From contig JAUNDG010000001.1 in the NCBI GenBank assembly GCA_030526195.1, positions 1-64,000 of the forward strand: 64,000 nt of DNA, written 5' to 3'. This DNA is from Lachnospiraceae bacterium (lineage in GTDB: Bacteria > Bacillota > Clostridia > Lachnospirales > Lachnospiraceae). This document shows, in pieces, positions 1 to 64,000 of this stretch (positions are counted from its first letter, which is position 1; the number at the start of each line of letters is the position of its first letter). Made by a program: the position numbers and the translations under genes. The notes beneath the pieces were generated by a model. The model was not told the origin of the DNA. It searched no databases and saw nothing but the letters and a program-made list of their open reading frames with translations.

Positions 1-188
1 CTATAAAAACCCTGTTATTAATATACCCTGTGTCCTTGACTTGGGGTGCACATTAGCGAAAAATGACCTGAAAATGACACTGGAAATCGCCAAAAACAGG
101 CATCTCCAGGGTCGAGGTGATAATTGTGAAAATGACATTGATTACATCACTCTTTATCCCGATTCAATAACATAATGAGAAGAAAAAA

Positions 189-215
189 GGCGATGCAGTT
201 TTGGGCTGCATCGCC
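189..215 (-). terminator. Rho-independent terminator of the NUDIX gene
   Basis: A perfect 10-bp stem (GGCGATGCAG / CTGCATCGCC) with a 7-nt loop lies 26 bp beyond the stop codon of the minus-strand NUDIX gene. It is followed on the minus strand by a T-run (AGAAAAAA on + at 181-188). A TTTT tract on the other side means it could work in both directions. Bases 1-188 hold no gene I can support, only two copies of GAAAATG (70, 128). Confidence 0.85.
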
Positions 216-240
216 TTTTGCCATATTGGTGATTTTGCGT

Positions 241-768
241 TTACACTTCGTACCCTTCAGCCTCAAAGGCCTGGAGGATGCGTTCGTAGTGCAGGAAGTT
301 TTTGTCAGCGGCCTGTTTCCGGATCTCATCGAAGGGCACGATGGCGAAGTCGATGGCTTCGGAGGCTTCGATGGTGACATCATCTTCAGTGAAGTCCATA
401 TGGAAATGATAAATATCCACGAAGTAGTTATCGCCTCGATCGAGGTCCACGTTTGAATAGGTGTAGACGCAGCGGCCTTCGGCACCGGAGATATCCAGGC
501 CGGTTTCTTCTTTCACTTCCCGGAGCACGGCATCATAAGAGGTTTCACCGGCCAGAACACCGCCACCGGAAACCTCCCAGGCACCGGCGGCCCATTTTTT
601 ATTGAGGGAGCGGCGGGTGATGAGGAACTTGTGGTCCGGGCGTTCAATAAGAGCCAGAACGATGAGCTGATATTCGCCCTCCTGCAGACGGCTGCCCTTG
701 CGCGGCAGGGTGCGGCCGGTTAATTCTTTTTTGTCATTATAGACGTCAAAATATTCCATTACTTCCAT
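241..768 (-). CDS. NUDIX hydrolase
   Basis: A 175-residue NUDIX-family hydrolase, expected to cleave a nucleoside diphosphate linked to another group. The Nudix box is complete: GGGVLAGE, seven residues, then REVKEETGL, fitting Gx5Ex7REUxEExGU. The N-terminus (MEVMEYFDVYNDKKELTGR) resembles the Idi/YfcD-like subgroup, which often acts on isoprenoid or nucleotide-sugar diphosphates; the exact substrate cannot be read from the sequence. The start at 768 is chosen because AAGAAGGG lies seven bases upstream; a second ATG three codons on is less well spaced. The gene is monocistronic, with a terminator just downstream and the EamA gene diverging on the other side. Confidence 0.9.
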   Translation of the reverse strand: MEVMEYFDVYNDKKELTGRTLPRKGSRLQEGEYQLIVLALIERPDHKFLITRRSLNKKWAAGAWEVSGGGVLAGETSYDAVLREVKEETGLDISGAEGRCVYTYSNVDLDRGDNYFVDIYHFHMDFTEDDVTIEASEAIDFAIVPFDEIRKQAADKNFLHYERILQAFEAEGYEV

Positions 769-1128
769 GGGATGTCCCTTCTTTACTTTTTTATTCGAAC
801 TTCATTTCATTGTATAGAATATAGAGGTTCCATGCAAGTATCGTCCGCTTTCAGCGCGTCATGTGAAGCGGAATTTTCGAACTGCAGCGAGCATTCCCTG
901 CTTCAAAGACGTAGTGTCTTAAGCGGGGGTTACGGTGAAGAATGTCCCTCGCGCTGTTAAGTCGGGAGCCTGTCAGCCTTGATTTTTTGACGCGCGGACG
1001 TATCCCGGCGTACGGGATTCCGCAATTCTGCGGGTTTGTTTGCGCTATGCCCTCTCTTCATGTAGAATAGAAAGTGTCATGCAAATCCTGCGGGATTGGC
1101 GGGCATGAGTTTTAAACAAGGAAGTTTT
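769..1128. other. 360-bp intergenic region with two hairpins
   Basis: No gene is supported here; a 62-codon frame at 772-960 is unlike any protein I recognise. The region holds a hairpin at 844-872 (TCCGCTT / AAGCGGA) and a second structured element at 897-927 (CCTGCTT, CAAAGAC, GTAGT, GTCTT, AAGCGGG). The second is one of four related copies in the window (the others are at 55.27, 55.38 and 55.59 kb). The distal end carries a promoter for the EamA gene. Confidence 0.6.
1040..1068 (+). promoter_or_regulatory. Sigma-A type promoter for the EamA transporter
   Basis: TTGCGC (1040-1045) and TAGAAT (1063-1068) are separated by 17 bp, 60 bp upstream of the chosen start codon. This is a pattern match by eye; the -35 is imperfect. 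Confidence 0.5.
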
Positions 1129-2010
1129 ATGGAGAAACCGGCAACACTCGCAGTCATCGCCGCCGGGTGTCTGTGGGGCATTATCAATCTGTTTGTGAAG
1201 GAAATGGCGGCTGCGGGCCTTTCGGCTCTGCAGATTTCATTTTTACGCGTGTTGGTGGCGACGGTCATCCTCACCGTATTTCTGGTACTGAAGGACCGAT
1301 CGAAGTTTCGCATCGCTTTAAGAGATATCTGGATGTTTGTGGGAACGGGCATCATCAGCCTCGTGCTTTTCAACACCTGCTACTTTTACGCGATGATTCA
1401 CGGGCAAGCCTCTGTGGCGGTGGTGCTTCTGTATACATCGCCGATTTTTGTGATGTTGATGGCCGCGCTCCTTTTTAAGGAACGGATCACGAAGCTGAAG
1501 GTGGCGGCGCTCCTTATGACATTTGCGGGCTGCATTTGCGTGGCGGGCATTCTGGGCAGCAGTTACGCGCTGCCGCCTATAGTGCTTGCGGCGGGACTCG
1601 CCTCCGGATTTCTCTACGCGCTGTATACCATTTTCGGCCGCTATGCTCTGGCGAAATACGACGCCATGACGGTGACCGTGTACACCTTCATTTTCGCATT
1701 AGCCGGCCAGGTGGTGGTCTGCGATGCCCGAGCGGCCTGCGCTGTGTCATTTTCGTCAATGAAAATGATCCTGCTGACGCTGGGTATCGGCGTTTTCAGC
1801 ACGATCCTGCCCTACGTTTTGTATACCTGGGGGCTGGCCTTCGTCGAATCGGGGAAGGCGGCTATCCTGGTGGCGGTGGAGCCGCTGGTCGGGGCAGTGA
1901 TCGGCATGACGGTTTTTCGCGAGAGCCATGATCTTATCAAGATTCTGGGAATCGGCCTTATTCTGTGCGCTATTATGATGCTGGGGCGCCGTGAATCGAA
2001 GACATCATAG
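1129..2010 (+). CDS. EamA/DMT-family transporter
   Basis: A drug/metabolite-type transporter of about 293 residues with ten predicted hydrophobic segments and the two-fold EamA repeat. The N-terminal motif AGCLWGIINLFVKEM and the second-half motif YTWGLAFVESGKAAILVAVE are typical of the family. It should export or import small metabolites across the cytoplasmic membrane; the substrate is unknown. The ATG at 1129 is preferred because AAGGAAG sits five bases upstream, although in-frame ATGs exist at 1096 and 1105. The gene appears to be transcribed alone. Confidence 0.88.
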   Translation: MEKPATLAVIAAGCLWGIINLFVKEMAAAGLSALQISFLRVLVATVILTVFLVLKDRSKFRIALRDIWMFVGTGIISLVLFNTCYFYAMIHGQASVAVVLLYTSPIFVMLMAALLFKERITKLKVAALLMTFAGCICVAGILGSSYALPPIVLAAGLASGFLYALYTIFGRYALAKYDAMTVTVYTFIFALAGQVVVCDARAACAVSFSSMKMILLTLGIGVFSTILPYVLYTWGLAFVESGKAAILVAVEPLVGAVIGMTVFRESHDLIKILGIGLILCAIMMLGRRESKTS

Positions 2011-2160
2011 ATGTTTTCAGATGGAAAAGTGAAACATATATTTTTGAAAATGGTTGCGCATTCTGATGGATAAGCGAACCGGGCTTAAAAAATGGCTTTC
2101 GTTTCCGCCGGGAGACGGAGCCGGGGAACCTGCTGTATTTCATATGAAGAGGGAATGAAC

Positions 2161-3048
2161 ATGAACAATTTTGTATTAAGCTGCTGCTCAACCGCCGACC
2201 TGTCCAAGGAGCATTTTGAGGCGATCGGGGTTCATTATATTTGCTTCCACTACGAGCTGGACGGCGTGCCCTACATGGACGATCTGGGGCAGAGCATGCC
2301 TTTTGATGAATTCTATGAGAAAATGGCCAATGGCGCCGACACCAAGACGTCACAGATCAACGCCACTGAATTCGAAGAGTATTTCCGTGGTTTCCTGGAA
2401 CAGGGACTGGATGTGCTGCATGTGTGCCTGTCATCAGGCCTGTCCGGCACTATCAATTCCGCCGGCATCGCCAAGAGCGTGCTGGAAGAGGAATTCCCGG
2501 ATCGCAAGATTTATCTGGTGGACTCTCTGGGCGCCTCTTCAGGCTACGGCCTGCTTGTTGACACACTGGCCGCGCTTCGGGATGAGGGCAAGAGCATCGA
2601 TGAACTGAGAGACTGGGCGGAAGAAAACAAGCTGAAGCTCAATCACTGGTTCTTCTCAACGGACCTGTCCTTCTACATCAAGGGCGGCAGAATTTCCAAG
2701 ACAGCCGGTTTCTTCGGCTCCATGCTGAATATCTGCCCGCTGCTGAACATGGACTATCTGGGCCGTCTCATTCCGCGCTATAAGATCCGCGGTAAGAAGA
2801 AAGTCATCCAGGCCATCGTGGATAAAATGGCGGAAATGGCCGATAACGGGCTGGATTATGACGGCAAGTGCTACATCTGCCAGTCTGCCTGCATGGCGGA
2901 TGCCGAAGCTGTGGCCCGTCTTATCGAAGAGCGATTCCCGAAACTGAACGGGAAGGTGGAGATCAATTACATCGGCACCACCATCGGCAGCCATACCGGT
3001 CCGGGGACAGTGGCCGTGTTCTTCTGGGGCAAGAAGCGGGAAGACTAA
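2161..3048 (+). CDS. DegV family fatty-acid-binding protein
   Basis: A DegV-family protein of about 295 residues. The family binds a fatty acid between two EDD-fold domains, and in Firmicutes (as FakB) can present fatty acids to a FakA kinase. Visible signatures are the N-terminal SCCSTADL, TSQINATEFEEYF, LSSGLSGTINSA, DSLGASSGYGLLV, and the C-terminal IGTTIGSHTGPGTVAVFF. The ATG at 2161 is used because GAGGG lies seven bases upstream; an ATG two codons earlier is too close to it. No fakA is adjacent. A strong terminator follows. Confidence 0.92.
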   Translation: MNNFVLSCCSTADLSKEHFEAIGVHYICFHYELDGVPYMDDLGQSMPFDEFYEKMANGADTKTSQINATEFEEYFRGFLEQGLDVLHVCLSSGLSGTINSAGIAKSVLEEEFPDRKIYLVDSLGASSGYGLLVDTLAALRDEGKSIDELRDWAEENKLKLNHWFFSTDLSFYIKGGRISKTAGFFGSMLNICPLLNMDYLGRLIPRYKIRGKKKVIQAIVDKMAEMADNGLDYDGKCYICQSACMADAEAVARLIEERFPKLNGKVEINYIGTTIGSHTGPGTVAVFFWGKKRED

Positions 3049-3076
3049 CGGCAGGGCTGTGTTAACAAAAATGATT

Positions 3077-3108
3077 AGCCCGGGAATCCAGGATTCCCGG
3101 GCTATTTT
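3077..3108 (+). terminator. Rho-independent terminator after degV
   Basis: A very GC-rich inverted repeat (AGCCCGGGAATCC / GGATTCCCGGGCT) with almost no loop is followed by ATTTTCC. It lies 28 bp after the degV stop codon. Confidence 0.8.
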
Positions 3109-3264
3109 CCATCTTACCGGCCTGCGTTGCAGTCTGTATCGGAAATGAGCTTTTTGGGGACATTGCGTATCCCATTGGCGCGCGCATTATGATGGTGATC
3201 ACGCGGTAGGCGCACTTTTTGTGATCGTGGGTAGCCGCGCGCTTTTACACATATAGGAAGTAAC

Positions 3265-4353
3265 ATGACGATGAAAAAAGAATTAATTGATAAGCTGGCT
3301 CAGGCCGGCAATCTGACGGACGAGGAGCTGAAGAGCCTTCTGGAGTCCGGCGATGAGGACGAGGATTATCTCTTCCAAAAGGCGGATGCCCGGCGGCAGA
3401 GCATCTACGGCAAAGAGGTCTATTTGCGGGGGCTTATCGAGTTTACCAACTATTGCAAAAATAACTGCTATTACTGCGGGATTCGCTGCGGCAACACCAA
3501 GCTGGAACGCTATCGTCTTACCAAGGATGACATTCTGGCCTGCTGTCAGGAAGGTTATCGTCTGGGGTATCGGACCTTCGTGCTCCAGGGCGGCGAAGAC
3601 CCATTTTTTACAGATGAGATGATCTGCGACATTGTGAGTGCCATCCACGGATCATACCCGGATTGCGCCATCACGCTGTCCATCGGGGAAAAGGAAAAAA
3701 GCAGCTATCAGGCCTATTTCGAGGCCGGCGCCCGGCGTTATCTGCTGCGCCATGAAACGGCGAATGAAGCCCATTATCGGAAACTGCATCCGGACGTGAT
3801 GAGCCCGACTCATCGGCAGCAGTGTCTTTTTGATCTGAAGGCTATCGGCTATCAGGTCGGCACCGGCCTGATGGTGGGATCGCCATTTCAGACCACTGAA
3901 AATATCGTGGAAGATATCCGGTTTATGCAGAAACTGGATCCGGACATGATCGGGATCGGGCCGTTTCTGACCCACCTCGACACACCATTTTCGAAATATG
4001 AAAATGGGAGTCTGAAACTTACGCTGCGGCTCATTGCCATTTTCCGACTCATGTTCCCCTATGCGCTGATTCCCTCCACCACGGCCTTGGGGACCATTCA
4101 TCCGGCCGGCAGGGAAATGGGGCTGAAGGCGGGCGCCAATGTGGTGATGCCGAACCTGTCCCCCACGGATTTCCGGAAGCTTTACAGTCTTTATGACAAC
4201 AAGATCTGCACCGGGGATGAGGCGGCGGAGTGTCGCGGCTGTCTTGAGCGCCGCGTGAAGGGCGCCGGATATGAGATCGTCAATGCCGTCGGGGACTGCG
4301 CCAAACTGCGGCTTGATGGAAATACGTATCCTGATGAAACGAAGATGTCATGA
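3265..4353 (+). CDS. hydE: [FeFe] hydrogenase H-cluster radical SAM maturase HydE
   Basis: A 362-residue radical SAM enzyme of the HydE/PylB/BioB group. The CX3CX2C cluster motif is at residues 64-71 (CKNNCYYC), preceded by EVYLRGLIEFTN as in HydE. The FVLQGGEDPFFTDE and GIGPFLTHLDTPF segments also match. HydE helps build the organic part of the [FeFe] hydrogenase H-cluster. The partners HydF and HydG and the hydrogenase are not in the window. The ATG at 3265 follows AGGAAG; ATG 3271 is an alternative. It is directly upstream of a LarE-like protein, and both act in metal-cofactor assembly, but with 155 bp between them co-transcription is only possible. Confidence 0.9.
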   Translation: MTMKKELIDKLAQAGNLTDEELKSLLESGDEDEDYLFQKADARRQSIYGKEVYLRGLIEFTNYCKNNCYYCGIRCGNTKLERYRLTKDDILACCQEGYRLGYRTFVLQGGEDPFFTDEMICDIVSAIHGSYPDCAITLSIGEKEKSSYQAYFEAGARRYLLRHETANEAHYRKLHPDVMSPTHRQQCLFDLKAIGYQVGTGLMVGSPFQTTENIVEDIRFMQKLDPDMIGIGPFLTHLDTPFSKYENGSLKLTLRLIAIFRLMFPYALIPSTTALGTIHPAGREMGLKAGANVVMPNLSPTDFRKLYSLYDNKICTGDEAAECRGCLERRVKGAGYEIVNAVGDCAKLRLDGNTYPDETKMS

Positions 4354-4508
4354 GCACGGTTTTTTGCGCGGCGAGCGCCCACATAATGATAGTCTCGACA
4401 TTAAAATTCGAGGCAGGCGCGAGCCCGATAGAAGCGGACTGTGTGCTTTGTGTGGTATAACGCATGTCCGCTTGATGAATGATAGATAGAAATAAGAAAG
4501 GTATCACC

Positions 4509-5339
4509 ATGCCGAAAGCAATATCAACAGATTTACTGAATAAATACAACACCCTTCTGGACCACCTGAAGTCCTTCGGCAGCGCCGCTGTGGCATTTTC
4601 GAGTGGTGTGGATTCCACATTTCTTTTGTATGCCGCAAAGGAAGCACTGGGGGACCGCGTCATAGCTGTGACCGCCTCATCATGCTCATTTCCGGAAAGG
4701 GAACTGAAGGAGGCGAAGGCCTACTGTGAGGACATGGGCATCCGGCACCTCATCATCAAATCCGAGGAACTGGAGATCGAAGGCTTTTCCCACAATCCGA
4801 AGAACCGCTGCTATCTGTGCAAGCGGGAATTGTTTGAGAAGATCGGACAGGTGGCCCGGGAGCAGGGGATCAACGAGATCTGCGAGGGGTCCAATCTGGA
4901 CGATAACGGCGATTACAGACCGGGGCTGCAGGCGGTGGCGGAGCTTGGGGTGAAGAGTCCGCTGCGGGAAGTGGGCTTCACCAAGCAGGAGATTCGCGAT
5001 CTGTCGGAGCATTTCCATCTGCCCACCTGGAACAAACAGTCCTTTGCCTGTCTGTCCAGCCGTTTCCCCTATGGGGACCTGATCAATGAAAAGAAACTGA
5101 AAATGGTGGATCAGGCGGAACAGCTGCTGCTTGATATGGGCTTCCATCAGCTGCGGGTGCGCATCCATGGCGATCTGGCCCGGATCGAGCTTCTGCCGGA
5201 GGAATTTCCGAAATTCATGGAAGATTCCACACGGCTTGAGATTCATCGGAAGTTTAAAGAATATGGCTTTGCCTATGTGGCGCTGGATGTTGTGGGATAC
5301 CGCATGGGTAGCATGAATGAGACACTGGAAAAGGAATAA
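4509..5339 (+). CDS. larE: ATP-dependent sacrificial sulfur transferase, LarE family
   Basis: A PP-loop ATP pyrophosphatase of about 276 residues. The ATP-binding loop is AFSSGVDSTFLLYAA at about residue 28, and the family motif SFACLSSRFPYGD is present with its cysteine. A CYLCKRELFEKI segment gives an extra CxxC pair. LarE proteins adenylate the nicotinate-derived precursor of the lactate racemase nickel-pincer cofactor and donate sulfur to it. No larA, larB or larC is adjacent, so the assignment is by family only, and some LarE-like proteins may serve other thiolations. The ATG at 4509 is chosen over 4479 because AAAGG lies seven bases upstream. It ends 6 bp before the helicase gene. Confidence 0.82.
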   Translation: MPKAISTDLLNKYNTLLDHLKSFGSAAVAFSSGVDSTFLLYAAKEALGDRVIAVTASSCSFPERELKEAKAYCEDMGIRHLIIKSEELEIEGFSHNPKNRCYLCKRELFEKIGQVAREQGINEICEGSNLDDNGDYRPGLQAVAELGVKSPLREVGFTKQEIRDLSEHFHLPTWNKQSFACLSSRFPYGDLINEKKLKMVDQAEQLLLDMGFHQLRVRIHGDLARIELLPEEFPKFMEDSTRLEIHRKFKEYGFAYVALDVVGYRMGSMNETLEKE

Positions 5340-5345
5340 AATGGT

Positions 5346-7217
5346 ATGATCGTTTACTCCGGGATGAAAAGTGATTTCCTGGCAGCGGTAGAAGCGGATT
5401 CCATCGCTGCGGAAATCGAGGCAACCATTTACAACAAAATGCATAAGCGCACGGCGGCCAACGAATTCCGTTCCTGGGAAAACTCCCTGGAGTATATGTA
5501 TAAGGTGCTCAATGACCGGGAGATTCCCGAGGATTCCGGCATCGCTATCGAATACAATATCCCCCAGACCTCGAAGCGCGTGGACTTCATCATTTCCGGA
5601 TACGATGACCGGCAGGATCCGCAGGTCATCATTGTGGAACTGAAGCAATGGGACAAGGCGGAGGCTGTTGAGGGTCAGGATGCGCTGGTGGAAACATTTA
5701 CGGGCGGCGCTCTGCGGAAGGTGGTGCATCCGTCGTATCAGGCCTGGTCATACAAGGCCATGATCGAGGATTACAATTCCTGCGTGCAGGAGCGGCGCAT
5801 CGGCCTGCATCCCTGCGTTTACCTTCATAATTATCGCAAGGCCAGTCCGGATAAGCTGGAGGCGCCGCAGTATCAGGAGTATCTCGATGAGGCACCGATC
5901 TATGGCCGCGGCGAGGTGGCCAAGCTGCGGGCATACATCAAAAAAGCGGTGGTCTACGGCGATAAAAAAGCCATTCTCTACGAAATCGACCACGGGAAGA
6001 TCAAACCTTCCAAAAGTTTGCAGGATGCCATCAAACGCATGATCGAGGGCAACCGGGAATTCATCATGCTGGATGAACAGAAGGTTGTATATGAAGAGAT
6101 TCTGAAGACAGCCAAGACCTGTCTTACGGATCATAAAAAGCGGACGGTGATCGTTGTTGGCGGCCCGGGCACTGGGAAAACGGTGGTGGCCATCAATCTG
6201 CTGGCGGCCCTGACCCAGGAGGGGCAGTTTGCGCAATACACCTCAAAAAACAGTGCCCCCAGAAATGTCTACGCCAAAAAGCTGTCCGGTCACAAGAAGA
6301 GCAGCATTCAGAATATGTTCAAGGGTTCCGGCTCTTATACCGAAGTTGACGCGAACATCATCGATACGATCATCTGCGACGAGGCTCACCGGCTTAATGA
6401 GAAATCCGGTTTGTACGGAAATGAAGGGGAAAACCAGGTCAAGGAAATCATCAATGCCTCTTTATGCAGTGTTTTTTTCATCGATGAAAGCCAGCGCGTG
6501 ACATTGAAGGATATCGGTTCTGTCAATGAGATTAAAAAATGGGCCCGCAGCCTGGGTTCCGAGGTTTCGGAAATGGCGCTGGTGTCCCAGTTTCGCTGCA
6601 ACGGGTCGGATGGCTATCTGGCCTGGCTGGACGATACGCTTGAAATCCGCCCGACAGCCAATTATGATCTGCGGGATGTGGATTATGACCTGCGGGTCCT
6701 TGAGTCACCTCATGAGCTGCGAGAACTCATTTTCGAAAAAAATGAACCGGCCAACCGGGCGCGGATTCTGGCGGGCTATTGCTGGGAATGGCTGCGAGAG
6801 GGCAAAGGGAAGACGGATGTGCATGATATCGTGATCGATGATTTCGGCATGAGCTGGAATCTGGATAACACCCAGACCTTCGCCATCGACCCGGATTCCG
6901 TTCATGAGATCGGCTGCATTCATACATCTCAGGGGCTGGAATTTGACTATGTCGGTGTCATCATCGGCGATGACATGCGTTATGAAAATGGGCATATCGT
7001 GACTGACTTTACAAAACGCGCCAGAACGGACCAGTCGTTAAAGGGCATTAAGAAAATGTTCCGTGAAGACCCGCAGCGGGCTTTGCGGGAAGCTGACGAG
7101 ATTATCAAGAATACGTATCGGACCCTGATGACGAGAGGGATGAAGGGGTGCTATGTCTACTGCACCAATCAGGCACTGGCGGATTACCTTAGGACATGCA
7201 TCGGAAATGAGGATTGA
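5346..7217 (+). CDS. DUF2075 protein: PD-(D/E)XK-like nuclease domain fused to an SF1-type helicase
   Basis: A 623-residue two-part protein. The N-terminal part has a restriction-nuclease-like core: RVDFII (D80), then IIVELKQW (E98, K100), matching D-(E)xK. The C-terminal part is a DUF2075 helicase/ATPase with a Walker A at about residues 272-279 (GGPGTGKT), a Walker B near 340 (TIICDEAHRL), SQFRCNGSD, and a late motif IHTSQGLEFDYVGV typical of SF1 motifs V-VI. Such proteins are thought to act on nucleic acids and some lie in defence neighbourhoods; the function is not established. It starts 6 bp after larE and ends 3 bp before a MazG-like gene, so the last two form a tight operon. Confidence 0.85.
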   Translation: MIVYSGMKSDFLAAVEADSIAAEIEATIYNKMHKRTAANEFRSWENSLEYMYKVLNDREIPEDSGIAIEYNIPQTSKRVDFIISGYDDRQDPQVIIVELKQWDKAEAVEGQDALVETFTGGALRKVVHPSYQAWSYKAMIEDYNSCVQERRIGLHPCVYLHNYRKASPDKLEAPQYQEYLDEAPIYGRGEVAKLRAYIKKAVVYGDKKAILYEIDHGKIKPSKSLQDAIKRMIEGNREFIMLDEQKVVYEEILKTAKTCLTDHKKRTVIVVGGPGTGKTVVAINLLAALTQEGQFAQYTSKNSAPRNVYAKKLSGHKKSSIQNMFKGSGSYTEVDANIIDTIICDEAHRLNEKSGLYGNEGENQVKEIINASLCSVFFIDESQRVTLKDIGSVNEIKKWARSLGSEVSEMALVSQFRCNGSDGYLAWLDDTLEIRPTANYDLRDVDYDLRVLESPHELRELIFEKNEPANRARILAGYCWEWLREGKGKTDVHDIVIDDFGMSWNLDNTQTFAIDPDSVHEIGCIHTSQGLEFDYVGVIIGDDMRYENGHIVTDFTKRARTDQSLKGIKKMFREDPQRALREADEIIKNTYRTLMTRGMKGCYVYCTNQALADYLRTCIGNED

Positions 7218-7220
7218 CTT

Positions 7221-7556
7221 ATGACACAGGAAACCATTGACCAGATTTTGAAATTCAGAGACGACCGGGACTGGAAGCAGTTCCATAACCCGAAGGACCT
7301 GGCCATATCCATTTCCCTGGAAGCGGCGGAGCTTCTGGAGGTTTTTCAGTGGAGCGCCGAAGACATCGGGTGTGCCGATAAAATCGACAAGATCAGGGAA
7401 GAACTGGCGGATGTGGTGAGTTACTGCGTCCTCATGGCGGATGTGTGCGGATTGGACCTGGATGAGATCGTGCGGGAAAAGATCAAGCGCAATAATGAAA
7501 AGTATCCCGTGGAAAAAGCCAGAGGGTCGAAGAAGAAGTATTATGATCTGAAGTGA
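7221..7556 (+). CDS. MazG-like nucleotide pyrophosphohydrolase
   Basis: A 111-residue all-alpha NTP pyrophosphatase of the MazG/RS21-C6 (dCTPase-like) type. Metal-binding signatures are the EAAELLEVFQW helix (ExxE) and the EELADVVSY helix (ExxD), plus a C-terminal KYPVEKARG segment found in the family. It should hydrolyse (d)NTPs to NMPs. Together with the upstream nuclease-helicase it forms a two-gene unit with a 3-bp gap, which suggests a joint role in nucleotide or DNA quality control or in phage defence; that role is inference. GAGG is eight bases upstream of the ATG. Confidence 0.88.
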   Translation: MTQETIDQILKFRDDRDWKQFHNPKDLAISISLEAAELLEVFQWSAEDIGCADKIDKIREELADVVSYCVLMADVCGLDLDEIVREKIKRNNEKYPVEKARGSKKKYYDLK

Positions 7557-7682
7557 TGCGGAACACGAAGCGCAAACCGAATCTAAGGCATCGGGTGCGA
7601 TGAACAGAAGCGTTATGTTGGCGCACGCAGATCTGGCATGATCGGATCAGGACCTGCCAGGGGGATAAAGAAAGGAAAAAGC

Positions 7683-8024
7683 GTGAATATTCAGATATTT
7701 GGGACGAAAAAAGATTTTGACACCAAGAAGGCCGACCGTTATTTCAAGGAACGCGGCATCAAGGTGCAGTTCATCGATATGAAAGAAAAAGGGATGAGCA
7801 AAGGCGAGTTTAATTCCGTCAGTCAGGCGGTCGGCGGTTACGAAAAGCTCATCGATGAGAGCTGCAAGGACAAAGACCTGCTGGCACTCATTCAGTACAT
7901 CGCCGAGGAAGATCGCATCGAGAAGATTCTTGAAAATCAGAAGGTTATCAAGACACCGATCGTCCGGAACGGTCGCCAGGCGACGGTCGGCTACCAGCCG
8001 GAGGTTTGGAAGGGCTGGAAGTAA
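7683..8024 (+). CDS. ArsC/Spx-fold protein lacking the catalytic cysteine
   Basis: A protein of about 113 residues of the arsenate reductase (ArsC)/Spx thioredoxin-like fold. It opens NIQIFGTKKDFDTKKADRYF, where ArsC proteins have a cysteine in the N-terminal loop, and later has IKTPIVRNGRQATVGYQPEVW, which matches the C-terminal ArsC motif (PIVR...G). No cysteine sits at either Spx/ArsC redox position; the only one I see is in SCKDKDLL. A reductase role is therefore doubtful. The start is set at GTG 7683 because AAAGGA is correctly spaced; an upstream ATG at 7638 lacks a ribosome binding site. Confidence 0.8.
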   Translation: MNIQIFGTKKDFDTKKADRYFKERGIKVQFIDMKEKGMSKGEFNSVSQAVGGYEKLIDESCKDKDLLALIQYIAEEDRIEKILENQKVIKTPIVRNGRQATVGYQPEVWKGWK

Positions 8025-8118
8025 GGCGCGAGTGGTTAGCTGTTTTTCATATATGCTTTTTGCCCGAGGACAGAGAAACCGGATTAGGAAACAATCTTGG
8101 AAAATGATTGCAAACTGA

Positions 8119-8147
8119 TTGCGAATTGCAAGCACACGTGCTATGTT
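8119..8147 (+). promoter_or_regulatory. Promoter and possible operator of the relB gene
   Basis: TTGCGA (8119-8124) and TATGTT (8142-8147) are 17 bp apart. A CACGTG palindrome sits between them (8134-8139), where an autoregulating RelB could bind. The ribosome binding site AAGGAGG follows at about 8155. Confidence 0.5.
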
Positions 8148-8169
8148 ATACACAAAGGAGGCGGTAAAT

Positions 8170-8475
8170 ATGGCAAGAACAGCAAATGTCTTCGTTCGTG
8201 TTGAACCGGAAATTAAAGAACAGGCTGAAAGCGTATTAGATCAGTTAGGAATTCCTATGTCAAACGCAGTGGGGATGTTTTTACGTCAGGTCGTATTGCA
8301 AAACGGTATTCCGTTCGAAATGAAATTACCCAGAACAAAACCTTTGGCATATCAATCGCTTTCGAAAGCGCAGTTTGATATGGAGATTGAAAAGGGCATT
8401 TCCGATGTAAAAGCCGGTAGAGTTTTTTCGGCAGATGATATCGAGAATGAAATGAAGAAAGAGTTTGGCTTATGA
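8170..8475 (+). CDS. relB: RelB/DinJ family antitoxin
   Basis: A 101-residue ribbon-helix-helix antitoxin. It begins MARTANVFVRVEPEIKEQAE and continues LGIPMSNAVGMFLRQVVLQNGIPF, the classic DinJ/RelB DNA-binding region, with a C-terminal toxin-binding tail (SDVKAGRVFSADDIENEM). It has an ideal AAGGAGG ribosome binding site, and its stop overlaps the start of the relE remnant by 4 bp (ATGA), the usual coupled arrangement. It looks intact, while its toxin partner has lost its C-terminus, so it may now be an orphan. The region is more AT-rich than its surroundings, which suggests horizontal transfer. Confidence 0.92.
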   Translation: MARTANVFVRVEPEIKEQAESVLDQLGIPMSNAVGMFLRQVVLQNGIPFEMKLPRTKPLAYQSLSKAQFDMEIEKGISDVKAGRVFSADDIENEMKKEFGL

Positions 8476-8694
8476 TTTTTCAGGTGAATTATTCAGCTGA
8501 AGCTAGATTAGATCTGAAAGACATATACGAGTATATAGCATATGAGCTTTTAGCACCGGAAGCTGCGGCAGGCCAGACCAGGCGTATTATGAAAGCGATT
8601 CGTTCACTTGAACAAATGCCGGAAAGACACAAATTGTATGAAGAAGAACCATGGCATAGTCGAGGGTTACGCGTTTTTCCGGTTGATAATTATC
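8472..8694 (+). pseudogene. relE: RelE/YoeB-family toxin, 3'-truncated and fused in frame to cas3
   Basis: The first 74 or so codons encode a RelE/ParE toxin: FQVNYSAEARLDLKDIYEYI, LAPEAAAGQTRRIMKAI, LEQMPERHKLYEEEPW, GLRVFPVDNYL. The normal continuation (a strand with the catalytic tyrosine/arginine region and the C-terminal tail) is missing. Instead the frame runs directly into Cas3 sequence (LDQWLTESGAYAFTSRLSM). The break is near base 8694. RelE toxins cut mRNA in the ribosomal A site; loss of the C-terminal strand should inactivate it. The whole frame runs 8472-9620. Confidence 0.85.
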
Positions 8695-10617
8695 TGCTGG
8701 ATCAGTGGCTTACAGAATCTGGGGCATATGCATTTACATCCAGATTATCGATGGCTGAATTAAAGACATTAGCAGGTTGTTTAGCTATCTTCCATGATTA
8801 TGGAAAGTCCTCTATGCTGTTTCAGGCAAAAATATCAGAATCATGCGAAGTGTTGAAAAATTCACTTGAAAACAGCGCGCTTTTTGTATTACCAAAAGAT
8901 GATGTAATGCTTAGAGATTCAAATAAAATGCCGCACGGTGTTGCCGGCGAAATCCTGCTGTTGCTGAAGGCTTGCAAACCTTCTATCGCGGCTATTGTTG
9001 GTGCTCATCATGGTAAGCCTTGGGAACAAGGTGCTGAAATCAGACTCCAAATTGAAGAACTATTGGAGGATGATGGGTTTTCTGAAGTTGTTCGTCAGTT
9101 TCAATATAGTCCGCTTCTTTGGGGTAAGAAAGCAAATCGAAATACGTGGATTGAGACGCAAGATGAGTTTTACGAATGGGCATTGTCAGTTGTTGGTATT
9201 ACTCAGGTGAGTCAGTTGCCTGATATTTCCGAGTCAGATGCAGTTATACTTGCCGGACTTGTTGTTATGGCAGACTGGCTTTCCAGTAATGAAGAGCATT
9301 TCCCTTTGATAGAATATCATGGAGCTTCTTGTGTTGACATAGAGCAGAGAGCTAAAGTCGGCATAAGTAAGATCAATCTTCCAGCCTGTTGGCATCCGAA
9401 GTGTGACAGGGATTTTGAAAAAATGACCATGGATCGTTTTGGGTTTTTGCCAAATTCAATTCAAGTGGAAATAATGAAGACAGTCGCAGAAAGTGAGCAA
9501 CCTGGCCTGGTTATTTTGGAAGCACCAATGGGGATGGGAAAAACAGAGGCCGCTTTATTGGCGGCAGAAGAGTTCTCAGAAAATCGAGTATTCGGATTGT
9601 TCACGGAATGGCAGCCTTGAATCGTGAATATCAAGAGTTAATTGGAAAAGAGACTCGAGGATGGCAGGGAGTGGACGATCAAGATGATAACCGTTTGATA
9701 GTTCACGAGTTTTTCAGAGGTAATAAGCAGGCCTTATTGGCGGATCTTGTCGTTGGTACAATCGATCAGATTCTTTTGGCATCGCTAAAACAGAAACATT
9801 TTATGCTCCGACATTTGGGTTTGTGCGGCAAAGCAATTATTGTCGATGAATGTCATGCATTTGATGCCTATATGAATGAATATTTGGACCGAACATTGCG
9901 CTGGTTAGGAGAATATCGAACACCGGTTATTTTGTTAAGTGCTACGCTTCCGTATGAAAGACGAGCTGATCTGGTAAAAGCTTATCTGGGAGAGGAAAGA
10001 AAGTGTCATGAGGATGAACAGTGGCAAAAATCTTTAGGCTATCCCTTATTAACTTGGACAGATGGAAATCAGGTATGCCAGAAAAACCTTGAATACACAG
10101 GCGATAGCAGACATATCATTATCAACAAGGCTATTCAGACAAATGTCCCGGATGAACAGATTGATGCTACTATTCAGGTGCTAGATGACCAGTTGTCACA
10201 AGGGGGCTGTGCCGGTATATTTGTGAACACAGTTAGTAAAGCTCAGCGGTTTGCAGATATATTGAAACAGAAGTGCCCAGATAAAGAAGTGCTATTGTTG
10301 CATTCGCGTTTTCTGGCAACAGAGAGAACTAAAAAGGAGATGAAACTGTTAAAACTCCTTGGGAAAAAGTCGACAAAAGCCGACCGTGATGGGGTTATTT
10401 TGGTAGGCACGCAGGTTATTGAGCAATCACTGGATTTCGATGTTGATATTATGGTGACAGAGCTTTGCCCAATGGATCTTCTGTTGCAACGTATTGGACG
10501 ACTGCATCGGCATGCGCATCATGATCAAGAGCGCCCGATTAATTTGAAACAGGCAACATGTTATGTTTTAGGAACAAATGGCGAGTTGGATAAAGGTGGT
10601 TCAGCGGTCCCTGACCC
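8695..10617 (+). pseudogene. cas3: Type I CRISPR-associated helicase/nuclease Cas3, broken
   Basis: A decayed cas3 in two frames. Frame one (to 9620) holds part of the HD nuclease domain (CLAIFHDYGKSSMLFQAKI), IVGAHHGKPW and the helicase Walker A region (LEAPMGMGKTEAALLAAEE), then stops at FTEWQP. Frame two (from 9608) resumes with ADLVVGTIDQILLASLKQKH, the DEAH-like box IIVDECHAFDAYM, LLSATLP, VGTQVIEQSLDFDVDIM and the QRIGRLHRH motif. The first HD histidine is lost with the 5' end, motif Ib is missing around 9600, and the C-terminus is replaced by CRISPR repeats. The rest of a type I-E operon (cas8e, cse2, cas7, cas5, cas6, cas1, cas2) is absent. I see no route to a working interference complex. 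Confidence 0.9.
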
Positions 10618-10621
10618 TCGA

Positions 10622-10833
10622 ATATTCCCCGCGCATGCGGGGGTGATCCCTCCATATATTCAAGGTCGTCTGAATTGTGCGCATATTCCCCGCACAAGCG
10701 AGGGTGATCCCAGATATGGGTTCTTCTTGAACTTTATGTATGAATATTCCCCGCGCATGCGGGGATGATCCTCGAATGATTGGGAACGACCTTTTCACAA
10801 AGTCATATTCCCCGCTAGGCGGGGCAAAATGGT
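10622..10833 (+). CRISPR. Remnant type I-E CRISPR array, 4 repeats and 3 spacers
   Basis: Four 29-nt repeats start at 10622, 10683, 10744 and 10805, an exact 61-bp period, giving three 32-nt spacers (10651-10682, 10712-10743, 10773-10804). Repeats share ATATTCCCCGC at the left and a short GCGG/GGGG arm with TGATCC at the right, the hairpin type usual for subtype I-E. Repeats 2 and 3 carry substitutions and repeat 4 keeps only the left half and GGCGGGG, so it is the degenerate end. The array begins within the reading frame of cas3, so everything normally between cas3 and the array has been deleted. Confidence 0.93.
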
Positions 10834-10895
10834 TTCGCGCAGCGTAAATCATCGGTTCATTTCTGATCATCATTTTCAAAAAGGGGATCCTTAAT

Positions 10896-10935
10896 AGTCA
10901 ACTATACTTTCGTAAAGTATGGTTGACTGTTTTTT
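10896..10935 (+). terminator. Hairpin terminator downstream of the CRISPR remnant
   Basis: A 15-bp stem with one G-T pair (AGTCAACTATACTTT / AAAGTATGGTTGACT) and a 3-nt loop is followed by GTTTTTT. Its right arm contains TTGACT, which could be a -35 for glxK with TACGAT at 10947. Confidence 0.8.
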
Positions 10936-11008
10936 GGTATCGGCATTACGATAGAGGTATGAAATTGTCAGCGCCGTTATGCAATCCGAATGACCGGGGG
11001 AATTCATT

Positions 11009-12133
11009 ATGAAAAAGTGCATCATCATTTGCGATTCTTTTAAGGGCACGCTTTCCAGTATCGACATCTGCGATATTGCCCGGGCCTCTGTCCCCAGTTT
11101 TTTCCCGGACTGTCAGGTGGTGACGGTGCCGGTTGCCGATGGCGGGGAAGGTACGGTAGAGTGTTTCATCCGGGCTATCGGGGCAGAACCGGTAACCGTG
11201 TCGGTTTCGGGGCCCTATGGAGAGGCCGTGACAGCCACCTATGCCAGAAAAGGTGAACAGGCGATTATTGAAATGGCGGCAGCGGCGGGCCTGCCTATGG
11301 TGGGCGAGCGGAAAAATCCGGAGGAGACAACCACCTACGGCGTGGGTCAGCTGATCGCGCATGCCATCAACGAGGGCTGCACACAAATTCTTCTGGGCCT
11401 GGGCGGCAGTGCCACAAATGACGGCGGCTGTGGCTGCGCAGTGGCATTGGGGGTTGAATTCTTTGATGCTTCCGGCAATGCCTTTACGCCGGTTGGTGCC
11501 ACTCTGGGGAACATTGCCCGCATCGATGATAAAAAGGCAAAGGCTCTGCTTAAAGGCATCAGCATTTCCGTCATGTGTGATGTGGAAAATCCGCTCTGCG
11601 GTCCCATGGGGGCAGCGCCTGTCTTTGGTCCGCAAAAGGGAGCTGATGCGGAAATGGTGGCGCGACTTGACGCCGGTCTTCATCATATGGCTCAGGTTAT
11701 TGCGTCGGATCTTCAGGTAAAAATCGAAAATGTGCCGGGTGCCGGTGCTGCCGGCGGTATGGGCGGTGGCTGCATGGCTTTTCTCGGTGCTCAGCTGAAA
11801 CAAGGCATTGAATGTATCCTGGATACGGTGCAGTTCGATGCTTTGCTGGAGGGTGCCGACCTTGTCATCACAGGTGAAGGCCGCATCGACAGTCAGAGTG
11901 TGAACGGGAAAGTCATTTCCGGCATCGCAAAACGCACCTCCGCGCGCCGGATTCCGCTGGTGGCAATCGTGGGCAGCATTGCCGATGATGCCGGGGCCGG
12001 TTATGATCTTGGTGTAACGGCCATGTTCAGCATAGACCGACCGGCGCAGGATTTCAGGGAATACACAGATAAAAACGCGTTGTACTATCAGCGGACATTG
12101 GAAGATGTCCTTCGACTGATCAAGGCGCTGTGA
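11009..12133 (+). CDS. glxK: Glycerate kinase (GlxK/GarK family)
   Basis: A 374-residue glycerate kinase that phosphorylates D-glycerate (2-phosphoglycerate-forming family). Typical segments are the N-terminal CDSFKGTLSS, VPVADGGEGTVECF, LLGLGGSATNDGGCG, GADAEMVARLDAGL, GAGAAGGMGGG, and the C-terminal VITGEGRIDSQSVNGK. Length and motifs match intact family members. It stands alone between the CRISPR remnant and an MBL-fold gene. The ribosome binding site GGGGG is about 8 bases upstream of ATG 11009. Confidence 0.93.
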   Translation: MKKCIIICDSFKGTLSSIDICDIARASVPSFFPDCQVVTVPVADGGEGTVECFIRAIGAEPVTVSVSGPYGEAVTATYARKGEQAIIEMAAAAGLPMVGERKNPEETTTYGVGQLIAHAINEGCTQILLGLGGSATNDGGCGCAVALGVEFFDASGNAFTPVGATLGNIARIDDKKAKALLKGISISVMCDVENPLCGPMGAAPVFGPQKGADAEMVARLDAGLHHMAQVIASDLQVKIENVPGAGAAGGMGGGCMAFLGAQLKQGIECILDTVQFDALLEGADLVITGEGRIDSQSVNGKVISGIAKRTSARRIPLVAIVGSIADDAGAGYDLGVTAMFSIDRPAQDFREYTDKNALYYQRTLEDVLRLIKAL

Positions 12134-12286
12134 TTATTTTTTTGAAAATGAATATGCCCTAGCGCGCAAGACTGTGGCTCAGCGTAAGTTCGGAAACAGA
12201 CCGCGCGCCCTGTGGAGATAGCGATTGTGTGATTGATAAAATATCGCCCTGGTGGTTGGCATTAAGGAAACAAGGAGAAGATAAAA

Positions 12287-13084
12287 ATGAAAGTAACATT
12301 TCTGGGCACGGGCTGTGCCATGGTGCTTAAGCGCTACAACACTTGCTTTTTACTGGAAGATGGTGACAACAAATTGTTGGTGGATGCCGGGGGCGGCAAC
12401 GAGGTGCTGGTGAGACTTGATAAGCTGGGCGTCGATATCACACAGATCGGCGGCATGTTCGTCACACACAGCCATACCGATCACATTCTCGGGACGCCGT
12501 GGGTCATCCGGGCCGTCGGCACCGCCATTTCCGAAAGAGGCTATACCGGGACCTTCACCGTGGCGGCTTGCCATGAGACCCTGCATCAGGTCAGAACCAT
12601 CTGCGAGATGATCCTGGGCAAGAAAATGACAAAATATTTCGATACGCAGATTCTGTTCAAGGAAGTGGTCGACGGCGAAAAACTCAATCTGGCCGGCTTT
12701 GATCTGGAATGCTTTGATACTGGTTCTCAGAAAATGAAGCAGTTCGGATTCCAGCTTGATCTTGGCGATGGCGAGCAGCTGTGCTTCCCGGGGGATGAGC
12801 CGCTGCGCGAATCCTGTGAGCACTATGCCAAAAATGTGAAATGGCTTTTCAGCGAGGCCTATTGTCTTTACGCCGACCGGGAGATGTACAAGCCCTATGA
12901 GCGCAGCCATGTGACCACGAAGGATGTGGGGGAAATGGCTGATCGCATGGGGGCCCGTAATCTTGTGGTCTATCACACCGAGGACTACGGCGATGAGCGC
13001 CGACGGCTGATGACAGACGAAGTGGCGGTGGCCTATGGCGGCAACATTTTCGTGCCGGAAGATATGGAGAGTATTGAGCTGTAA
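12287..13084 (+). CDS. MBL-fold metallohydrolase (RNase Z-like)
   Basis: A 265-residue metallo-beta-lactamase-fold protein. It begins MKVTFLGTGCAMVLKRYNTC as in RNase Z/PhnP-type enzymes and has the zinc motif THSHTDHILG at about residue 61. Later ligands are suggested by FPGDEPL, FSEAYCLY, SHVTTKDVGEMA and YHTEDYG. The precise substrate is unknown; it may be a ribonuclease, phosphodiesterase or nucleotide hydrolase. AAGGAGAA precedes the ATG. It ends 9 bp from the convergent brnQ stop. Confidence 0.85.
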   Translation: MKVTFLGTGCAMVLKRYNTCFLLEDGDNKLLVDAGGGNEVLVRLDKLGVDITQIGGMFVTHSHTDHILGTPWVIRAVGTAISERGYTGTFTVAACHETLHQVRTICEMILGKKMTKYFDTQILFKEVVDGEKLNLAGFDLECFDTGSQKMKQFGFQLDLGDGEQLCFPGDEPLRESCEHYAKNVKWLFSEAYCLYADREMYKPYERSHVTTKDVGEMADRMGARNLVVYHTEDYGDERRRLMTDEVAVAYGGNIFVPEDMESIEL

Positions 13085-13093
13085 AGGCTCGGG

Positions 13094-14485
13094 TCACTTT
13101 TGAGGGATTTGCCGTCTTAAGATGAGGCCGATGATGAGTCCGATGCATGAGGGCAGCAGCCATCCGAGGTTCAGATTGAAAAGCGGCAAAACCTTTTCGG
13201 CCATTTCGACAGCCTGATCCAGATGGAAAAGGAGCTGAATTTCCGCAGGCAGTGTTTTAAAGAAATCAAACAGGGACGCGGCCCACGTGAAAATGGTCAC
13301 GATGATATAAACCATTTTGTTATGGTGAAATGGTTTTCCGCATAAGGCCAGGATGATCAGTGTGATGCATGGCGGGTAGATCAGCATGAGCACGGGAATG
13401 GCATACCGGATAATGGCGGAAAGGCCGACGTTTGATATCGCAAAAGAAAATGCTGTGAATCCGATGGCCCAGGCTCGGTAAGAAAGCCGCTTCGGAAACA
13501 TGCGGTGAAAGGCTTCCGAACAGCTTGTGACAAGGCCGATGGATGTTTTCAGGCAGGCAAACAGAATGGTCAGCGCCAGAATGATGTTGCCGTAGGTGCC
13601 AAGGAAATGACTGGAAATCTGAGTCAGGGCGATACCCCCATTTTCTGAAATGTCAAATAAAGCGCGGGAACGCACCCCCATCAGAATAGTGAGGACGTAG
13701 ATCAAGGACATCAAAATGCCTGTGAGGATCCCGGACCTTAAGACATCTTTGGCGATGATGTTGTCATCAGTGATCCCCATGCCCCGGATGATATCAATGA
13801 CAATGATGCCAAAGGCCAGGCCGGCGATCGCATCCATGGTGCCGTAGCCTTCGGCAAACGCATGGAAAAAGGCATGGTTTTGGTAACTGATATCCGGTTC
13901 GATTGCAGCAATTGACGCATCGCTCCCCAGTAAAGCGGTGACCAGAAGGATCGCCAGGAACAGCAGAAAAATCGGGTTGATAAATTTGCCGATCCAAAGG
14001 GTGATGTTGCCCGGTTTCAGGGAAAAGAAGAGGACCAGCGCAAAGAAAAGCAAAGAGAACATGAACAGGGCTTTGCTTTCAGACACTCTGTCGTTCAGTA
14101 AGGGGGCAAAACCAATCGTAAATGACACGGTGGCGCATCGCGGAATGGCAAAGAAAGGCCCGATGGTCAGGTAAAGCAGGGCTGTGAAGATATAGCTGTA
14201 ACGACGGCCCACCTTACTGGCCAGAGCCTGAAGGCCGTCTGAATGTGTGCTGCCGATGGCGGCCACCCCAAGGATCGGAATGCCGACAGCGGTGGCGATG
14301 TATCCCACAACAGCGGGCAACATGTTGCTGCCGGCTAATTGTCCGAGATGAACCGGGAAAATGAGGTTGCCGGCGCCGAAAAACATGCCGAATAAGGTTC
14401 CGGCGATCAGAATATATTGTTTGACAGAAAGTCTTTTATTTGTCATGGCGTATAACTCCGTCTGATGATAGAAGGCTTTTTTCAT
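13094..14485 (-). CDS. brnQ: Branched-chain amino acid:cation symporter BrnQ
   Basis: A membrane protein of about 463 residues of the LIVCS family, importing leucine, isoleucine and valine with Na+ or H+. The family signature GTLFGMFFGAGNLIFPVHLG lies near the N-terminus, followed by roughly a dozen hydrophobic segments; YLTIGPFFAIPRCATVSFT is also diagnostic. The start at 14485 has AGAAGG eight bases upstream; ATG 14446, 13 codons later and also with GGAG, gives an N-terminus closer to other BrnQ proteins. It diverges from a LysR-type regulator with about 90 bp between them, so that regulator probably controls it. Confidence 0.9.
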   Translation of the reverse strand: MKKAFYHQTELYAMTNKRLSVKQYILIAGTLFGMFFGAGNLIFPVHLGQLAGSNMLPAVVGYIATAVGIPILGVAAIGSTHSDGLQALASKVGRRYSYIFTALLYLTIGPFFAIPRCATVSFTIGFAPLLNDRVSESKALFMFSLLFFALVLFFSLKPGNITLWIGKFINPIFLLFLAILLVTALLGSDASIAAIEPDISYQNHAFFHAFAEGYGTMDAIAGLAFGIIVIDIIRGMGITDDNIIAKDVLRSGILTGILMSLIYVLTILMGVRSRALFDISENGGIALTQISSHFLGTYGNIILALTILFACLKTSIGLVTSCSEAFHRMFPKRLSYRAWAIGFTAFSFAISNVGLSAIIRYAIPVLMLIYPPCITLIILALCGKPFHHNKMVYIIVTIFTWAASLFDFFKTLPAEIQLLFHLDQAVEMAEKVLPLFNLNLGWLLPSCIGLIIGLILRRQIPQK

Positions 14486-14498
14486 TGTAATATCCTTC

Positions 14499-14527
14499 TT
14501 GTGGCTTGGGATGTCCGACCTTATAAT
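14499..14527 (+). promoter_or_regulatory. Promoter of the LysR-type regulator
   Basis: TTGTGG (14499-14504) and TATAAT (14522-14527) with 17-bp spacing, in the short divergent region between brnQ and the regulator gene. LysR regulators usually bind such divergent regions. Confidence 0.6.
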
Positions 14528-14574
14528 AAAAGTATTAGAAAGTGTCATACCCCATTTTCGGGAGAGAATACGAT

Positions 14575-15477
14575 ATGGATGCAAAAAAATTAGAAATCCT
14601 GATGACGGCGGTGGATCTTGGCAGTTTTTCCAAAGCCTCTCAGGTTGTGGGCTATACTCAGTCCGGTCTGACCCATCTGGTCAACAGCCTGGAGCGGGAA
14701 ATCGGGTTTCAGATCATTTTCAGAAATCACAACGGCATCTCCCTGACACCCCAGGGAGAAGAATTGATGCCGGCCATACGCGACTATCTGAGCGCCAATA
14801 CATTTTTGAACAGTAAAATTCAGACGATCAAAAATGAAAAATGTGAATCGATACGGATCGCGGCCTATTCCAGCATTGCCATGCATTGGATGCCGGAAAT
14901 CCTGTACCGTTTTCGCAGAATCTGCCCGCATGTCGATGTTGACCTGCGCATGGTCGATAATGCTTTGGAGCCCTTTGAACTGCTCAAAGAAGGCCGCACC
15001 GATATCGTTTTCGCCAGCAAACAAAACTGCGGCAGTTATCAGTGGATCCCTCTTTATCAGGAGAAAATGTATGCCATTTTGCCGCAGGATTACCCGGTGA
15101 AAGACAGCACATCATTTCCTCTGAAGGAAATGGAAGGGATGGATTTTCTCATGCCTTACGGTCGATTCGACATCGATGTTCACGCAGCTTTTGAAAAAAA
15201 TGGGGTTCATGTCAGGGAAAAGGCGTCCTATGTGGATGATGAAACCGTCATCCGCATGGTGGAGAAGGGCTTTGGGGTCTCCATGATGACTGAACTCATG
15301 ATCCGTGGTCGGACCGATGATGTCAGATGCATCCCGGTGGAACCGGAAGTGGTGCGGGAACTTGGCATGGGACTGCCGAAGGAAGGGGAAGTGACGAACA
15401 GCGTCAGCCGGTTGAGAGATTGCGCGATGGCGTATATTAATGAAAAGAAGATGCAGAATCAGCAGAAAATGGGATGA
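14575..15477 (+). CDS. LysR family transcriptional regulator
   Basis: A 300-residue LTTR. The N-terminal winged helix is clear: LEILMTAVDLGSFSKASQVV, GYTQSGLTHLVNSLEREIGF, FRNHNGISLTPQGEELMPA. The effector-binding part follows (RIAAYSSIAMHWMPEILYRF, VEKGFGVSMMTELMIRGR). GGAGAG is seven to eight bases upstream of ATG 14575. Its divergence from brnQ suggests it senses an amino acid or related metabolite and regulates that transporter; this is inferred from position only. Confidence 0.92.
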   Translation: MDAKKLEILMTAVDLGSFSKASQVVGYTQSGLTHLVNSLEREIGFQIIFRNHNGISLTPQGEELMPAIRDYLSANTFLNSKIQTIKNEKCESIRIAAYSSIAMHWMPEILYRFRRICPHVDVDLRMVDNALEPFELLKEGRTDIVFASKQNCGSYQWIPLYQEKMYAILPQDYPVKDSTSFPLKEMEGMDFLMPYGRFDIDVHAAFEKNGVHVREKASYVDDETVIRMVEKGFGVSMMTELMIRGRTDDVRCIPVEPEVVRELGMGLPKEGEVTNSVSRLRDCAMAYINEKKMQNQQKMG

Positions 15478-15511
15478 AAAATCAATTTGGTCAAAATAAG
15501 AGGGATTGCTT

Positions 15512-16099
15512 ATGAAAACCTGGAAAGGCTTTGTTCAGTACAGCAGCGATAGCAGAGCCCCGATTTATAAGAAGATAGAGTTTGCCATCGATGATGAAAT
15601 GTATAAAAAGATCACCGATGCTGTCAATTCCGGGAAGGAACTTGAGCGGTGTGAATTTATTAATGACCTTTATCGGATTTTCGATGCTGCAGCACGAGAT
15701 GAGGAATCTGTGCTGAATAACGCGCAGGATGCCGATGATGGGACGGATAAGTCACATCGGTATTTTCTTGATGAAGCTTTTATCGAGGATCCAGGTGATA
15801 TCATCCGGTTTGAGGCACATATAAAAGGACTTGTGGTGCCCTGGGAATGGAGAGATTCTTCCAATCTTTTGAATCTTGTGATCGAGGATGATTATAACGG
15901 CATAACGAGAGGTAATATCAGCCTTAGATATGATGATGCAGGGACGGTCGCCGGTCTTGAGCATTTTTCGTACAAAGGGCTTCAGTCACGAGATATAAAC
16001 TCTGAGGACTGGGCTGATGCATTTCCTTATTACGAGTCACTTTATGATGACATTGTAGAAACGTTAGTGCGTCTTAAAAACGAGAACAGAAGAGCATAA
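15512..16099 (+). CDS. Hypothetical protein
   Basis: A protein of about 195 residues that I do not recognise. It opens MKTWKGFVQYSSDSRAPIYK, is acidic and without membrane segments, and has a central region EAHIKGLVVPWEWRDSSNLL followed by alternating short hydrophobic stretches. It could be an immunity-type or accessory-gene product, but there is no direct evidence. The ATG at 15512 has GAGGG seven bases upstream. Base composition is AT-richer than its neighbours, as is the next pair of genes. Confidence 0.65.
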   Translation: MKTWKGFVQYSSDSRAPIYKKIEFAIDDEMYKKITDAVNSGKELERCEFINDLYRIFDAAARDEESVLNNAQDADDGTDKSHRYFLDEAFIEDPGDIIRFEAHIKGLVVPWEWRDSSNLLNLVIEDDYNGITRGNISLRYDDAGTVAGLEHFSYKGLQSRDINSEDWADAFPYYESLYDDIVETLVRLKNENRRA

Positions 16100-16148
16100 C
16101 AAATGCTGAACAATGGATGTCAGATATTGGAATAAGGAGGAAATGCTT

Positions 16149-16376
16149 ATGTGTCATGCATGCCTTAATGGTAATAAATTAATGGCCAAAACAACATTCA
16201 CGGTTGAATATAAGGAATGTATTATTGTGATAAAGAATGTTCCTTGTTTAGAGTGTGAAATCTGCGGAGAAATTACTTTTACCGACGCGGTATCTGAAAA
16301 ACTAGAGTTATTGGTTAATGCCGCAAAGAAAATCATGCAAGACATTGCAGTTATTGATTATTGCAAGGTGGCTTAA
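16149..16376 (+). CDS. YgiT-type zinc finger protein (MqsA-like antitoxin N-domain)
   Basis: A 75-residue protein with two CxxC zinc-knuckle pairs (MCHACLNG and CLECEICGE) around a KTTFTVEYKECIIVIKNVP segment, the pattern of the YgiT/MqsA zinc domain, and a C-terminal helix ending at YCKVA. MqsA proteins are antitoxins of type II systems, but no MqsR- or HigB-like toxin is adjacent. It has a strong AAGGAGG eight bases upstream of ATG 16149, which decides the start. The following frame overlaps by about 15 bp and encodes a truncated KptA. Confidence 0.8.
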   Translation: MCHACLNGNKLMAKTTFTVEYKECIIVIKNVPCLECEICGEITFTDAVSEKLELLVNAAKKIMQDIAVIDYCKVA

Positions 16377-16723
16377 ACGTCACTGAGGATAAGACTTTGA
16401 TTCGAGCAAACCAAGGGCATTCTATTCCCGTAGATGTGGAACTGGAAAGGGTAACTCCTCCAGAAGTATTATTTCATGGAACAGGAGAGAAATACAAAGA
16501 TTCCATTGATCGTATAGGACTCATTCCGAAATCGCGGTTATATGTTCATCTTTCAGGCGATGAAGCACCGGCTGTTACAGTTGGCAGTCGTCATGGAAAG
16601 CCGATAGTATACAGAGTGGCTGCCGGGGATATGGAAAGAGATGGCTATAAGTTTTATCGTTCTGTGAATGGTGTGTGGTTAACGAAAGAAGTTCCGGTGA
16701 GATACTTGAAGGGTATGGTATAA
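16361..16723 (+). pseudogene. kptA: RNA 2'-phosphotransferase KptA/Tpt1, 5'-truncated
   Basis: The frame encodes only the C-terminal, ADP-ribosyltransferase-like part of KptA: LIRANQGHSIPVDVELE, PPEVLFHGT, VHLSGDE, VGSRHGKPIVYRVAAG, FYRSVNGVWLTKEVP. KptA/Tpt1 transfers an RNA 2'-phosphate to NAD+. Full-length proteins are about 180 residues and have an N-terminal winged-helix lobe with a conserved LRH arginine; that lobe is absent here, replaced by the zinc-finger gene. No ATG starts the frame: TTG 16361 has no clear ribosome binding site, while TTG 16397 has GAGG eight bases upstream. It is probably a remnant, though a short product could be made. Confidence 0.8.
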
Positions 16724-16724
16724 T
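16716..16724 (+). promoter_or_regulatory. Extended -10 promoter for the phosphatase gene
   Basis: TGGTATAAT, an extended -10 element (TGnTATAAT), overlaps the end of the kptA remnant and lies 36 bp before the phosphatase ATG. No good -35 is seen. Confidence 0.45.
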
Positions 16725-16760
16725 GGCTTTCAGATTTCTGAAAGGATTTTGGAGGTTATT

Positions 16761-17216
16761 ATGAGTCAAAGAGTGCTTTTCATTTGTCATGGGAATATTT
16801 GCCGTTCACCCGCTGCTATGTTTATTTTCCGGGACATGCTGGCCAAGCAGGGGCTTGAGGATGTGATCACCTGCGCATCCGCCGCCACCAGCACGGAGGA
16901 GATCGGGAACCCCATTTACCCGCCCATGGAGCGGGAACTGACACGCCGCGGGATTGCCTGCAAGGGCCATCGAGCTCGCCAGATCACCCGGGCGGATTAT
17001 GACAATTTTGACTATCTTGTGATTATGGACGAGCGGAATGCCCGGAACATCATGCGTTTCTACGGGGCGGATCCGGAGGACAAGATCCACACGCTGATGT
17101 CTTACACAGGTTGCAATCGGGAGATCGCCGATCCCTGGTATACCGGCGATTTCGGCAAGGCCTGTGATGATATCACAGAGGGCTGTATGGCTTTACTGAA
17201 AACACTTACAGAATAA
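16761..17216 (+). CDS. Low molecular weight protein-tyrosine phosphatase
   Basis: A 151-residue LMW-PTP that removes phosphate from protein tyrosines. The P-loop C(X)5R is complete near the N-terminus (LFICHGNICRSPAA) and the general-acid loop DPWYTGDF lies near the C-terminus, with VIMDERNARNI between. Such enzymes often regulate capsule or exopolysaccharide kinases; no such kinase is adjacent. The start at 16761 has GGAGG five bases upstream. Confidence 0.93.
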   Translation: MSQRVLFICHGNICRSPAAMFIFRDMLAKQGLEDVITCASAATSTEEIGNPIYPPMERELTRRGIACKGHRARQITRADYDNFDYLVIMDERNARNIMRFYGADPEDKIHTLMSYTGCNREIADPWYTGDFGKACDDITEGCMALLKTLTE

Positions 17217-17310
17217 TCTGCTGACCCAACCGGCCCGCTCTCAAACTTGAGCATCCGCCGCAAATAGGGTAATATGGTAGCAGAACTGCCGAAAGGAAAC
17301 TGATCCATCG

Positions 17311-17619
17311 TTGTTAGTCTATGACATTATTCGTATCATAACGATCATTTATCTACTGGCCGTCAATCTGACGGCCTTTATTATGTATGGCCTTGATAAA
17401 ATGAAGGCAAAGAAGCACCGCTGGCGCATTTCGGAAATGACGCTGCTGATGGCGGCTGCTCTTGGCGGAGCCTGGGGCGCGGCTTTGGGCATCCTCATTT
17501 TCAGGCATAAGACCCGAAAACTCCGGTTTCGAGTGGTGACAGCCATCGCCCTGGTGTTGTATACAGCACTGCTTGTCTGCCTGCTGCAGTACGGCAGCGT
17601 GCGGGAACTGTTTTTGTAA
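17311..17619 (+). CDS. DUF1294 membrane protein
   Basis: A protein of about 102 residues with three to four hydrophobic segments and the DUF1294 hallmark YGLDKMKAKKHRWRISEMTL, followed by AALGGAWGAALGILIFRHKT. The function of the family is unknown; it is an integral membrane protein. The start is uncertain: TTG 17311 is the earliest codon that fits, and GAAAGGA upstream is about 12 bases away. It lies 15 bp before a zinc-ribbon protein and may lead that operon. Confidence 0.8.
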   Translation: MLVYDIIRIITIIYLLAVNLTAFIMYGLDKMKAKKHRWRISEMTLLMAAALGGAWGAALGILIFRHKTRKLRFRVVTAIALVLYTALLVCLLQYGSVRELFL

Positions 17620-17634
17620 AGAAGGGAGGCCACT

Positions 17635-18453
17635 ATGTTTTGTCCCAATTGCGGCGGTGAGTACGCCGACTGGGCACTGAAATGCCCCTACTGCGGCAGC
17701 GTCAATGACGCCGGCGCGGAAAAGGCCTATATGGCCCATATGGAAGAATTGAAAAAACGGCTGGACCGGGTGGATGACGAAGCGGAGGGCATGTACCGCA
17801 AGGCCATGAGCACCGGGATGCGCCGGGTGGTGATGGCGGTGGTGATCGCTGTGGCTGCGGCGCTGCTGATATTTGCGGTGGTGCGGATCGTGGAACGCAT
17901 CGGCATTTCCAACGAGGAACGGCGCTATCAGGAGCAACTGGCCTGGGAGGCGGAGGAATATCCGAAGCTGGACGCCATGTACGCGGAGGGCAACTTTGCC
18001 GGCATTCTGGAAGAATGCGACCGGGTGATGATGGAAGAGCCGCTTTACGATGTGTACGATTGGCCCCATTACACCTTTGTGGACGATTATTTCAGTCACT
18101 ATGTGGATCTTCATGCAGCGGAAATGGCCATCGCCGAGAAGGATATTGATGAGTACGAGTTGGGCATGGGCATTTACGCCGCGCTATATCTGGGGTATGA
18201 CACCACGGATGAGGTGCTGGAAAGACTGCGGAAAAGCTATGATATGAACAGAAGCTTCGGCATTTCCGAAGAGGACGAGGTGATGATCCGCGCCTTCGGA
18301 GAGGATGCCCGCCGATTCCTGACGGAGACGCTGGGGTGGAGCGAGGCGGAATCCGAGGCCTTCTACAAATCCTGTCTGGAGGACGGGTATCTGAGCAGTA
18401 GTCGTTGTTTTGATAAGGCCGAGGAGCTGATCGCTGCCGGTCAATGGAGTTGA
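17635..18453 (+). CDS. Zinc-ribbon, single-pass membrane protein
   Basis: A 272-residue protein that begins with a double zinc ribbon (MFCPNCGGEYADWALKCPYCGS), then a charged helix, a membrane segment at about residues 62-83 (RRVVMAVVIAVAAALLIFAV) and a long acidic extracytoplasmic tail with TPR-like helices. It is not assigned to a named family. GGGAGG precedes the ATG. It is the first of three consecutive genes with related architecture and is separated by 4 bp from the next, so they are likely co-transcribed. Confidence 0.75.
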   Translation: MFCPNCGGEYADWALKCPYCGSVNDAGAEKAYMAHMEELKKRLDRVDDEAEGMYRKAMSTGMRRVVMAVVIAVAAALLIFAVVRIVERIGISNEERRYQEQLAWEAEEYPKLDAMYAEGNFAGILEECDRVMMEEPLYDVYDWPHYTFVDDYFSHYVDLHAAEMAIAEKDIDEYELGMGIYAALYLGYDTTDEVLERLRKSYDMNRSFGISEEDEVMIRAFGEDARRFLTETLGWSEAESEAFYKSCLEDGYLSSSRCFDKAEELIAAGQWS

Positions 18454-18457
18454 ATCT

Positions 18458-19210
18458 ATGAAATGTGAACAGTGTCAGGCGCCGGTGACGCTGGAGGACG
18501 AATTCTGTCCCTATTGCGGCGCTTTGAATAAGCCCGCGCGCCGGCATATCGAGGATATGAAGCATTTCAGCGCGGATTACGAGCAGACGAAGCGGAAGGT
18601 GCTGGGCCGGGTGGCCGGGCAGAGCCACCGTTATGCGCTGCTCATCACCCTGGTGGTGCTGGTGGTGCTCAACATCGGTGTGTTTGCGATGCAGCTTATG
18701 TCTGATGAGATTCGCTGGTGGCGGGAGGAGCAGGCGGTCAAAAAGCAGGCCGTTCAGCTGGAGCACCAGATGGCGCAGCTGGAGGAGGTGGGGGATTACG
18801 ATCTCCTGAACCGCCTCTATATGGATAAAAATCTGTACAGTGTGTCCGACAGACTGCGCGCTTTCGATGCGGTGTCGGACGGCAGTTATGATTTCACCCG
18901 CATCCGGGATTCATTTTATTATCTGAAAAACCCGGGGACGGGATATCAGGATGAAGGGGACCTGCTGGAAACCATTTCCGAAAGAACCGTGGATTTCTAC
19001 GAACTCCTCGATTATGAATACAGCGATTATCTGGCCGAGCGGTTCGAGGGGAGCCATGGTGCAGCCCTTGAGGATCTCAAGGTGAAGATCGAGGCGATGC
19101 TCAAGACCTACGGTCAGCTGACAGATGAGGATGTGGCCGGGCTGCCGGACATGTCATCTCAGGAAATCCTGATTCTGCTGGGAAGGAGGATGGGCATTTA
19201 TGAGTCATAA
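18458..19210 (+). CDS. Zinc-ribbon, single-pass membrane protein
   Basis: A 250-residue protein of the same plan as its upstream neighbour: an N-terminal zinc ribbon (MKCEQCQAPVTLEDEFCPYC), a basic linker, a membrane segment at about residues 60-83 (ALLITLVVLVVLNIGVFAM) and an acidic, helical outer part (AVKKQAVQLEHQMAQLEEVG). Function unknown; the shared plan suggests a paralogous or interacting pair at the membrane. It overlaps the next gene by 11 bp. Confidence 0.75.
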   Translation: MKCEQCQAPVTLEDEFCPYCGALNKPARRHIEDMKHFSADYEQTKRKVLGRVAGQSHRYALLITLVVLVVLNIGVFAMQLMSDEIRWWREEQAVKKQAVQLEHQMAQLEEVGDYDLLNRLYMDKNLYSVSDRLRAFDAVSDGSYDFTRIRDSFYYLKNPGTGYQDEGDLLETISERTVDFYELLDYEYSDYLAERFEGSHGAALEDLKVKIEAMLKTYGQLTDEDVAGLPDMSSQEILILLGRRMGIYES

Positions 19211-19679
19211 GAAAATGGCGCATCCGGGGCCCGCTAAGCGTCCCGCATCCCGCCCGCAGAAGGGTGGCAAAATGGGTGTGATGATGGTGGTGATCACCAT
19301 TTTAGCGGTGATCCTGGCCATCAATGTGCTGACGCTGATGTTGCGGGTGTTAAAATCCGGCTCTCAGTATACCTATGAATACAGCTATCTCATGCAGGAG
19401 GTGCGGGGCCGCGATCTGCCGGAAACGGTGCGGGACATCAACACCAACATTGTGCGTGGTCTGAAGACGAAGGAAGACAGCAGCGAGCTGCAGCATATGG
19501 CGGATTATTATGAGGCGGCCATGCTGTACGCGGCGCTGGAGGCCGATGACCGGAAGGCGGAGGCGGCTTATCAGCGGGAACTGATGGAGCAACATGAGGC
19601 GTATCTTAAGAGCGCCGATTGTCTGCGGGCGCGGGATGAGCTCAAGGCCGCGCTTGAAATTACAGACGACGCATCATAA
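19200..19679 (+). CDS. Single-pass membrane protein
   Basis: A 159-residue protein with a basic, proline-rich N-terminus (HPGPAKRPASRPQKGGK), one membrane segment at about residues 25-47 (MGVMMVVITILAVILAINVL) and a helical, acidic C-terminal part. It resembles the two preceding proteins without their zinc ribbon. Function unknown. Translation is probably coupled to the upstream gene through the 11-bp overlap. Confidence 0.7.
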   Translation: MSHKKMAHPGPAKRPASRPQKGGKMGVMMVVITILAVILAINVLTLMLRVLKSGSQYTYEYSYLMQEVRGRDLPETVRDINTNIVRGLKTKEDSSELQHMADYYEAAMLYAALEADDRKAEAAYQRELMEQHEAYLKSADCLRARDELKAALEITDDAS

Positions 19680-19689
19680 GGTGGCGCGC

Positions 19690-19775
19690 GACCGGAATCG
19701 GTCAAACAGAATGTGCGGGCGACCGGCTGTGAATCGGTCAAACAGAATGTGCGTGCGACCGGCCGGCGTTTGGTC
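19690..19775 (+). repeat. Short tandem repeat with inverted GACCGG/CGGTC units
   Basis: Units containing GCGACCGG, then TCGGTCAAACAGAATGTGC, recur: GACCGG at 19690, 19721 and 19757 and TCGGTCAAACAG at 19698 and 19734 (36-bp period). GACCGG and CGGTC are inverted relative to each other, so each unit can fold into a small hairpin. It fills the gap between the membrane-protein operon and the TtcA-like gene; possible terminator or protein-binding array. Confidence 0.65.
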
Positions 19776-19820
19776 AAAATATAACGTGAGTACGGCGGGC
19801 AATCGGTCGGAAAGCGATGA

Positions 19821-21002
19821 ATGATAGGTTTGAAAATGGCAATTTGTACGATTGAAACTCTGGAAAATGATTCCAGAGAGAAAATGATCATCGACCTTCG
19901 GGCCGATGCGGAATTTGTTAAGGAAAGCTATCCGGGTTCGGTGAATTACCCGGCGGATGAGCTGATGGCGCACACTGCGCAGTTGCCGAAAGACAGACCC
20001 ATTTACCTGATGTGCTACACCGGTGTGAGCGCAGCGGAAATGGCGGAGGACCTGGAAAACTTGGGCTTCCGTGAGGTTTACGGCATCGAGGGCGGTTTCC
20101 GGGGTTATCGGAAGCTGATGCTGCAGCGTTATATGGCGGCGCAGGAGAATCCGGCCAGGAAGGCCCAGGATGTGGAGCGCAGCATCATCAAGAAATTCAA
20201 AAAGGAAATCTGGCGGAAATTCACAAAGGCCATCAATGAATATGAGATGATCCAGGATGGCGATAAGATCGCCGTGTGCATTTCCGGCGGGAAGGATTCC
20301 ATGCTGCTGGCGAAGCTTTTCCAGGAGCTGTATCGCCATGGCCGTCACAATTTTGAAGTGGAATATATTGTGATGAATCCGGGCTACAACAAGCTCAATG
20401 AGGATACGATCCTTGAAAATGCCCGGATGCTGGGGGTGCCGATCCACGTTTTCAAAACGGAGATTTTCAATATCGTGGCGGATGAGGAGGAATCCCCCTG
20501 CTATCTGTGCGCCCGTATGCGCCGGGGTTATCTTTACGCCAAGGCAAAAGAACTGGGCTGCAACAAGATAGCGTTAGGGCATCATTTTGATGACGTCATC
20601 GAAACGATCCTTATGGGCATGCTGTATGGGTCTCAGATTCAGACCATGATGCCCAAGCTTCACAGCACCAACTTCCCGGGGATGGAGCTCATCCGTCCTA
20701 TGTATCTGATCCATGAGGCGGATATCATTCACTGGATGAAGTACAACGGGCTTCATTTTATTCAGTGTGCCTGCCGGTTCACGGAGGCGCAGGCTTCACG
20801 GGAAGAGCACGAAAAAGATTCCAAGCGGGCTGAGGTGAAGGCCCTCATCAAGGAACTGGCCAAGATCAACCCCTACGTGCCCATGAACATTTTCCGCAGT
20901 GTGGAAAATGTCAATTTAAGTACCGTGATCCAGTATAAGAAGGATGGCGTGAAACACCATTTCCTTGAGACCTATGATGAAGGAGATGCAAGCGAGGCAT
21001 AG
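19821..21002 (+). CDS. Rhodanese-TtcA fusion, tRNA thiolation PP-loop ATPase
   Basis: A 393-residue two-domain protein. Residues 1-105 or so form a rhodanese domain (IIDLRADAEFVKESYPGSVN, YLMCYTGVSAAEMA, LENLGFREVYGIEGGF), with a cysteine at the active-site position. From about residue 130 follows a TtcA/CTU1-type ATPase: PP-loop CISGGKDSMLLAKL, CYLCARMRRG, LGHHFDDVIETILMGM and a second cysteine pair region FIQCACRF. TtcA inserts sulfur at C32 of tRNA; the fused rhodanese is likely to supply persulfide sulfur (inference). ATG 19821 and ATG 19836 both have weak ribosome binding sites. Confidence 0.88.
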   Translation: MIGLKMAICTIETLENDSREKMIIDLRADAEFVKESYPGSVNYPADELMAHTAQLPKDRPIYLMCYTGVSAAEMAEDLENLGFREVYGIEGGFRGYRKLMLQRYMAAQENPARKAQDVERSIIKKFKKEIWRKFTKAINEYEMIQDGDKIAVCISGGKDSMLLAKLFQELYRHGRHNFEVEYIVMNPGYNKLNEDTILENARMLGVPIHVFKTEIFNIVADEEESPCYLCARMRRGYLYAKAKELGCNKIALGHHFDDVIETILMGMLYGSQIQTMMPKLHSTNFPGMELIRPMYLIHEADIIHWMKYNGLHFIQCACRFTEAQASREEHEKDSKRAEVKALIKELAKINPYVPMNIFRSVENVNLSTVIQYKKDGVKHHFLETYDEGDASEA

Positions 21003-21105
21003 AGGGCCGCGCTAAACGCAAGTTGGCTGCATTAAGCGGAGAGCCAACGATGACACATTTCCTGAAATGAACAACATCTGCAGCGGCCCCGCGCTCGCAG
21101 CTGAG

Positions 21106-21183
21106 CACAAAAGTGATATGCAAAAATCCACGACCGATTTGGCGCCTATTGCGTCTTGTTTCGGCCGTGGATTTTTTGTTATG
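21106..21183 (+). repeat. 78-bp direct repeat, left copy, containing a terminator hairpin
   Basis: This 78-bp sequence recurs at 22139-22216 with only two differences by my alignment (offset 1033). Inside it AAAATCCACG and CGTGGATTTT pair, with ACCGA/TCGG inside, followed by TTTTTTG, so each copy is a terminator, possibly bidirectional. This copy ends the TtcA-like gene's transcript. Confidence 0.9.
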
Positions 21184-21253
21184 AAGTGGATGATGACGAG
21201 CGACTGACGGAGTTGTGGAAACCATGCGAGATGCACTTTCTGTGATTTATAAG

Positions 21254-21282
21254 GTGCAATAATTGCACTTTTTAAATATAAT
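21254..21282 (+). promoter_or_regulatory. Operator palindrome and -10 of the toxin-antitoxin operon
   Basis: GTGCAATAATTGCAC (21254-21268) is a near-perfect palindrome just upstream of TATAAT (21277-21282). Further TGCACTTT/AAAGTGCA half-sites flank it. The HTH domain of the next gene is the obvious candidate to bind here and autoregulate. Confidence 0.6.
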
Positions 21283-21323
21283 GAAAGTGCATTGTTGGGC
21301 TATGATGAAAGAAAGGCAATTGC

Positions 21324-21809
21324 ATGAACATTTTGAAATCACTCCGGGCAGAAAAGAAACTGACACAGCAGCAGGCTGCAGAACTTCTGGGGATTTCCCT
21401 CAGATCCTATAAAACATATGAGAATGATGAGACGAAGAAAAACACCCTGAAGTATCAGTACATTCTTGAGCGCCTTCAGCAACACAATCCCCTTGATGAA
21501 ACGCATGGATTGCTGACAGTAGACGATATTAAGGAACGCACGGGGACAATTTTTGCCCAATACTGTGTGAGATACAGTATCCTGTTTGGCTCCTATGCCA
21601 AAGGAACCGCCGGGGAAAGCAGTGATGTGGATCTTCTGGTTGTATCTGATGTGACGGGGCTGCGGTTTTACGGTATGGTGGAGGAACTTCGGGCCGCTCT
21701 GCGCAAAAAAGTGGATGTACTGACTCTTGACCAACTGAAAAACAATATGGAACTCACGAGCGACATCCTGGAGGATGGGATACGTATATATGGACAATGT
21801 AAAGAATGA
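21324..21809 (+). CDS. MNT-type nucleotidyltransferase antitoxin with N-terminal HTH
   Basis: A 161-residue fusion. Residues 1-60 are a Cro/C1-type helix-turn-helix (LRAEKKLTQQQAAELLGISL), and about 75-160 are a minimal nucleotidyltransferase (YSILFGSYAKGTAGESSDVD LLV), with the GSxAKG and SDxDL catalytic motifs intact. In HEPN/MNT systems the MNT protein adenylylates the HEPN RNase and so neutralises it. The extra HTH probably gives operon autoregulation. It overlaps the HEPN gene by 20 bp, the normal coupled order. Confidence 0.9.
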   Translation: MNILKSLRAEKKLTQQQAAELLGISLRSYKTYENDETKKNTLKYQYILERLQQHNPLDETHGLLTVDDIKERTGTIFAQYCVRYSILFGSYAKGTAGESSDVDLLVVSDVTGLRFYGMVEELRAALRKKVDVLTLDQLKNNMELTSDILEDGIRIYGQCKE

Positions 21810-22113
21810 CGAATATTACATCGGGAAACTGAGGACGGATCTTCGTTTCATTGTGGATCATATGAAGGATGTGACGGATAAAGAACTGGCAGAAAATGAG
21901 GTTTTGCTGGATTCTATGTTATTTCGTATGATCCAGATATCCGAAAATGCCCGCAAACTATCGGATGCGTATAAGGAACATCGAACCGAGATTCCCTGGC
22001 ATGCTCTCTATGGTCTCAGAAATCGTATTGTTCACGATTATGGAAATGTGGATCTGGGAGTCGTGTATGCAACGTTAAAAAATGATATTCCGGAATTGAT
22101 GGAGTGTATCTGA
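21790..22113 (+). CDS. HEPN-domain (HepT/DUF86-like) toxin RNase
   Basis: A protein of about 107 residues, all-helical. The HEPN active-site motif R(X)4-6H is present as LRNRIVHDYG near residue 80, preceded by the FRMIQISENARKLSDAY helix. HEPN toxins of this type cut RNA and are inactivated by the partner MNT protein through oligo-AMPylation of the tyrosine next to the HEPN motif (here DYG). ATG 21790 is used; the upstream ATG 21775 sits directly on the GGAGG. Both genes lie between 78-bp direct repeats. Confidence 0.88.
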   Translation: MDNVKNDEYYIGKLRTDLRFIVDHMKDVTDKELAENEVLLDSMLFRMIQISENARKLSDAYKEHRTEIPWHALYGLRNRIVHDYGNVDLGVVYATLKNDIPELMECI

Positions 22114-22138
22114 AATGGCCTGACGAATCTAGATTGTA

Positions 22139-22216
22139 CACAAAATTGATATGCAAAAATCCACGACCGATTTGGCGTCTATTGCGTCTTGTTTCGGCCG
22201 TGGATTTTTTGTTATG
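22139..22216 (+). repeat. 78-bp direct repeat, right copy, containing a terminator hairpin
   Basis: Second copy of the element at 21106-21183, differing at 22146 and 22178. It begins 25 bp after the HEPN stop codon and acts as that operon's terminator. The two copies bracket the toxin-antitoxin pair exactly. Confidence 0.9.
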
Positions 22217-22290
22217 CTCGGTTCTGCCAAGAGAAAGGGCTCAGCCTTGAAGCCCGTACCCCTTGTTTTTCTCTCTCATTTATTGTCATT

Positions 22291-22312
22291 CGGGCGGCCT
22301 TCGGGTCGCCCG
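22291..22312 (+). terminator. UUCG-capped hairpin ahead of the Tad-type locus
   Basis: A 9-bp stem CGGGCGGCC / GGTCGCCCG with a TTCG tetraloop, 26 bp before the flp-like start codon. There is no T-run, so it may be an mRNA-stabilising or attenuating structure rather than a terminator. Confidence 0.5.
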
Positions 22313-22337
22313 AAAATGCCCGAAAGGAGGTCTTGTT

Positions 22338-22505
22338 ATGGGTGAACTGCGCGCATTTTGGTGCGAAGAAGATGGTGCTGTGACGGTGGAGGTCATCCTG
22401 GTGCTGCTGGTGCTGATCGCGTTGGTGTTGCTGTTTAAAAAGCAGCTGATTTCAGTGGTTAACAGCATTCTGTCAAAGGTTTCCGATCAGAGTGATTCCG
22501 TTTGA
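22338..22505 (+). CDS. Flp1-like type IVb pilin
   Basis: A 55-residue protein with an acidic N-terminus (MGELRAFWCEEDGAVTVEV), then one hydrophobic helix (ILVLLVLIALVLLF) and a short tail. The G-A-V-T-V-E context just ahead of the helix matches prepilin peptidase cleavage sites (G followed by a hydrophobic helix with E at +5). Such small Flp proteins form the filament of Tad pili. AAAGGAGG lies seven bases upstream of ATG 22338. It overlaps nothing and is followed within 2 bp by a DUF5702 gene. Confidence 0.8.
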   Translation: MGELRAFWCEEDGAVTVEVILVLLVLIALVLLFKKQLISVVNSILSKVSDQSDSV

Positions 22506-22506
22506 A

Positions 22507-24111
22507 ATGAAAAAAGGCAGTGTGACGATCTTTCTAAGTCTGCTCCTGATGATCATGCTGTCGGTGGTGATGGTGTCTGTTTTCTGTGTGAAGGTGGCAG
22601 CGGATCGGATGATGCTGGCGAACGCGGCGGACCAGTCGATGTGGTCCCTCTTTGCCCGCTATGACAGGGATCTGCTGGAAAAGTATGATGTGTTTTTCAT
22701 CGATGCCGGTTGTGGAGAAAATACCCTCAATATGGCCGGTCTTGTGGATGAACTGACCGATGCGGCGGAAGCGGTTTTGAACCCGGCAGAGGGTCAGCTG
22801 CTGCCGGTCGGCAATCAGCCTCTGTCTGTCAAGGTGGACACGGTGGCGGTGACATCATACACACTGGCCACAGATAACGGGGCGTATGTTCTGGCTGACG
22901 AAGCTATGGCGTATATGAAGGAAACAGCTCTTTTGCAAAGTGCCGGAGCGCTGTTGGATTATGTTGGTGATACGGCTGCTTCTGAAGCCGAGCATGCCGC
23001 CCAGATAGCGGAAAATGCCGAAAATGGTGCGCCTTCCGATTTGCCGGAGGGCACAGAAGATGCCATCGCGTCTGCCGCATCCGGTGGCACAGCAAGCGAG
23101 GCTGGTGGTGATTCTGACACTCACGGCGGCAATCTGGATGTCGGTGATGGTGGTTCTCAGAACGACAGCGCCCAGGGGGCGGAAAATGTCGCTGCATCAG
23201 GCGGCAGTAGCATCGAGGCGGAGGCCGGGGTGTCGGCATCGGATGTATTTAAGAGTGTGATGAGCTACAAGAAACTGCGTTCTTCGTCTGTTCTCAATCT
23301 GGTGTGCCCGGACCCGTCGGCGGTTTCCGGTAAAACCCTGAAGGGCTCTGCGCTTTTCAGTGCCCGTCAGGCTGAGACCGGGATGGGGTATGCCTCTTTA
23401 GAAAATGATCCGTCTTCTGTCTCAGGGCGCTTGCTTTTAAACGGATATATCACTGCCCACTTCGGTCATTTCGGGAAACCGGAGGCCGGGCCGGGGCTTG
23501 ATTACCCGTTGGAGCAGATTCTGCAGGGGAAGAACAGCGACATTGATAATCTGCAGGCTGTGGTGAACAAAATCCTGATGATACGGGAAGGTATCAATTT
23601 TCTGTACATCCGGCAGACACCGGCCCTGTCCGCCCAGGCGGATGCGGCGGGCATGGTGATCGCAACACTTTTGCTGAATCCGGAACTGGCCGGTGCTATA
23701 TCGGCCCTCATCGAAGTGGGCTGGGCTTATTGCGAGAGTCTTTTGGATGTGAGAACACTGCTGGCCGGCGGCAAAGTGGCGGTGACAAAGTCACCGGCTA
23801 CCTGGCAGCTTGGCAAAATGACTGACATGATCACGCTGTCCTTCGATATGGATGCTTTGCGAAAGCCCGCCGTTTCAGGCATGACCTACGAGCAGTATCT
23901 GATGCTGCTTCTCAACCTGGTGAGCACCGATACGAAATGTCTGCGGATGGCCGACATGATGGAGCATGAAATACGAGCCTCCGGACGTGAGAACTTTTGT
24001 ATCGATCATTGCCTGAATGCCATCGGCATAGACATGACGGCCACGGCGGAAGGTAAGGTTATATTGACGGCCGAAAAGAATGGCAGTTATCGGGATTATG
24101 CGAAGTCGTGA
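22507..24111 (+). CDS. DUF5702 Tad-locus protein
   Basis: A protein of about 534 residues. It begins MKKGSVTIFLSLLLMIMLSV, a type III-like signal/pseudopilin-style helix, followed by ANAADQSMWSLFARYDRDLL and EKYDVFFIDAG, the hallmarks of DUF5702 proteins found next to TadE/Flp genes in Clostridia. The middle (about residues 155-250) is a low-complexity Ala/Gly/Ser/Asp-rich linker. It should be membrane-anchored and extracytoplasmic. It is coupled to the upstream pilin gene (TGAAATG), which explains the lack of a good ribosome binding site. Confidence 0.8.
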   Translation: MKKGSVTIFLSLLLMIMLSVVMVSVFCVKVAADRMMLANAADQSMWSLFARYDRDLLEKYDVFFIDAGCGENTLNMAGLVDELTDAAEAVLNPAEGQLLPVGNQPLSVKVDTVAVTSYTLATDNGAYVLADEAMAYMKETALLQSAGALLDYVGDTAASEAEHAAQIAENAENGAPSDLPEGTEDAIASAASGGTASEAGGDSDTHGGNLDVGDGGSQNDSAQGAENVAASGGSSIEAEAGVSASDVFKSVMSYKKLRSSSVLNLVCPDPSAVSGKTLKGSALFSARQAETGMGYASLENDPSSVSGRLLLNGYITAHFGHFGKPEAGPGLDYPLEQILQGKNSDIDNLQAVVNKILMIREGINFLYIRQTPALSAQADAAGMVIATLLLNPELAGAISALIEVGWAYCESLLDVRTLLAGGKVAVTKSPATWQLGKMTDMITLSFDMDALRKPAVSGMTYEQYLMLLLNLVSTDTKCLRMADMMEHEIRASGRENFCIDHCLNAIGIDMTATAEGKVILTAEKNGSYRDYAKS

Positions 24112-24246
24112 CAGTACACCGTAGCCGATAATGAAGCGCAAGTAGCGAAGTGCAGTGCGGGTGTCCGCTTTACTACAGCTGTGGCGCGCGTAAGAAGAGA
24201 AGCGGACTGTGCCCGTGAAAATCAATTCGACAGGAGGTGAGTGGAG

Positions 24247-25089
24247 GTGCTTTCAAACGTGAACAACTGTTATCAAGATTATTTGGAGCCTTCTTTTCAG
24301 TCATACCCCTTGAATCCTCAAAAATCGGGCGAAGGCATTTCCGCCCGCCTCCTGTCAAAGGGTTCCGTCACGGTGGAGTGTGCGCTGGCATTGCCCTTGT
24401 TTTTTCTGGCGCTGGCGATGCTGATCGCCTTTATGAATGCCATCGGCCTTCAGGTTTCAGCCAGTCTTGAACTGGCCAACCGGGCGAGGCGTTTGTCGGA
24501 AGCTGCCTATATGGTGGCGGGAGGCGCAGCTGAACAATCGGCATATGCCACTGATGAGTTAAATGGAGAAAGCCGCCAAACAGCCGGTAATCAGGCTCAT
24601 GATAATGGCTGGATTGATCTCACACAAACAAAAACCTATCGTTTCCCGGTATCTCTGATACCAAACGCAGGCATCGCTATTGCCGTGCGGGCTCGGGTGT
24701 ATCCCTGGATCGGGGCACCGGAGGGCGGCCTTGGCGGTGATGGATTTGCCGCCGGGGACGGAACGGAAATGGTTTATGTGACGGAGAATCAGGAGGTGTA
24801 TCATACCCATGCTGATTGCACGCATCTTGATCTTTCCGTCAAGACAGCAACGCTTGCGGAGGTGGCTCATTTGCGCAATGCCTATGGCCAAAAGTATAAA
24901 CCCTGCAACGGGTTTCCGAAGGATTACACCGGTCCGGTATATCTGACAGAAAAGGGGGATTGCTATTATCCCTCACCCTTTGATCATGCGCTGGTGCGGC
25001 ATGTCAAACTGGTGAAGGCATCGGCGGTGGAGGGGCTGCCTTTGTGCAGTCGTTGCGCCGGGAGAGGCGGTGACCATGCAGCCGCATGA
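24247..25089 (+). CDS. TadE-like pseudopilin with cysteine-rich C-terminal domain
   Basis: A protein of about 280 residues. After a 40-residue leader comes KGSVTVECALALPLFFLALA, the TadE motif with E at +5 from the glycine. The C-terminal third has a Cys/His pattern (VYHTHADCTHLDLS, YKPCNGFP, LPLCSRCAGRGG) that may bind metal or form disulfides. TadE proteins are minor pilins of Tad pili. The start is GTG; 24247 is nine bases from AGGAGG while GTG 24241 is only three away. It overlaps the prepilin peptidase gene by 14 bp. Confidence 0.8.
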   Translation: MLSNVNNCYQDYLEPSFQSYPLNPQKSGEGISARLLSKGSVTVECALALPLFFLALAMLIAFMNAIGLQVSASLELANRARRLSEAAYMVAGGAAEQSAYATDELNGESRQTAGNQAHDNGWIDLTQTKTYRFPVSLIPNAGIAIAVRARVYPWIGAPEGGLGGDGFAAGDGTEMVYVTENQEVYHTHADCTHLDLSVKTATLAEVAHLRNAYGQKYKPCNGFPKDYTGPVYLTEKGDCYYPSPFDHALVRHVKLVKASAVEGLPLCSRCAGRGGDHAAA

Positions 25090-25663
25090 CGGGATCCTCA
25101 TCATTTTTTTGTTTTATCAGAGTCTTAGCGATATGCGGGATCGGGAGGTTGATCTGACGGTTTGTGGCGTCACGGCTTTGACCGGTGTCTATTACAGAAT
25201 TCTGGTGTTCCCGGAAATGGATCGCATTTTCTGTTTCCTCCCCGGCATCCTGGTGTTAGCCCTGGCGCTCATAACGAGAGGCAAGGTCGGACTGGGCGAT
25301 GCCTGGATCATTCTGATTATGGGTCTTTTAGTGCCCGGTATCACGACAATGCTTGTTCTCATCGTGGCCTGCCTGGCCCAGTGTTTGTGGCATGTGGTTT
25401 TATTCTGTGGACAGCGCATCACTAGCCGACGATATACCAGTTGGAGGAAAAATGTCATTAGCCGACAACGTATTTTCAGTCGAGAAACCGTAAATGGTCG
25501 CCAATTTCATGATGGCCGGGGCGTGGGCATGAGCATGAGTCATCAACCGTGTGAGGTGCAAGTGGCCGCCAACAATAAACAAACACAGGTCCCTTACGAG
25601 TATCCCTTGGTGCCCTTTTTGCTACTGGGGTATTGTCTGTGTCTTCTTTTGAAATACATCTGA
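25076..25663 (+). CDS. Prepilin peptidase (A24 family, TadV/CpaA-like)
   Basis: A protein of about 195 residues with several membrane segments. The two catalytic aspartates of A24 peptidases are visible: SLSDMRDREVDL near residue 17 and the GxGD motif GKVGLGDAWIIL near residue 75. It should cleave the leaders of the Flp- and TadE-like proteins encoded on both sides. A hydrophilic insertion follows about residue 115 before a last hydrophobic segment (YPLVPFLLLGYCLCLL). GGGAGAGG lies upstream of ATG 25076. Confidence 0.85.
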   Translation: MQPHDGILIIFLFYQSLSDMRDREVDLTVCGVTALTGVYYRILVFPEMDRIFCFLPGILVLALALITRGKVGLGDAWIILIMGLLVPGITTMLVLIVACLAQCLWHVVLFCGQRITSRRYTSWRKNVISRQRIFSRETVNGRQFHDGRGVGMSMSHQPCEVQVAANNKQTQVPYEYPLVPFLLLGYCLCLLLKYI

Positions 25664-25695
25664 AAATGAGTTTTCTTACCGGCGGAGGTGTGTGC

Positions 25696-26157
25696 TTGGG
25701 TAACAGAGATGGTTCGGACAATCGCAACAATTCGTATTCTCATCAACCGAAGAAGGTTATGTCTCAACAATCCGATAACGCTATGAGACGAAAATGGTCT
25801 GTGAAAAAAGCTTCGGCAACAGTCGAAACGGCCATGGTAATCCCCGTGATCCTGATCGTGGTTTTCGGCCTTCTCTATCTGGATTTCCACACGCAAAACA
25901 GCATGGTCTGTCTGAGTGCGGCGGCGGAGCAGGCAATTTCCGGGCAGACTCACGAGGATCTCGTGACCTTCGGCAACCGGCCCGTGCGGGGTATTTCAGA
26001 AGATGCGGCCTCCCGGACGGTGAGTTTTGAGACCTCGATCCGCACCATTTACGGCGCCTATCAGCGCACCAGCCGTCACGAAGCCTCCTATGACAAACTG
26101 TATCCGGTGAGCTTTATCCGAAAAATGAAGACGGTTGGCGATATATTCGGGTCATAG
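25696..26157 (+). CDS. TadE-like pseudopilin
   Basis: A pseudopilin with KKASATVETAMVIPVILIVV, the TadE-type helix with E at +5, after a hydrophilic leader, then a short extracytoplasmic domain ending KMKTVGDIFGS. It is probably a minor pilin matured by the adjacent peptidase. The start is uncertain: TTG 25696 has GGAGG seven bases upstream, while ATG 25666, 25759 and 25783 are in frame but poorly served. It follows the peptidase gene directly. Confidence 0.75.
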   Translation: MGNRDGSDNRNNSYSHQPKKVMSQQSDNAMRRKWSVKKASATVETAMVIPVILIVVFGLLYLDFHTQNSMVCLSAAAEQAISGQTHEDLVTFGNRPVRGISEDAASRTVSFETSIRTIYGAYQRTSRHEASYDKLYPVSFIRKMKTVGDIFGS

Positions 26158-26178
26158 CAGGCGGAGGTTAAGGCGAAT

Positions 26179-28137
26179 ATGAATCAGAATATATCAATCA
26201 GGCTCCGTTTTGATGAGCGACACGAATCCCTGTGGGTGATGCCCGCATTATCAGGGTATACGACAGAATCAGTTGCTGCTGAGGACCCTGAGGAATTGGG
26301 AAGTTCGACAGTTGTGGCACAGGGGACGCAAGACAAAAAAAGCGATTTTGAGGAAACCATGTTCCTCACCTGTCGGATTCCCGGCCTTCTGCCCGTGCGG
26401 AAGGGGGAGTGGAACGGCTCCCCGGTCTACGTCTATGATATCCGGGGGTGCCGTCCTTTTTTAGAAAATGACGTTGCCGGCCTGCCGATGACTCATTTTC
26501 TAAAACACCTGTCTGCGGCGGAAATGGCGCTGCGGGATTATCTTCTGTCAGAAAACCATCTCTATCTGACGGAGGAGACGGTTTTTATTACGGATAAGGG
26601 AGCTGTGCTGTTTGTGTACGTGCCATTTTTTGAGGCATCTCTTCAGGCTTCGGTGCAAAGTTTTGTGCAGCAAGTGGCTAAGAGGAGCGGTCCGGAGGCT
26701 GCCGGCTATCGCTTTGCAGAGGAACAATTAAGAAATGGCGCCGATTGGAAGCGCGTGATGGCACAGGACCAGAGTGCGCCTGTCAACGTCTGTCAGAGGG
26801 AACCGGTAAACGGACTACAAAGCACTTCTGCGAACGGCTGTCAGAGTGAATCGGTAAATGGGCCACAAAGCACTTTTGCAAATGGCTATCAGAGTGAATC
26901 GATAAATGGGCCACAAAGCATTTTTGCAAATGGCTATCAGGGCGGTCCTCTGGATCGTCAACCTTGTGCCTCTTCAGAATACTTATCTGGACAGCAAAAC
27001 CGTGACATGGGTGATGTAACATGCCGATGCGATAACAATTATGCGCATGCAGTCGGAGGCAAGGGTGCACATTCATATGCCGGCTTCGCATCAGATGAGG
27101 ATGACGGATTGGATGCGCATCGGTACGATGAATCCGATGCGGTAGCGCGTGGAAAAACAGTAAAACGAAAAAATGGGCGGTCGGAAAATGCCGGCGGACC
27201 CGGGAAACGAAAAGGCGGCCTTTCGATCGTCAAGGTGATAGGCCTGGCTCTGTTTTTCCTCGGGCTTATCTTTGCTGTATTTATGGCTTTGCAAAGCGGT
27301 GTGCTGAATGATCTGACACCGGAATCCCTTTTGGAAATGGCGCTGTCTGTGCCGGCTCTCATCAGCCTTAACCCGCTGCCGTTTGTGGCTGGAGCTGTGG
27401 TGGTGTTGGCTGTCATTCTTCTGGTCTTCAGAATGATGAGAAGGCGAAAAAAGCAACAAACAGCATATGAATCTAAGAGTGGTCGGGAGAATTATCGGCA
27501 TGAGGGAACGGAGAATTCCCGGAAAAACTTCCGGAGCGATGAGAGAAAGAGTGGCCGGGAGAATCTGTGGGACAACAGACGAGACCCTGCATCAGAAGGG
27601 GCATGGCAGGAAACGAATGAAAAGAGGATGGATATCGGAGGTGCCGGCGTCCCCGGGTCTCCTTATATGGCCGGGAATAACGATGATACATTATCAGAGG
27701 ATTTTTCCTGGGTTCTGGGGGACATGACTGCCTATTTTGATACTCCTGAGTCTGCTCCTCCGCAGGTTTCGGATGATGGGCCTCTATCAATGATGGCATC
27801 CGGCAGAGCCATGCACGACACGAGGGGTGAGCAACTGAAACTTGTTATGGAGGATGCGGCGGGAGCACCGGGGGTGGTCTATGACATTTTGCCCTATCGG
27901 ACCATTATCGGGCGCTCGCCTGAGGCAGCGGATATCCGGCTGGACAGCAAAACCGTCAATCCGGTTCATGCGGTGCTGGAACGGCAGGGGGATGAGCTGG
28001 TGATTTTTGATCTCAATTCCCGCAACGGCACCCGCGTCAACGGACAACAGCTCATTCCGGAAATGGTGTGTCCGCTGCGCCCCGGCGATGTGATTGAAAC
28101 CGGAGCATTTTCTTTCCGCCTTAACCAGACATCGTGA
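26179..28137 (+). CDS. DUF6382 and FHA domain protein of the Tad-type locus
   Basis: A 652-residue protein. Residues 1-190 match the DUF6382 type (LTCRIPGLLPVRKGEWNG, DYLLSENHLYLTEETVFI). About 210-260 is a low-complexity region of tandem 16-residue repeats. One or two membrane segments follow near 350-410 (VIGLALFFLGLIFAVFM, FVAGAVVVLAVILLVF). The C-terminus is an FHA domain (YRTIIGRSPEAADIRL, NPVHAVLE, DLNSRNGTRVNG) with phosphothreonine-binding residues conserved. The protein probably links a Ser/Thr kinase signal to pilus or secretion function. GGCGGAGG is upstream. Confidence 0.82.
   Translation: MNQNISIRLRFDERHESLWVMPALSGYTTESVAAEDPEELGSSTVVAQGTQDKKSDFEETMFLTCRIPGLLPVRKGEWNGSPVYVYDIRGCRPFLENDVAGLPMTHFLKHLSAAEMALRDYLLSENHLYLTEETVFITDKGAVLFVYVPFFEASLQASVQSFVQQVAKRSGPEAAGYRFAEEQLRNGADWKRVMAQDQSAPVNVCQREPVNGLQSTSANGCQSESVNGPQSTFANGYQSESINGPQSIFANGYQGGPLDRQPCASSEYLSGQQNRDMGDVTCRCDNNYAHAVGGKGAHSYAGFASDEDDGLDAHRYDESDAVARGKTVKRKNGRSENAGGPGKRKGGLSIVKVIGLALFFLGLIFAVFMALQSGVLNDLTPESLLEMALSVPALISLNPLPFVAGAVVVLAVILLVFRMMRRRKKQQTAYESKSGRENYRHEGTENSRKNFRSDERKSGRENLWDNRRDPASEGAWQETNEKRMDIGGAGVPGSPYMAGNNDDTLSEDFSWVLGDMTAYFDTPESAPPQVSDDGPLSMMASGRAMHDTRGEQLKLVMEDAAGAPGVVYDILPYRTIIGRSPEAADIRLDSKTVNPVHAVLERQGDELVIFDLNSRNGTRVNGQQLIPEMVCPLRPGDVIETGAFSFRLNQTS
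26812..26943 (+). repeat. 48-bp in-frame tandem repeat
   Basis: About 2.7 copies of a 48-bp unit encoding GPQSTFANGYQSESIN-like blocks inside the DUF6382/FHA gene. The frame is kept, so copy number can vary without breaking the gene. Confidence 0.8.
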
Positions 28138-28165
28138 TGTGTTCAGCCGTTGCCTCGTAAGGGGC

Positions 28166-28195
28166 TTTACGGAGAGGCCCGTATGGCAGTATGAT
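28166..28195 (+). promoter_or_regulatory. Possible promoter of the HIT gene
   Basis: TTTACG (28166-28171) and TATGAT (28190-28195) are 18 bp apart, 36 bp before the start codon. Confidence 0.4.
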
Positions 28196-28230
28196 ACAGG
28201 TATCAGAACAACAAACTGAAGGAGGTTGTT

Positions 28231-28638
28231 ATGGCAGATTGTATTTTTTGTATGCTGGCCGGTGGTCAGATCCCGACCGCAACACTTTATGAGGATGATG
28301 ATTTCAGAGTGATCCTGGATGCGTCACCCGCCACAAAGGGCCATTGCCTGGTCCTGCCGAAGGCTCATTATGAGGATGCCCTGGCTATGCCGGATGAACT
28401 GCTGGCCAAAGCGCATGTGACAGCCAAGACGGTGGCCGCTCGCCTGATGAAAGCGATGAACTGCGACGGTATCAACATCGTACAGAACAACAAACCGGCA
28501 GCAGGCCAGACCGTGTTCCATTTCCATATTCATATCATTCCCCGCTACGAAGGCGGCGAAGCCATCGTGGGCTGGGATCCGGGTGAACTGACAGAAGAGA
28601 ACAAAGTGGATATCCTGAAGCGTTTCGCTGAAGCCTGA
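28231..28638 (+). CDS. HIT family nucleotide hydrolase/transferase
   Basis: A 135-residue HIT protein. The histidine triad HxHxH is intact near residue 98 (VFHFHIHIIPRYEGG), and the N-terminal DCIFCMLAGGQIPTATLYED is typical of the HINT-like branch with its CxxC. It is likely to hydrolyse AMP-linked substrates such as adenosine phosphoramidates. AAGGAGG precedes ATG 28231. It is monocistronic with a terminator downstream. Confidence 0.93.
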   Translation: MADCIFCMLAGGQIPTATLYEDDDFRVILDASPATKGHCLVLPKAHYEDALAMPDELLAKAHVTAKTVAARLMKAMNCDGINIVQNNKPAAGQTVFHFHIHIIPRYEGGEAIVGWDPGELTEENKVDILKRFAEA

Positions 28639-28767
28639 TACGAGAGAAGTTATCGCATCCGGAATCTCAGTGGATAATCACGTCAACGGATGATCCGGGA
28701 ACACATTCCTTACGCGCAAGGAGTAAAGCGGATATCATGCCCTGCGGGTATTGCGAGTGTCCACTAA

Positions 28768-28822
28768 AAAAGCATCGACAACATGATTGCACTCAAAATC
28801 TTTCATGTGTGTCGATGCTTTT
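28768..28822. terminator. Bidirectional terminator between HIT and murG
   Basis: AAAAGCATCGACA and ACATGA pair with TCATGT and TGTCGATGCTTTT around a short loop, with A and T tracts at the two ends. It can terminate the HIT transcript from the left and the murG transcript from the right. Confidence 0.75.
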
Positions 28823-28850
28823 ATTGTTCTATGCCTTATCCCGATCTCGC

Positions 28851-28953
28851 GTTATCCGTAACCCGGGTTGTGGGATGACTCAAAGTCATTATTGAACGCA
28901 TCATTCCGTCGGCGTCGTGTTATCCCAAACCTGTGTTGTGGGATGACTCAAAG
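28851..28953 (+). repeat. Two 35-bp direct repeats downstream of murG
   Basis: GTTATCC...GTTGTGGGATGACTCAAAG occurs at 28851-28885 and 28919-28953, 68 bp apart. The last 19 bases are identical. Each has an imperfect ATCC/GGAT inverted repeat. No gene is supported in 28639-29009; this and the terminator are its contents. Confidence 0.7.
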
Positions 28954-29009
28954 AGTTGAGACGAGCCGGGAAAACCATTTTCAAAAATGAGATGGGTGGC
29001 CTGGTGTGC

Positions 29010-30086
29010 TTACTTGGCTTTTTCTTCAGTCAGGCTGTCGATGAGGTTGGTGATCAGGGTGACGGCATCCTCCTGAGTGGTCTCGGCCATTTTCTGACGG
29101 TATTCATCCCGGCGGGCATAGAGCTCGCGGATGGCAGCTTCCAGTGTGGCGCCGGTCATATCTTCTTCCTTGAGGACCAGGGAATAGCCCTGCTTTTCGA
29201 AGGAAGCGGCATTGAGGATCTGATCCCCACGGCTGGCGGCAGCGGACAGCGGCACCAGAAGGTTCGGCTTGTTGAGGGCCAGCAGCTCGCAGATGGCATT
29301 GGCGCCGGCGCGGGAGAGCACGATGTCGGCCATGGCAAAAAGGTCCGGCAGCTCTTCGCGGATGTATTCATACTGGCAATAGCCCGATGTTTCGGTCAGG
29401 GATTCATCCAGCTTGCCCTTGCCGCACAGGTGAACGATATCGAAGTCCGGCAGCAGGGTCGGCAGGATTTCCCGCAGACAGGTGTTGATGGGGGTGGCCC
29501 CGAGGGAACCGCCGATCATGAGAAGAACGGGCTTGTTGCCGGAAAGACCTGTGAAGGCCAAACCATTTTCGCGGCTGCCGTTGGCCAACTCGGCACGAAT
29601 GGGAGAGCCGGACAGGACGGCCTTATCGGCCGGCAATGAGGCCACGGTTTCCGGGAAATTGCAGCAGATTTTGGCTGCTGAGGACATGCTCAGCTTGTTG
29701 GCCAGACCCGGTGTCATATCGGATTCGTGGATGATGACGGGGATGTGCAGAGCGGCAGCGGCCCGGACCACCGGAACGGAAACAAAACCGCCTTTTGAGA
29801 AGACCACATCCGGCTGCAGTTCCTTCATAAGTTTTTTGGCCTCGCCCATGCCTTTGAGGACACGGAAGGGGTCGGTGAAATTCTTCAGATCAAAATAGCG
29901 GCGGAGCTTCCCGGAGGAAATGCCGTAGTAGGGGATGCCCTCCGCTGTGATCAGCTTTTTCTCGATGCCGTCGTAGGAACCGATGTAGTTGATGTCATAA
30001 CCCATTTCCTTCAAGCGGGGAATCAGGGCGATATTGGGCGTGACGTGGCCGGCAGTACCGCCGCCTGTCAGAACTATTTTCTTCAT
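29010..30086 (-). CDS. murG: UDP-GlcNAc--lipid I GlcNAc transferase MurG
   Basis: A 358-residue GT28 glycosyltransferase that converts lipid I to lipid II on the inner membrane face in peptidoglycan synthesis. Motifs: N-terminal KIVLTGGGTAGHVTPNIA, VVFSKGGFVSVPVVRAA, IIHESDMTPGLANKL, MIGGSLGATPINTCL, and LSRAGANAICELLALNKPNL for UDP binding. The start at 30086 has AGAGGT upstream. Unusually for murG it is not in a dcw cluster but stands alone on the minus strand; isolated murG paralogues are common in Clostridia. Confidence 0.9.
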   Translation of the reverse strand: MKKIVLTGGGTAGHVTPNIALIPRLKEMGYDINYIGSYDGIEKKLITAEGIPYYGISSGKLRRYFDLKNFTDPFRVLKGMGEAKKLMKELQPDVVFSKGGFVSVPVVRAAAALHIPVIIHESDMTPGLANKLSMSSAAKICCNFPETVASLPADKAVLSGSPIRAELANGSRENGLAFTGLSGNKPVLLMIGGSLGATPINTCLREILPTLLPDFDIVHLCGKGKLDESLTETSGYCQYEYIREELPDLFAMADIVLSRAGANAICELLALNKPNLLVPLSAAASRGDQILNAASFEKQGYSLVLKEEDMTGATLEAAIRELYARRDEYRQKMAETTQEDAVTLITNLIDSLTEEKAK

Positions 30087-30248
30087 AAAAATGACCTCTA
30101 TTAAAAATACTGTCAAATATTTACGCGAATAAACTGTGTAAAAATGCCTGTTGAAAAAAGCTGATTTTCCAAAGCATTCTTCCGAGTAATGATATAATAG
30201 AACAAAAGCTTTTTCAATAAACCATCGCTGAGTTTTGGAGGCGCATAC

Positions 30249-31877
30249 ATGAAACTGACTTTTATCGGGGCGGCGCACGAAGTAACGGGTAGCTGCCATT
30301 TTCTGCAGGCGGCCGGGAAAAACATTTTAGTGGATTATGGTCTTGAGCAGGGAAAGGATGAGTTTGAAAATGCCGAGCTCCCCGTTCCTGCTTCTGACAT
30401 CGACTATGTTTTTGTCACGCATGCCCACATTGACCACACCGGTCGGATTCCGCTTCTTGAGATCAACGGATTTAAGGGTCAGATTTTTGCCACCCGGGCT
30501 ACCTGCGATCTGTGTAAGATCATGCTGCTGGATTCGGCACATATTCAGGAATTTGAAGCCGAGTGGCGAAACCGCAAGGGCCAGCGCCGGGGTAAGGAAC
30601 CTTATGTGCCGCTGTATACCGTGGCAGATGCGCAGGCTGTGCTGGAACGGTTTGTGGAATGCGATTACAACACGGATATTGAGGTGTGCGACGGCATCAA
30701 GATTCATATGACGGATGCCGGGCATTTGCTGGGGTCTTCATCCCTGACGGTTACGGTGACCGAGGATGGGCAGGATACCCGGATCGTGTTCTCCGGCGAT
30801 GTGGGCAACATCGATCAGCCGCTGATCAACGATCCCACGGCTGTGGAGGAGGCGGATTATGTGCTGATCGAATCCACCTATGGCGACAGAAGTCATAAAG
30901 CCCGCGTGGATTATGTCAGTGAGCTGGCATCGATCATGCAACGAACCTTTGAGCGAGGCGGGAATCTGATCATTCCGTCCTTTGCCATCGGCCGGACTCA
31001 GGAAATGCTGTATTTCATTCGTCAGATTAAGGAAGAACAGCGTCTGCCCATGGGCTTTGATGTTTATGTGGACAGTCCGCTGGCTGTGGCGGCGACGGGC
31101 ATTTTCAATCGCCATGATTGGGATTGCTTTGATGCGGAGGCCAAGGAACTGGTGGGTCGGGGCATCAATCCCATTTCCTTCCCGGGACTTAAACTGTCGG
31201 TCTCATCCGATGATTCCAAGGCCATCAATTTTGACCAGAAGCCGAAGGTAATCCTGTCGGCGTCCGGCATGTGCGAAGCCGGCCGTATCAAGCATCATCT
31301 GAAGCATAATCTGTGGCGTCCGGAATGTACGGTTCTTTTCGTTGGTTATCAGGCTGTGGGGACTTTGGGTCGCCAGCTGCTGGAGGGCCGCGAAGAGGTG
31401 ACGCTGTTTGGCGAGAAGGTGGCCGTGAAAGCGGAGATTCTGTCCCTGCCGGGCATTTCCGGTCATGCGGATCGGGAAGGTCTGCTGCGCTGGGCCTCTC
31501 ATTTTAAAGAGAAACCGAAGAAGGTCTTCGTGGTTCACGGGGACCCGACGGTGGTGGATATTTTTGCCGGTGTGCTTAAGGAGAATCTGGGGCTTGATAC
31601 GTATGCCCCCTATTCCGGCACGGTCTATGACCTGACGGCGAATGAATTGATCTATGAAGCACCGCCCAAACCCATCGCGCCGAAGAGCGAGGCCGGCCAG
31701 GGGACCGGGGCGCCGGTTACACCGGGTCGCACCAAGGCGGCAGCGGCATTTGCACGACTTATGGCTGCCGGTCAGCGCCTGATGCGCCTGATCAAGGACA
31801 GCGAAGGCCGTCCCAACAAGGAAATGAACGATATGGCCCGCAAGATCGAGGATATCTGCGATCGGTGGGAAGGGTGA
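30249..31877 (+). CDS. MBL-fold beta-CASP RNA-processing-type hydrolase
   Basis: A 542-residue protein. The metallo-beta-lactamase part has VFVTHAHIDHTGRIPLLE near residue 56, HMTDAGHLLGSSSL and VFSGDVGNIDQPLI; the beta-CASP part has IIPSFAIGRTQEMLYFIRQI, DSPLAV, VILSASGMCEAGRIKHHLKH and FVVHGDP. This is the YSH1/CPSF-73-like bacterial family, expected to be a zinc-dependent RNase. A C-terminal extension (about residues 475-542) is specific. It is divergent from murG; TATAAT at 30193-30198 may be its -10. GGAGG lies before the ATG. Confidence 0.88.
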   Translation: MKLTFIGAAHEVTGSCHFLQAAGKNILVDYGLEQGKDEFENAELPVPASDIDYVFVTHAHIDHTGRIPLLEINGFKGQIFATRATCDLCKIMLLDSAHIQEFEAEWRNRKGQRRGKEPYVPLYTVADAQAVLERFVECDYNTDIEVCDGIKIHMTDAGHLLGSSSLTVTVTEDGQDTRIVFSGDVGNIDQPLINDPTAVEEADYVLIESTYGDRSHKARVDYVSELASIMQRTFERGGNLIIPSFAIGRTQEMLYFIRQIKEEQRLPMGFDVYVDSPLAVAATGIFNRHDWDCFDAEAKELVGRGINPISFPGLKLSVSSDDSKAINFDQKPKVILSASGMCEAGRIKHHLKHNLWRPECTVLFVGYQAVGTLGRQLLEGREEVTLFGEKVAVKAEILSLPGISGHADREGLLRWASHFKEKPKKVFVVHGDPTVVDIFAGVLKENLGLDTYAPYSGTVYDLTANELIYEAPPKPIAPKSEAGQGTGAPVTPGRTKAAAAFARLMAAGQRLMRLIKDSEGRPNKEMNDMARKIEDICDRWEG

Positions 31878-31902
31878 TAGCGTTCCATAGCAGTGTTTTG
31901 TC

Positions 31903-31928
31903 AAGCCGGGGCGATGGCCCCGGCTTTT
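31903..31928 (+). terminator. Rho-independent terminator after the beta-CASP gene
   Basis: A perfect 10-bp stem AAGCCGGGGC / GCCCCGGCTT with a GATG loop is followed by TTTTGC, 25 bp after the stop codon. Confidence 0.9.
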
Positions 31929-31929
31929 G

Positions 31930-32214
31930 CTGTCCACCCGTGGTCCGATGGCTAAATGGACAGCAAAGCAAGTTGTGGGTGCCACCATGGAGTCTGTCCA
32001 CCCGGGGTCAAAGGCTAAATGGACAGCAAAGCAAGTTGTGGGGCCACCATGAAGTCTGTCCACCCGGGGTCAAAGGATAAATGGACAGCAAAGCAAGTAA
32101 CGGGTGCCACGATGAAGTCTGTCCACCTGGGGTTTGAAGGCCAAATGGACAGAAAAGCAAGTCGTGGGTGCACAAAAAAATCTGTCCGATTTGCCATGGG
32201 GCAAGATCGGACAG
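31930..32214 (+). repeat. Tandem array of about 63-bp hairpin-containing repeats
   Basis: CTGTCC begins at 31930, 31994, 32056, 32119 and 32182 (steps 64, 62, 63, 63). Each of the first four units reads CTGTCCACC...TAAATGGACAG or close, so CTGTCC and GGACAG can pair, followed by CAAAGCAAG and a G-rich linker. The fifth unit is partly different and forms a much longer hairpin (32182-32214, CTGTCCGAT / ATCGGACAG). The unit length is a multiple of three, so long spurious frames run through it on both strands. No protein is supported. Confidence 0.88.
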
Positions 32215-32269
32215 AGAACACAAGACAATATTCAATTTTAGGGCCGAAATAAGGGGCCATACCCCAATC

Positions 32270-32512
32270 TTACTGTCCCAGGGCTTCCTTCAGTGCCTTG
32301 GCCAGCTGGTCCGGGCAGGATGTGTTCTTGAAGCCGCAGGTGATGCCGTCAAGACGGGCGATCACATCTTCAACCTTCATGCCTTCCACCAGGCTGCCGA
32401 TGCCCTTCAGGTTGCCGTTGCAGCCACCGGTGAAGACCACGTTGTGCAGGATGCCGTCTGTGATATCAAAATCAATGCGAGATGAGCAGGTGCCTTTAGT
32501 TTTGTATGTCAT
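32270..32512 (-). CDS. TSCPD domain protein (TIGR03905-like)
   Basis: An 80-residue protein made of one TSCPD domain: TKGTCSSRIDFDITDGILHN, VVFTGGCNGNLKGIGSLVEG, ITCGFKNTSCPDQLAKAL. The same domain occurs at the C-terminus of B12-dependent ribonucleotide reductases and in YdjZ/NrdJ-like small proteins. Its cysteines may bind metal; the function is unknown. AAAAGGAG precedes the ATG on the minus strand. Confidence 0.88.
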   Translation of the reverse strand: MTYKTKGTCSSRIDFDITDGILHNVVFTGGCNGNLKGIGSLVEGMKVEDVIARLDGITCGFKNTSCPDQLAKALKEALGQ

Positions 32513-32636
32513 AATGAACTCCTTTTTATATGTGGGTTTTCAGAAAAATTAAAAATCAAATCACGCTATCGAAGCGCTCCGGCGTGCATTATATCATGAG
32601 ATTTCCCGGGGGTAAACGGAGGTACTTGGCTTTTCT

Positions 32637-32664
32637 TTGAAAAGTCGCCATTTTGTGCTACAAT
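32637..32664 (+). promoter_or_regulatory. Promoter of the SAH-recycling operon
   Basis: TTGAAA (32637-32642) and TACAAT (32659-32664) are 16 bp apart, leaving a leader of roughly 170 nt before the first gene. Confidence 0.65.
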
Positions 32665-32686
32665 AGCGAATATATACAATCTAAAT

Positions 32687-32810
32687 GGAGGACTGTGCCT
32701 GTCGCAGCCTCCGGCCTTTTATCAAGATAGATAAAAAGACTAAAATCAGACAGATATAGAAGATACCTGACAGACTTCAATCAAAACACAAAAGCAGCCC
32801 CACAGGCTGC
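32687..32810 (+). other. Structured 5' leader of the amidohydrolase/ahcY transcript
   Basis: Two hairpins lie in the leader: GGAGG-A-CTG / CAG-CCTCC at 32687-32712, followed by GGCCTTTT (attenuator-like), and GCAGCC / GGCTGC at 32794-32810. The downstream genes handle SAH and its relatives, so a leader-based control would make sense. I could not match it to the SAH or SAM riboswitch consensus. Confidence 0.45.
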
Positions 32811-32839
32811 GCAACAAAATACGAAATCGGAGATTAAAC

Positions 32840-34117
32840 ATGGGAATTCTGATCAAAAATGTTCAGCTCCTGCAGGATGAGATCGGCGTGCGCCGCGATG
32901 TCTATATCGAAGGCAGCAAGATCGCCGCGATCGACAAAATGCCGGAGGATTTTGTGACAGATGAGACCATCGACGGCTCACATCGCCTGATGATGCCGGG
33001 GATGGTCAATGCGCACACACATGCGTATATGTCTGTTTTCAGAAATTATGCTGATGACCTGCCCTTCGAAGAATGGCTCTTCGGCAAGATCGATCCGCTG
33101 GAAAGCAAGATGACCGCCGAGCAGGCTTACTGGGGCAATCTGTTATCCATGATGGAAATGATCCGCACCGGCACCACCTGCTTTGTTGATCAGCAGATGT
33201 TCCCCCGCATGGCCGTCAAGGCCTGCGCCGATACCGGTATGCGTGGCGTGATCACCAGAGGTCTGGTGGGTTCCGACAGAAATGATGAAGGTTACATCCG
33301 CCGCCTCAATGAAGCCTTTGATGAAATGGAATACGGCAAGTCCGAACCGGCAGCCAATGTCACCTTCGGTCTGGCCCCCCACGCCATTTACACCTGCGGC
33401 GAAGATGTGCTCCGTCACTGCGCTGAGGTGGCAAAGGAAAAGAATCTGTTTATCAATATTCATGCCACAGAAACTCAGTATGAATATGAATCCTGCCTGA
33501 AGGAACACGGCCGCACCCCCATCGCCTACATGCGCGACTGCGGACTTTTCGACGGCCGCTCCCTGCTGGCTCACTGCGTCTATTTAAGCGATGAGGATTA
33601 TGAAATCCTGAAGACACCGGGTCTGTCCGTGGTCACCAACCCCGCCAGCAACATGAAACTGGCCAACGGCTTCGCTCCGGTGCCCCGCATGCTCAGAGAC
33701 GGCATCAATGTCTGCCTCGGCACGGACGGCGCTTCCAGCAACAACGCCCTCAACATGTTCCGTGAAATGAGCCTCATGTCCCTGGCTCAGAAGGGCGCTG
33801 CCAGAGATTCACTGGTGATGACCGCTGAGGAATCCCTGCAGGTGGCCGTAGAAAATGGCTACAAGGCCATCGGCCTTGATGACAAGGCCGGCCGCATCGA
33901 AAAGGGCTGCCTGGCTGATGTCATCCTTATCGATGAGGAAATGCCCAACTTCCAGCCGAAGCACAACTGGAAGGCCGCGCTTGTCTACTCCGGCACCGGC
34001 TACGAAGTAACAGACGTGCTGGTCAACGGCAAGATCCTGATGCGCAACCGCGCCCTCACCACCATCGATGAAGAACGGGTCAACTACGAAATCCAGAAAA
34101 TCATCGAAACATTCTAA
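32840..34117 (+). CDS. mtaD: Amidohydrolase, 5'-methylthioadenosine/SAH deaminase family
   Basis: A 425-residue metal-dependent amidohydrolase. Motifs: MMPGMVNAHTHAYMSVFRNY with the HxH pair, LAPHAIYTCGEDVLRHCAE, FINIHATETQYEYESC, LLAHCVYLSDEDYEIL, and VCLGTDGASSNNALNMF with the catalytic Asp. This is the MTA/SAH deaminase (MtaD/SsnA-like) subgroup, which deaminates MTA and SAH to the inosine forms. Its place before ahcY supports a role in SAH disposal. The substrate could also be another purine or guanine derivative. Confidence 0.87.
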   Translation: MGILIKNVQLLQDEIGVRRDVYIEGSKIAAIDKMPEDFVTDETIDGSHRLMMPGMVNAHTHAYMSVFRNYADDLPFEEWLFGKIDPLESKMTAEQAYWGNLLSMMEMIRTGTTCFVDQQMFPRMAVKACADTGMRGVITRGLVGSDRNDEGYIRRLNEAFDEMEYGKSEPAANVTFGLAPHAIYTCGEDVLRHCAEVAKEKNLFINIHATETQYEYESCLKEHGRTPIAYMRDCGLFDGRSLLAHCVYLSDEDYEILKTPGLSVVTNPASNMKLANGFAPVPRMLRDGINVCLGTDGASSNNALNMFREMSLMSLAQKGAARDSLVMTAEESLQVAVENGYKAIGLDDKAGRIEKGCLADVILIDEEMPNFQPKHNWKAALVYSGTGYEVTDVLVNGKILMRNRALTTIDEERVNYEIQKIIETF

Positions 34118-34212
34118 AAAATGAGGTCATCGGCAGCCCCATTTCCGAAAAAGACACTGACGGCCGGGAAAACGGTCGCGCATAAATATAATGAAAAGAA
34201 TAGGAGACTAAC

Positions 34213-35463
34213 ATGAGTGATGTAAGAGATATGTCCCTGGCAGCTTCCGGTTGCCAGAAAATTGACTGGGTCCGCGATCATATGCCGGTCCTGCGCAGCA
34301 TTGACGAAGATTTTAAGAAAACACGTCCCTTCGAGGGTCTGAAGCTGGCGCTGTCCATTCATATGGAAGCTAAGACCGCTTACCTGGCCACCGTGCTTCA
34401 GGACGGCGGCGCCAAGGTTTATGCCACAGGCAGCAACGTTCTGTCCACACAGGATGACGTGGCCGCCGGTCTGGCCTCCCGCGGCGTTGAAATTTTCGCT
34501 TATCACGGGGCTACAGAAGAGGAATACAACCGTCATCTGTCCAACGTTCTGGAAATCGGTCCGAACATCATCATCGATGACGGCGGCGACCTCGTTAACA
34601 TGATGCACAACAAATACGCAGACCTTCTGCCGGGCGTGATCGGCGGCTGCGAAGAAACCACCACAGGTATTCAGAGACTGAAAGCCATGGATGCTGCCGG
34701 CGAACTGAAATTCCCGATGATGATGGTCAACAATGCTCAGTGCAAGTTCCTGTTCGACAACCGTTACGGCACAGGCCAGTCTGTCTGGACAGGCATCAAC
34801 AGAACCACAAACCTGATTGTTTCCGGTAAGAAGGTTGTGGTGGCCGGTTACGGCTGGTGCGGCAAGGGCGTGGCCATGAGAGCCAAGGGTCTGGGCGCTC
34901 GCGTTTATGTCACAGAAGTGGATCCGATCAAAGCTGTTGAAGCCATCATGGATGGTTTTGAAGTTATGCCGATGGCCGAAGCTGCCAAGATCGGTGATTT
35001 CTTCGTCACGGTCACAGGCTGCAAGGACGTCATCACAACAGAACATATGCTTCAGATGAAGGATGGCGCTATCCTGTGCAACGCCGGCCATTTCAATTGC
35101 GAAGTTGCCGTTGAGGCTCTGGAAAAGATCGCTGTGAAGAAGGTGGAACGTCGTGCCAATATCATGGGTTATTACCTTGAAAATGGTCGTTCTGTCAACG
35201 TGCTGGCTGAAGGCCGTCTGGTCAATCTGGCTGCCGGCGACGGTCATCCGGCTGAAATTATGGATATGAGCTTCGCTATTCAGGCTCTGTGCGCCGCTTA
35301 CCTGGCCAACAACAGAGATAAGGATCTGGGCACACTGCAGACAGTACCGGCTGAAATCGACCGCGAAGTTGCCGAACGCAAGCTGTCCTTCATGGATGTG
35401 GCCATCGACCATCTGACAGAGGATCAGCAGGCTTACATCGACAGCTGGAACCTGGATGAGTAA
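34213..35463 (+). CDS. ahcY: Adenosylhomocysteinase
   Basis: A 416-residue SAH hydrolase, splitting S-adenosylhomocysteine into adenosine and homocysteine with bound NAD+. Motifs: ATGSNVLSTQDDVAAGL, DDGGDLVNMMH, GGCEETTTGIQRLKAM, NNAQCKFLFDNRYGTGQS, and the Rossmann motif VVAGYGWCGKGVAMRAKGLG. The conserved C-terminal KxxxYRY element of many bacterial enzymes is not evident; the protein ends QQAYIDSWNLDE, as in a shorter archaeal/thermophile-like class. It overlaps the next gene by 8 bp. Confidence 0.93.
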   Translation: MSDVRDMSLAASGCQKIDWVRDHMPVLRSIDEDFKKTRPFEGLKLALSIHMEAKTAYLATVLQDGGAKVYATGSNVLSTQDDVAAGLASRGVEIFAYHGATEEEYNRHLSNVLEIGPNIIIDDGGDLVNMMHNKYADLLPGVIGGCEETTTGIQRLKAMDAAGELKFPMMMVNNAQCKFLFDNRYGTGQSVWTGINRTTNLIVSGKKVVVAGYGWCGKGVAMRAKGLGARVYVTEVDPIKAVEAIMDGFEVMPMAEAAKIGDFFVTVTGCKDVITTEHMLQMKDGAILCNAGHFNCEVAVEALEKIAVKKVERRANIMGYYLENGRSVNVLAEGRLVNLAAGDGHPAEIMDMSFAIQALCAAYLANNRDKDLGTLQTVPAEIDREVAERKLSFMDVAIDHLTEDQQAYIDSWNLDE

Positions 35464-35743
35464 TCAAGAAGGGTCATTATTGCGGCTCTGGGGCAAAGAA
35501 GTCAAAAACAATCGGATCCTGCGGGAGTTCACGGCGGAGGTATGCTCCGATGACACCCGCACCCATAAGATATTTCAGTGCATTTCCGAGATTTGCCATG
35601 AACTGGACCTGGCCGAGCCGATCTGGCTGGAGGGCAACATCGCTGAATTCAAGCGGATGGCACGGACCCGTTTTCGACGGGACAGTTTTATGGAAGACAT
35701 CGATTTTGACTACCTGGAGATCCGGGTACTGGAGGAAAATTAA
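35456..35743 (+). CDS. Conserved hypothetical protein
   Basis: A 95-residue soluble protein starting MSNQEGSLLRLWGKEVKNNR and ending IDFDYLEIRVLEEN. It has a mixed alpha/beta pattern and one Cys-rich stretch (AEVCSDD, QCISEICHELDL). I do not know a function. It overlaps ahcY by 8 bp and is followed 2 bp later by greA, so it is part of that operon. Confidence 0.72.
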   Translation: MSNQEGSLLRLWGKEVKNNRILREFTAEVCSDDTRTHKIFQCISEICHELDLAEPIWLEGNIAEFKRMARTRFRRDSFMEDIDFDYLEIRVLEEN

Positions 35744-35745
35744 AC

Positions 35746-36252
35746 ATGCATGATAAACTGACACGCAGCGACATCGCCAAGCTGGAGAAGGAACTGGAAG
35801 AGCGCAAGCTCGTGATCCGTCCTCAGCTGATCGAAGCTGTGAAGGAAGCCCGGGCTCAGGGTGACCTTTCCGAAAATTTTGAATATCACGCCGCCCGTCG
35901 TGAAAAGGGCCAGAATGACAGCCGGATCGCGTATCTGGAAGATATGATCGCCACCGCCATCATTCTGGACGAAGAGGAATCCGACAATGATGAGGTGGCG
36001 CTCAACAAGAGCATCGAGATTTATTTCCCGGATGATGATGAGACCGAGGTTTACAAGCTGGTCACCACCATCCGCGGCAATTCCGTAAATGGGATGATCT
36101 CCATCGATTCCCCCATCGGCAGCGCCATTTTAGGCCATAAGGTGGGTGAAACGGTCAACGTCAAGATCAGCGACAGCTACACCTGCCCTGTCGTGATCAA
36201 GTCCGTGGGCCCGATCGAGGATGACAGCCAGGATGCCATCAAGTCATTCTGA
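35746..36252 (+). CDS. greA: Transcription elongation factor GreA/GreB family
   Basis: A 168-residue Gre factor. The N-terminal coiled coil has the family segment ARAQGDLSENFEYHAARREKG with the acidic tip residues, and the C-terminal FKBP-like domain has ISIDSPIGSAILGHKVGETV. It stimulates transcript cleavage by backtracked RNA polymerase. It lies 2 bp after the hypothetical gene. Confidence 0.92.
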   Translation: MHDKLTRSDIAKLEKELEERKLVIRPQLIEAVKEARAQGDLSENFEYHAARREKGQNDSRIAYLEDMIATAIILDEEESDNDEVALNKSIEIYFPDDDETEVYKLVTTIRGNSVNGMISIDSPIGSAILGHKVGETVNVKISDSYTCPVVIKSVGPIEDDSQDAIKSF

Positions 36253-36298
36253 CACATATAAAGCAATTAGATTCAGGCAATGAGGTTTAGGAGTAATT

Positions 36299-38566
36299 AT
36301 GATCAAACTGCATGACAAAGGCGCCTTCCTTCTTAACGGCACCACTCTGAGCGCAGACGGCGCCGGTGTGTCTGTTGAGGAAGCCCGCAAGGGGACCATG
36401 GCTTATGGAATCCTCACATCACACAACACATCAGGCAATGACGAACAGCTGCAGATCAAATTCGACAAGCTGACATCACACGATATCACTTATGTCGGTA
36501 TCATTCAGACAGCCCGTGCGTCAGGCCTTGAGAAATTCCCGATTCCCTACGTGCTGACCAACTGCCACAACTCTCTGTGCGCTGTCGGCGGTACCATCAA
36601 CGAGGATGACCACATGTTCGGTCTGTCCGCTGCCAAGAAATACGGCGGCATTTACGTACCGCCCATGCAGGCCGTTATTCACCAGTATGCCCGTGAAATG
36701 ATGGCCGAGAGCGGCAAGATGATCCTGGGTTCAGACAGCCACACCCGTTACGGTGCCCTGGGCACCATGGCCATGGGTGAAGGCGGTCCGGAGCTGGTAA
36801 AGCAGCTGCTGGGCAGAACCTATGACATCAAGCGTCCGGAAGTGGTGGCTGTTTACCTGACCGGTGAGGTGCCGGTGGGTGTCGGTCCGCAGGACGTAGC
36901 GCTGGCCATTATCGGCGCTGTCTTTAAAAATGGCTATGTGAAGAACAAGGTCATGGAATTTGTGGGCCCGGGTGTGGCCAAGCTGTCTGCCGATTTCCGT
37001 ATCGGTGTGGATGTTATGACCACAGAAACCACCTGCTTAAGCTCTATCTGGCAGACAGACGATGAGGTCCGTCGTTTCTATGCCGTTCACGGCCGTGAAG
37101 AGGCTTATAAGGAACTGAAGCCGGCCGCTGCCGCTTACTATGACGGTGTGATCGAGCTGAACCTGTCTGCCATGAAGCCGATGATCGCCATGCCGTATCA
37201 TCCCAGCTGCGTCTACACCATCGACGAAGTGAACGCCAACACCGCTGATATCCTTCACGAAGTGGAAGAGCGGGCTAAGATCTCCTTCGGCGACAAGGTG
37301 GATGTCAATCTGCAGAGCAAGATCAGGAACGGTCGTCTCCTGGTGGATCAGGGCATCATCGCCGGTTGTGCCGGCGGCGGTTATGAAAATATCTGTGATG
37401 CCGCTGATATCCTGAAGGGCAAGTACATCGGTGCCGATGCCTTTACCCTGAATGTTTACCCGGCCTCCATGCCGGTTTACCTGGAACTGATGAAGAACGG
37501 CTCTCTGGCTACCCTGGTGGAAGCCGGTGCCGTGGTGAAGACAGCCTTCTGCGGTCCCTGCTTCGGTGCGGGTGACACACCGGCCAACAACGCCTTCTCC
37601 ATCCGTCACTCCACAAGAAACTTCCCGAACCGCGAAGGCTCCAAGGTCCAGAACGGTCAGATTTCCTCTGTTGCGCTTATGGATGCCCGTTCCATCGCAG
37701 CAACAGCAGCCAACGGCGGTCGCCTGACCTCCGCTGCAGAATTCGACGGCACATTTACCCGTCCGACTTACTTCTTCGACAGCAAGATCTATGCCAACCG
37801 CGTCTATGACGGCTGGGGCAAGGCTGATGCCGCAGAAGAACTGGTGCTGGGTCCGAACATCAAGGACTGGCCGAAGATGGAAGCTCTGCCGGAAAACATG
37901 CTGCTGAAGGTTGTCTCCGAGATCCACGATCCGGTCACCACAACCGACGAGCTGATCCCCTCCGGTGAAACCTCCAGCTATCGTTCCAACCCGCTGGCCC
38001 TGGCTGAATTTGCCCTGTCCCGGAAGGATCCGGCCTATGTGGGTGAAGCCAAGAAGGTCCAGGCTGTTGAGAAGGCGCGTGTAGAAGCTCTTGAAAATGG
38101 CACATGCCCGAACGCCGCTGCCGAAGCGCTCTCCGACGTGCTGGCTCAGATGAAGAGTGTGGCCGCGGATGCCGATTTTGCCAACACCGGCATCGGCTCC
38201 ACCATTTTCGCCGTGAAACCGGGCGACGGTTCTGCCCGTGAGCAGGCCGCTTCCTGCCAGAAGGTTCTGGGCGGCTGGGCTAACGTCGCCAATGAATACG
38301 CCACCAAGCGGTATCGTTCAAACCTCATCAACTGGGGTATGCTGCCGCTGCTTATTGAAGGGGAAGCACTGCCCTTCAAGAACGGCGATTATATCTTCCT
38401 GCCGGCGATCCGTACCGCCGTGGCAGAAGCGCATGACACCATCGAGGCTTATGCGCTTGTTGACGGCTGTCCGAAGGCCTTCACAATGAAGCTGGGCGAT
38501 CTGACAGCTGATGAGCGTCAGATTATTCTTGATGGCTGCCTGATCAATTATTACCGCAATCATTAA
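36299..38566 (+). CDS. Aconitase-family hydratase (YbhJ-like)
   Basis: A 755-residue aconitase superfamily protein. Signatures: [22 protein letters not shown]; three likely [4Fe-4S] cysteines, C357 ([10 protein letters not shown]), C418 and C421 ([12 protein letters not shown]); and the swivel domain from about residue 560. The CTNS sequence of true aconitases is replaced by GCAGG. The length and pattern match the E. coli YbhJ-like branch, whose substrate is not established, so citrate/isocitrate activity should not be assumed. It is followed by a perfect terminator. Confidence 0.87.
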
Positions 38567-38576
38567 ACGTATTCGC

Positions 38577-38607
38577 AAAAGCACACGATTTGATATCGTG
38601 TGCTTTT
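38577..38607 (+). terminator. Rho-independent terminator after the hydratase
   Basis: A perfect 13-bp stem AAAAGCACACGAT / ATCGTGTGCTTTT with a 5-nt loop, then GTTTACTTTT; 10 bp past the stop codon. Confidence 0.92.
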
Positions 38608-38632
38608 GTTTACTTTTAATATAAAATGGATG

Positions 38633-38661
38633 TTGACTGGGCGGTTTTTAAGGTATAACAT
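38633..38661 (+). promoter_or_regulatory. Upstream promoter of the V-ATPase operon
   Basis: TTGACT (38633-38638) and TAACAT (38656-38661), 17 bp apart. A second TTGTATAAT at 38694-38702 may be a further -10. Together with the next entry this suggests tandem promoters. Confidence 0.5.
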
Positions 38662-38745
38662 ATAAACAATATTTTTTAGATTGGTACAAATCTTTTGTAT
38701 AATTATCAGGTTTGAACCAAATCTGAAAGGTGATGATGAGTGTGA

Positions 38746-38774
38746 TTGTGGAATTATCACAAATGTTGTATAAT
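38746..38774 (+). promoter_or_regulatory. Proximal promoter of the V-ATPase operon
   Basis: TTGTGG (38746-38751) and consensus TATAAT (38769-38774) with 17-bp spacing, 52 bp ahead of the first subunit gene. Confidence 0.7.
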
Positions 38775-38826
38775 CAAACCATGCTTGTTAGTAACTGTTA
38801 ACTTTATCTGAAGGGGCGGTGATGAG

Positions 38827-39135
38827 ATGATTGAAGAGAACATCAAAGCTGTAAAAGAGGCTGAAGCGAAAGCATCAGAGATGATCGCAGCAGCCGAAAG
38901 ACAGACCTTCGAGATCGCCGACAAAGCGGAAGCGGAGGCTAAAGCGATCGAGAAAGCAGGCCGGGAAGCGGCTGCCGCGGCAGAAGCTGAGGTTCTGGCA
39001 AAGGCCGGTGCCGAAGGCAGCGAAAAGGCGGAAGCGGTGAGGGCTGAAACGGTCAGAGAAACCGAAGCGATTCGGGCAATGGCAGACCAGAAAAAAGATG
39101 CTGTTATCGACCTGATCATCAGAGAACTGTTTTAA
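38827..39135 (+). CDS. V-type ATPase subunit G/H-like (peripheral stalk)
   Basis: A 102-residue, almost entirely helical and coiled-coil protein rich in Ala, Glu and Lys (KAVKEAEAKASEMIAAAERQ), matching the V/A-ATPase peripheral stalk subunit (NtpF/AhaH type). It should pair with subunit E to form the stator. It is the first gene of the operon; ribosome binding site GGTGATGAG. The next gene starts 25 bp later. Confidence 0.8.
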   Translation: MIEENIKAVKEAEAKASEMIAAAERQTFEIADKAEAEAKAIEKAGREAAAAAEAEVLAKAGAEGSEKAEAVRAETVRETEAIRAMADQKKDAVIDLIIRELF

Positions 39136-39160
39136 AAAGTGAAGAAAGGCAGGAGTTTGC

Positions 39161-41658
<2,498 letters not shown>

Positions 41659-41730
41659 TCCGGAGTCATCCGCAAATCTCTTTCATGATTTGCGATTTTC
41701 AACAGTAAGCTAGATTAAGGAGACATAGTC

Positions 41731-42321
41731 ATGGCAGGAATTAACGGAATTGTAAGTGAAATCCTGCAGGATGCCGAAAAGAAGGCGGAGGCCATCCTGG
41801 CCGAAGCCAACAAAAAGGCAGATGCTGTGAAGGAAGAGGCAAAGGCCCGTGCTGATGCCTATGCCGCTTCCGCCGCAACAGCCGCTCAGAAAAAAGCCGA
41901 AGACGTGAAACATCGCGCCGCCTCACAGGCCGCCCTTGAAAAACGTCAGGCCATCCTGGCGGCAAAGCAGGATATTATCGACGGTGTTATCAACGAAGCC
42001 TACAACAAACTGGCTTCAACCGATGATGCCTCCTATTTTGAAATGATCGGCCGTCTGCTGAAGAAAGCCGTTCATGCCGGAGAAGGGGAGATCCGTTTCT
42101 CCGAAAATGATCTGAAGAGACTGCCCGCCGGTTTTGCCGCTGAAGCGGCTGCCGCAGCTGAGGCTGTGGGCGGCAAGCTGACTCTTTCAGATGTACCCGT
42201 CGCTATCGAAAATGGTTTTGTTCTCGTCTACGGCGGTATCGAAGAAAACTGTTCACTGAAGGCTCTGTTCGCCTCTATGAGAGATCAGCTGCAGGATAAG
42301 GTGAACGCAGCAATTTGGTAA
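41731..42321 (+). CDS. ntpE: V-type ATPase subunit E
   Basis: A 196-residue peripheral stalk protein. It has a long Ala/Lys/Glu-rich helix (EILQDAEKKAEAILAEANKK), then a globular C-terminal domain (FVLVYGGIEENCSLKALFAS) that binds subunits A and B. The length is normal. AAGGAG precedes ATG 41731. Confidence 0.92.
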   Translation: MAGINGIVSEILQDAEKKAEAILAEANKKADAVKEEAKARADAYAASAATAAQKKAEDVKHRAASQAALEKRQAILAAKQDIIDGVINEAYNKLASTDDASYFEMIGRLLKKAVHAGEGEIRFSENDLKRLPAGFAAEAAAAAEAVGGKLTLSDVPVAIENGFVLVYGGIEENCSLKALFASMRDQLQDKVNAAIW

Positions 42322-42333
42322 AGGAGAGCGCAA

Positions 42334-43305
42334 ATGGGTGATTCAAATTATATCTTTGCCGTTGCGCGGATCCGTGTAAAAGAAAGAACGCTGCTGTCTG
42401 ATGCCGATATCAATCAGCTGGTATCCATGAAGGATGCCGCAGCCGTTCTGGCCGCCCTTCAGGACAAGGGATGGGGTGATGAAACCTGCGGCAACGACCC
42501 CGAAAAGGTTCTGGCCGTTGAGGAAGCCAAATCCCTGAAACTCATGAAGGAACTGGGCATCGAGCAGGAAGTGTTCGATGTTCTGGGATATCCGAATCTC
42601 TATCACAATCTGAAAAGCGCCGTCAAGGAGATCTGTACATCATCAGATCATCCGGAAGCTTTTTACAAAGAAGCCGCCATCGACCGGGAGACCATGCTGG
42701 CCATCCTGAGAGACAAGCGGTACGACCGCCTTCCCGATCATATGCGGAAAGCTGCCATTGAGACCTACGACACAATGGTCAAGACCATGGACGGCCAGAT
42801 GTGCGACGTGATCGCCGACCGTGCCTGCCTCGAAGCCATGGAAGCGGTGGCACGTCATTCCAAGCATAAGATCCTGCGGGATTACGAAGCCTCAACCGTG
42901 GCCGTCACCAATATCCGTATTGCTGTCCGTGCCGCCAAGACAGGCAAGTCCCGTCAGTTCCTGAAAGCGGCTCTGGCTCCCAGCCGGGAGATCAACACAG
43001 GACGTCTGGCCGCCGCGGCCGCAGAGGGTCTTGACTCACTGCTGACATTCCTGTCCTCCCATCGTTATGCGGAAGCCGCCGAGGCCCTGAAGGTCTCTGC
43101 CTCTTCATTCGAGCGCTGGTGTGATAACAAACTGATCGCGTCCATCAAGGATCAGAAGAGAAACTGCATGTCACTGGGCCCCATCGTGGCTTACTATCTG
43201 GCACGCAAAAATGAGATCAAGACGGTTCGGATCATTCTGACGGCTAAAGCCAACGGTCTGCCGGAAACGGCTATCCGGGAAAGAATGAGGGACATGTATG
43301 TATAA
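42334..43305 (+). CDS. ntpC: V-type ATPase subunit C
   Basis: A 323-residue protein of the NtpC/AhaC (d-type) family, the funnel that joins the central shaft to the K ring. It begins YIFAVARIRVKERTLLSDAD and ends in the conserved YYLARKNEIKTVRIILTAKA segment. It overlaps ntpF by 8 bp. Confidence 0.92.
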   Translation: MGDSNYIFAVARIRVKERTLLSDADINQLVSMKDAAAVLAALQDKGWGDETCGNDPEKVLAVEEAKSLKLMKELGIEQEVFDVLGYPNLYHNLKSAVKEICTSSDHPEAFYKEAAIDRETMLAILRDKRYDRLPDHMRKAAIETYDTMVKTMDGQMCDVIADRACLEAMEAVARHSKHKILRDYEASTVAVTNIRIAVRAAKTGKSRQFLKAALAPSREINTGRLAAAAAEGLDSLLTFLSSHRYAEAAEALKVSASSFERWCDNKLIASIKDQKRNCMSLGPIVAYYLARKNEIKTVRIILTAKANGLPETAIRERMRDMYV

Positions 43306-43636
43306 GATCGCAGTCATGGGAGATTATGACAGCATCTATGGTTTTGCGGCACTGGGCCTGGATACATATCCCGTCAAAGGTCGCGAGGAAGGTTCAGAAA
43401 CCCTTCGTCGTCTGGCTGAAAATGAATACGGTGTCATTTATCTGACAGAAGAACTGGCAGCAGTTCTGAAAAATGAGATTGCGGCTTACAGCGATAAGCT
43501 GATGCCGGCCATCATCCCGATTCCGGGCATCAAGGGCAATACCGGCAGCGGTATCGCCGGTGTCAAGAAAACGGTTGAACAGGCGGTTGGCTCCGACATC
43601 TTATTTGGCGGAACAGATGCGCAGGAAGGAGAATAA
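43298..43636 (+). CDS. ntpF: V-type ATPase subunit F
   Basis: A 112-residue Rossmann-like central shaft subunit: [33 protein letters not shown], and the C-terminal helix [18 protein letters not shown]. It caps subunit D inside the A3B3 head. The next gene starts 2 bp later. Confidence 0.92.
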
Positions 43637-43638
43637 AG

Positions 43639-45408
43639 GTGAGCACAGGCAAAATCAAAAAAGTCGCCGGCCCTCTGGTCATTGCCGAGGGTATGCGTGA
43701 TGCAAATATGTTTGACGTTGTGCGTGTCAGCGATCGTCGTCTGATCGGCGAGATCATTGAAATGCACGGTGATCAGGCCTCTATTCAGGTATACGAGGAA
43801 ACATCAGGTCTCGGCCCGGGTGAACCGGTCGAATCCACCAATGTCCCTCTTTCCGTAGAACTGGGTCCCGGCCTTATCAGCTCCATTTACGACGGTATTC
43901 AGCGTCCGCTGAACGGCATCATGGATATCACAGGTTCCAACAACCTGGCCCGTGGTGTTGAAGTCGCTTCCCTGAGCCGTGAGGCAAAATGGGACTTCGT
44001 GCCCACCGTCAGCGTGGGTGAAGAAGTGGAAGCCGGCGATATCATCGGTACCGTCGAAGAAACTTCCATCGTCACACAGAAGATCATGGTCCCCTATGGT
44101 ATCAAGGGTACCGTGAAATCCATTTCCGGCGGCAGCTATACTGTTGAAGAAACAGTCTGCGTCGTGGCAACTGAAGAAGGCGACAAGGAACTGACCCTGA
44201 TGCAGAAATGGCCGGTTCGTCGTGGCCGTCCCTATGCCCGCAAATTACCGCCGGCTATGCCGCTGGTCACAGGTCAGCGAGTCGTTGATGCTTTCTTCCC
44301 CATCGCCAAGGGTGGTGTGGCCGCTGTACCGGGTCCCTTCGGTTCCGGCAAGACAGTTATCCAGCACCAGCTGGCCAAGTGGGCTGAAGCCGACATCGTG
44401 GTCTACATCGGCTGCGGTGAACGTGGCAACGAGATGACCGACGTTCTGAACGAGTTCCCGGAACTGAAGGATCCCAAGACTGGCGAATCCCTCATGAAGA
44501 GAACTGTTCTGATCGCCAACACCTCCGATATGCCGGTTGCCGCCCGTGAAGCCTCTATCTACACAGGTATCACCATCGCTGAATACTTCCGCGATATGGG
44601 TTATTCCGTCGCTCTGATGGCCGACTCCACATCCCGTTGGGCCGAAGCTCTTCGAGAAATGTCCGGTCGTCTGGAGGAAATGCCCGGTGAAGAAGGTTAC
44701 CCGGCTTACCTGGGTTCCCGTCTGGCTCAGTTCTATGAAAGAGCCGGTCATGTTATCTCTCTTGGTAAGGAAGGCCGCGAAGGTCAGCTGTCCGCTATCG
44801 GCGCCGTTTCACCGCCCGGTGGTGACATCTCCGAACCGGTTTCCCAGGCTACACTGCGTATCGTCAAGGTCTTCTGGGGTCTTGATGCCGCACTGGCCCA
44901 CCAGAGACATTTCCCGGCTATTAACTGGCTGACCTCTTACAGCAACTACATCGATGACATGGGTCCCTGGTTCGACGCCAATGTGGCACCGGATTGGATG
45001 AGCACCCGTCAGAAACTGATGAGCCTGCTGCAGGATGAAGCTTCCCTTAATGAAATCGTTAAGATGGTCGGTATGGACGCTCTGTCACCCTCCGATCGTC
45101 TCAAGATGGAAGCCGCTCGCTCCATCCGTGAGGACTTCCTGCATCAGAACTCCTTCGATGAGATCGATACTTATACATCGCTGAACAAGCAGTATAACAT
45201 GATGAAACTGGTCTACGCCTTCTATGAATCCGCTCAGGAAGCTTTAGCTAAAGGCGCCAACATCAACGATCTTATCGCCATGGATTCACGTGAACGTATC
45301 GGCCGTTACAAATATACAAAGGAAGCCGATGTTCAGGCTGAATATGAAAAGATCGGTAATGAACTGGCAGCTGAAATTTCCGCGCTGCTGGGAAAGGAGG
45401 ACCGATAA
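43639..45408 (+). CDS. ntpA: V-type ATPase catalytic subunit A
   Basis: A 589-residue catalytic subunit. Walker A is at about residues 232-239 ([17 protein letters not shown]), Walker B and the RYSV-like region follow ([20 protein letters not shown]), and [20 protein letters not shown] is fully conserved. The A-specific non-homologous insert near residues 110-180 is present. Initiation is at GTG 43639. ATP turnover here drives rotation of the K ring. Confidence 0.96.
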
Positions 45409-46785
45409 ATGCCGAAAGAATATAGGACAATTGAAGAAGTTGCCGGCCCTCTGATGCTGGTCAAATGCGTTGAGGGTGTCAAATACGACGAAATGGGCGA
45501 GATCGAGCTGGCCAACGGCGAAACCCGTCGCTGCAAGGTTCTGGAAATCGACGGCGGCAATGCCACCGTTCAGCTCTTCGAATCCTCAACAGGTATCAAC
45601 TTAAGCGACAGCAAGGTCCGTTTCCTTGGCCGTTCCATGGAACTTGGTGTTTCCGAAGATATGCTGGGCCGCGTCTTTGACGGTATGGGCCGCACCATCG
45701 ACAACGGGCCGGAAATCCTGCCGGAACAGCGTCGTGATATCAACGGTCTGCCCATGAACCCGGCTGCCCGTATGTACCCGTCCGAATTCATTCAGACAGG
45801 TGTTTCCGCTATCGACGGTCTGAACACACTGGTTCGTGGTCAGAAGCTGCCGATCTTCTCAGCCTCCGGTCTGCCCCATGCGCAGCTGGCTGCCCAGATC
45901 GCCCGTCAGGCCAAGGTTGTCGGGACAGACGAACCCTTCGCCGTTGTATTCGCTGCTATGGGTATTACATTCGAAGAATCCAACTTCTTCATCAACTCAT
46001 TCCGCGAAACAGGTGCCATCGACAGAACAGTCCTCTTCATCAACCTGGCCAATGACCCGGCCGTTGAACGTATTTCCACACCGAAGATGGCTCTGACAGC
46101 TGCCGAATATCTGGCATTTGAAAAGGATATGCATGTTCTTGTCATCCTGACAGACATCACTAACTATGCCGATGCTCTTCGTGAAGTATCCGCAGCCCGT
46201 AAGGAAGTGCCGGGTCGTCGTGGTTATCCGGGCTACATGTACACTGACCTTGCGACTATGTATGAACGTGCCGGCCGTCAGAGAGGAAAGAAGGGTTCCA
46301 TCACCATGATCCCGATCCTGACCATGCCGGAAGACGACATCACACATCCGATCCCCGACCTTACCGGTTACATCACCGAAGGTCAGATCATCTTAAGTCG
46401 TGAACTTTACCGCAAGGGTGCTACACCGCCCATCGACGTTCTGCCGTCTCTGTCCCGTCTGAAAGACAAGGGTATCGGTGTCGGCAAGACACGTGAAGAC
46501 CATGCCGCCACGATGAACCAGCTGTTTGCCGCTTACGCCAGAGGTAAGGATGCCAAGGAACTCATGGTTATCCTTGGTGAAGCCGCTCTGTCAGACATCG
46601 ACCTCATTTATGCCCGTTTCGCTGATGAGTTCGAAGAGAAATACATTTCTCAGGGCAACTACACGGATCGTTCCATCGAGGAAACGCTGGAGATCGGCTG
46701 GGATCTCTTAAGAATCCTGCCGCGTTCCGAACTGAAACGTATCAACGACACAATGCTTGATAAGTATTACGAGAAGAAGGCATAA
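45409..46785 (+). CDS. ntpB: V-type ATPase subunit B
   Basis: A 458-residue non-catalytic subunit, alternating with A in the head. [20 protein letters not shown] and [20 protein letters not shown] match; as expected for B the P-loop is degenerate (SASGLPH). [20 protein letters not shown]-like sequence is conserved (here [20 protein letters not shown]). It directly abuts ntpA with overlap of ribosome binding site AAGGAGG. Confidence 0.96.
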
Positions 46786-46802
46786 AGGAGCGCTGAAGCT
46801 TT

Positions 46803-47462
46803 ATGGCATCCACACAGGTCAATCCGACCCGAATGGAGCTGACCCGGCTTAAGAAAAAGCTGGCCACAGCTGTTAAGGGTCACAAGCTTTTAAAAGATAA
46901 GCGGGACGAACTCATGAGAGAGTTCCTTGATCTCGTGCGGGAAAATATGGCGCTTCGTCAGAAAGTCGAAGCCGGCATCCACAGCGCCAACACCAACTTT
47001 GTTATTGCCAAGGCCGATATGTCCGAAGAAATCCTTCGGACGGCCTTGATGGCACCGAAGCAGGATGTGGAACTGGAGACTGCCGTCAAGAACGTGATGA
47101 GCGTCGACATCCCGGTCTTTTCCTACAAGACACGTACGCCGGATCCGAATGATATTTATTCCTACGGTTTCGCTTTTACATCCAGTGACCTCGATAGTGC
47201 GGTCCTGTCGCTGAGCGAAATCTTGCCGGATATGCTGAGACTGGCCGAGACAGAAAAGGCCTGTCAGCTCATGGCAGCTGAAATTGAAAAAACCAGACGT
47301 CGCGTAAATGCCCTGGAACATGTTATAATTCCAGAGACGCGTGAAGGTATCAAGTACATCACCATGAAACTGGACGAAAATGAGAGAAGTACTCAGATCC
47401 GTCTGATGAAGGTCAAAGATATGATGCTTGAGGCCGCGCATCACTATAGCGAAAGAAAGTGA
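46803..47462 (+). CDS. ntpD: V-type ATPase subunit D
   Basis: A 219-residue central axle protein. The N-terminal VNPTRMELTRLKKKLATAVK and GHKLLKDKRDELMREFLDLV motifs and a C-terminal helix (RRVNALEHVIIPETREGIKY) are diagnostic; the rest is coiled coil. It ends 16 bp before a large exported protein that may be transcribed with the operon. Confidence 0.94.
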   Translation: MASTQVNPTRMELTRLKKKLATAVKGHKLLKDKRDELMREFLDLVRENMALRQKVEAGIHSANTNFVIAKADMSEEILRTALMAPKQDVELETAVKNVMSVDIPVFSYKTRTPDPNDIYSYGFAFTSSDLDSAVLSLSEILPDMLRLAETEKACQLMAAEIEKTRRRVNALEHVIIPETREGIKYITMKLDENERSTQIRLMKVKDMMLEAAHHYSERK

Positions 47463-47478
47463 AAGATTTTAGCGGTAC

Positions 47479-49962
47479 ATGTTTGTAAGAAAGTTGATAA
47501 GAGTGATCGTCTTCCTGGCGGTTTTCCTGACGGGTGTGATCACTATCTCCGGTTTTATCGGAGCAGAGGAAATTAAAACAGCGTCGGATCTGACAGATCC
47601 GACGCTTCCTGTCATGTGTATTGATCTGGACGGCATGAAAGCCGACCGGATGTATGGCTATCGGGAACTGATGGATGCGGAGGACCAGAGGGATGCGTTG
47701 ATCCCCGTTGGGGCCGACCGCCAGATCAGTGTGTCCTACAAGACCTTCGGCCACAACATCCGATCCGTGTCCTATGAGGTGACGGCACCGGATACCGGGG
47801 CCGTGGCCGGTAATGCCCAGATCGGTAATTTCAAGGTGGACGGCGATTATATGACCGCCACCTTTACTTTGAATACCGCGATTTTGATGAATCGCGAGTA
47901 TCCTATCCGGTTTACCCTGAAAACCGATCAGGGTGAAATCTATTATTACGGCCGCCTTATCCAGCGGTCCACCAACCGGGCGGTGGATTACGTGAAATTC
48001 GTCAATGATTTTTACGAAACCTGCCTCAACAAGGATGGCGCTTCAGGTCTTAACATTTATCTGGAAACCGATGAGTCCGTGACCACACGGTCCTTCACAA
48101 ATGTGTCCCTGAAGTCTACCTTCGACCAGGTCACCTGGGGCTCTTTGAAGCCCTCGATCTTAAGACGGGCGGTGCCCACCATCACAGAGATCAATGACAA
48201 CACCTGTTCCATCACCTCCACCTATCGGCTCAGCGCCGTGAATGATGAAGGGGAGACGGAAGTCTACAAGGTGTCGGAATTCTATCGTCTGCGGTACACA
48301 CCTTCCCGTATGCGCGTGCTGGATTTCAACCGCAGCGCCTCTCAGATCTTTGATCCGGAAAATAACAGCATCATGACGACCACCGGTCTTAAGCTGGGCG
48401 TGGCCTCGCGGGACGTGTCCTTTGTGACAGACGAAAGTGCCGACATCGTGGCCTTTGTCCGGGAGGGCAGTCTGTGGCTTTATAATGATCGAGCTCAAAA
48501 GCTCACCTGCGTCTTCTCCTTCCGCCGGGATAACGGGGAGGGGGATGAACGCTTTGACAATGATGATTACGATATCAAGGTCATCCGTGTGCACGACAAC
48601 GGTGATATTGATTTTGTTGTATACGGCTACATGAGCCAGGGCCATTTTGAAGGCCGCCAGGGGGTTCTTGTGTGCCGCTATCTGGGACAGAACAGTGTGG
48701 TGGAGGAACGAGCCTTCATTCCGGATACCTGTTCTTATGAGTATTTAAGAAATGATCTGTCCCGCCTCAACACCATTTCCGAAAATGGTTTCTATTACGG
48801 CTACATCGACAATGCGGTGTACAAGGTGGATCTTGCGAGCAAATCCTATGAGACCGTGGTGACCGGTGCGGATCCGGAATGCTTCGTTTCCTCAGAGGAT
48901 GATACTGTTATCGCCTGGATGGATGAGATGAAGCCCCAGGCTTCGACCGCCATCACCGTTTATAACGTGGAAACCGGAGAAAGCCGTCGGATCGAAGCGG
49001 CAGAAGGCACGTACATCAAGGCCCTCGGCTTCATCAACAATGACTTTGTTTACGGCATCGCTGCGGCAGCTGACCTGCAGAAGGATGCCACCGGCAATCT
49101 GGTCTTTGCCATGAACCACCTGTCCATCGAGGATACGGCAGGCAACGAGGTGCTGACCTATGATAAACCGGGCATCTATGTGTCTGACGTGAGCATTTCC
49201 AACGGTCTTATTGAAATGACTCGTGTGGTGAAGGATGCGCAGGGGCAGTATCAGCCCACCTCATCGGATAACATCATGAACAACCAGTCCAAGGCTGAAC
49301 GCATGGTGACCGTGAGCAGCAACTCCAACAATCGTCAGGGACGTGTTGTGACCCTGACCATGCCGGGCACCGTGAGCAACATGAAACCGCTCATCACCAC
49401 AGCCCCGCACCGTCTTGACAGCGACTCCATTACTGTGAAAGTGGAGCGCTTCGACAGTCCGGCCTGCCTTTATGATGTTTACGGCGGCGGTCATCTGGTG
49501 ATGGTCACATCATCACCGCGGAAAGCCGTTGTGGCAGCGGATGACAATGTGGGCGTGGCCCTCAACCGGGAAGGCCAGTATATCTACGAGCGCGGCAACA
49601 CCGCGGATCAGAATGAGATCGCCAATGAGGACATTCCGGAGATTTTCAAATCCGGCACCATGGATCCGGCCACCCTTCAGGAAGCTCTTGGTGAAAATGG
49701 CACGGTTCTCGACCTGTCAGGCTGCTCGCTGCAGCAGGTGCTGTATCAGGTGAGCCTGGGCCGTCCGGTGCTGGCCCGTCATGCCGATGGCGGCACAGCC
49801 CTTATTGTGGGGTATAATCAGTACAACACCCGTCTTTACAACTTTGAGACAGGGGAACATTACTGGTTCGGTATCAATGACAGCACGGCGGAATTTGCCG
49901 CCGGCGGCAATGTTTTTGTCACTTTGATCACGCCGGACAAAACGATTCGCGAGAATCGGTAA
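47479..49962 (+). CDS. Large membrane-anchored extracytoplasmic protein with C39-like C-terminus
   Basis: An 827-residue protein I cannot assign. One N-terminal membrane segment (about residues 5-28, [20 protein letters not shown]) precedes a beta-rich body in which blocks of [16 protein letters not shown] and [20 protein letters not shown] type suggest a propeller-like fold around residues 310-560. The last 100 or so residues ([39 protein letters not shown]) look like a C39-type papain-like domain with a Cys-less or shifted nucleophile region. It is probably a surface protein. It starts 16 bp after ntpD without a strong ribosome binding site. Confidence 0.7.
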
Positions 49963-49970
49963 ATGAGCCG

Positions 49971-49999
49971 TTGGGCTTTTGGGCATCTTGTGTTAAAAT
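49971..49999 (+). promoter_or_regulatory. Promoter of asnS
   Basis: TTGGGC (49971-49976) and TAAAAT (49994-49999) with 17-bp spacing, 41 bp before the asnS ATG. It shows that asnS is transcribed apart from the V-ATPase operon. Confidence 0.6.
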
Positions 50000-50040
50000 G
50001 TCCAAAGATAAAAAAGATATCAGACAGGAGAAGATACTTA

Positions 50041-51434
50041 TGGAAAAGCTCGTCACAGTACGTGAGTTTTTTAAGAACAGAGAGGCTTACCTCGACAAAA
50101 CCATTTCCGTAGGTGGTTGGGTGCGCTCAATCCGTGCGTCTAAGAACTTTGGTTTTATTGTTCTTCATGACGGGACATTTTTTGATACACTGCAGATCGT
50201 TATTCATGACAACATGGATAACTTTAATGAGATCAGCCATCTGAACGTTGGCGCGGCCATCATCGTGACCGGTCAGCTGGTGGCCACACCGGAAGCCAAG
50301 CAGCCCTTTGAAATCCAGGCTGATATGGTTATGGTGGAAGGCGCTTCCACACCGGATTACCCGCTTCAGAAGAAGCGTCACACCCTGGAATACCTGCGGA
50401 CCATGACGCATCTGCGTCCCAGAACCAACACCTTCCAGGCTGTCTTCCGCGTGCGTTCTCTGATCGCTTACGCCATTCATCAGTTCTTCCAGGATAGAGG
50501 ATTTGTCTATGTCCACACACCGCTCATCACAGGTTCTGACTGTGAAGGTGCCGGTGAAATGTTCCAGGTCACAACACTGGATCTTGACAATCTGCCCAGA
50601 ACAGAAGAGGGCGCCATTGATTATAAGGAAGACTTCTTCGGCAAGCTGACAAGCCTGACAGTTTCCGGTCAGCTTAACGGCGAAACCTTTGCCCAGGCCT
50701 TCCGCAACATTTACACCTTCGGTCCCACCTTCCGTGCCGAAAACTCCAACACACCGCGCCATGCCGCCGAGTTCTGGATGATCGAGCCGGAAATTGCTTT
50801 TGCCGATCTTGAAGATGATATGGATCTGGCCGAAGATATGCTGAAGTACATCATCAGCTATGTGCTGGAAAATGCGCCGGAAGAAATGGCCTTCTTCAAC
50901 AACTTCGTGGATAAGGGGCTGCTGGATCGTCTCCAGGGCATCCTGAATTCCGAATTTGCCCGCGTTACCTACACAGAAGCCGTGGAGCTTCTGCAGAAAT
51001 CCGGCAAGGACTTCGAATATCCGGTGAGCTGGGGTGTTGACCTTCAGACAGAGCATGAACGCTATCTGACAGAAGAAATCTTCAAGAGACCGGTGTTTGT
51101 TACCAACTATCCGAAGGAAATCAAAGCCTTCTATATGAAGATGAATCCGGATAACAAGACAGTGGCTGCGGTTGACTGTCTGGTTCCGGGCATCGGTGAG
51201 ATCATCGGTGGTTCACAGCGTGAAGATGATTATGAAAAGCTGTCCGCCCGTATGAAGGAACTGGGCCTCAACGAAGAGGATTACGGTTTCTACATGGATC
51301 TGCGGAAATACGGCACCACACGCCATGCCGGTTTCGGCCTTGGCTTTGAACGCTGCGTTATGTACCTGACCGGTATGACCAACATCCGTGACGTCCTGCC
51401 GTTCCCGCGTACAACCGGTACCTGCGAACTGTAA
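50041..51434 (+). CDS. asnS: Asparaginyl-tRNA synthetase
   Basis: A 464-residue class IIb synthetase charging tRNA-Asn. The N-terminal OB-fold ([20 protein letters not shown]) is followed by the catalytic core: [20 protein letters not shown] (motif 1 region), [20 protein letters not shown] (motif 2) and [16 protein letters not shown] (motif 3), with the C-terminus [11 protein letters not shown]. The specificity-typical segments are those of AsnRS rather than AspRS. ATG 50041 has AGGAGAAG upstream; the in-frame TTG 49971 is less likely because it overlaps the promoter. Confidence 0.96.
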
Positions 51435-51637
51435 TAATTTTTGAAACCTGACAAGCAGTCCCCCGCCATCAGTCCCTGCGATCACCGGCGGGAGCCTGCT
51501 TCTCTTATCTCTAACCCGGCAGTCGACTTTGTCCGTCAGAGACGAAAGAAAACTGCCCTGTAGGGTCAGATGAACGGGTGATTTTCGCCAGCACTTGTGT
51601 GAGTCTGACCATGAAAGAAAAGAAAGGAGAATACACT

Positions 51638-52228
51638 ATGATTTGTCCTAATTGCGGAAAAGACGTGATGGATGGCAAGTTCTGCACAAACTGCGGTTGT
51701 GCCATGCCGGCCCCGGCACCTGTTGCTGCGCCGGATCCGATGCCCGTTGTCCCGCCGACACCGGCACCGCAGCCCGAACCGACACCGGCCCCTCAGTATG
51801 AACCGGCTCAGTCCTTCGAGCAGCCCACATTCGACAGCGCCCCGAATTATAACGAAGGCCCGTCCTTCGACAGCGCACCGAACTACAACGAAGGCCCGTC
51901 CTTCGACAGCGCGACGAACTACAACGAAGGCCCGTCCTATGACAGTGTGCCGCACTATCAGGATGTCCCGCCGTATGACTTTGAACCGGAAGAACCGAAG
52001 AAGGCCGATGGCATGGCCATTGCCTCCCTGGTGTTGGGTATCCTTGGTTTCTTCCTGCCGATCCTCTGGATCGTCTGCGCGATCCTGGCCATCGTTTTCG
52101 GTAAGATTTCTCTGAACAAACGGCCTGTGGGCAATGGTCTGGCCAAAGCCGGTATGATCTGCGGTATTATCGCCCTGATCTTAGGCATCCTCACCAGCAT
52201 CGCCTGCGTGGCCTGCAACCTGATCTGA
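51638..52228 (+). CDS. Zinc-ribbon DUF4190 membrane protein
   Basis: A 196-residue protein with an N-terminal zinc ribbon (MICPNCGKDVMDGKFCTNCG), a Pro-rich linker, four 12-residue repeats (FDSAPNYNEGPS type, about residues 65-110), then two membrane helices in a DUF4190 domain (MAIASLVLGILGFFLPILWI, GMICGIIALILGILTSIACV). It is an integral membrane protein of unknown function. AAAGGAG precedes the ATG. Confidence 0.82.
   Translation: MICPNCGKDVMDGKFCTNCGCAMPAPAPVAAPDPMPVVPPTPAPQPEPTPAPQYEPAQSFEQPTFDSAPNYNEGPSFDSAPNYNEGPSFDSATNYNEGPSYDSVPHYQDVPPYDFEPEEPKKADGMAIASLVLGILGFFLPILWIVCAILAIVFGKISLNKRPVGNGLAKAGMICGIIALILGILTSIACVACNLI
51830..51962 (+). repeat. 36-bp in-frame tandem repeat in the DUF4190 gene
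   Basis: Three near-identical 36-bp units and a diverged fourth encode FDSAPNYNEGPS-type blocks. The frame is preserved, so expansion or contraction would not disrupt the gene. Confidence 0.85.
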
Positions 52229-52301
52229 CTGAATCAAATCGTCGGGTTGCTTTTCTGAATGCTCGCCTGCGTTCAGACCAATTAACATTTAGGAGTGTCT
52301 T

Positions 52302-53240
52302 ATGGATAAAATTGCTGTATTGATTCCCTGCTACAATGAAAGCAAGACTATTGCCAAAGTGATCACGGATTTCCGGCAGGTGCTGCCGGAGGCGGTTATC
52401 TATGTGTATGATAATAATTCAAGCGACGGCACAGATAAGATCGCCCGTGAAAATGGGGCTGTGGTGCGCTATGAGTATCAGCAGGGTAAAGGCAATGTCA
52501 TTCGCCGCATGTTCCGTGAAATTGAAGCGGAGTGCTATATTATGACAGACGGTGATGACACCTATCCGGCGGAAAATGCCCGGGAGATGGTGGATCTTGT
52601 TCTGGAAAAACAGATGGATATGGTGGTGGGCGACCGCCTGTCATCAACTTATTTCACAGAAAACAAAAGACGTTTCCACAATTTCGGCAACGATTTTGTG
52701 CGGAAGTCCATCAATACCGTCTTCCATGCGGATATCCGGGATATCATGACCGGTTATCGGGCTTTCAGCTATGAGTTCATCAAGACCTTCCCGGTTCTGT
52801 CCAAGGGTTTTGAGATCGAGACAGAGATGACCATTCATGCCGTTGACAAGAATATGGCCCTGGCCAATGTGGTGGTGGATTATCGTGACCGGCCGGAAGG
52901 CAGTGTGTCCAAGCTGAACACCGTATCGGATGGGCTCAAGGTTATCCGGACCATCGCCCGCCTGTTCCGCAACTATCGCCCGAATGTGTTCTTTGGTCTC
53001 ATCGGGGTCCTTTTAATGCTGCTGGGTGTGGGGATGTTTATTCCGGTCCTCATTGACTTCATGAACAGCGGCCTGGTGCTCCGTTTCCCGACCCTGATCT
53101 GCAGCGGTTTTCTTTTCCTGATCGGGATCATTTCCGTGTTCTCCGGACAGATCCTTCATGTTCTGAATCAGAAAAACCGTCATGATTTTGAATTATCGTT
53201 AATTGAAGCAAATTACAGAAAGAAACAGTTGTTGTCATGA
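52302..53240 (+). CDS. Family 2 glycosyltransferase with C-terminal membrane segments
   Basis: A 312-residue GT2 enzyme of the dolichol-phosphate mannose synthase-like type. It begins KIAVLIPCYNESKTIAKVI, has YDNNSSDGTDKIARENGAVV, the DxD region IMTDGDDTYPAE, and GDRLSS...FGNDFVRKSI; two C-terminal membrane helices follow (VFFGLIGVLLMLLGVGMFIP). It probably loads a sugar onto a lipid carrier for surface polymer assembly. It overlaps the next gene by 4 bp (ATGA), so they work together. Confidence 0.9.
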   Translation: MDKIAVLIPCYNESKTIAKVITDFRQVLPEAVIYVYDNNSSDGTDKIARENGAVVRYEYQQGKGNVIRRMFREIEAECYIMTDGDDTYPAENAREMVDLVLEKQMDMVVGDRLSSTYFTENKRRFHNFGNDFVRKSINTVFHADIRDIMTGYRAFSYEFIKTFPVLSKGFEIETEMTIHAVDKNMALANVVVDYRDRPEGSVSKLNTVSDGLKVIRTIARLFRNYRPNVFFGLIGVLLMLLGVGMFIPVLIDFMNSGLVLRFPTLICSGFLFLIGIISVFSGQILHVLNQKNRHDFELSLIEANYRKKQLLS

Positions 53241-55246
53241 AAAACATAGTGCAGCGTTTTAAATCCTGCTGGTGGGCGCTGGCCTTGATGGCCGTCTTCT
53301 GGATGGTCTTCCTGACCGTCTGCTCACCGCTGAGCGATGCCGAACAATGCAGCAGCCGGGTCGGTTCTCCAATCGGTCAGACAGCGCCTGTGACAGACAA
53401 TGCACTGGAGATGAGTTTTACCTGTACCAAGGATAACCTGAACGGGATCCGGTTTTACTCATCCGGGACAGATGATCAAAAGGGACCTCATTACCGAGTG
53501 TCCCTTTTCCGTTCTGATGACTCGTTGCTGGCGTCACAGGATGTGGCCTCCACGGCGGCCATTTCCCTGAGCTTTGATACCTGTCCGGGCCTTAAAGGCG
53601 AACGACTGACGGTGCGTATTGAACCGCTGGCGCCGGCAACATCAAGTCCGGCAACATTTTCGCTTATGGAAATGGGTTTCCGGGAGGAAGCCTGTCATTA
53701 TGAGGATGGCACGACCCTTGAGGGTGCCCTGCGTTACAGCCTGCTTTACACAGCGCCCTGGTTCCGTTCGGTGGAAATGGTCCTCCTTCTCTGTGTGATC
53801 GCCGCCAGTTTTTTGCTGGTGCTGCTTTTTGATCACCGGCTAGATCGGTGCTTCCTTGGTCTGGCGGCATTGGCGCTCATGCTGATCCTTGTGGTGCCTT
53901 TCCCGAATACCTGCGATGAAGGCATTCATTTCCTCAAATCAACAGCCATCAGTGAAGCCCATCCCTTTGCGGAGCGGGTGAGCGCAGAGGAGGCCCGGGA
54001 ACGCGGTGCCGGTCAGACGATTGCAGCCAGTTCTCAGACCGAGGAGGCTGTTGTGACCGGCGAAATCGAGCCGGCCAATTTCGATGATTTTGTGGGATAC
54101 TTTAAACCCCTCACCATCAAGGCTGTTCTGACGGATTATGAAAGCTGGCGGATTCCCTTCTCGGATGAGACGATCTTTTACGCCAACATGTTCATGAGCT
54201 CCTATCCGCCGCCCGGTCACACACCGGCGGCCATCGGTATCGGCCTGGGGCGGCTTTTGCATCTGCCGGCCTTTCTGGTGATCTGGCTGGGCCGACTGGC
54301 CTCCTTTGCCGTCTTTGTGGCCCTGGCCTGGTATGCCATTCGGATATCAGAGAAGTATAAAGGCCTCATTTTCTGTCTGTGCAGTATGTCCTCCCTGCTC
54401 ATTTTCGCCACGGCGGTGACGGCGGACACACTGCTCAACATTTCCTGCATCCTGATCCTGGCGATCTGTCTCCATTATCACAGCGACGGAGAGCTGACGA
54501 TGCGGAAGCGGGACATTGCCCTGATGCTGATGGCGGTGGTGGTCATTGCCTCTGAGAAGTACCTGCTGTACACACCCATCCTGCTCCTGTTTTTCCTGAT
54601 TCCGAAGCGGTGCTTCGGCAGTGTAAAAAAATGGGCTCTGGTGCTTGGCGGTGCTCTGTTGCTGACGGCAGCGGCAGGTGGCCAGCAGCTCTTGCTTTTG
54701 AAGGCCTTCCCCTATGTGGAAGTGCGTCGGGCCAATGTGGATGTGGGCGGTCAGATCGCTTATGCCTTCGCCCACACGGGTGAAGTGCTGAAAACACTTC
54801 TGCGCAATATCAAGGCCTGCCTGGGTGAGTATTACATCATCCGGCAGCTGCCCATGACGGTGACGCAGGTCATCCCGGGCGCCACCTTGCTGGGCGGTTT
54901 ATCCACTGCCTTGATCGCGGTCAGTGCCGTATCGGCCGGGAAAATGGAATTGCCGAAAAAATGGCGGTTGCCGGTTGTCCTTGGCGGCTTTTTCCTGACA
55001 GGTGTGGTGTCGGTCCTTATTGTCGCCTGTCTCTATGCCGGGTTTACGGCAGTGGGGGCGGATTATGTGGACGGTGTACAGGCCCGGTATTTCTTTCCCA
55101 TCATCACGGGACTGGCTTTCCTGGTATCAGCGGCGGTGCCGGATATCGGCAGCCGGGTGAAGCAGGAGAAGATCCGGCCGGTGTATGCGTGTCTGGCCCT
55201 GTTGGGACTGGTGTATGTTCTGGCCACAGCCTTTACGGTCATGTGA
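53237..55246 (+). CDS. DUF2142 family multi-pass membrane protein
   Basis: A 669-residue membrane protein with about twelve hydrophobic segments, an N-terminal anchor and an extracytoplasmic loop of about 150 residues. DUF2142 hallmarks are FPNTCDEGIHFLKS, YPPPGHTPAAIGIGLGRLLH and GVQARYFFPIITGLAF. The family resembles GT-C glycosyltransferases that use lipid-linked sugars; coupling to the upstream GT2 fits. It is followed by a terminator. Confidence 0.85.
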   Translation: MKNIVQRFKSCWWALALMAVFWMVFLTVCSPLSDAEQCSSRVGSPIGQTAPVTDNALEMSFTCTKDNLNGIRFYSSGTDDQKGPHYRVSLFRSDDSLLASQDVASTAAISLSFDTCPGLKGERLTVRIEPLAPATSSPATFSLMEMGFREEACHYEDGTTLEGALRYSLLYTAPWFRSVEMVLLLCVIAASFLLVLLFDHRLDRCFLGLAALALMLILVVPFPNTCDEGIHFLKSTAISEAHPFAERVSAEEARERGAGQTIAASSQTEEAVVTGEIEPANFDDFVGYFKPLTIKAVLTDYESWRIPFSDETIFYANMFMSSYPPPGHTPAAIGIGLGRLLHLPAFLVIWLGRLASFAVFVALAWYAIRISEKYKGLIFCLCSMSSLLIFATAVTADTLLNISCILILAICLHYHSDGELTMRKRDIALMLMAVVVIASEKYLLYTPILLLFFLIPKRCFGSVKKWALVLGGALLLTAAAGGQQLLLLKAFPYVEVRRANVDVGGQIAYAFAHTGEVLKTLLRNIKACLGEYYIIRQLPMTVTQVIPGATLLGGLSTALIAVSAVSAGKMELPKKWRLPVVLGGFFLTGVVSVLIVACLYAGFTAVGADYVDGVQARYFFPIITGLAFLVSAAVPDIGSRVKQEKIRPVYACLALLGLVYVLATAFTVM

Positions 55247-55270
55247 TCTGTAAACGGCAGCCGGTATGCC

Positions 55271-55305
55271 CTCGCTTTAAAGGCGTAGAGTCTGAAGCTT
55301 TTTTG
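55271..55305 (+). terminator. Weak terminator with CAAAGAC-like motif
   Basis: CGCTT and AAGC enclose AAAGGC-GTAGA-GTCT, followed by TTTTTTGG. The pattern GCTTyAAAGrCGTAGnGTCT..AAGC resembles the element at 897-927. Confidence 0.45.
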
Positions 55306-55338
55306 GCGAAAGTTCGTTTTACGAATAGTGTGATTGAC

Positions 55339-55379
55339 AACATCGGATTGTCCTTAAAGGGGAATCCGATGTTTTTTTT
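55339..55379 (+). terminator. Rho-independent terminator after the DUF2142 gene
   Basis: An 11-bp stem AACATCGGATT / AATCCGATGTT with a 13-nt loop is followed by at least six T's. It separates the GT2/DUF2142 pair from wecB. Confidence 0.88.
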
Positions 55380-55383
55380 ATCA

Positions 55384-55432
55384 GCAGCGAGCATTCCTGC
55401 TTCAAAGACGCAGCATTTTTGCGCTGATCGCG
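55384..55432 (+). repeat. Copy of the GAGCATTCCTGCTTCAAAGAC element
   Basis: GCAGCGAGCATTCCTGCTTC followed by AAAGACGCAG repeats the sequence seen at 884-912 almost exactly, here without the GTCTT arm. It occupies part of the 510-bp gap 55247-55756, which has no gene. Confidence 0.6.
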
Positions 55433-55587
55433 CGTGTCAATTGAACCAACGGCAATTAATTGCAATTTTATGTGAAATACAATTATATGCCGATTAGCAG
55501 ATACATTTCCCTGAAAAAGTGTGATAATATGAGGCTGGTTTAACAGAATTGTAAATGTTATAATATCAATCTTACGTCACACATAAA

Positions 55588-55660
55588 GCCTGCTTGACCG
55601 GAAGCAAGCATGCCCATGGGTCAAAGACACAGAGTCTTAAGCCGGTATTGCAAGAGTTGT
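55588..55660 (+). other. Candidate structured leader RNA upstream of wecB
   Basis: A TATAAT sits at 55558-55563. Downstream are consecutive helices: TGCTTG / CAAGCA (55591-55610) with an 8-nt loop, the palindrome CCCATGGG (55613-55620), and AAGAC-ACAGA-GTCTT (55624-55638), then AAGCCGG. The TCAAAGACnnAGnGTCTTAAGC core is shared with 903-924. It ends about 100 nt before the wecB start, the position of a regulatory leader. No known riboswitch class could be assigned by eye. Confidence 0.45.
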
Positions 55661-55756
55661 CTTTTCGTTGTGACGGTATTTCTAATGATAAGAACAAGTG
55701 GCGAAGCGCATACGGCGTCCGACGGGGATGACGAGGGGCGCTTCACCGGAGACCGC

Positions 55757-56908
55757 ATGAAAGGTTATGAAAATATGGAAAAGAAAAAAGCACTGATCGT
55801 TTTCGGGACTCGTCCCGAGGCTTTGAAAATGTGTCCCCTTGTCTGCGAGATGAAGAAGAGCGACAAGCTGGAGACCATCGTTTGTGTCACAGAGCAGCAC
55901 CGGGAAATGCTTCATCAGGTGCTGGAGATTTTTGATGTGAAGCCGGATTACAACCTGCACATCATGCAGCCCGGCCAGACATTATTTGATGTGACCACCC
56001 GGATCCTCACAGGCATGAAAGAGGTGATCGAAGAGGTAAAACCGGACGTGATCCTGGTGCACGGCGATACCAGCACCGCCTTCACCGCCGGTCTGGCCGG
56101 TTTCTATCTGCAGGTACCGGTGGCCCATGTGGAGGCCGGTCTGCGGACAGAAAAGATCTATTCTCCCTTCCCGGAGGAATTTAACCGCCAGGGCATCGGT
56201 CTGGTGGCATCCTATCATTTTGCCCCGACAGAAAAGGCCCGTCAGAATCTCGAAAATGAAGGTAAGATCGCCGATCGTATCTGGGTCACCGGCAACACCG
56301 GCATCGACGCCCTGCGCTACACCGTGCGGGATGATTTCCGTCATGAGGTGCTGGACTGGGCCGGCGACAGCCGTCTCATCGTGCTGACCGCTCATCGCCG
56401 CGAAAATCTGGGTGACAGCATGCGCCAGATGTTCCGGGCCATTCGTCGTGTGGCGGAAAGCCATCCGGATGTGAAAATCGTGTATCCGGTGCATTTAAAT
56501 CCCGCTGTCCGGGCGGTGGCCAACGAAGTGCTGGCCGGCTGCGACGCTATCCGTCTCATCGAGCCCCTGGCTGCGGTGGAATTCCACAACCTGATGGCCA
56601 AGTCCTACCTCATCATGACCGACAGCGGTGGTATTCAGGAAGAAGCCCCGAGCCTCGGCAAGCCTGTGCTTGTGATGCGTGACACCACGGAACGTCCGGA
56701 AGGTGTGGCTGCCGGCACACTGCGCCTGGTGGGGACAGAAGAGGAAACCATTTTCAAAGCCTGCTGCGAACTGTTAGACGATCCGGAGGCTTACCGGAAA
56801 ATGAGTGTGGCCGCCAATCCCTACGGCGACGGCTATTCCTCTGCCCGTATTGTTGAGATTCTTGAAAATGAGCTGGCCAAGGACCCGAAGATGCGTCTTC
56901 GTCCGTGA
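55757..56908 (+). CDS. wecB: UDP-N-acetylglucosamine 2-epimerase (non-hydrolysing)
   Basis: A protein of about 383 residues interconverting UDP-GlcNAc and UDP-ManNAc, the precursor for teichoic-acid linkage units and surface polysaccharides. Motifs: ALIVFGTRPEALKMCPLVCE, VHGDTSTAFTAGLAGFY, HVEAGLRTEKIYSPFPEEFN, LTAHRRENLGDSM, and TDSGGIQEEAPSLGKPVL. ATG 55757 has GGAG five bases upstream; ATG 55775 gives an N-terminus nearer to the family. It opens the last surface-polymer block. Confidence 0.93.
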   Translation: MKGYENMEKKKALIVFGTRPEALKMCPLVCEMKKSDKLETIVCVTEQHREMLHQVLEIFDVKPDYNLHIMQPGQTLFDVTTRILTGMKEVIEEVKPDVILVHGDTSTAFTAGLAGFYLQVPVAHVEAGLRTEKIYSPFPEEFNRQGIGLVASYHFAPTEKARQNLENEGKIADRIWVTGNTGIDALRYTVRDDFRHEVLDWAGDSRLIVLTAHRRENLGDSMRQMFRAIRRVAESHPDVKIVYPVHLNPAVRAVANEVLAGCDAIRLIEPLAAVEFHNLMAKSYLIMTDSGGIQEEAPSLGKPVLVMRDTTERPEGVAAGTLRLVGTEEETIFKACCELLDDPEAYRKMSVAANPYGDGYSSARIVEILENELAKDPKMRLRP

Positions 56909-57017
56909 GACAGCTGTGTGTATTGCACCTGTTCGCTTGACACATGAAACTGTCATGCCCCTAAGGGGTGTGCAAGACAAGACCATGTCGTGGTCTGCCC
57001 GACAGAAATGAGTCGCT

Positions 57018-57812
57018 ATGGATAATAACAGACAATCAAAACGACGAATTTATTATATCCGCGAATACCGCCATTTTAAGGTGAGCTTCGTGGAAACGGT
57101 GGTGTTTATGCTGCTGTGCGTGCTGCCGGTGGGGATCGTGACGACCCTGTTCTATGCGCCGGCTTCCGCAGCGGCCTGTGGGTGGCTGACACCGTCTCTG
57201 GAAAGAGTCCTCGGCACCCCCATCGAGACCATCGGTTACAATTTCATACCGGGCCTGGGTCAGGTGTCCGCGCTGTCCCTTGACGGATGCCTGCCGACGC
57301 GTCTGCACGCGGTGATCGTCCTGTGTGTTGCCTTGCTGGTGCTGATCATTACCAGGATCGTTCGTCGGGTGCTCAATCCGGTGCTCATTTATATGAATAT
57401 GGCCCTGGCGGTGCTGGTCGCCTCCTGCATCTTCTTCATTTTCTGGCCGGAGTATTTCCCGTACACACTGTCGGATTTCTCCGCCCTCTATATGATCCAG
57501 CAGGCGTCCCTCAACATTCTGCTGCCGGTGCTTCTGGGTGTGGCTCTGGCTCTTTTGCCGGCCTGTTTTGGTCTTAAGTACCTCATGGTGCTGGCCTGCG
57601 TGGCATCCAACTACATCATGATGGTGGCCCGTTATGCGGGTTTTCTGGTCGTGCTGGCGAAATTCTCGTCTCTTTACATGGCCAGTCTGTATTTCTCACT
57701 GGGTGTTCTTTTTGACTTTATCCGCACCGTTATGTTCTTCACCTTTGCGGCGAAGCGGGTCAGCGAAAAGATGCAGACACCGGAAGGGAGGGAACAATGG
57801 CACTGGGTTTAA
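57018..57812 (+). CDS. Multi-pass membrane protein of the polysaccharide locus
   Basis: A 264-residue protein with about seven hydrophobic segments (ETVVFMLLCVLPVGIVTTLF, AVIVLCVALLVLIITRIV, NMALAVLVASCIFFIFW, ILLPVLLGVALALLPACF and others) and a basic N-terminus. I do not recognise a family. It overlaps the processive synthase gene by 16 bp, so it is likely a membrane partner of that enzyme or of the exporter. Confidence 0.78.
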   Translation: MDNNRQSKRRIYYIREYRHFKVSFVETVVFMLLCVLPVGIVTTLFYAPASAAACGWLTPSLERVLGTPIETIGYNFIPGLGQVSALSLDGCLPTRLHAVIVLCVALLVLIITRIVRRVLNPVLIYMNMALAVLVASCIFFIFWPEYFPYTLSDFSALYMIQQASLNILLPVLLGVALALLPACFGLKYLMVLACVASNYIMMVARYAGFLVVLAKFSSLYMASLYFSLGVLFDFIRTVMFFTFAAKRVSEKMQTPEGREQWHWV

Positions 57813-59233
57813 TTGTTCTGATCCTGAAGATTTACTTTATCGTGCTGATCGTGATCATGATGATCTACGGTCTGCGCCATATCATTTTCACCCACAATCG
57901 TCTCTATATGCGGCAGAAGGTGTCCTACCGTGACGTCATGGACAGCGACCTGCCGAAGGTCACGGTTGTCATTCCCATGCATAATGAGGAGGCGGTGCTC
58001 GACAATGTCATCGAGAGCCTTCTGAAATGCGATTACGACTGGGACCGGCTGGAGATCATTCCCATCAATGACCATTCCACGGACCGGACCGGGGAAATGC
58101 TGCGGGCCTATCATGCCCGTTACCCCTTCATCCGGCCGCTGCACCGGTACGGCGATGACATTCTCCGCGGGAAGCCGGCGGGGCTCAACGACGCCATCGC
58201 CCTGGCTACCGGCGAGGTCATCATCGTTTTCGATGCGGACTACCGGCCCTCCCGCAACCTGCTCAAAAAACTGGCGACGCCCTTCACCGATCCGGAGGTG
58301 GGCGCTGTCATGGGTCGTGTTATCCCGCTGAACGCCAACCATAATCTGCTGACCTGCCTCCTCAACCTGGAGCGCACCGGCGGTTATCAGGTTGACCAGC
58401 AGGCCCGGTACAACATGGGCCTGGTGCCCCAGTACGGCGGCACCGTGGGCGGTTTCCGCCGCAGCGTGATCGTGGCGGAAGGCGGTTTTGACACCAAGAT
58501 TCTGGCGGAGGACACGGAGCTGACCTATCGCCTTTACACCACCGGCTGGACCGTGGTCTACGACAATTCCGCTGAATGTTACGAAGAAGCCCCCGAAACC
58601 TGGGCGGTGCGCGCCAAGCAGATCCGCCGCTGGGCACGCGGACACAACGAAGTTATGTTCAAGAACTTCTTCCGCGTCATTTTCACGCCTTATCTGTCCA
58701 TTATGCAGAAGGTGGACGGCATGATGCTCCTGTTGGTGTACTTTATGCCGTTCCTCCTGGCCCTGGGCCACATTGACTGCCTGATCCTCTTTTTCCTCGG
58801 GGAAATGGAGCTGTTCTCGGGCTGGTTCATTCTGCTCTTTATCGGCGTCTACAACTCCTGGGGTAACTTCGCCCCCTTCTATGAGATCGGCGCCGGTACC
58901 ATCCTTGACGGGCTGACCCGGGAGATCCTGGCGCTGCCCATGCTGTGCTTCAGCTTCTATTTCTATATGTGGCACATCAGCCGCGGCTTCCTGGATGCCG
59001 TTGTGGACCGGGTGACCCGACGCAACGTGACCTGGAATAAGACGGATCGTTTTGCGGGTAAGAAAGGAAATGGCGCTGCTTCAGCACCGACAGATGCTTC
59101 CGCACCCGACGCAGCAACACCCGCCGCGGGATCTGCTGATGCGACAACGGCGGGATCTGTGCAGGCGATGACAGCCGCACCCGCTCATCACGAAAATGGT
59201 GCCCCGCAGGGCGGTCAGGAGGTGAAGGCATGA
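57797..59233 (+). CDS. Processive family 2 glycosyltransferase (polysaccharide synthase)
   Basis: A 478-residue membrane GT2 of the cellulose/hyaluronan/PNAG synthase class. One N-terminal helix precedes the catalytic domain VTVVIPMHNEEAVLDNVIES, DDILRGKPAGLNDAI, VFDADYRPS (DxD), ILAEDTELTYRLYTTGW (ED), and KQIRRWARGH, the Q/RxRW motif of processive enzymes. Two to four C-terminal helices follow, then a low-complexity Ala/Thr/Pro tail (about residues 430-478). It should polymerise and extrude a polysaccharide; the sugar is unknown. GGGAGGG lies upstream, and it overlaps the next gene by 4 bp. Confidence 0.9.
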   Translation: MALGLIVLILKIYFIVLIVIMMIYGLRHIIFTHNRLYMRQKVSYRDVMDSDLPKVTVVIPMHNEEAVLDNVIESLLKCDYDWDRLEIIPINDHSTDRTGEMLRAYHARYPFIRPLHRYGDDILRGKPAGLNDAIALATGEVIIVFDADYRPSRNLLKKLATPFTDPEVGAVMGRVIPLNANHNLLTCLLNLERTGGYQVDQQARYNMGLVPQYGGTVGGFRRSVIVAEGGFDTKILAEDTELTYRLYTTGWTVVYDNSAECYEEAPETWAVRAKQIRRWARGHNEVMFKNFFRVIFTPYLSIMQKVDGMMLLLVYFMPFLLALGHIDCLILFFLGEMELFSGWFILLFIGVYNSWGNFAPFYEIGAGTILDGLTREILALPMLCFSFYFYMWHISRGFLDAVVDRVTRRNVTWNKTDRFAGKKGNGAASAPTDASAPDAATPAAGSADATTAGSVQAMTAAPAHHENGAPQGGQEVKA

Positions 59234-60249
59234 CTCTGATCATCATTCTGACGATTGTTTTCCTTGTGATCCTGCTGCTGCCGTTCCTGCTGGCTTCTGC
59301 CTCCATCGGCAAAAACCGGGATCTGAAGCTTAAGATCCGCAGCGATAACGCCCGGGATCCCCGCTATTTTGCCAAGTCCTTCACAGCGATGATGGAGAAG
59401 GCACTGGAAACCTATGACGGCAGCGGGACAATTCAGCTGTCCCGACCCAATAAGCTGGCCACAGCGCCATTTCCGGATGAACCCATTGATGGCATTGCCC
59501 TTATCGATGGTGACTACGCCGCCGACCGGCAGCAGGTCTTCCGGGAAGAGGTTTTCGTCCGGGGAGATGCCGCTTTTGCGCCGCAGTCATCCCTTCGGGC
59601 CGTGGCCGGTCTTGATGATGTGGTGCTTAATCAGGATTCCGAGATCATCCGCTGGATCGATGCCCGGAATCATCTCATCATCCGCAAGGGCTGTGACCTG
59701 GGGATTTCCGCCACATCAGCCCATTTCCTGAGTATTGATGTGGACTGCCGTTTCTGTCGGCTTTATGCCCCGATCATCACGGTGGGGGCTGAAACAGAGC
59801 CCACCTTTATGCTGCCGAAGGCGCCGCCGAAAAAAGAGGGTGAGATCGCCCGTGTTGATAAGGTGGAGATCGAGGAGGTTATTGAGACCGACCTCATCAC
59901 CCACCATTCTCTGGTGATCGAATTCAACGGCGTGGTGCTGGGCAGTGTCAAGAGCCGCGGCGACATCCGTGTCTGCGACGGCGCGGTGATCATGGGGAAT
60001 CTGGTGGCCGACGGCACCATTGTTCTGGAGGACAATGTGTACGTGGGCGGCACCGTTTTTTCCCAGGAATCGGTCTACGTCGGCCGCAACTGCCAGGTCG
60101 GCAAGCCTTATGAAATGAAGAGTCTGGTGGCCCAGGACAATGTCATCCTGTGCGCCGGTGCCTGTATCTTCGGCTATGTCACCTGTGAGCGTGGCGGTAT
60201 GACTGTGACCTACGACGAATTCATCAACATGACCAGTGAAAAGTATTGA
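59230..60249 (+). CDS. Membrane-anchored bactofilin-like beta-helix protein
   Basis: A 339-residue protein with an N-terminal membrane segment (LIIILTIVFLVILLLPFLLA) and a C-terminal right-handed beta-helix of the polymer-forming type (VVLGSVKSRGDIRVCDGAVI, GNLVADGTIVLEDNVYVGGT, VYVGRNCQVG). Bactofilin domains self-assemble into filaments and can recruit envelope machinery. The location next to the synthase suggests it scaffolds it, but this is inferred. AGGAGG lies upstream. Confidence 0.78.
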   Translation: MTLIIILTIVFLVILLLPFLLASASIGKNRDLKLKIRSDNARDPRYFAKSFTAMMEKALETYDGSGTIQLSRPNKLATAPFPDEPIDGIALIDGDYAADRQQVFREEVFVRGDAAFAPQSSLRAVAGLDDVVLNQDSEIIRWIDARNHLIIRKGCDLGISATSAHFLSIDVDCRFCRLYAPIITVGAETEPTFMLPKAPPKKEGEIARVDKVEIEEVIETDLITHHSLVIEFNGVVLGSVKSRGDIRVCDGAVIMGNLVADGTIVLEDNVYVGGTVFSQESVYVGRNCQVGKPYEMKSLVAQDNVILCAGACIFGYVTCERGGMTVTYDEFINMTSEKY

Positions 60250-60280
60250 GGGGTATTTTTGACCCGGATTGGGAGTTATG

Positions 60281-61324
60281 ATGAGTGTAAATGAAAACGC
60301 AGAAGTCGTTGTCCGGAAGACCGACGCAACACATGCCGAACCTGTGCCCGTGAAAGATGCGGTCGTGGGCGCTGATACGCCGATGCCGGAGGCCGGTGCC
60401 CCCGCGTCGGTTGCCGCTGATGCGGCGTCAGCGACCACTGCGTATGTTGTGAAACGGATTCCCCCGGCGGATGGCGACACAACGGAAGATGTTCAGAAAA
60501 TCGAGATCATCGACCGCCTGGTGCGCCGTCCCATGCGCATCGGCGACAAAGAGGTGATCTACGCGGATCTGGCGGCCATGACAGCCATGGAACGCCCCTC
60601 CTTCCGAAATGATGCGGATATCGAGCGGGTGGTCCTGCCGGAAGGGCTGACCACACTGCCCGACGGCTATTTTTACAATTGCATCAACCTGAAGGAAGTG
60701 GAGCTGCCGAGTACCCTGACAGAGGTGAGCCGCTATGCCTTTTACGGCTGCGCCTCCCTGCAGCGCATCACGATCCCGCCCCATGTGACGGCCATCGGTG
60801 AGTTTGCTTTCAACGGATGTGCCTCCCTTGAGGAAATGGTGTTGCCGGCCACCGTCACCACCATCGGCACAGCCGCTTTTGCTCTTTGCACGAACCTTAA
60901 GAAGCTGACCATCCCGGAGACTGCCCGGATCACCGCCATCGGCAGTCACTGGGTACAGGATTGTCACGATATTGAACCGCTGACGATCCCGGAGGATCTT
61001 GAAATCTTAAGGACCAGCTTCCTTTATAATTGTCCCAACACCACCAAAGCGCTTGTGCCGCCGGCGGTGAAGGAGATGGAAGAGAATGTCTTTTTCAAGA
61101 GTGCCGTCAAAACGGTGACCATGACCAATGGGAAGCTGTGGCTGCACACCGCGGCTCTGGCCGGTCTTGAAGAAGCCGAGATCATCTATGAAAGTCCCGC
61201 CGGCCCCGTCAAGGTGGATTGGGAGGACATCGTAGAACCGCTGACTCTGGAGGAACTGATGATCCGCCAGGAGGAGCAGCGCCAAAAGGGTGCCGCATCG
61301 GCGCGCGAGACCGCGACAACTTAA
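60281..61324 (+). CDS. BspA-type leucine-rich repeat protein
   Basis: A protein of about 347 residues with a low-complexity N-terminus and five or so LRR_5/BspA repeats from about residue 115 (NCINLKEVELPSTLTEVSRY, AFYGCASLQRITIPPHVTAI, FNGCASLEEMVLPATVTTI). I see no signal peptide, so it may be cytoplasmic and act as an interaction scaffold for the synthase complex. The start is set at ATG 60281, five bases from GGGAG; ATG 60278 is too close. Confidence 0.8.
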   Translation: MSVNENAEVVVRKTDATHAEPVPVKDAVVGADTPMPEAGAPASVAADAASATTAYVVKRIPPADGDTTEDVQKIEIIDRLVRRPMRIGDKEVIYADLAAMTAMERPSFRNDADIERVVLPEGLTTLPDGYFYNCINLKEVELPSTLTEVSRYAFYGCASLQRITIPPHVTAIGEFAFNGCASLEEMVLPATVTTIGTAAFALCTNLKKLTIPETARITAIGSHWVQDCHDIEPLTIPEDLEILRTSFLYNCPNTTKALVPPAVKEMEENVFFKSAVKTVTMTNGKLWLHTAALAGLEEAEIIYESPAGPVKVDWEDIVEPLTLEELMIRQEEQRQKGAASARETATT

Positions 61325-61363
61325 GGGGCGCGAGTCTGCTTTACTGCTGGGAGAAGACCATTT

Positions 61364-62047
61364 ATGATAGATGTCTTAAGAAATGAAAAGAAATACGCTA
61401 TCTCACTGAGGGATTTTTACCGCCTGAAGCCCCGGCTGCAGACGATCCTTCAGCCGGATCCCTTTGACCCCGAAAGCCGCGGCTACGAGGTCAGGTCCCT
61501 GTATTTTGATGCGGCGGACGAGGGGGATCTTTTTGACGTCCTGGACGGCTTGAAAAACAAGCAGAAGGTGCGGCTCCGCTGCTATGATCCGGCGGCGGAA
61601 AAATTCAAAATGGAATATAAATGTAAAAGCGGGACAGACAGTCATAAGTTTTCTCTGAGTGTGAATCGTGAGGAAGCCAAGGCCCTGATGGCCGGGCGTT
61701 ATGACTGTCTCTATGATATGAACACGGAGCTGTCAAAGGAGCTTTATGCCCGCATGATCTCCCGGGCCTATCAGCCTAAGGTGACCGTGGTTTATAAGCG
61801 CGTCGTGTATCAATGTCCTTTAAATGATGTGCGCATTACCTTTGATTTCGATATCAAGGCTTCCTTTAATCGTTACGCCTTGATCGATCCGGTCGCGTCC
61901 TACGACCTGATCAGTGCTCCCGCATCAGGAATTCTTGAAGTGAAATATAATGACTTCCTGCCGGGCTATGTCCGGACCGCTCTCGGAAATCTCGACAGCC
62001 TGCAGGTTGCCAACAGTAAATATGCCAATGCCAGACTCGCATTCTGA
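61364..62047 (+). CDS. VTC-domain (polyphosphate polymerase-like) protein
   Basis: A 227-residue triphosphate-tunnel protein of the VTC family: RNEKKYAISLRDFYRLKPRL, YEVRSLYFDAADEGDLFDVL, KVRLRCYDPAAEKFKMEYKC, and EVKYNDFLPGYVRTAL. The alternating basic strands that line the tunnel are visible. In fungi VTC4 makes polyphosphate; bacterial members lie next to DUF4956 and CotH genes, as here, and their product is not established. Confidence 0.88.
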   Translation: MIDVLRNEKKYAISLRDFYRLKPRLQTILQPDPFDPESRGYEVRSLYFDAADEGDLFDVLDGLKNKQKVRLRCYDPAAEKFKMEYKCKSGTDSHKFSLSVNREEAKALMAGRYDCLYDMNTELSKELYARMISRAYQPKVTVVYKRVVYQCPLNDVRITFDFDIKASFNRYALIDPVASYDLISAPASGILEVKYNDFLPGYVRTALGNLDSLQVANSKYANARLAF

Positions 62048-62064
62048 CACGAAGGAGGTTCAAT

Positions 62065-62751
62065 ATGTTCTGGGATAATATCATGTCAACACTGACAGCG
62101 GCTTACACAGCCGGCAGTATGCTGACACTTGTTTTAAACTCACTGGCTGCGCTGGTGCTGAGCTTGCTGGTGTTCCTGTCTTACCGTCTCACTTATACGG
62201 GGACAGCCTTCAGCAAGAAGTTCATGATCTCACTGGGGATGATGTCACTGGTCACCACCATCATCATGAATGTCATTTCCAACAACGTGGCTCTGTCCCT
62301 TGGTATGGTCGGTGCCCTGTCCATCATCCGTTTCCGTACCGCGGTGAAGGATGTGCGTGATGCCACTTACATTTTCTGGTGCATCGCCATCGGTGTGGCC
62401 TGTGGTGTCTCCTTATATGCTCAGGCGCTGGTGGGTTCTGTTGTGATCTTTGTTTTCCTGCTGGTGTGCGGTCAGGTCCACACAGAGGGCCGTTACCTTC
62501 TGGTGATCCGTGGCAATGCCGAGTCCCGCGGCCGTGTGGTCAATGCCGTGACCGGTTATTTCAAAAATACAGCCACTCTGCGTTCTCAGACCATTACGGC
62601 GGAGAGAGGCGACCTCATTTTCGAAGTCAGCGCCCGTGCGCTTAAGAAATACAGCGCCAGCCGCGGCAGTTCTATCTGCGAGTCCCTGGTGAAGATCGAC
62701 GGCGTTGAAAGTGTTGACCTTGTTCAGCAGACTGACGATATCAGCCGTTAA
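62065..62751 (+). CDS. DUF4956 membrane protein
   Basis: A 228-residue protein with four membrane segments in its first half (SLAALVLSLLVFLSYRLTYT, SLGMMSLVTTIIMNVISNNV) and the DUF4956 signature SIIRFRTAVKDVRDATYIFW, then a cytoplasmic alpha/beta domain. It always travels with VTC and CotH genes in Clostridia. AAGGAGG lies upstream of the ATG; it is 13 bp before the CotH gene. Confidence 0.88.
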   Translation: MFWDNIMSTLTAAYTAGSMLTLVLNSLAALVLSLLVFLSYRLTYTGTAFSKKFMISLGMMSLVTTIIMNVISNNVALSLGMVGALSIIRFRTAVKDVRDATYIFWCIAIGVACGVSLYAQALVGSVVIFVFLLVCGQVHTEGRYLLVIRGNAESRGRVVNAVTGYFKNTATLRSQTITAERGDLIFEVSARALKKYSASRGSSICESLVKIDGVESVDLVQQTDDISR

Positions 62752-62763
62752 GGAGATGATACT

Positions 62764-64000
62764 TTGCGCAATAAAATTATTGTGATCATAGCCTGTCTGG
62801 CGGCTATCGCCGGCATCACCCTGCTGACGGGATATCAGAATATTATTGATCCCGAAGCAGCGGGCCGGGTGGAAGAGGAAAGCGGTCCCAAGGCCGGGGA
62901 CAATGTGCCCATGCCCTCTGCGGTGCCCGATCAGGTTTTTGAATCGAGCCTGCCTCTCATTTCCGTGGAAACGGACGGACAGAAGATTCCTTATGCGAAA
63001 TCGATCAAAGCCCGTGTGTATCTGTATGACAGCGAGGACGGATCCAATTCGATCGCTGATGAGCCGGTGGAAAAAATCCTGACGGATTTCCATTTCCGTG
63101 GGCAGTCCTCGGCCGTATTTGAAAAGAAAAGCTACGCCCTGGAATTCCTGAATGAAAATAAGGATGCGACCCGGGATGTGGCGGTTCTTGGCATGGCGAA
63201 GGGTCATGACTGGGTGCTGCATGGTCCGTACATGGACAAGGCGCTTCTGAGAAATTATTTTTCCTACACCATTGCCCGGGATACCATGTTTTATGCACCG
63301 GACAGTCGTTTGTGCGAGCTTTACATCGACGGGGCCTACGAAGGCCTTTACCTTCTGGTGGAAAAACCGCGCATCATGGAAACACGCATTAACTTTGCCA
63401 CAAATGCGGCGGCTGATGGGCATACCGCCTATCTGGTACAGAGAAACCGTGCGCAGGAGATCCAGGATTACGTGGAAGAATATGGTGAAAGACCCCGTCA
63501 GCCCGGACCGGGCGGTATTGATGTGGACACCGACTATCTCAATACCTACGGCAATCTGACCGGTCACGTGGCCTCGCCTCTTTACGTGGTCTATCCCACC
63601 ACAAATAAGATCACGGAGGCACAGTTCGGTTACATTGAATCTGATATCAGCGCCTTTGAACGGGCTCTCTACGCCGATTATTTCTGCGATGAGACAAGGG
63701 GTTACAAGGCTTATATCGACATGGATTCCTTTGTGACTTATTTTGTCTTAAATGAGTTTGCCATGAACGTGGACACCGGCTATTTCTCGACCTATTGCTG
63801 TCGGGATATGGAGGGGCGCCTTTACATGGGGCCTGTCTGGGATTTCAATAATGCCTATGATAACTACTCCGGCACGGCCTGCGATCCCGAGCAGGGATTT
63901 GTGATGGTGGACAACAACTGGTTTGCCCGTCTGTGTCAGGATAAGGCCTTCGTGGATGCGGTCATTGAAAAATGGCAGGAGCTTCGTCAGGGTGTCCTGG
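62764..64000 (+). CDS. cotH: CotH-family kinase-like protein, cut by the window end
   Basis: A reading frame open from TTG 62764 to the end of the window (412 codons seen). The TTG has AGGAG eight bases upstream. It starts with a signal/membrane helix (IIVIIACLAAIAGITLLTGY) and contains the CotH motifs FHFRGQSSAVFEKKSYALEF, HDWVLHGPYMDKALLRNYFS, LYIDGAYEGLYLLVEKPRIM, and GPVWDFNNAYDNYSG, which supplies metal-binding Asp/Asn residues. In Bacillus CotH phosphorylates spore-coat proteins. Here it is likely an exported or lipid-proximal protein kinase acting with VTC and DUF4956. The C-terminus is outside the window. Confidence 0.9.
   Translation, partial: MRNKIIVIIACLAAIAGITLLTGYQNIIDPEAAGRVEEESGPKAGDNVPMPSAVPDQVFESSLPLISVETDGQKIPYAKSIKARVYLYDSEDGSNSIADEPVEKILTDFHFRGQSSAVFEKKSYALEFLNENKDATRDVAVLGMAKGHDWVLHGPYMDKALLRNYFSYTIARDTMFYAPDSRLCELYIDGAYEGLYLLVEKPRIMETRINFATNAAADGHTAYLVQRNRAQEIQDYVEEYGERPRQPGPGGIDVDTDYLNTYGNLTGHVASPLYVVYPTTNKITEAQFGYIESDISAFERALYADYFCDETRGYKAYIDMDSFVTYFVLNEFAMNVDTGYFSTYCCRDMEGRLYMGPVWDFNNAYDNYSGTACDPEQGFVMVDNNWFARLCQDKAFVDAVIEKWQELRQGVL

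What the first reader, a model, noticed from the sequence alone, without database searches (positions are those of the whole stretch)
1..64000. Heptamer GAAAATG/CATTTTC is strongly overrepresented
Counting by eye I find about 55 GAAAATG and 30 CATTTTC on the + strand, against roughly 7 expected in total at this base composition. Codon use alone does not explain it. The motif occurs in genes on both strands and in intergenic DNA (70, 128, 2046, 8100, 10871, 12144, 14553, 22312, 28976). The one-base variant GAAAACG appears only about six times. Asn codon AAT before G after GAA is favoured even in genes that otherwise use AAC. Possible roles: an uptake-type signal, a methylation or restriction site, or an architectural protein site. 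Both orientations are common, which argues against a polar Chi- or KOPS-like role.
Basis: partly seen in the sequence, partly recalled or inferred. Interest (0 to 1): 0.72.

Follow-up and report, generated by a model that had tools for sequence, protein, structure and literature searches.

The report
Species-specific genome-wide DNA tag dialects
An uncultured bacterium's genome is peppered with thousands of copies of a seven-letter DNA word, and some sister species use a one-letter variant of it instead, a pattern that resembles the self-recognition tags some bacteria use when taking up DNA, though what it does here is not yet shown.

Summary
The count is right (57 + 33 in the window) and genome-wide: GAAAATG 3,510 times in 2.54 Mb against 211 for the word read backwards. 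GGAAATG is enriched too. In a 517-kb sample both words top a null that keeps amino acids, codon counts and codon-boundary dinucleotides (525 vs 171, 386 vs 145); GAAAATG stays about threefold enriched in DNA without ORFs (43 vs 13.4). No gene-strand polarity; single sites are not conserved; weak flank preferences span about 17 bp. Decisive addition: dialects. GCAAATG, one base off, is the top 7-mer in samples of G028 and G001 (3,156 vs 157 genome-wide in G028), while GAAAATG is not enriched in G001. The dialect label needs three changes on a 32-row tree. Best reading: an uptake-sequence-like self tag in a clostridial genus (0.4). Against it: no PilT-family hit over cut-off in G000, no word in 23 terminator-like hairpins, and four prophage pieces carry their host's word at 23 vs 7.7 expected. 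HIP-like, Chi-like and architectural readings remain. Some sisters (G021, G027) show the signal weakly.

The parts
1..64000 (.). 90 copies of GAAAATG/CATTTTC and 74 of GGAAATG/CATTTCC spread over the whole window, both orientations
   Evidence: Exact counts; positions and flanks of GAAAATG
2046..2052 (+). example of a GAAAATG outside called genes with an upstream T run
28976..28982 (-). example of a GAAAATG on the minus strand outside called genes
48774..48787 (.). adjacent inverted pair CATTTCC|GAAAATG (14 bp), inside a gene; one of 16 such pairs in 437 kb of this genome
   Evidence: list; 0.54 expected per spacing
1748..1767 (.). inverted pair CATTTTC-6 bp-GAAAATG inside a gene
22492..28137 (+). 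Genes that I read as part of a Tad-pilus locus (DUF5702; prepilin peptidase 25070-25663; TadE-like 25633-26157, hit just under cut-off; DUF6382/FHA protein 26179-28137). Link to the word is inference only
   Evidence: Pfam hits; T2SSE and two T2SSF-type genes elsewhere in the genome

Best explanation
G[A/G]AAATG is the local dialect of a G-N-AAATG self tag of this genus. A sequence-selective step in DNA acquisition (most likely binding of incoming DNA by a surface or periplasmic receptor feeding ComEA and ComEC) favours fragments that carry the word, and recombination of those fragments into the chromosome slowly fills the genome with it on both strands, in genes and between them. When receptor specificity shifts by one base, the genome follows, giving dialects. 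Shown: enrichment beyond amino acids, codons and boundary dinucleotides; a sharp word with weak flank preferences; lack of gene-strand polarity; lack of conservation of individual sites; dialects clustered on the tree; ComEC, a ComEA-like protein and DprA encoded. Inferred: that uptake or recombination is the driver, the receptor, and the use of a Tad pilus instead of a ComG-type pilus.
For: Density: 3,510 + 2,076 copies in 2.54 Mb. Sharpness: of the 21 one-base variants of GAAAATG, GGAAATG is 4.1x, GTAAATG 2.3x, AAAAATG 2.0x and the other 18 are 0.6 to 1.5x, against 5.0x for GAAAATG. Null keeping amino acids, codon counts and 3-1 dinucleotides: sense 283 vs 107.5 and 155 vs 77.6, antisense 172 vs 43.1 and 175 vs 44.5; GAAAATG and GGAAATG rank first and second of all 7-mers in G000. 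DNA free of ORFs of 100 aa or more: 43 vs 13.4. Excess symmetric: 253 sense vs 259 antisense. Flanks (0 = first G): T at -4 and -3, C at -1, G at +12 beyond the codon null, seen in both core words. Dialects: GCAAATG rank 1 in G028 (100 vs 18.6) and G001 (27 vs 8.2, where GAAAATG is 9 vs 9.7), rank 2 in G017 and G025; GAAAATG rank 1 in G019, where GCAAATG is 13 vs 12.8; 3 changes on a 32-row tree, 0 of 500 shuffles as low. One-base counterparts of G000 sites in relatives differ by 14 kinds of substitution, 15 of 48 being transversions. ComEC, ComEA-like and DprA encoded.
Against: G000, the densest of the 37 genus genomes, has no PilT-family hit over the cut-off, only a CpaF-like motor; by eye, genomes with and without a PilT hit are both among the richest (13 of 36 sisters have one). 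ComEC (33 of 37 in the genus, 23 of 24 outside) and DprA (40 of 42) are near-universal, so uninformative. 0 of 23 terminator-like hairpins carry the word, unlike Neisseria. Four prophage pieces carry their host's word at 23 vs 7.7 expected, about as enriched as the host, though phages are not expected to be shaped by uptake. The signal is weak in some sisters: G021 43 vs 20.4 with unrelated words on top, G027 12 vs 7.5, and GCAAATG in G020 only 23 vs 12.7. Unrelated words (for example CACCGGC, 344 vs 170) also exceed the codon null, and its z values are inflated (spread 2.2 in G000). Uptake was not tested and no receptor is known.
Confidence: 0.4

Rival explanations
1. HIP-like: a DNA methylase or mismatch-repair protein reads the word, and repair biased toward keeping it ratchets its number up in all DNA replicated in the cell, prophages included; dialects follow changes of enzyme specificity.
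For: Would act on coding, non-coding and prophage DNA alike, allow gain through any substitution and allow dialects; the HIP paper reports alternate HIPs paired with cognate methyltransferases and proposes a repair ratchet (abstract and passages of PMC4390886). Prophage pieces carry the host dialect.
Against: The word is not palindromic. G000 has no PF07669 hit and one PF01555 hit of 48 positions below cut-off; 10 of 42 genomes, G017 and G025 among them, have no PF01555 hit and 26 of 42 none over cut-off. Other methyltransferase families (PF02384, PF02086, PF00145) were not searched.
Confidence: 0.2
2. Chi-like: the word is the site at which AddAB switches from degradation to recombination, marking self DNA.
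For: AddA over the family cut-off in 38 of 42 genomes, G000 included; a short non-palindromic 7-mer that differs between species; prophages carrying the host word would be protected.
Against: No polarity with genes: excess over null 253 sense vs 259 antisense; outside called genes 64 with and 59 against the flanking genes. GAAAATG favours the G-rich strand (366 vs 227 in G000, 173 vs 94 in G026), as sense-strand codon use would give, but GGAAATG hardly does (205 vs 192; 176 vs 148). Flank preferences and adjacent inverted pairs suggest double-strand recognition.
Confidence: 0.13
3. Architectural: half-sites of an abundant dimeric DNA-binding protein that organises the nucleoid.
For: In G000 adjacent inverted pairs CATTTYC|GRAAATG occur 16 times against 0.5 expected and the flank TTnC|GRAA is partly dyad-symmetric.
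Against: G026, the only relative with much sequence, has 1 pair against 0.27 expected and other flank preferences (the rest are too small to tell); site positions are not conserved; one protein would need thousands of half-sites and repeated one-base switches.
Confidence: 0.14
4. Ordinary codon, dipeptide or mutational bias.
For: Part of the AAT-before-G effect is general (AAA AAT G 59 vs AAA AAC G 8); high-order Markov nulls shrink the excess; unrelated words also exceed the codon null.
Against: Nulls keeping amino acids, codons and boundary dinucleotides leave 2.0-4.0x; ORF-free DNA keeps 3x; many substitution types; dialects.
Confidence: 0.04

Closest known systems
DNA uptake sequence (DUS) dialects of Neisseriaceae
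   Same: Short, very abundant word; a fixed core with species-specific variants that follow the phylogeny (abstract and passages of PMC3630211)
   Different: Clostridial host; 7-base word with core AAATG; not in the terminator-like hairpins found; no PilT-family hit over cut-off in G000; uptake and receptor untested
Uptake signal sequence (USS) of Pasteurellaceae
   Same: High density, and a core extended by weaker flank preferences (flank detail of USS recalled)
   Different: Unrelated word, Gram-negative family; USS in 17-29% of terminators there (passages of PMC1852404)
HIP1 and alternate HIPs of cyanobacteria
   Same: Extreme genome-wide overrepresentation, with lineage-specific replacement words (passages of PMC4390886)
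   Different: HIPs are palindromic, GC-rich and tied to methyltransferases; this word is AT-rich and non-palindromic, and two methyltransferase families searched are missing or below cut-off in G000
Chi sites of AddAB/RecBCD (recalled)
   Same: Short, species-specific, overrepresented; AddA encoded
   Different: No polarity with genes here

Membership tests
DNA uptake sequence (DUS/USS) | Short word present at about 1,000 or more copies, far above expectation | tested here: met
   3,510 and 2,076 copies
DNA uptake sequence (DUS/USS) | Both orientations, in coding and non-coding DNA | tested here: met
DNA uptake sequence (DUS/USS) | Dialects with a shared core that follow phylogeny | tested here: met
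DNA uptake sequence (DUS/USS) | Inverted pairs forming transcription terminators | tested here: not met
   0 of 23 terminator-like hairpins carry the word; close inverted pairs exist, but 26 of 34 touch called genes. Simple terminator scan of 44 kb only
DNA uptake sequence (DUS/USS) | DNA-uptake machinery | tested here: inconclusive
   ComEC, ComEA-like, DprA and Tad-type genes present; no PilT-family hit over cut-off in G000
DNA uptake sequence (DUS/USS) | Rare in resident phage DNA (my expectation, recalled; not firmly defining) | tested here: not met
   four prophage pieces, 42 kb, 23 vs 7.7 expected for the host's word; small sample, Markov null only
DNA uptake sequence (DUS/USS) | Word increases DNA binding, uptake or transformation | not testable with these tools
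   needs a cultured strain
DNA uptake sequence (DUS/USS) | Sequence-specific receptor (ComP type) | not tested
   no search for PF16732 or minor pilins was run
HIP (highly iterated palindrome) | Palindromic word | tested here: not met
   GRAAATG is not palindromic (sequence itself)
HIP (highly iterated palindrome) | Cognate methyltransferase | tested here: inconclusive
   PF07669 absent and PF01555 only below cut-off in G000; other families not searched
Chi site | Orientation bias with replication or genes | tested here: not met
   253 sense vs 259 antisense excess; 64 vs 59 outside called genes; replication direction only through GC skew
Chi site | AddAB or RecBCD encoded | tested here: met
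   AddA over cut-off in 38 of 42 genomes, G000 included

The most novel reading that the evidence does not exclude
A genus of uncultured Clostridia tags its genome with G-N-AAATG and discriminates self from foreign DNA by the base at position 2: an uptake-sequence system with dialects in monoderm bacteria, possibly run by a Tad pilus.
Probability: 0.36. Interest if true: 0.88.

Novelty: new variant of a known kind. Interest (0 to 1): 0.76.

Why it matters
The review passages seen name sequence-tagged uptake in two families, Pasteurellaceae and Neisseriaceae (PMC5031613). A further case in Clostridia, with one-base dialects switching two or three times within one genus, would make the origin of uptake specificity, its spread by molecular drive, and its role as a barrier between species testable in new bacteria. 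If the driver is instead repair, Chi or chromatin, it would be a genome-wide DNA word that changes by one base between sister species, which also needs explaining.

Tried and rejected
Codon or dipeptide bias: rejected as the whole cause. One mutation type, such as CpG loss at GAAAACG: GAAAACG is depleted on the sense strand of genes (22 vs 65) though not on the antisense strand (CGTTTTC 31 vs 26), but too few such sites exist to supply the excess (GAAAACG 79 seen vs 77 expected overall, against a surplus of 466 GAAAATG), and counterparts in relatives differ by many substitution types (direction of change not inferred). Position-specific regulation: not supported, sites are kept in relatives at 0.20, four comparison word sets at 0.16, 0.17, 0.22 and 0.29. 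Polar Chi or KOPS: no polarity. Terminators: 0 of 23 carry the word. Even spacing: not seen; 5-kb bins are overdispersed (variance/mean 1.75), and a run of small genes in L011 is poor in the word. PilT as correlate: 13 of 36 sister genomes have a hit over cut-off, with no relation to density by eye. Literature: nine searches, of whose listings I saw the top rows only; none of those rows reported this word or uptake sequences in Clostridia. By the tool's own account the library lacks most subscription journals and preprints.

Limits: my gene caller is simple (codon score) and misses some genes, so the first 'intergenic' set holds some coding DNA; one search is the strict version. The reversed-word control is loose: by it GAAAATG is at least 2.0x in all 37 genus genomes, but also 2.1 to 3.6x in several of the 24 other families (G058 3.6, G050 3.1, G043 2.7, G052 2.6); codon nulls were run for three of those 24 only (G052, G057, G043: none enriched). 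In the genus codon nulls were run on samples of 14 genomes, several under 100 kb: G000, G026, G021, G011, G020, G015, G027, G028, G001, G017, G025, G019, G030, G016. The dialect label in the tree (GCAAATG at least 25% of the three words) is my own cut; 30 of the 32 rows were scored. G017 and G006 also pass that cut but have no row in the tree. Gene names asparaginyl-tRNA synthetase and V-type ATP synthase A/B were recognised by eye.
Full report
Setting. The window is 64 kb of contig C39 of a 2.54-Mb, 43-contig genome, 96% complete; the sampled part has GC 0.52. Its genus (42 genomes held, itself included) is the only genus seen in its family among the 61 genomes. The best-ranked named relatives of an ORF that I take for asparaginyl-tRNA synthetase are an uncultured Clostridiales bacterium, RUG609 (80%), and a Lachnospiraceae MAG (81%), followed by other Clostridia; I have no taxonomic name for the genus.

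Observation. GAAAATG/CATTTTC occurs 57 + 33 times in the window and is its most frequent 7-mer; GGAAATG/CATTTCC follows with 74. Expected counts for GAAAATG run from 6.8 (base composition) through 19.6 (order 2) to 68.7 (order 5). In the whole genome the word occurs 1,785 + 1,725 times, the reversed control 109 + 102; GGAAATG 1,028 + 1,048 against 181 + 186. In 437 kb of this genome GAAAATG is 5.0x and GGAAATG 4.1x an order-2 expectation; the other one-base variants of GAAAATG are 0.6 to 1.5x, except GTAAATG (2.3x) and AAAAATG (2.0x); among variants of GGAAATG, GGAACTG (3.2x) and GGCAATG (1.9x) also stand out, but GGAACTG falls to 1.3x (sense) and 1.0x (antisense) under the codon null.

Nulls. 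With synonymous codons shuffled within genes, GAAAATG is 283 vs 97, CATTTTC 172 vs 32, GGAAATG 155 vs 61, CATTTCC 175 vs 34. With amino acids, codon counts and codon-boundary dinucleotides all kept, they are 283 vs 107.5, 172 vs 43.1, 155 vs 77.6 and 175 vs 44.5, z 11 to 23. In a scan of all 7-mers of 517 kb they rank first and second (525 vs 171, 386 vs 145); the spread of z there is 2.2, so z values are inflated, and unrelated words such as CACCGGC (344 vs 170) also exceed the null. The summed excess is 253 on the sense and 259 on the antisense strand. GAA AAT G outnumbers GAA AAC G 190 to 11, while before other bases AAC leads 85 to 49. In DNA without any ORF of 100 aa or more, GAAAATG is 43 vs 13.4 and GGAAATG 14 vs 7.8. 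Outside called genes and between same-direction genes, 64 sites point with and 59 against the genes.

Anatomy. Counting the first G as 0, both core words prefer T at -4 and -3, C at -1 and G at +12 beyond the codon null; the first intergenic set shows the T preference more strongly. In G000 adjacent inverted pairs CATTTYC|GRAAATG occur 16 times against 0.5 expected, 12 of the 16 touching called genes; G026 has 1 against 0.27 expected, and the other samples are too small to tell. None of 23 terminator-like hairpins carries the word. Sites are not positionally conserved: of 215 site-by-relative pairs in 11 relatives 20% are kept, comparison words 16 to 29%, all 7-mers 15%. Where the relative's counterpart is one base off (48 of 173 non-kept), 14 kinds of substitution are seen, 15 of 48 being transversions.

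Dialects. In one search, GCAAATG, scarcely enriched in G000 (146 + 142 vs 99 + 82), occurs 1,543 + 1,613 times in G028 against 79 + 78, and is also abundant in G001, G017, G025, G003, G004, G020 and G022. With the full codon null GCAAATG is rank 1 in G028 (100 vs 18.6) and in G001 (27 vs 8.2), rank 2 in G017 (30 vs 9.1) and G025 (50 vs 15.0), while GAAAATG in G001 is 9 vs 9.7; in G019 it is the reverse (GAAAATG 83 vs 27, rank 1; GCAAATG 13 vs 12.8). The exclusion is not strict: G028 also has GAAAATG 54 vs 18 and G016 GCAAATG 21 vs 8.9. G011 and G016 have AAATGAA on top, G026 GGAAATG (299 vs 132). The signal is weak in G021 (43 vs 20.4, unrelated words on top), G027 (12 vs 7.5) and G020 (GCAAATG 23 vs 12.7). 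Samples of three other families of the order (G052, G057, G043) show no enrichment. On a tree of 32 regions that I take for V-type ATP synthase A/B, the C-dialect label (7 of 30 scored rows) needs three changes, bootstrap range 2 to 3, none of 500 shuffles as low. The picture is a fixed core, G-N-AAATG, with a switching second base and species-specific flanks.

Candidate drivers. G000 encodes ComEC (871 aa, with DUF4131 and lactamase-B hits), a ComEA-like SLBB + HHH protein nearby, DprA and genes that I read as a Tad pilus, some in the window and, on C20, a T2SSE ATPase, two T2SSF-type proteins (one hit under cut-off) and a prepilin peptidase. It has no PilT-family hit over the cut-off. A paper title in a listing says that Tad-pilus motility is essential for DNA uptake in Liberibacters (PMC8513845). 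AddA is present. Two methyltransferase families that could fit a non-palindromic site are absent (PF07669) or below cut-off (PF01555) in G000.

Prophage test. This goes against my favoured reading. Pieces next to portal genes in G019 (two), G001 and G017 (head and tail genes confirmed for L250 and L251) carry their own host's word: GAAAATG 12 vs 4.0 in G019 (10 of the 12 in L250), GCAAATG 7 vs 1.8 in G001 and 4 vs 1.9 in G017, the last not significant. The non-native words are near expectation (GCAAATG 3 vs 2.0 in G019; GAAAATG 3 vs 2.7 in G001 and 2 vs 2.8 in G017). In 160 related phage contigs, whose hosts are unknown, the three words are at 1.1 to 1.4x and the reversed controls at 1.2 to 1.7x. 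So the pressure seems to act on resident phage DNA as well. Long residence in a recombining chromosome could explain that, but a repair- or protection-based driver explains it more directly; the sample is 42 kb.

Judgement. Real and not codon-driven in G000: close to certain; present in several dialects in the genus: very likely. Self-tag driven by uptake or recombination: 0.4. HIP-like repair or methylation ratchet: 0.2. Architectural: 0.14. Chi-like: 0.13. Bias: 0.04. The rest is something not thought of. As an uptake sequence it meets three tested features, fails two, one is inconclusive, and the functional ones were not tested, so I describe it as working like a DUS dialect system without filing it as a member.

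Noticed in passing
window 21106-21183 and 22139-22216: Two 97% identical 78-nt direct repeats flank a nucleotidyltransferase/HepT-like pair (21324-21809, 21775-22113), which looks like a toxin-antitoxin unit between repeats.
   Followed up: no
window 10620-10771: Three repeats of about 30 nt at spacing 61 (a further partial one to about 10830) beside Cas3 HD and helicase ORFs in two frames (8472-9620, 9608-10768); a small or degenerate CRISPR array.
   Followed up: no
window 31930-32171: 62-nt tandem repeat, 3.8 copies, containing TGGACAG; that word is 59 vs 12 expected in the non-called DNA of the genome sample, so it may belong to a dispersed repeat family.
   Followed up: no
L250:1-11000 and L251:1-12000: Prophage pieces carry the dialect of their own host, while 160 related phage contigs (hosts unknown) are not enriched.
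   Followed up: partly
window 51830-51945 and 26785-26940: Tandem repeats of 36 nt and 48 nt within ORFs.
   Followed up: no
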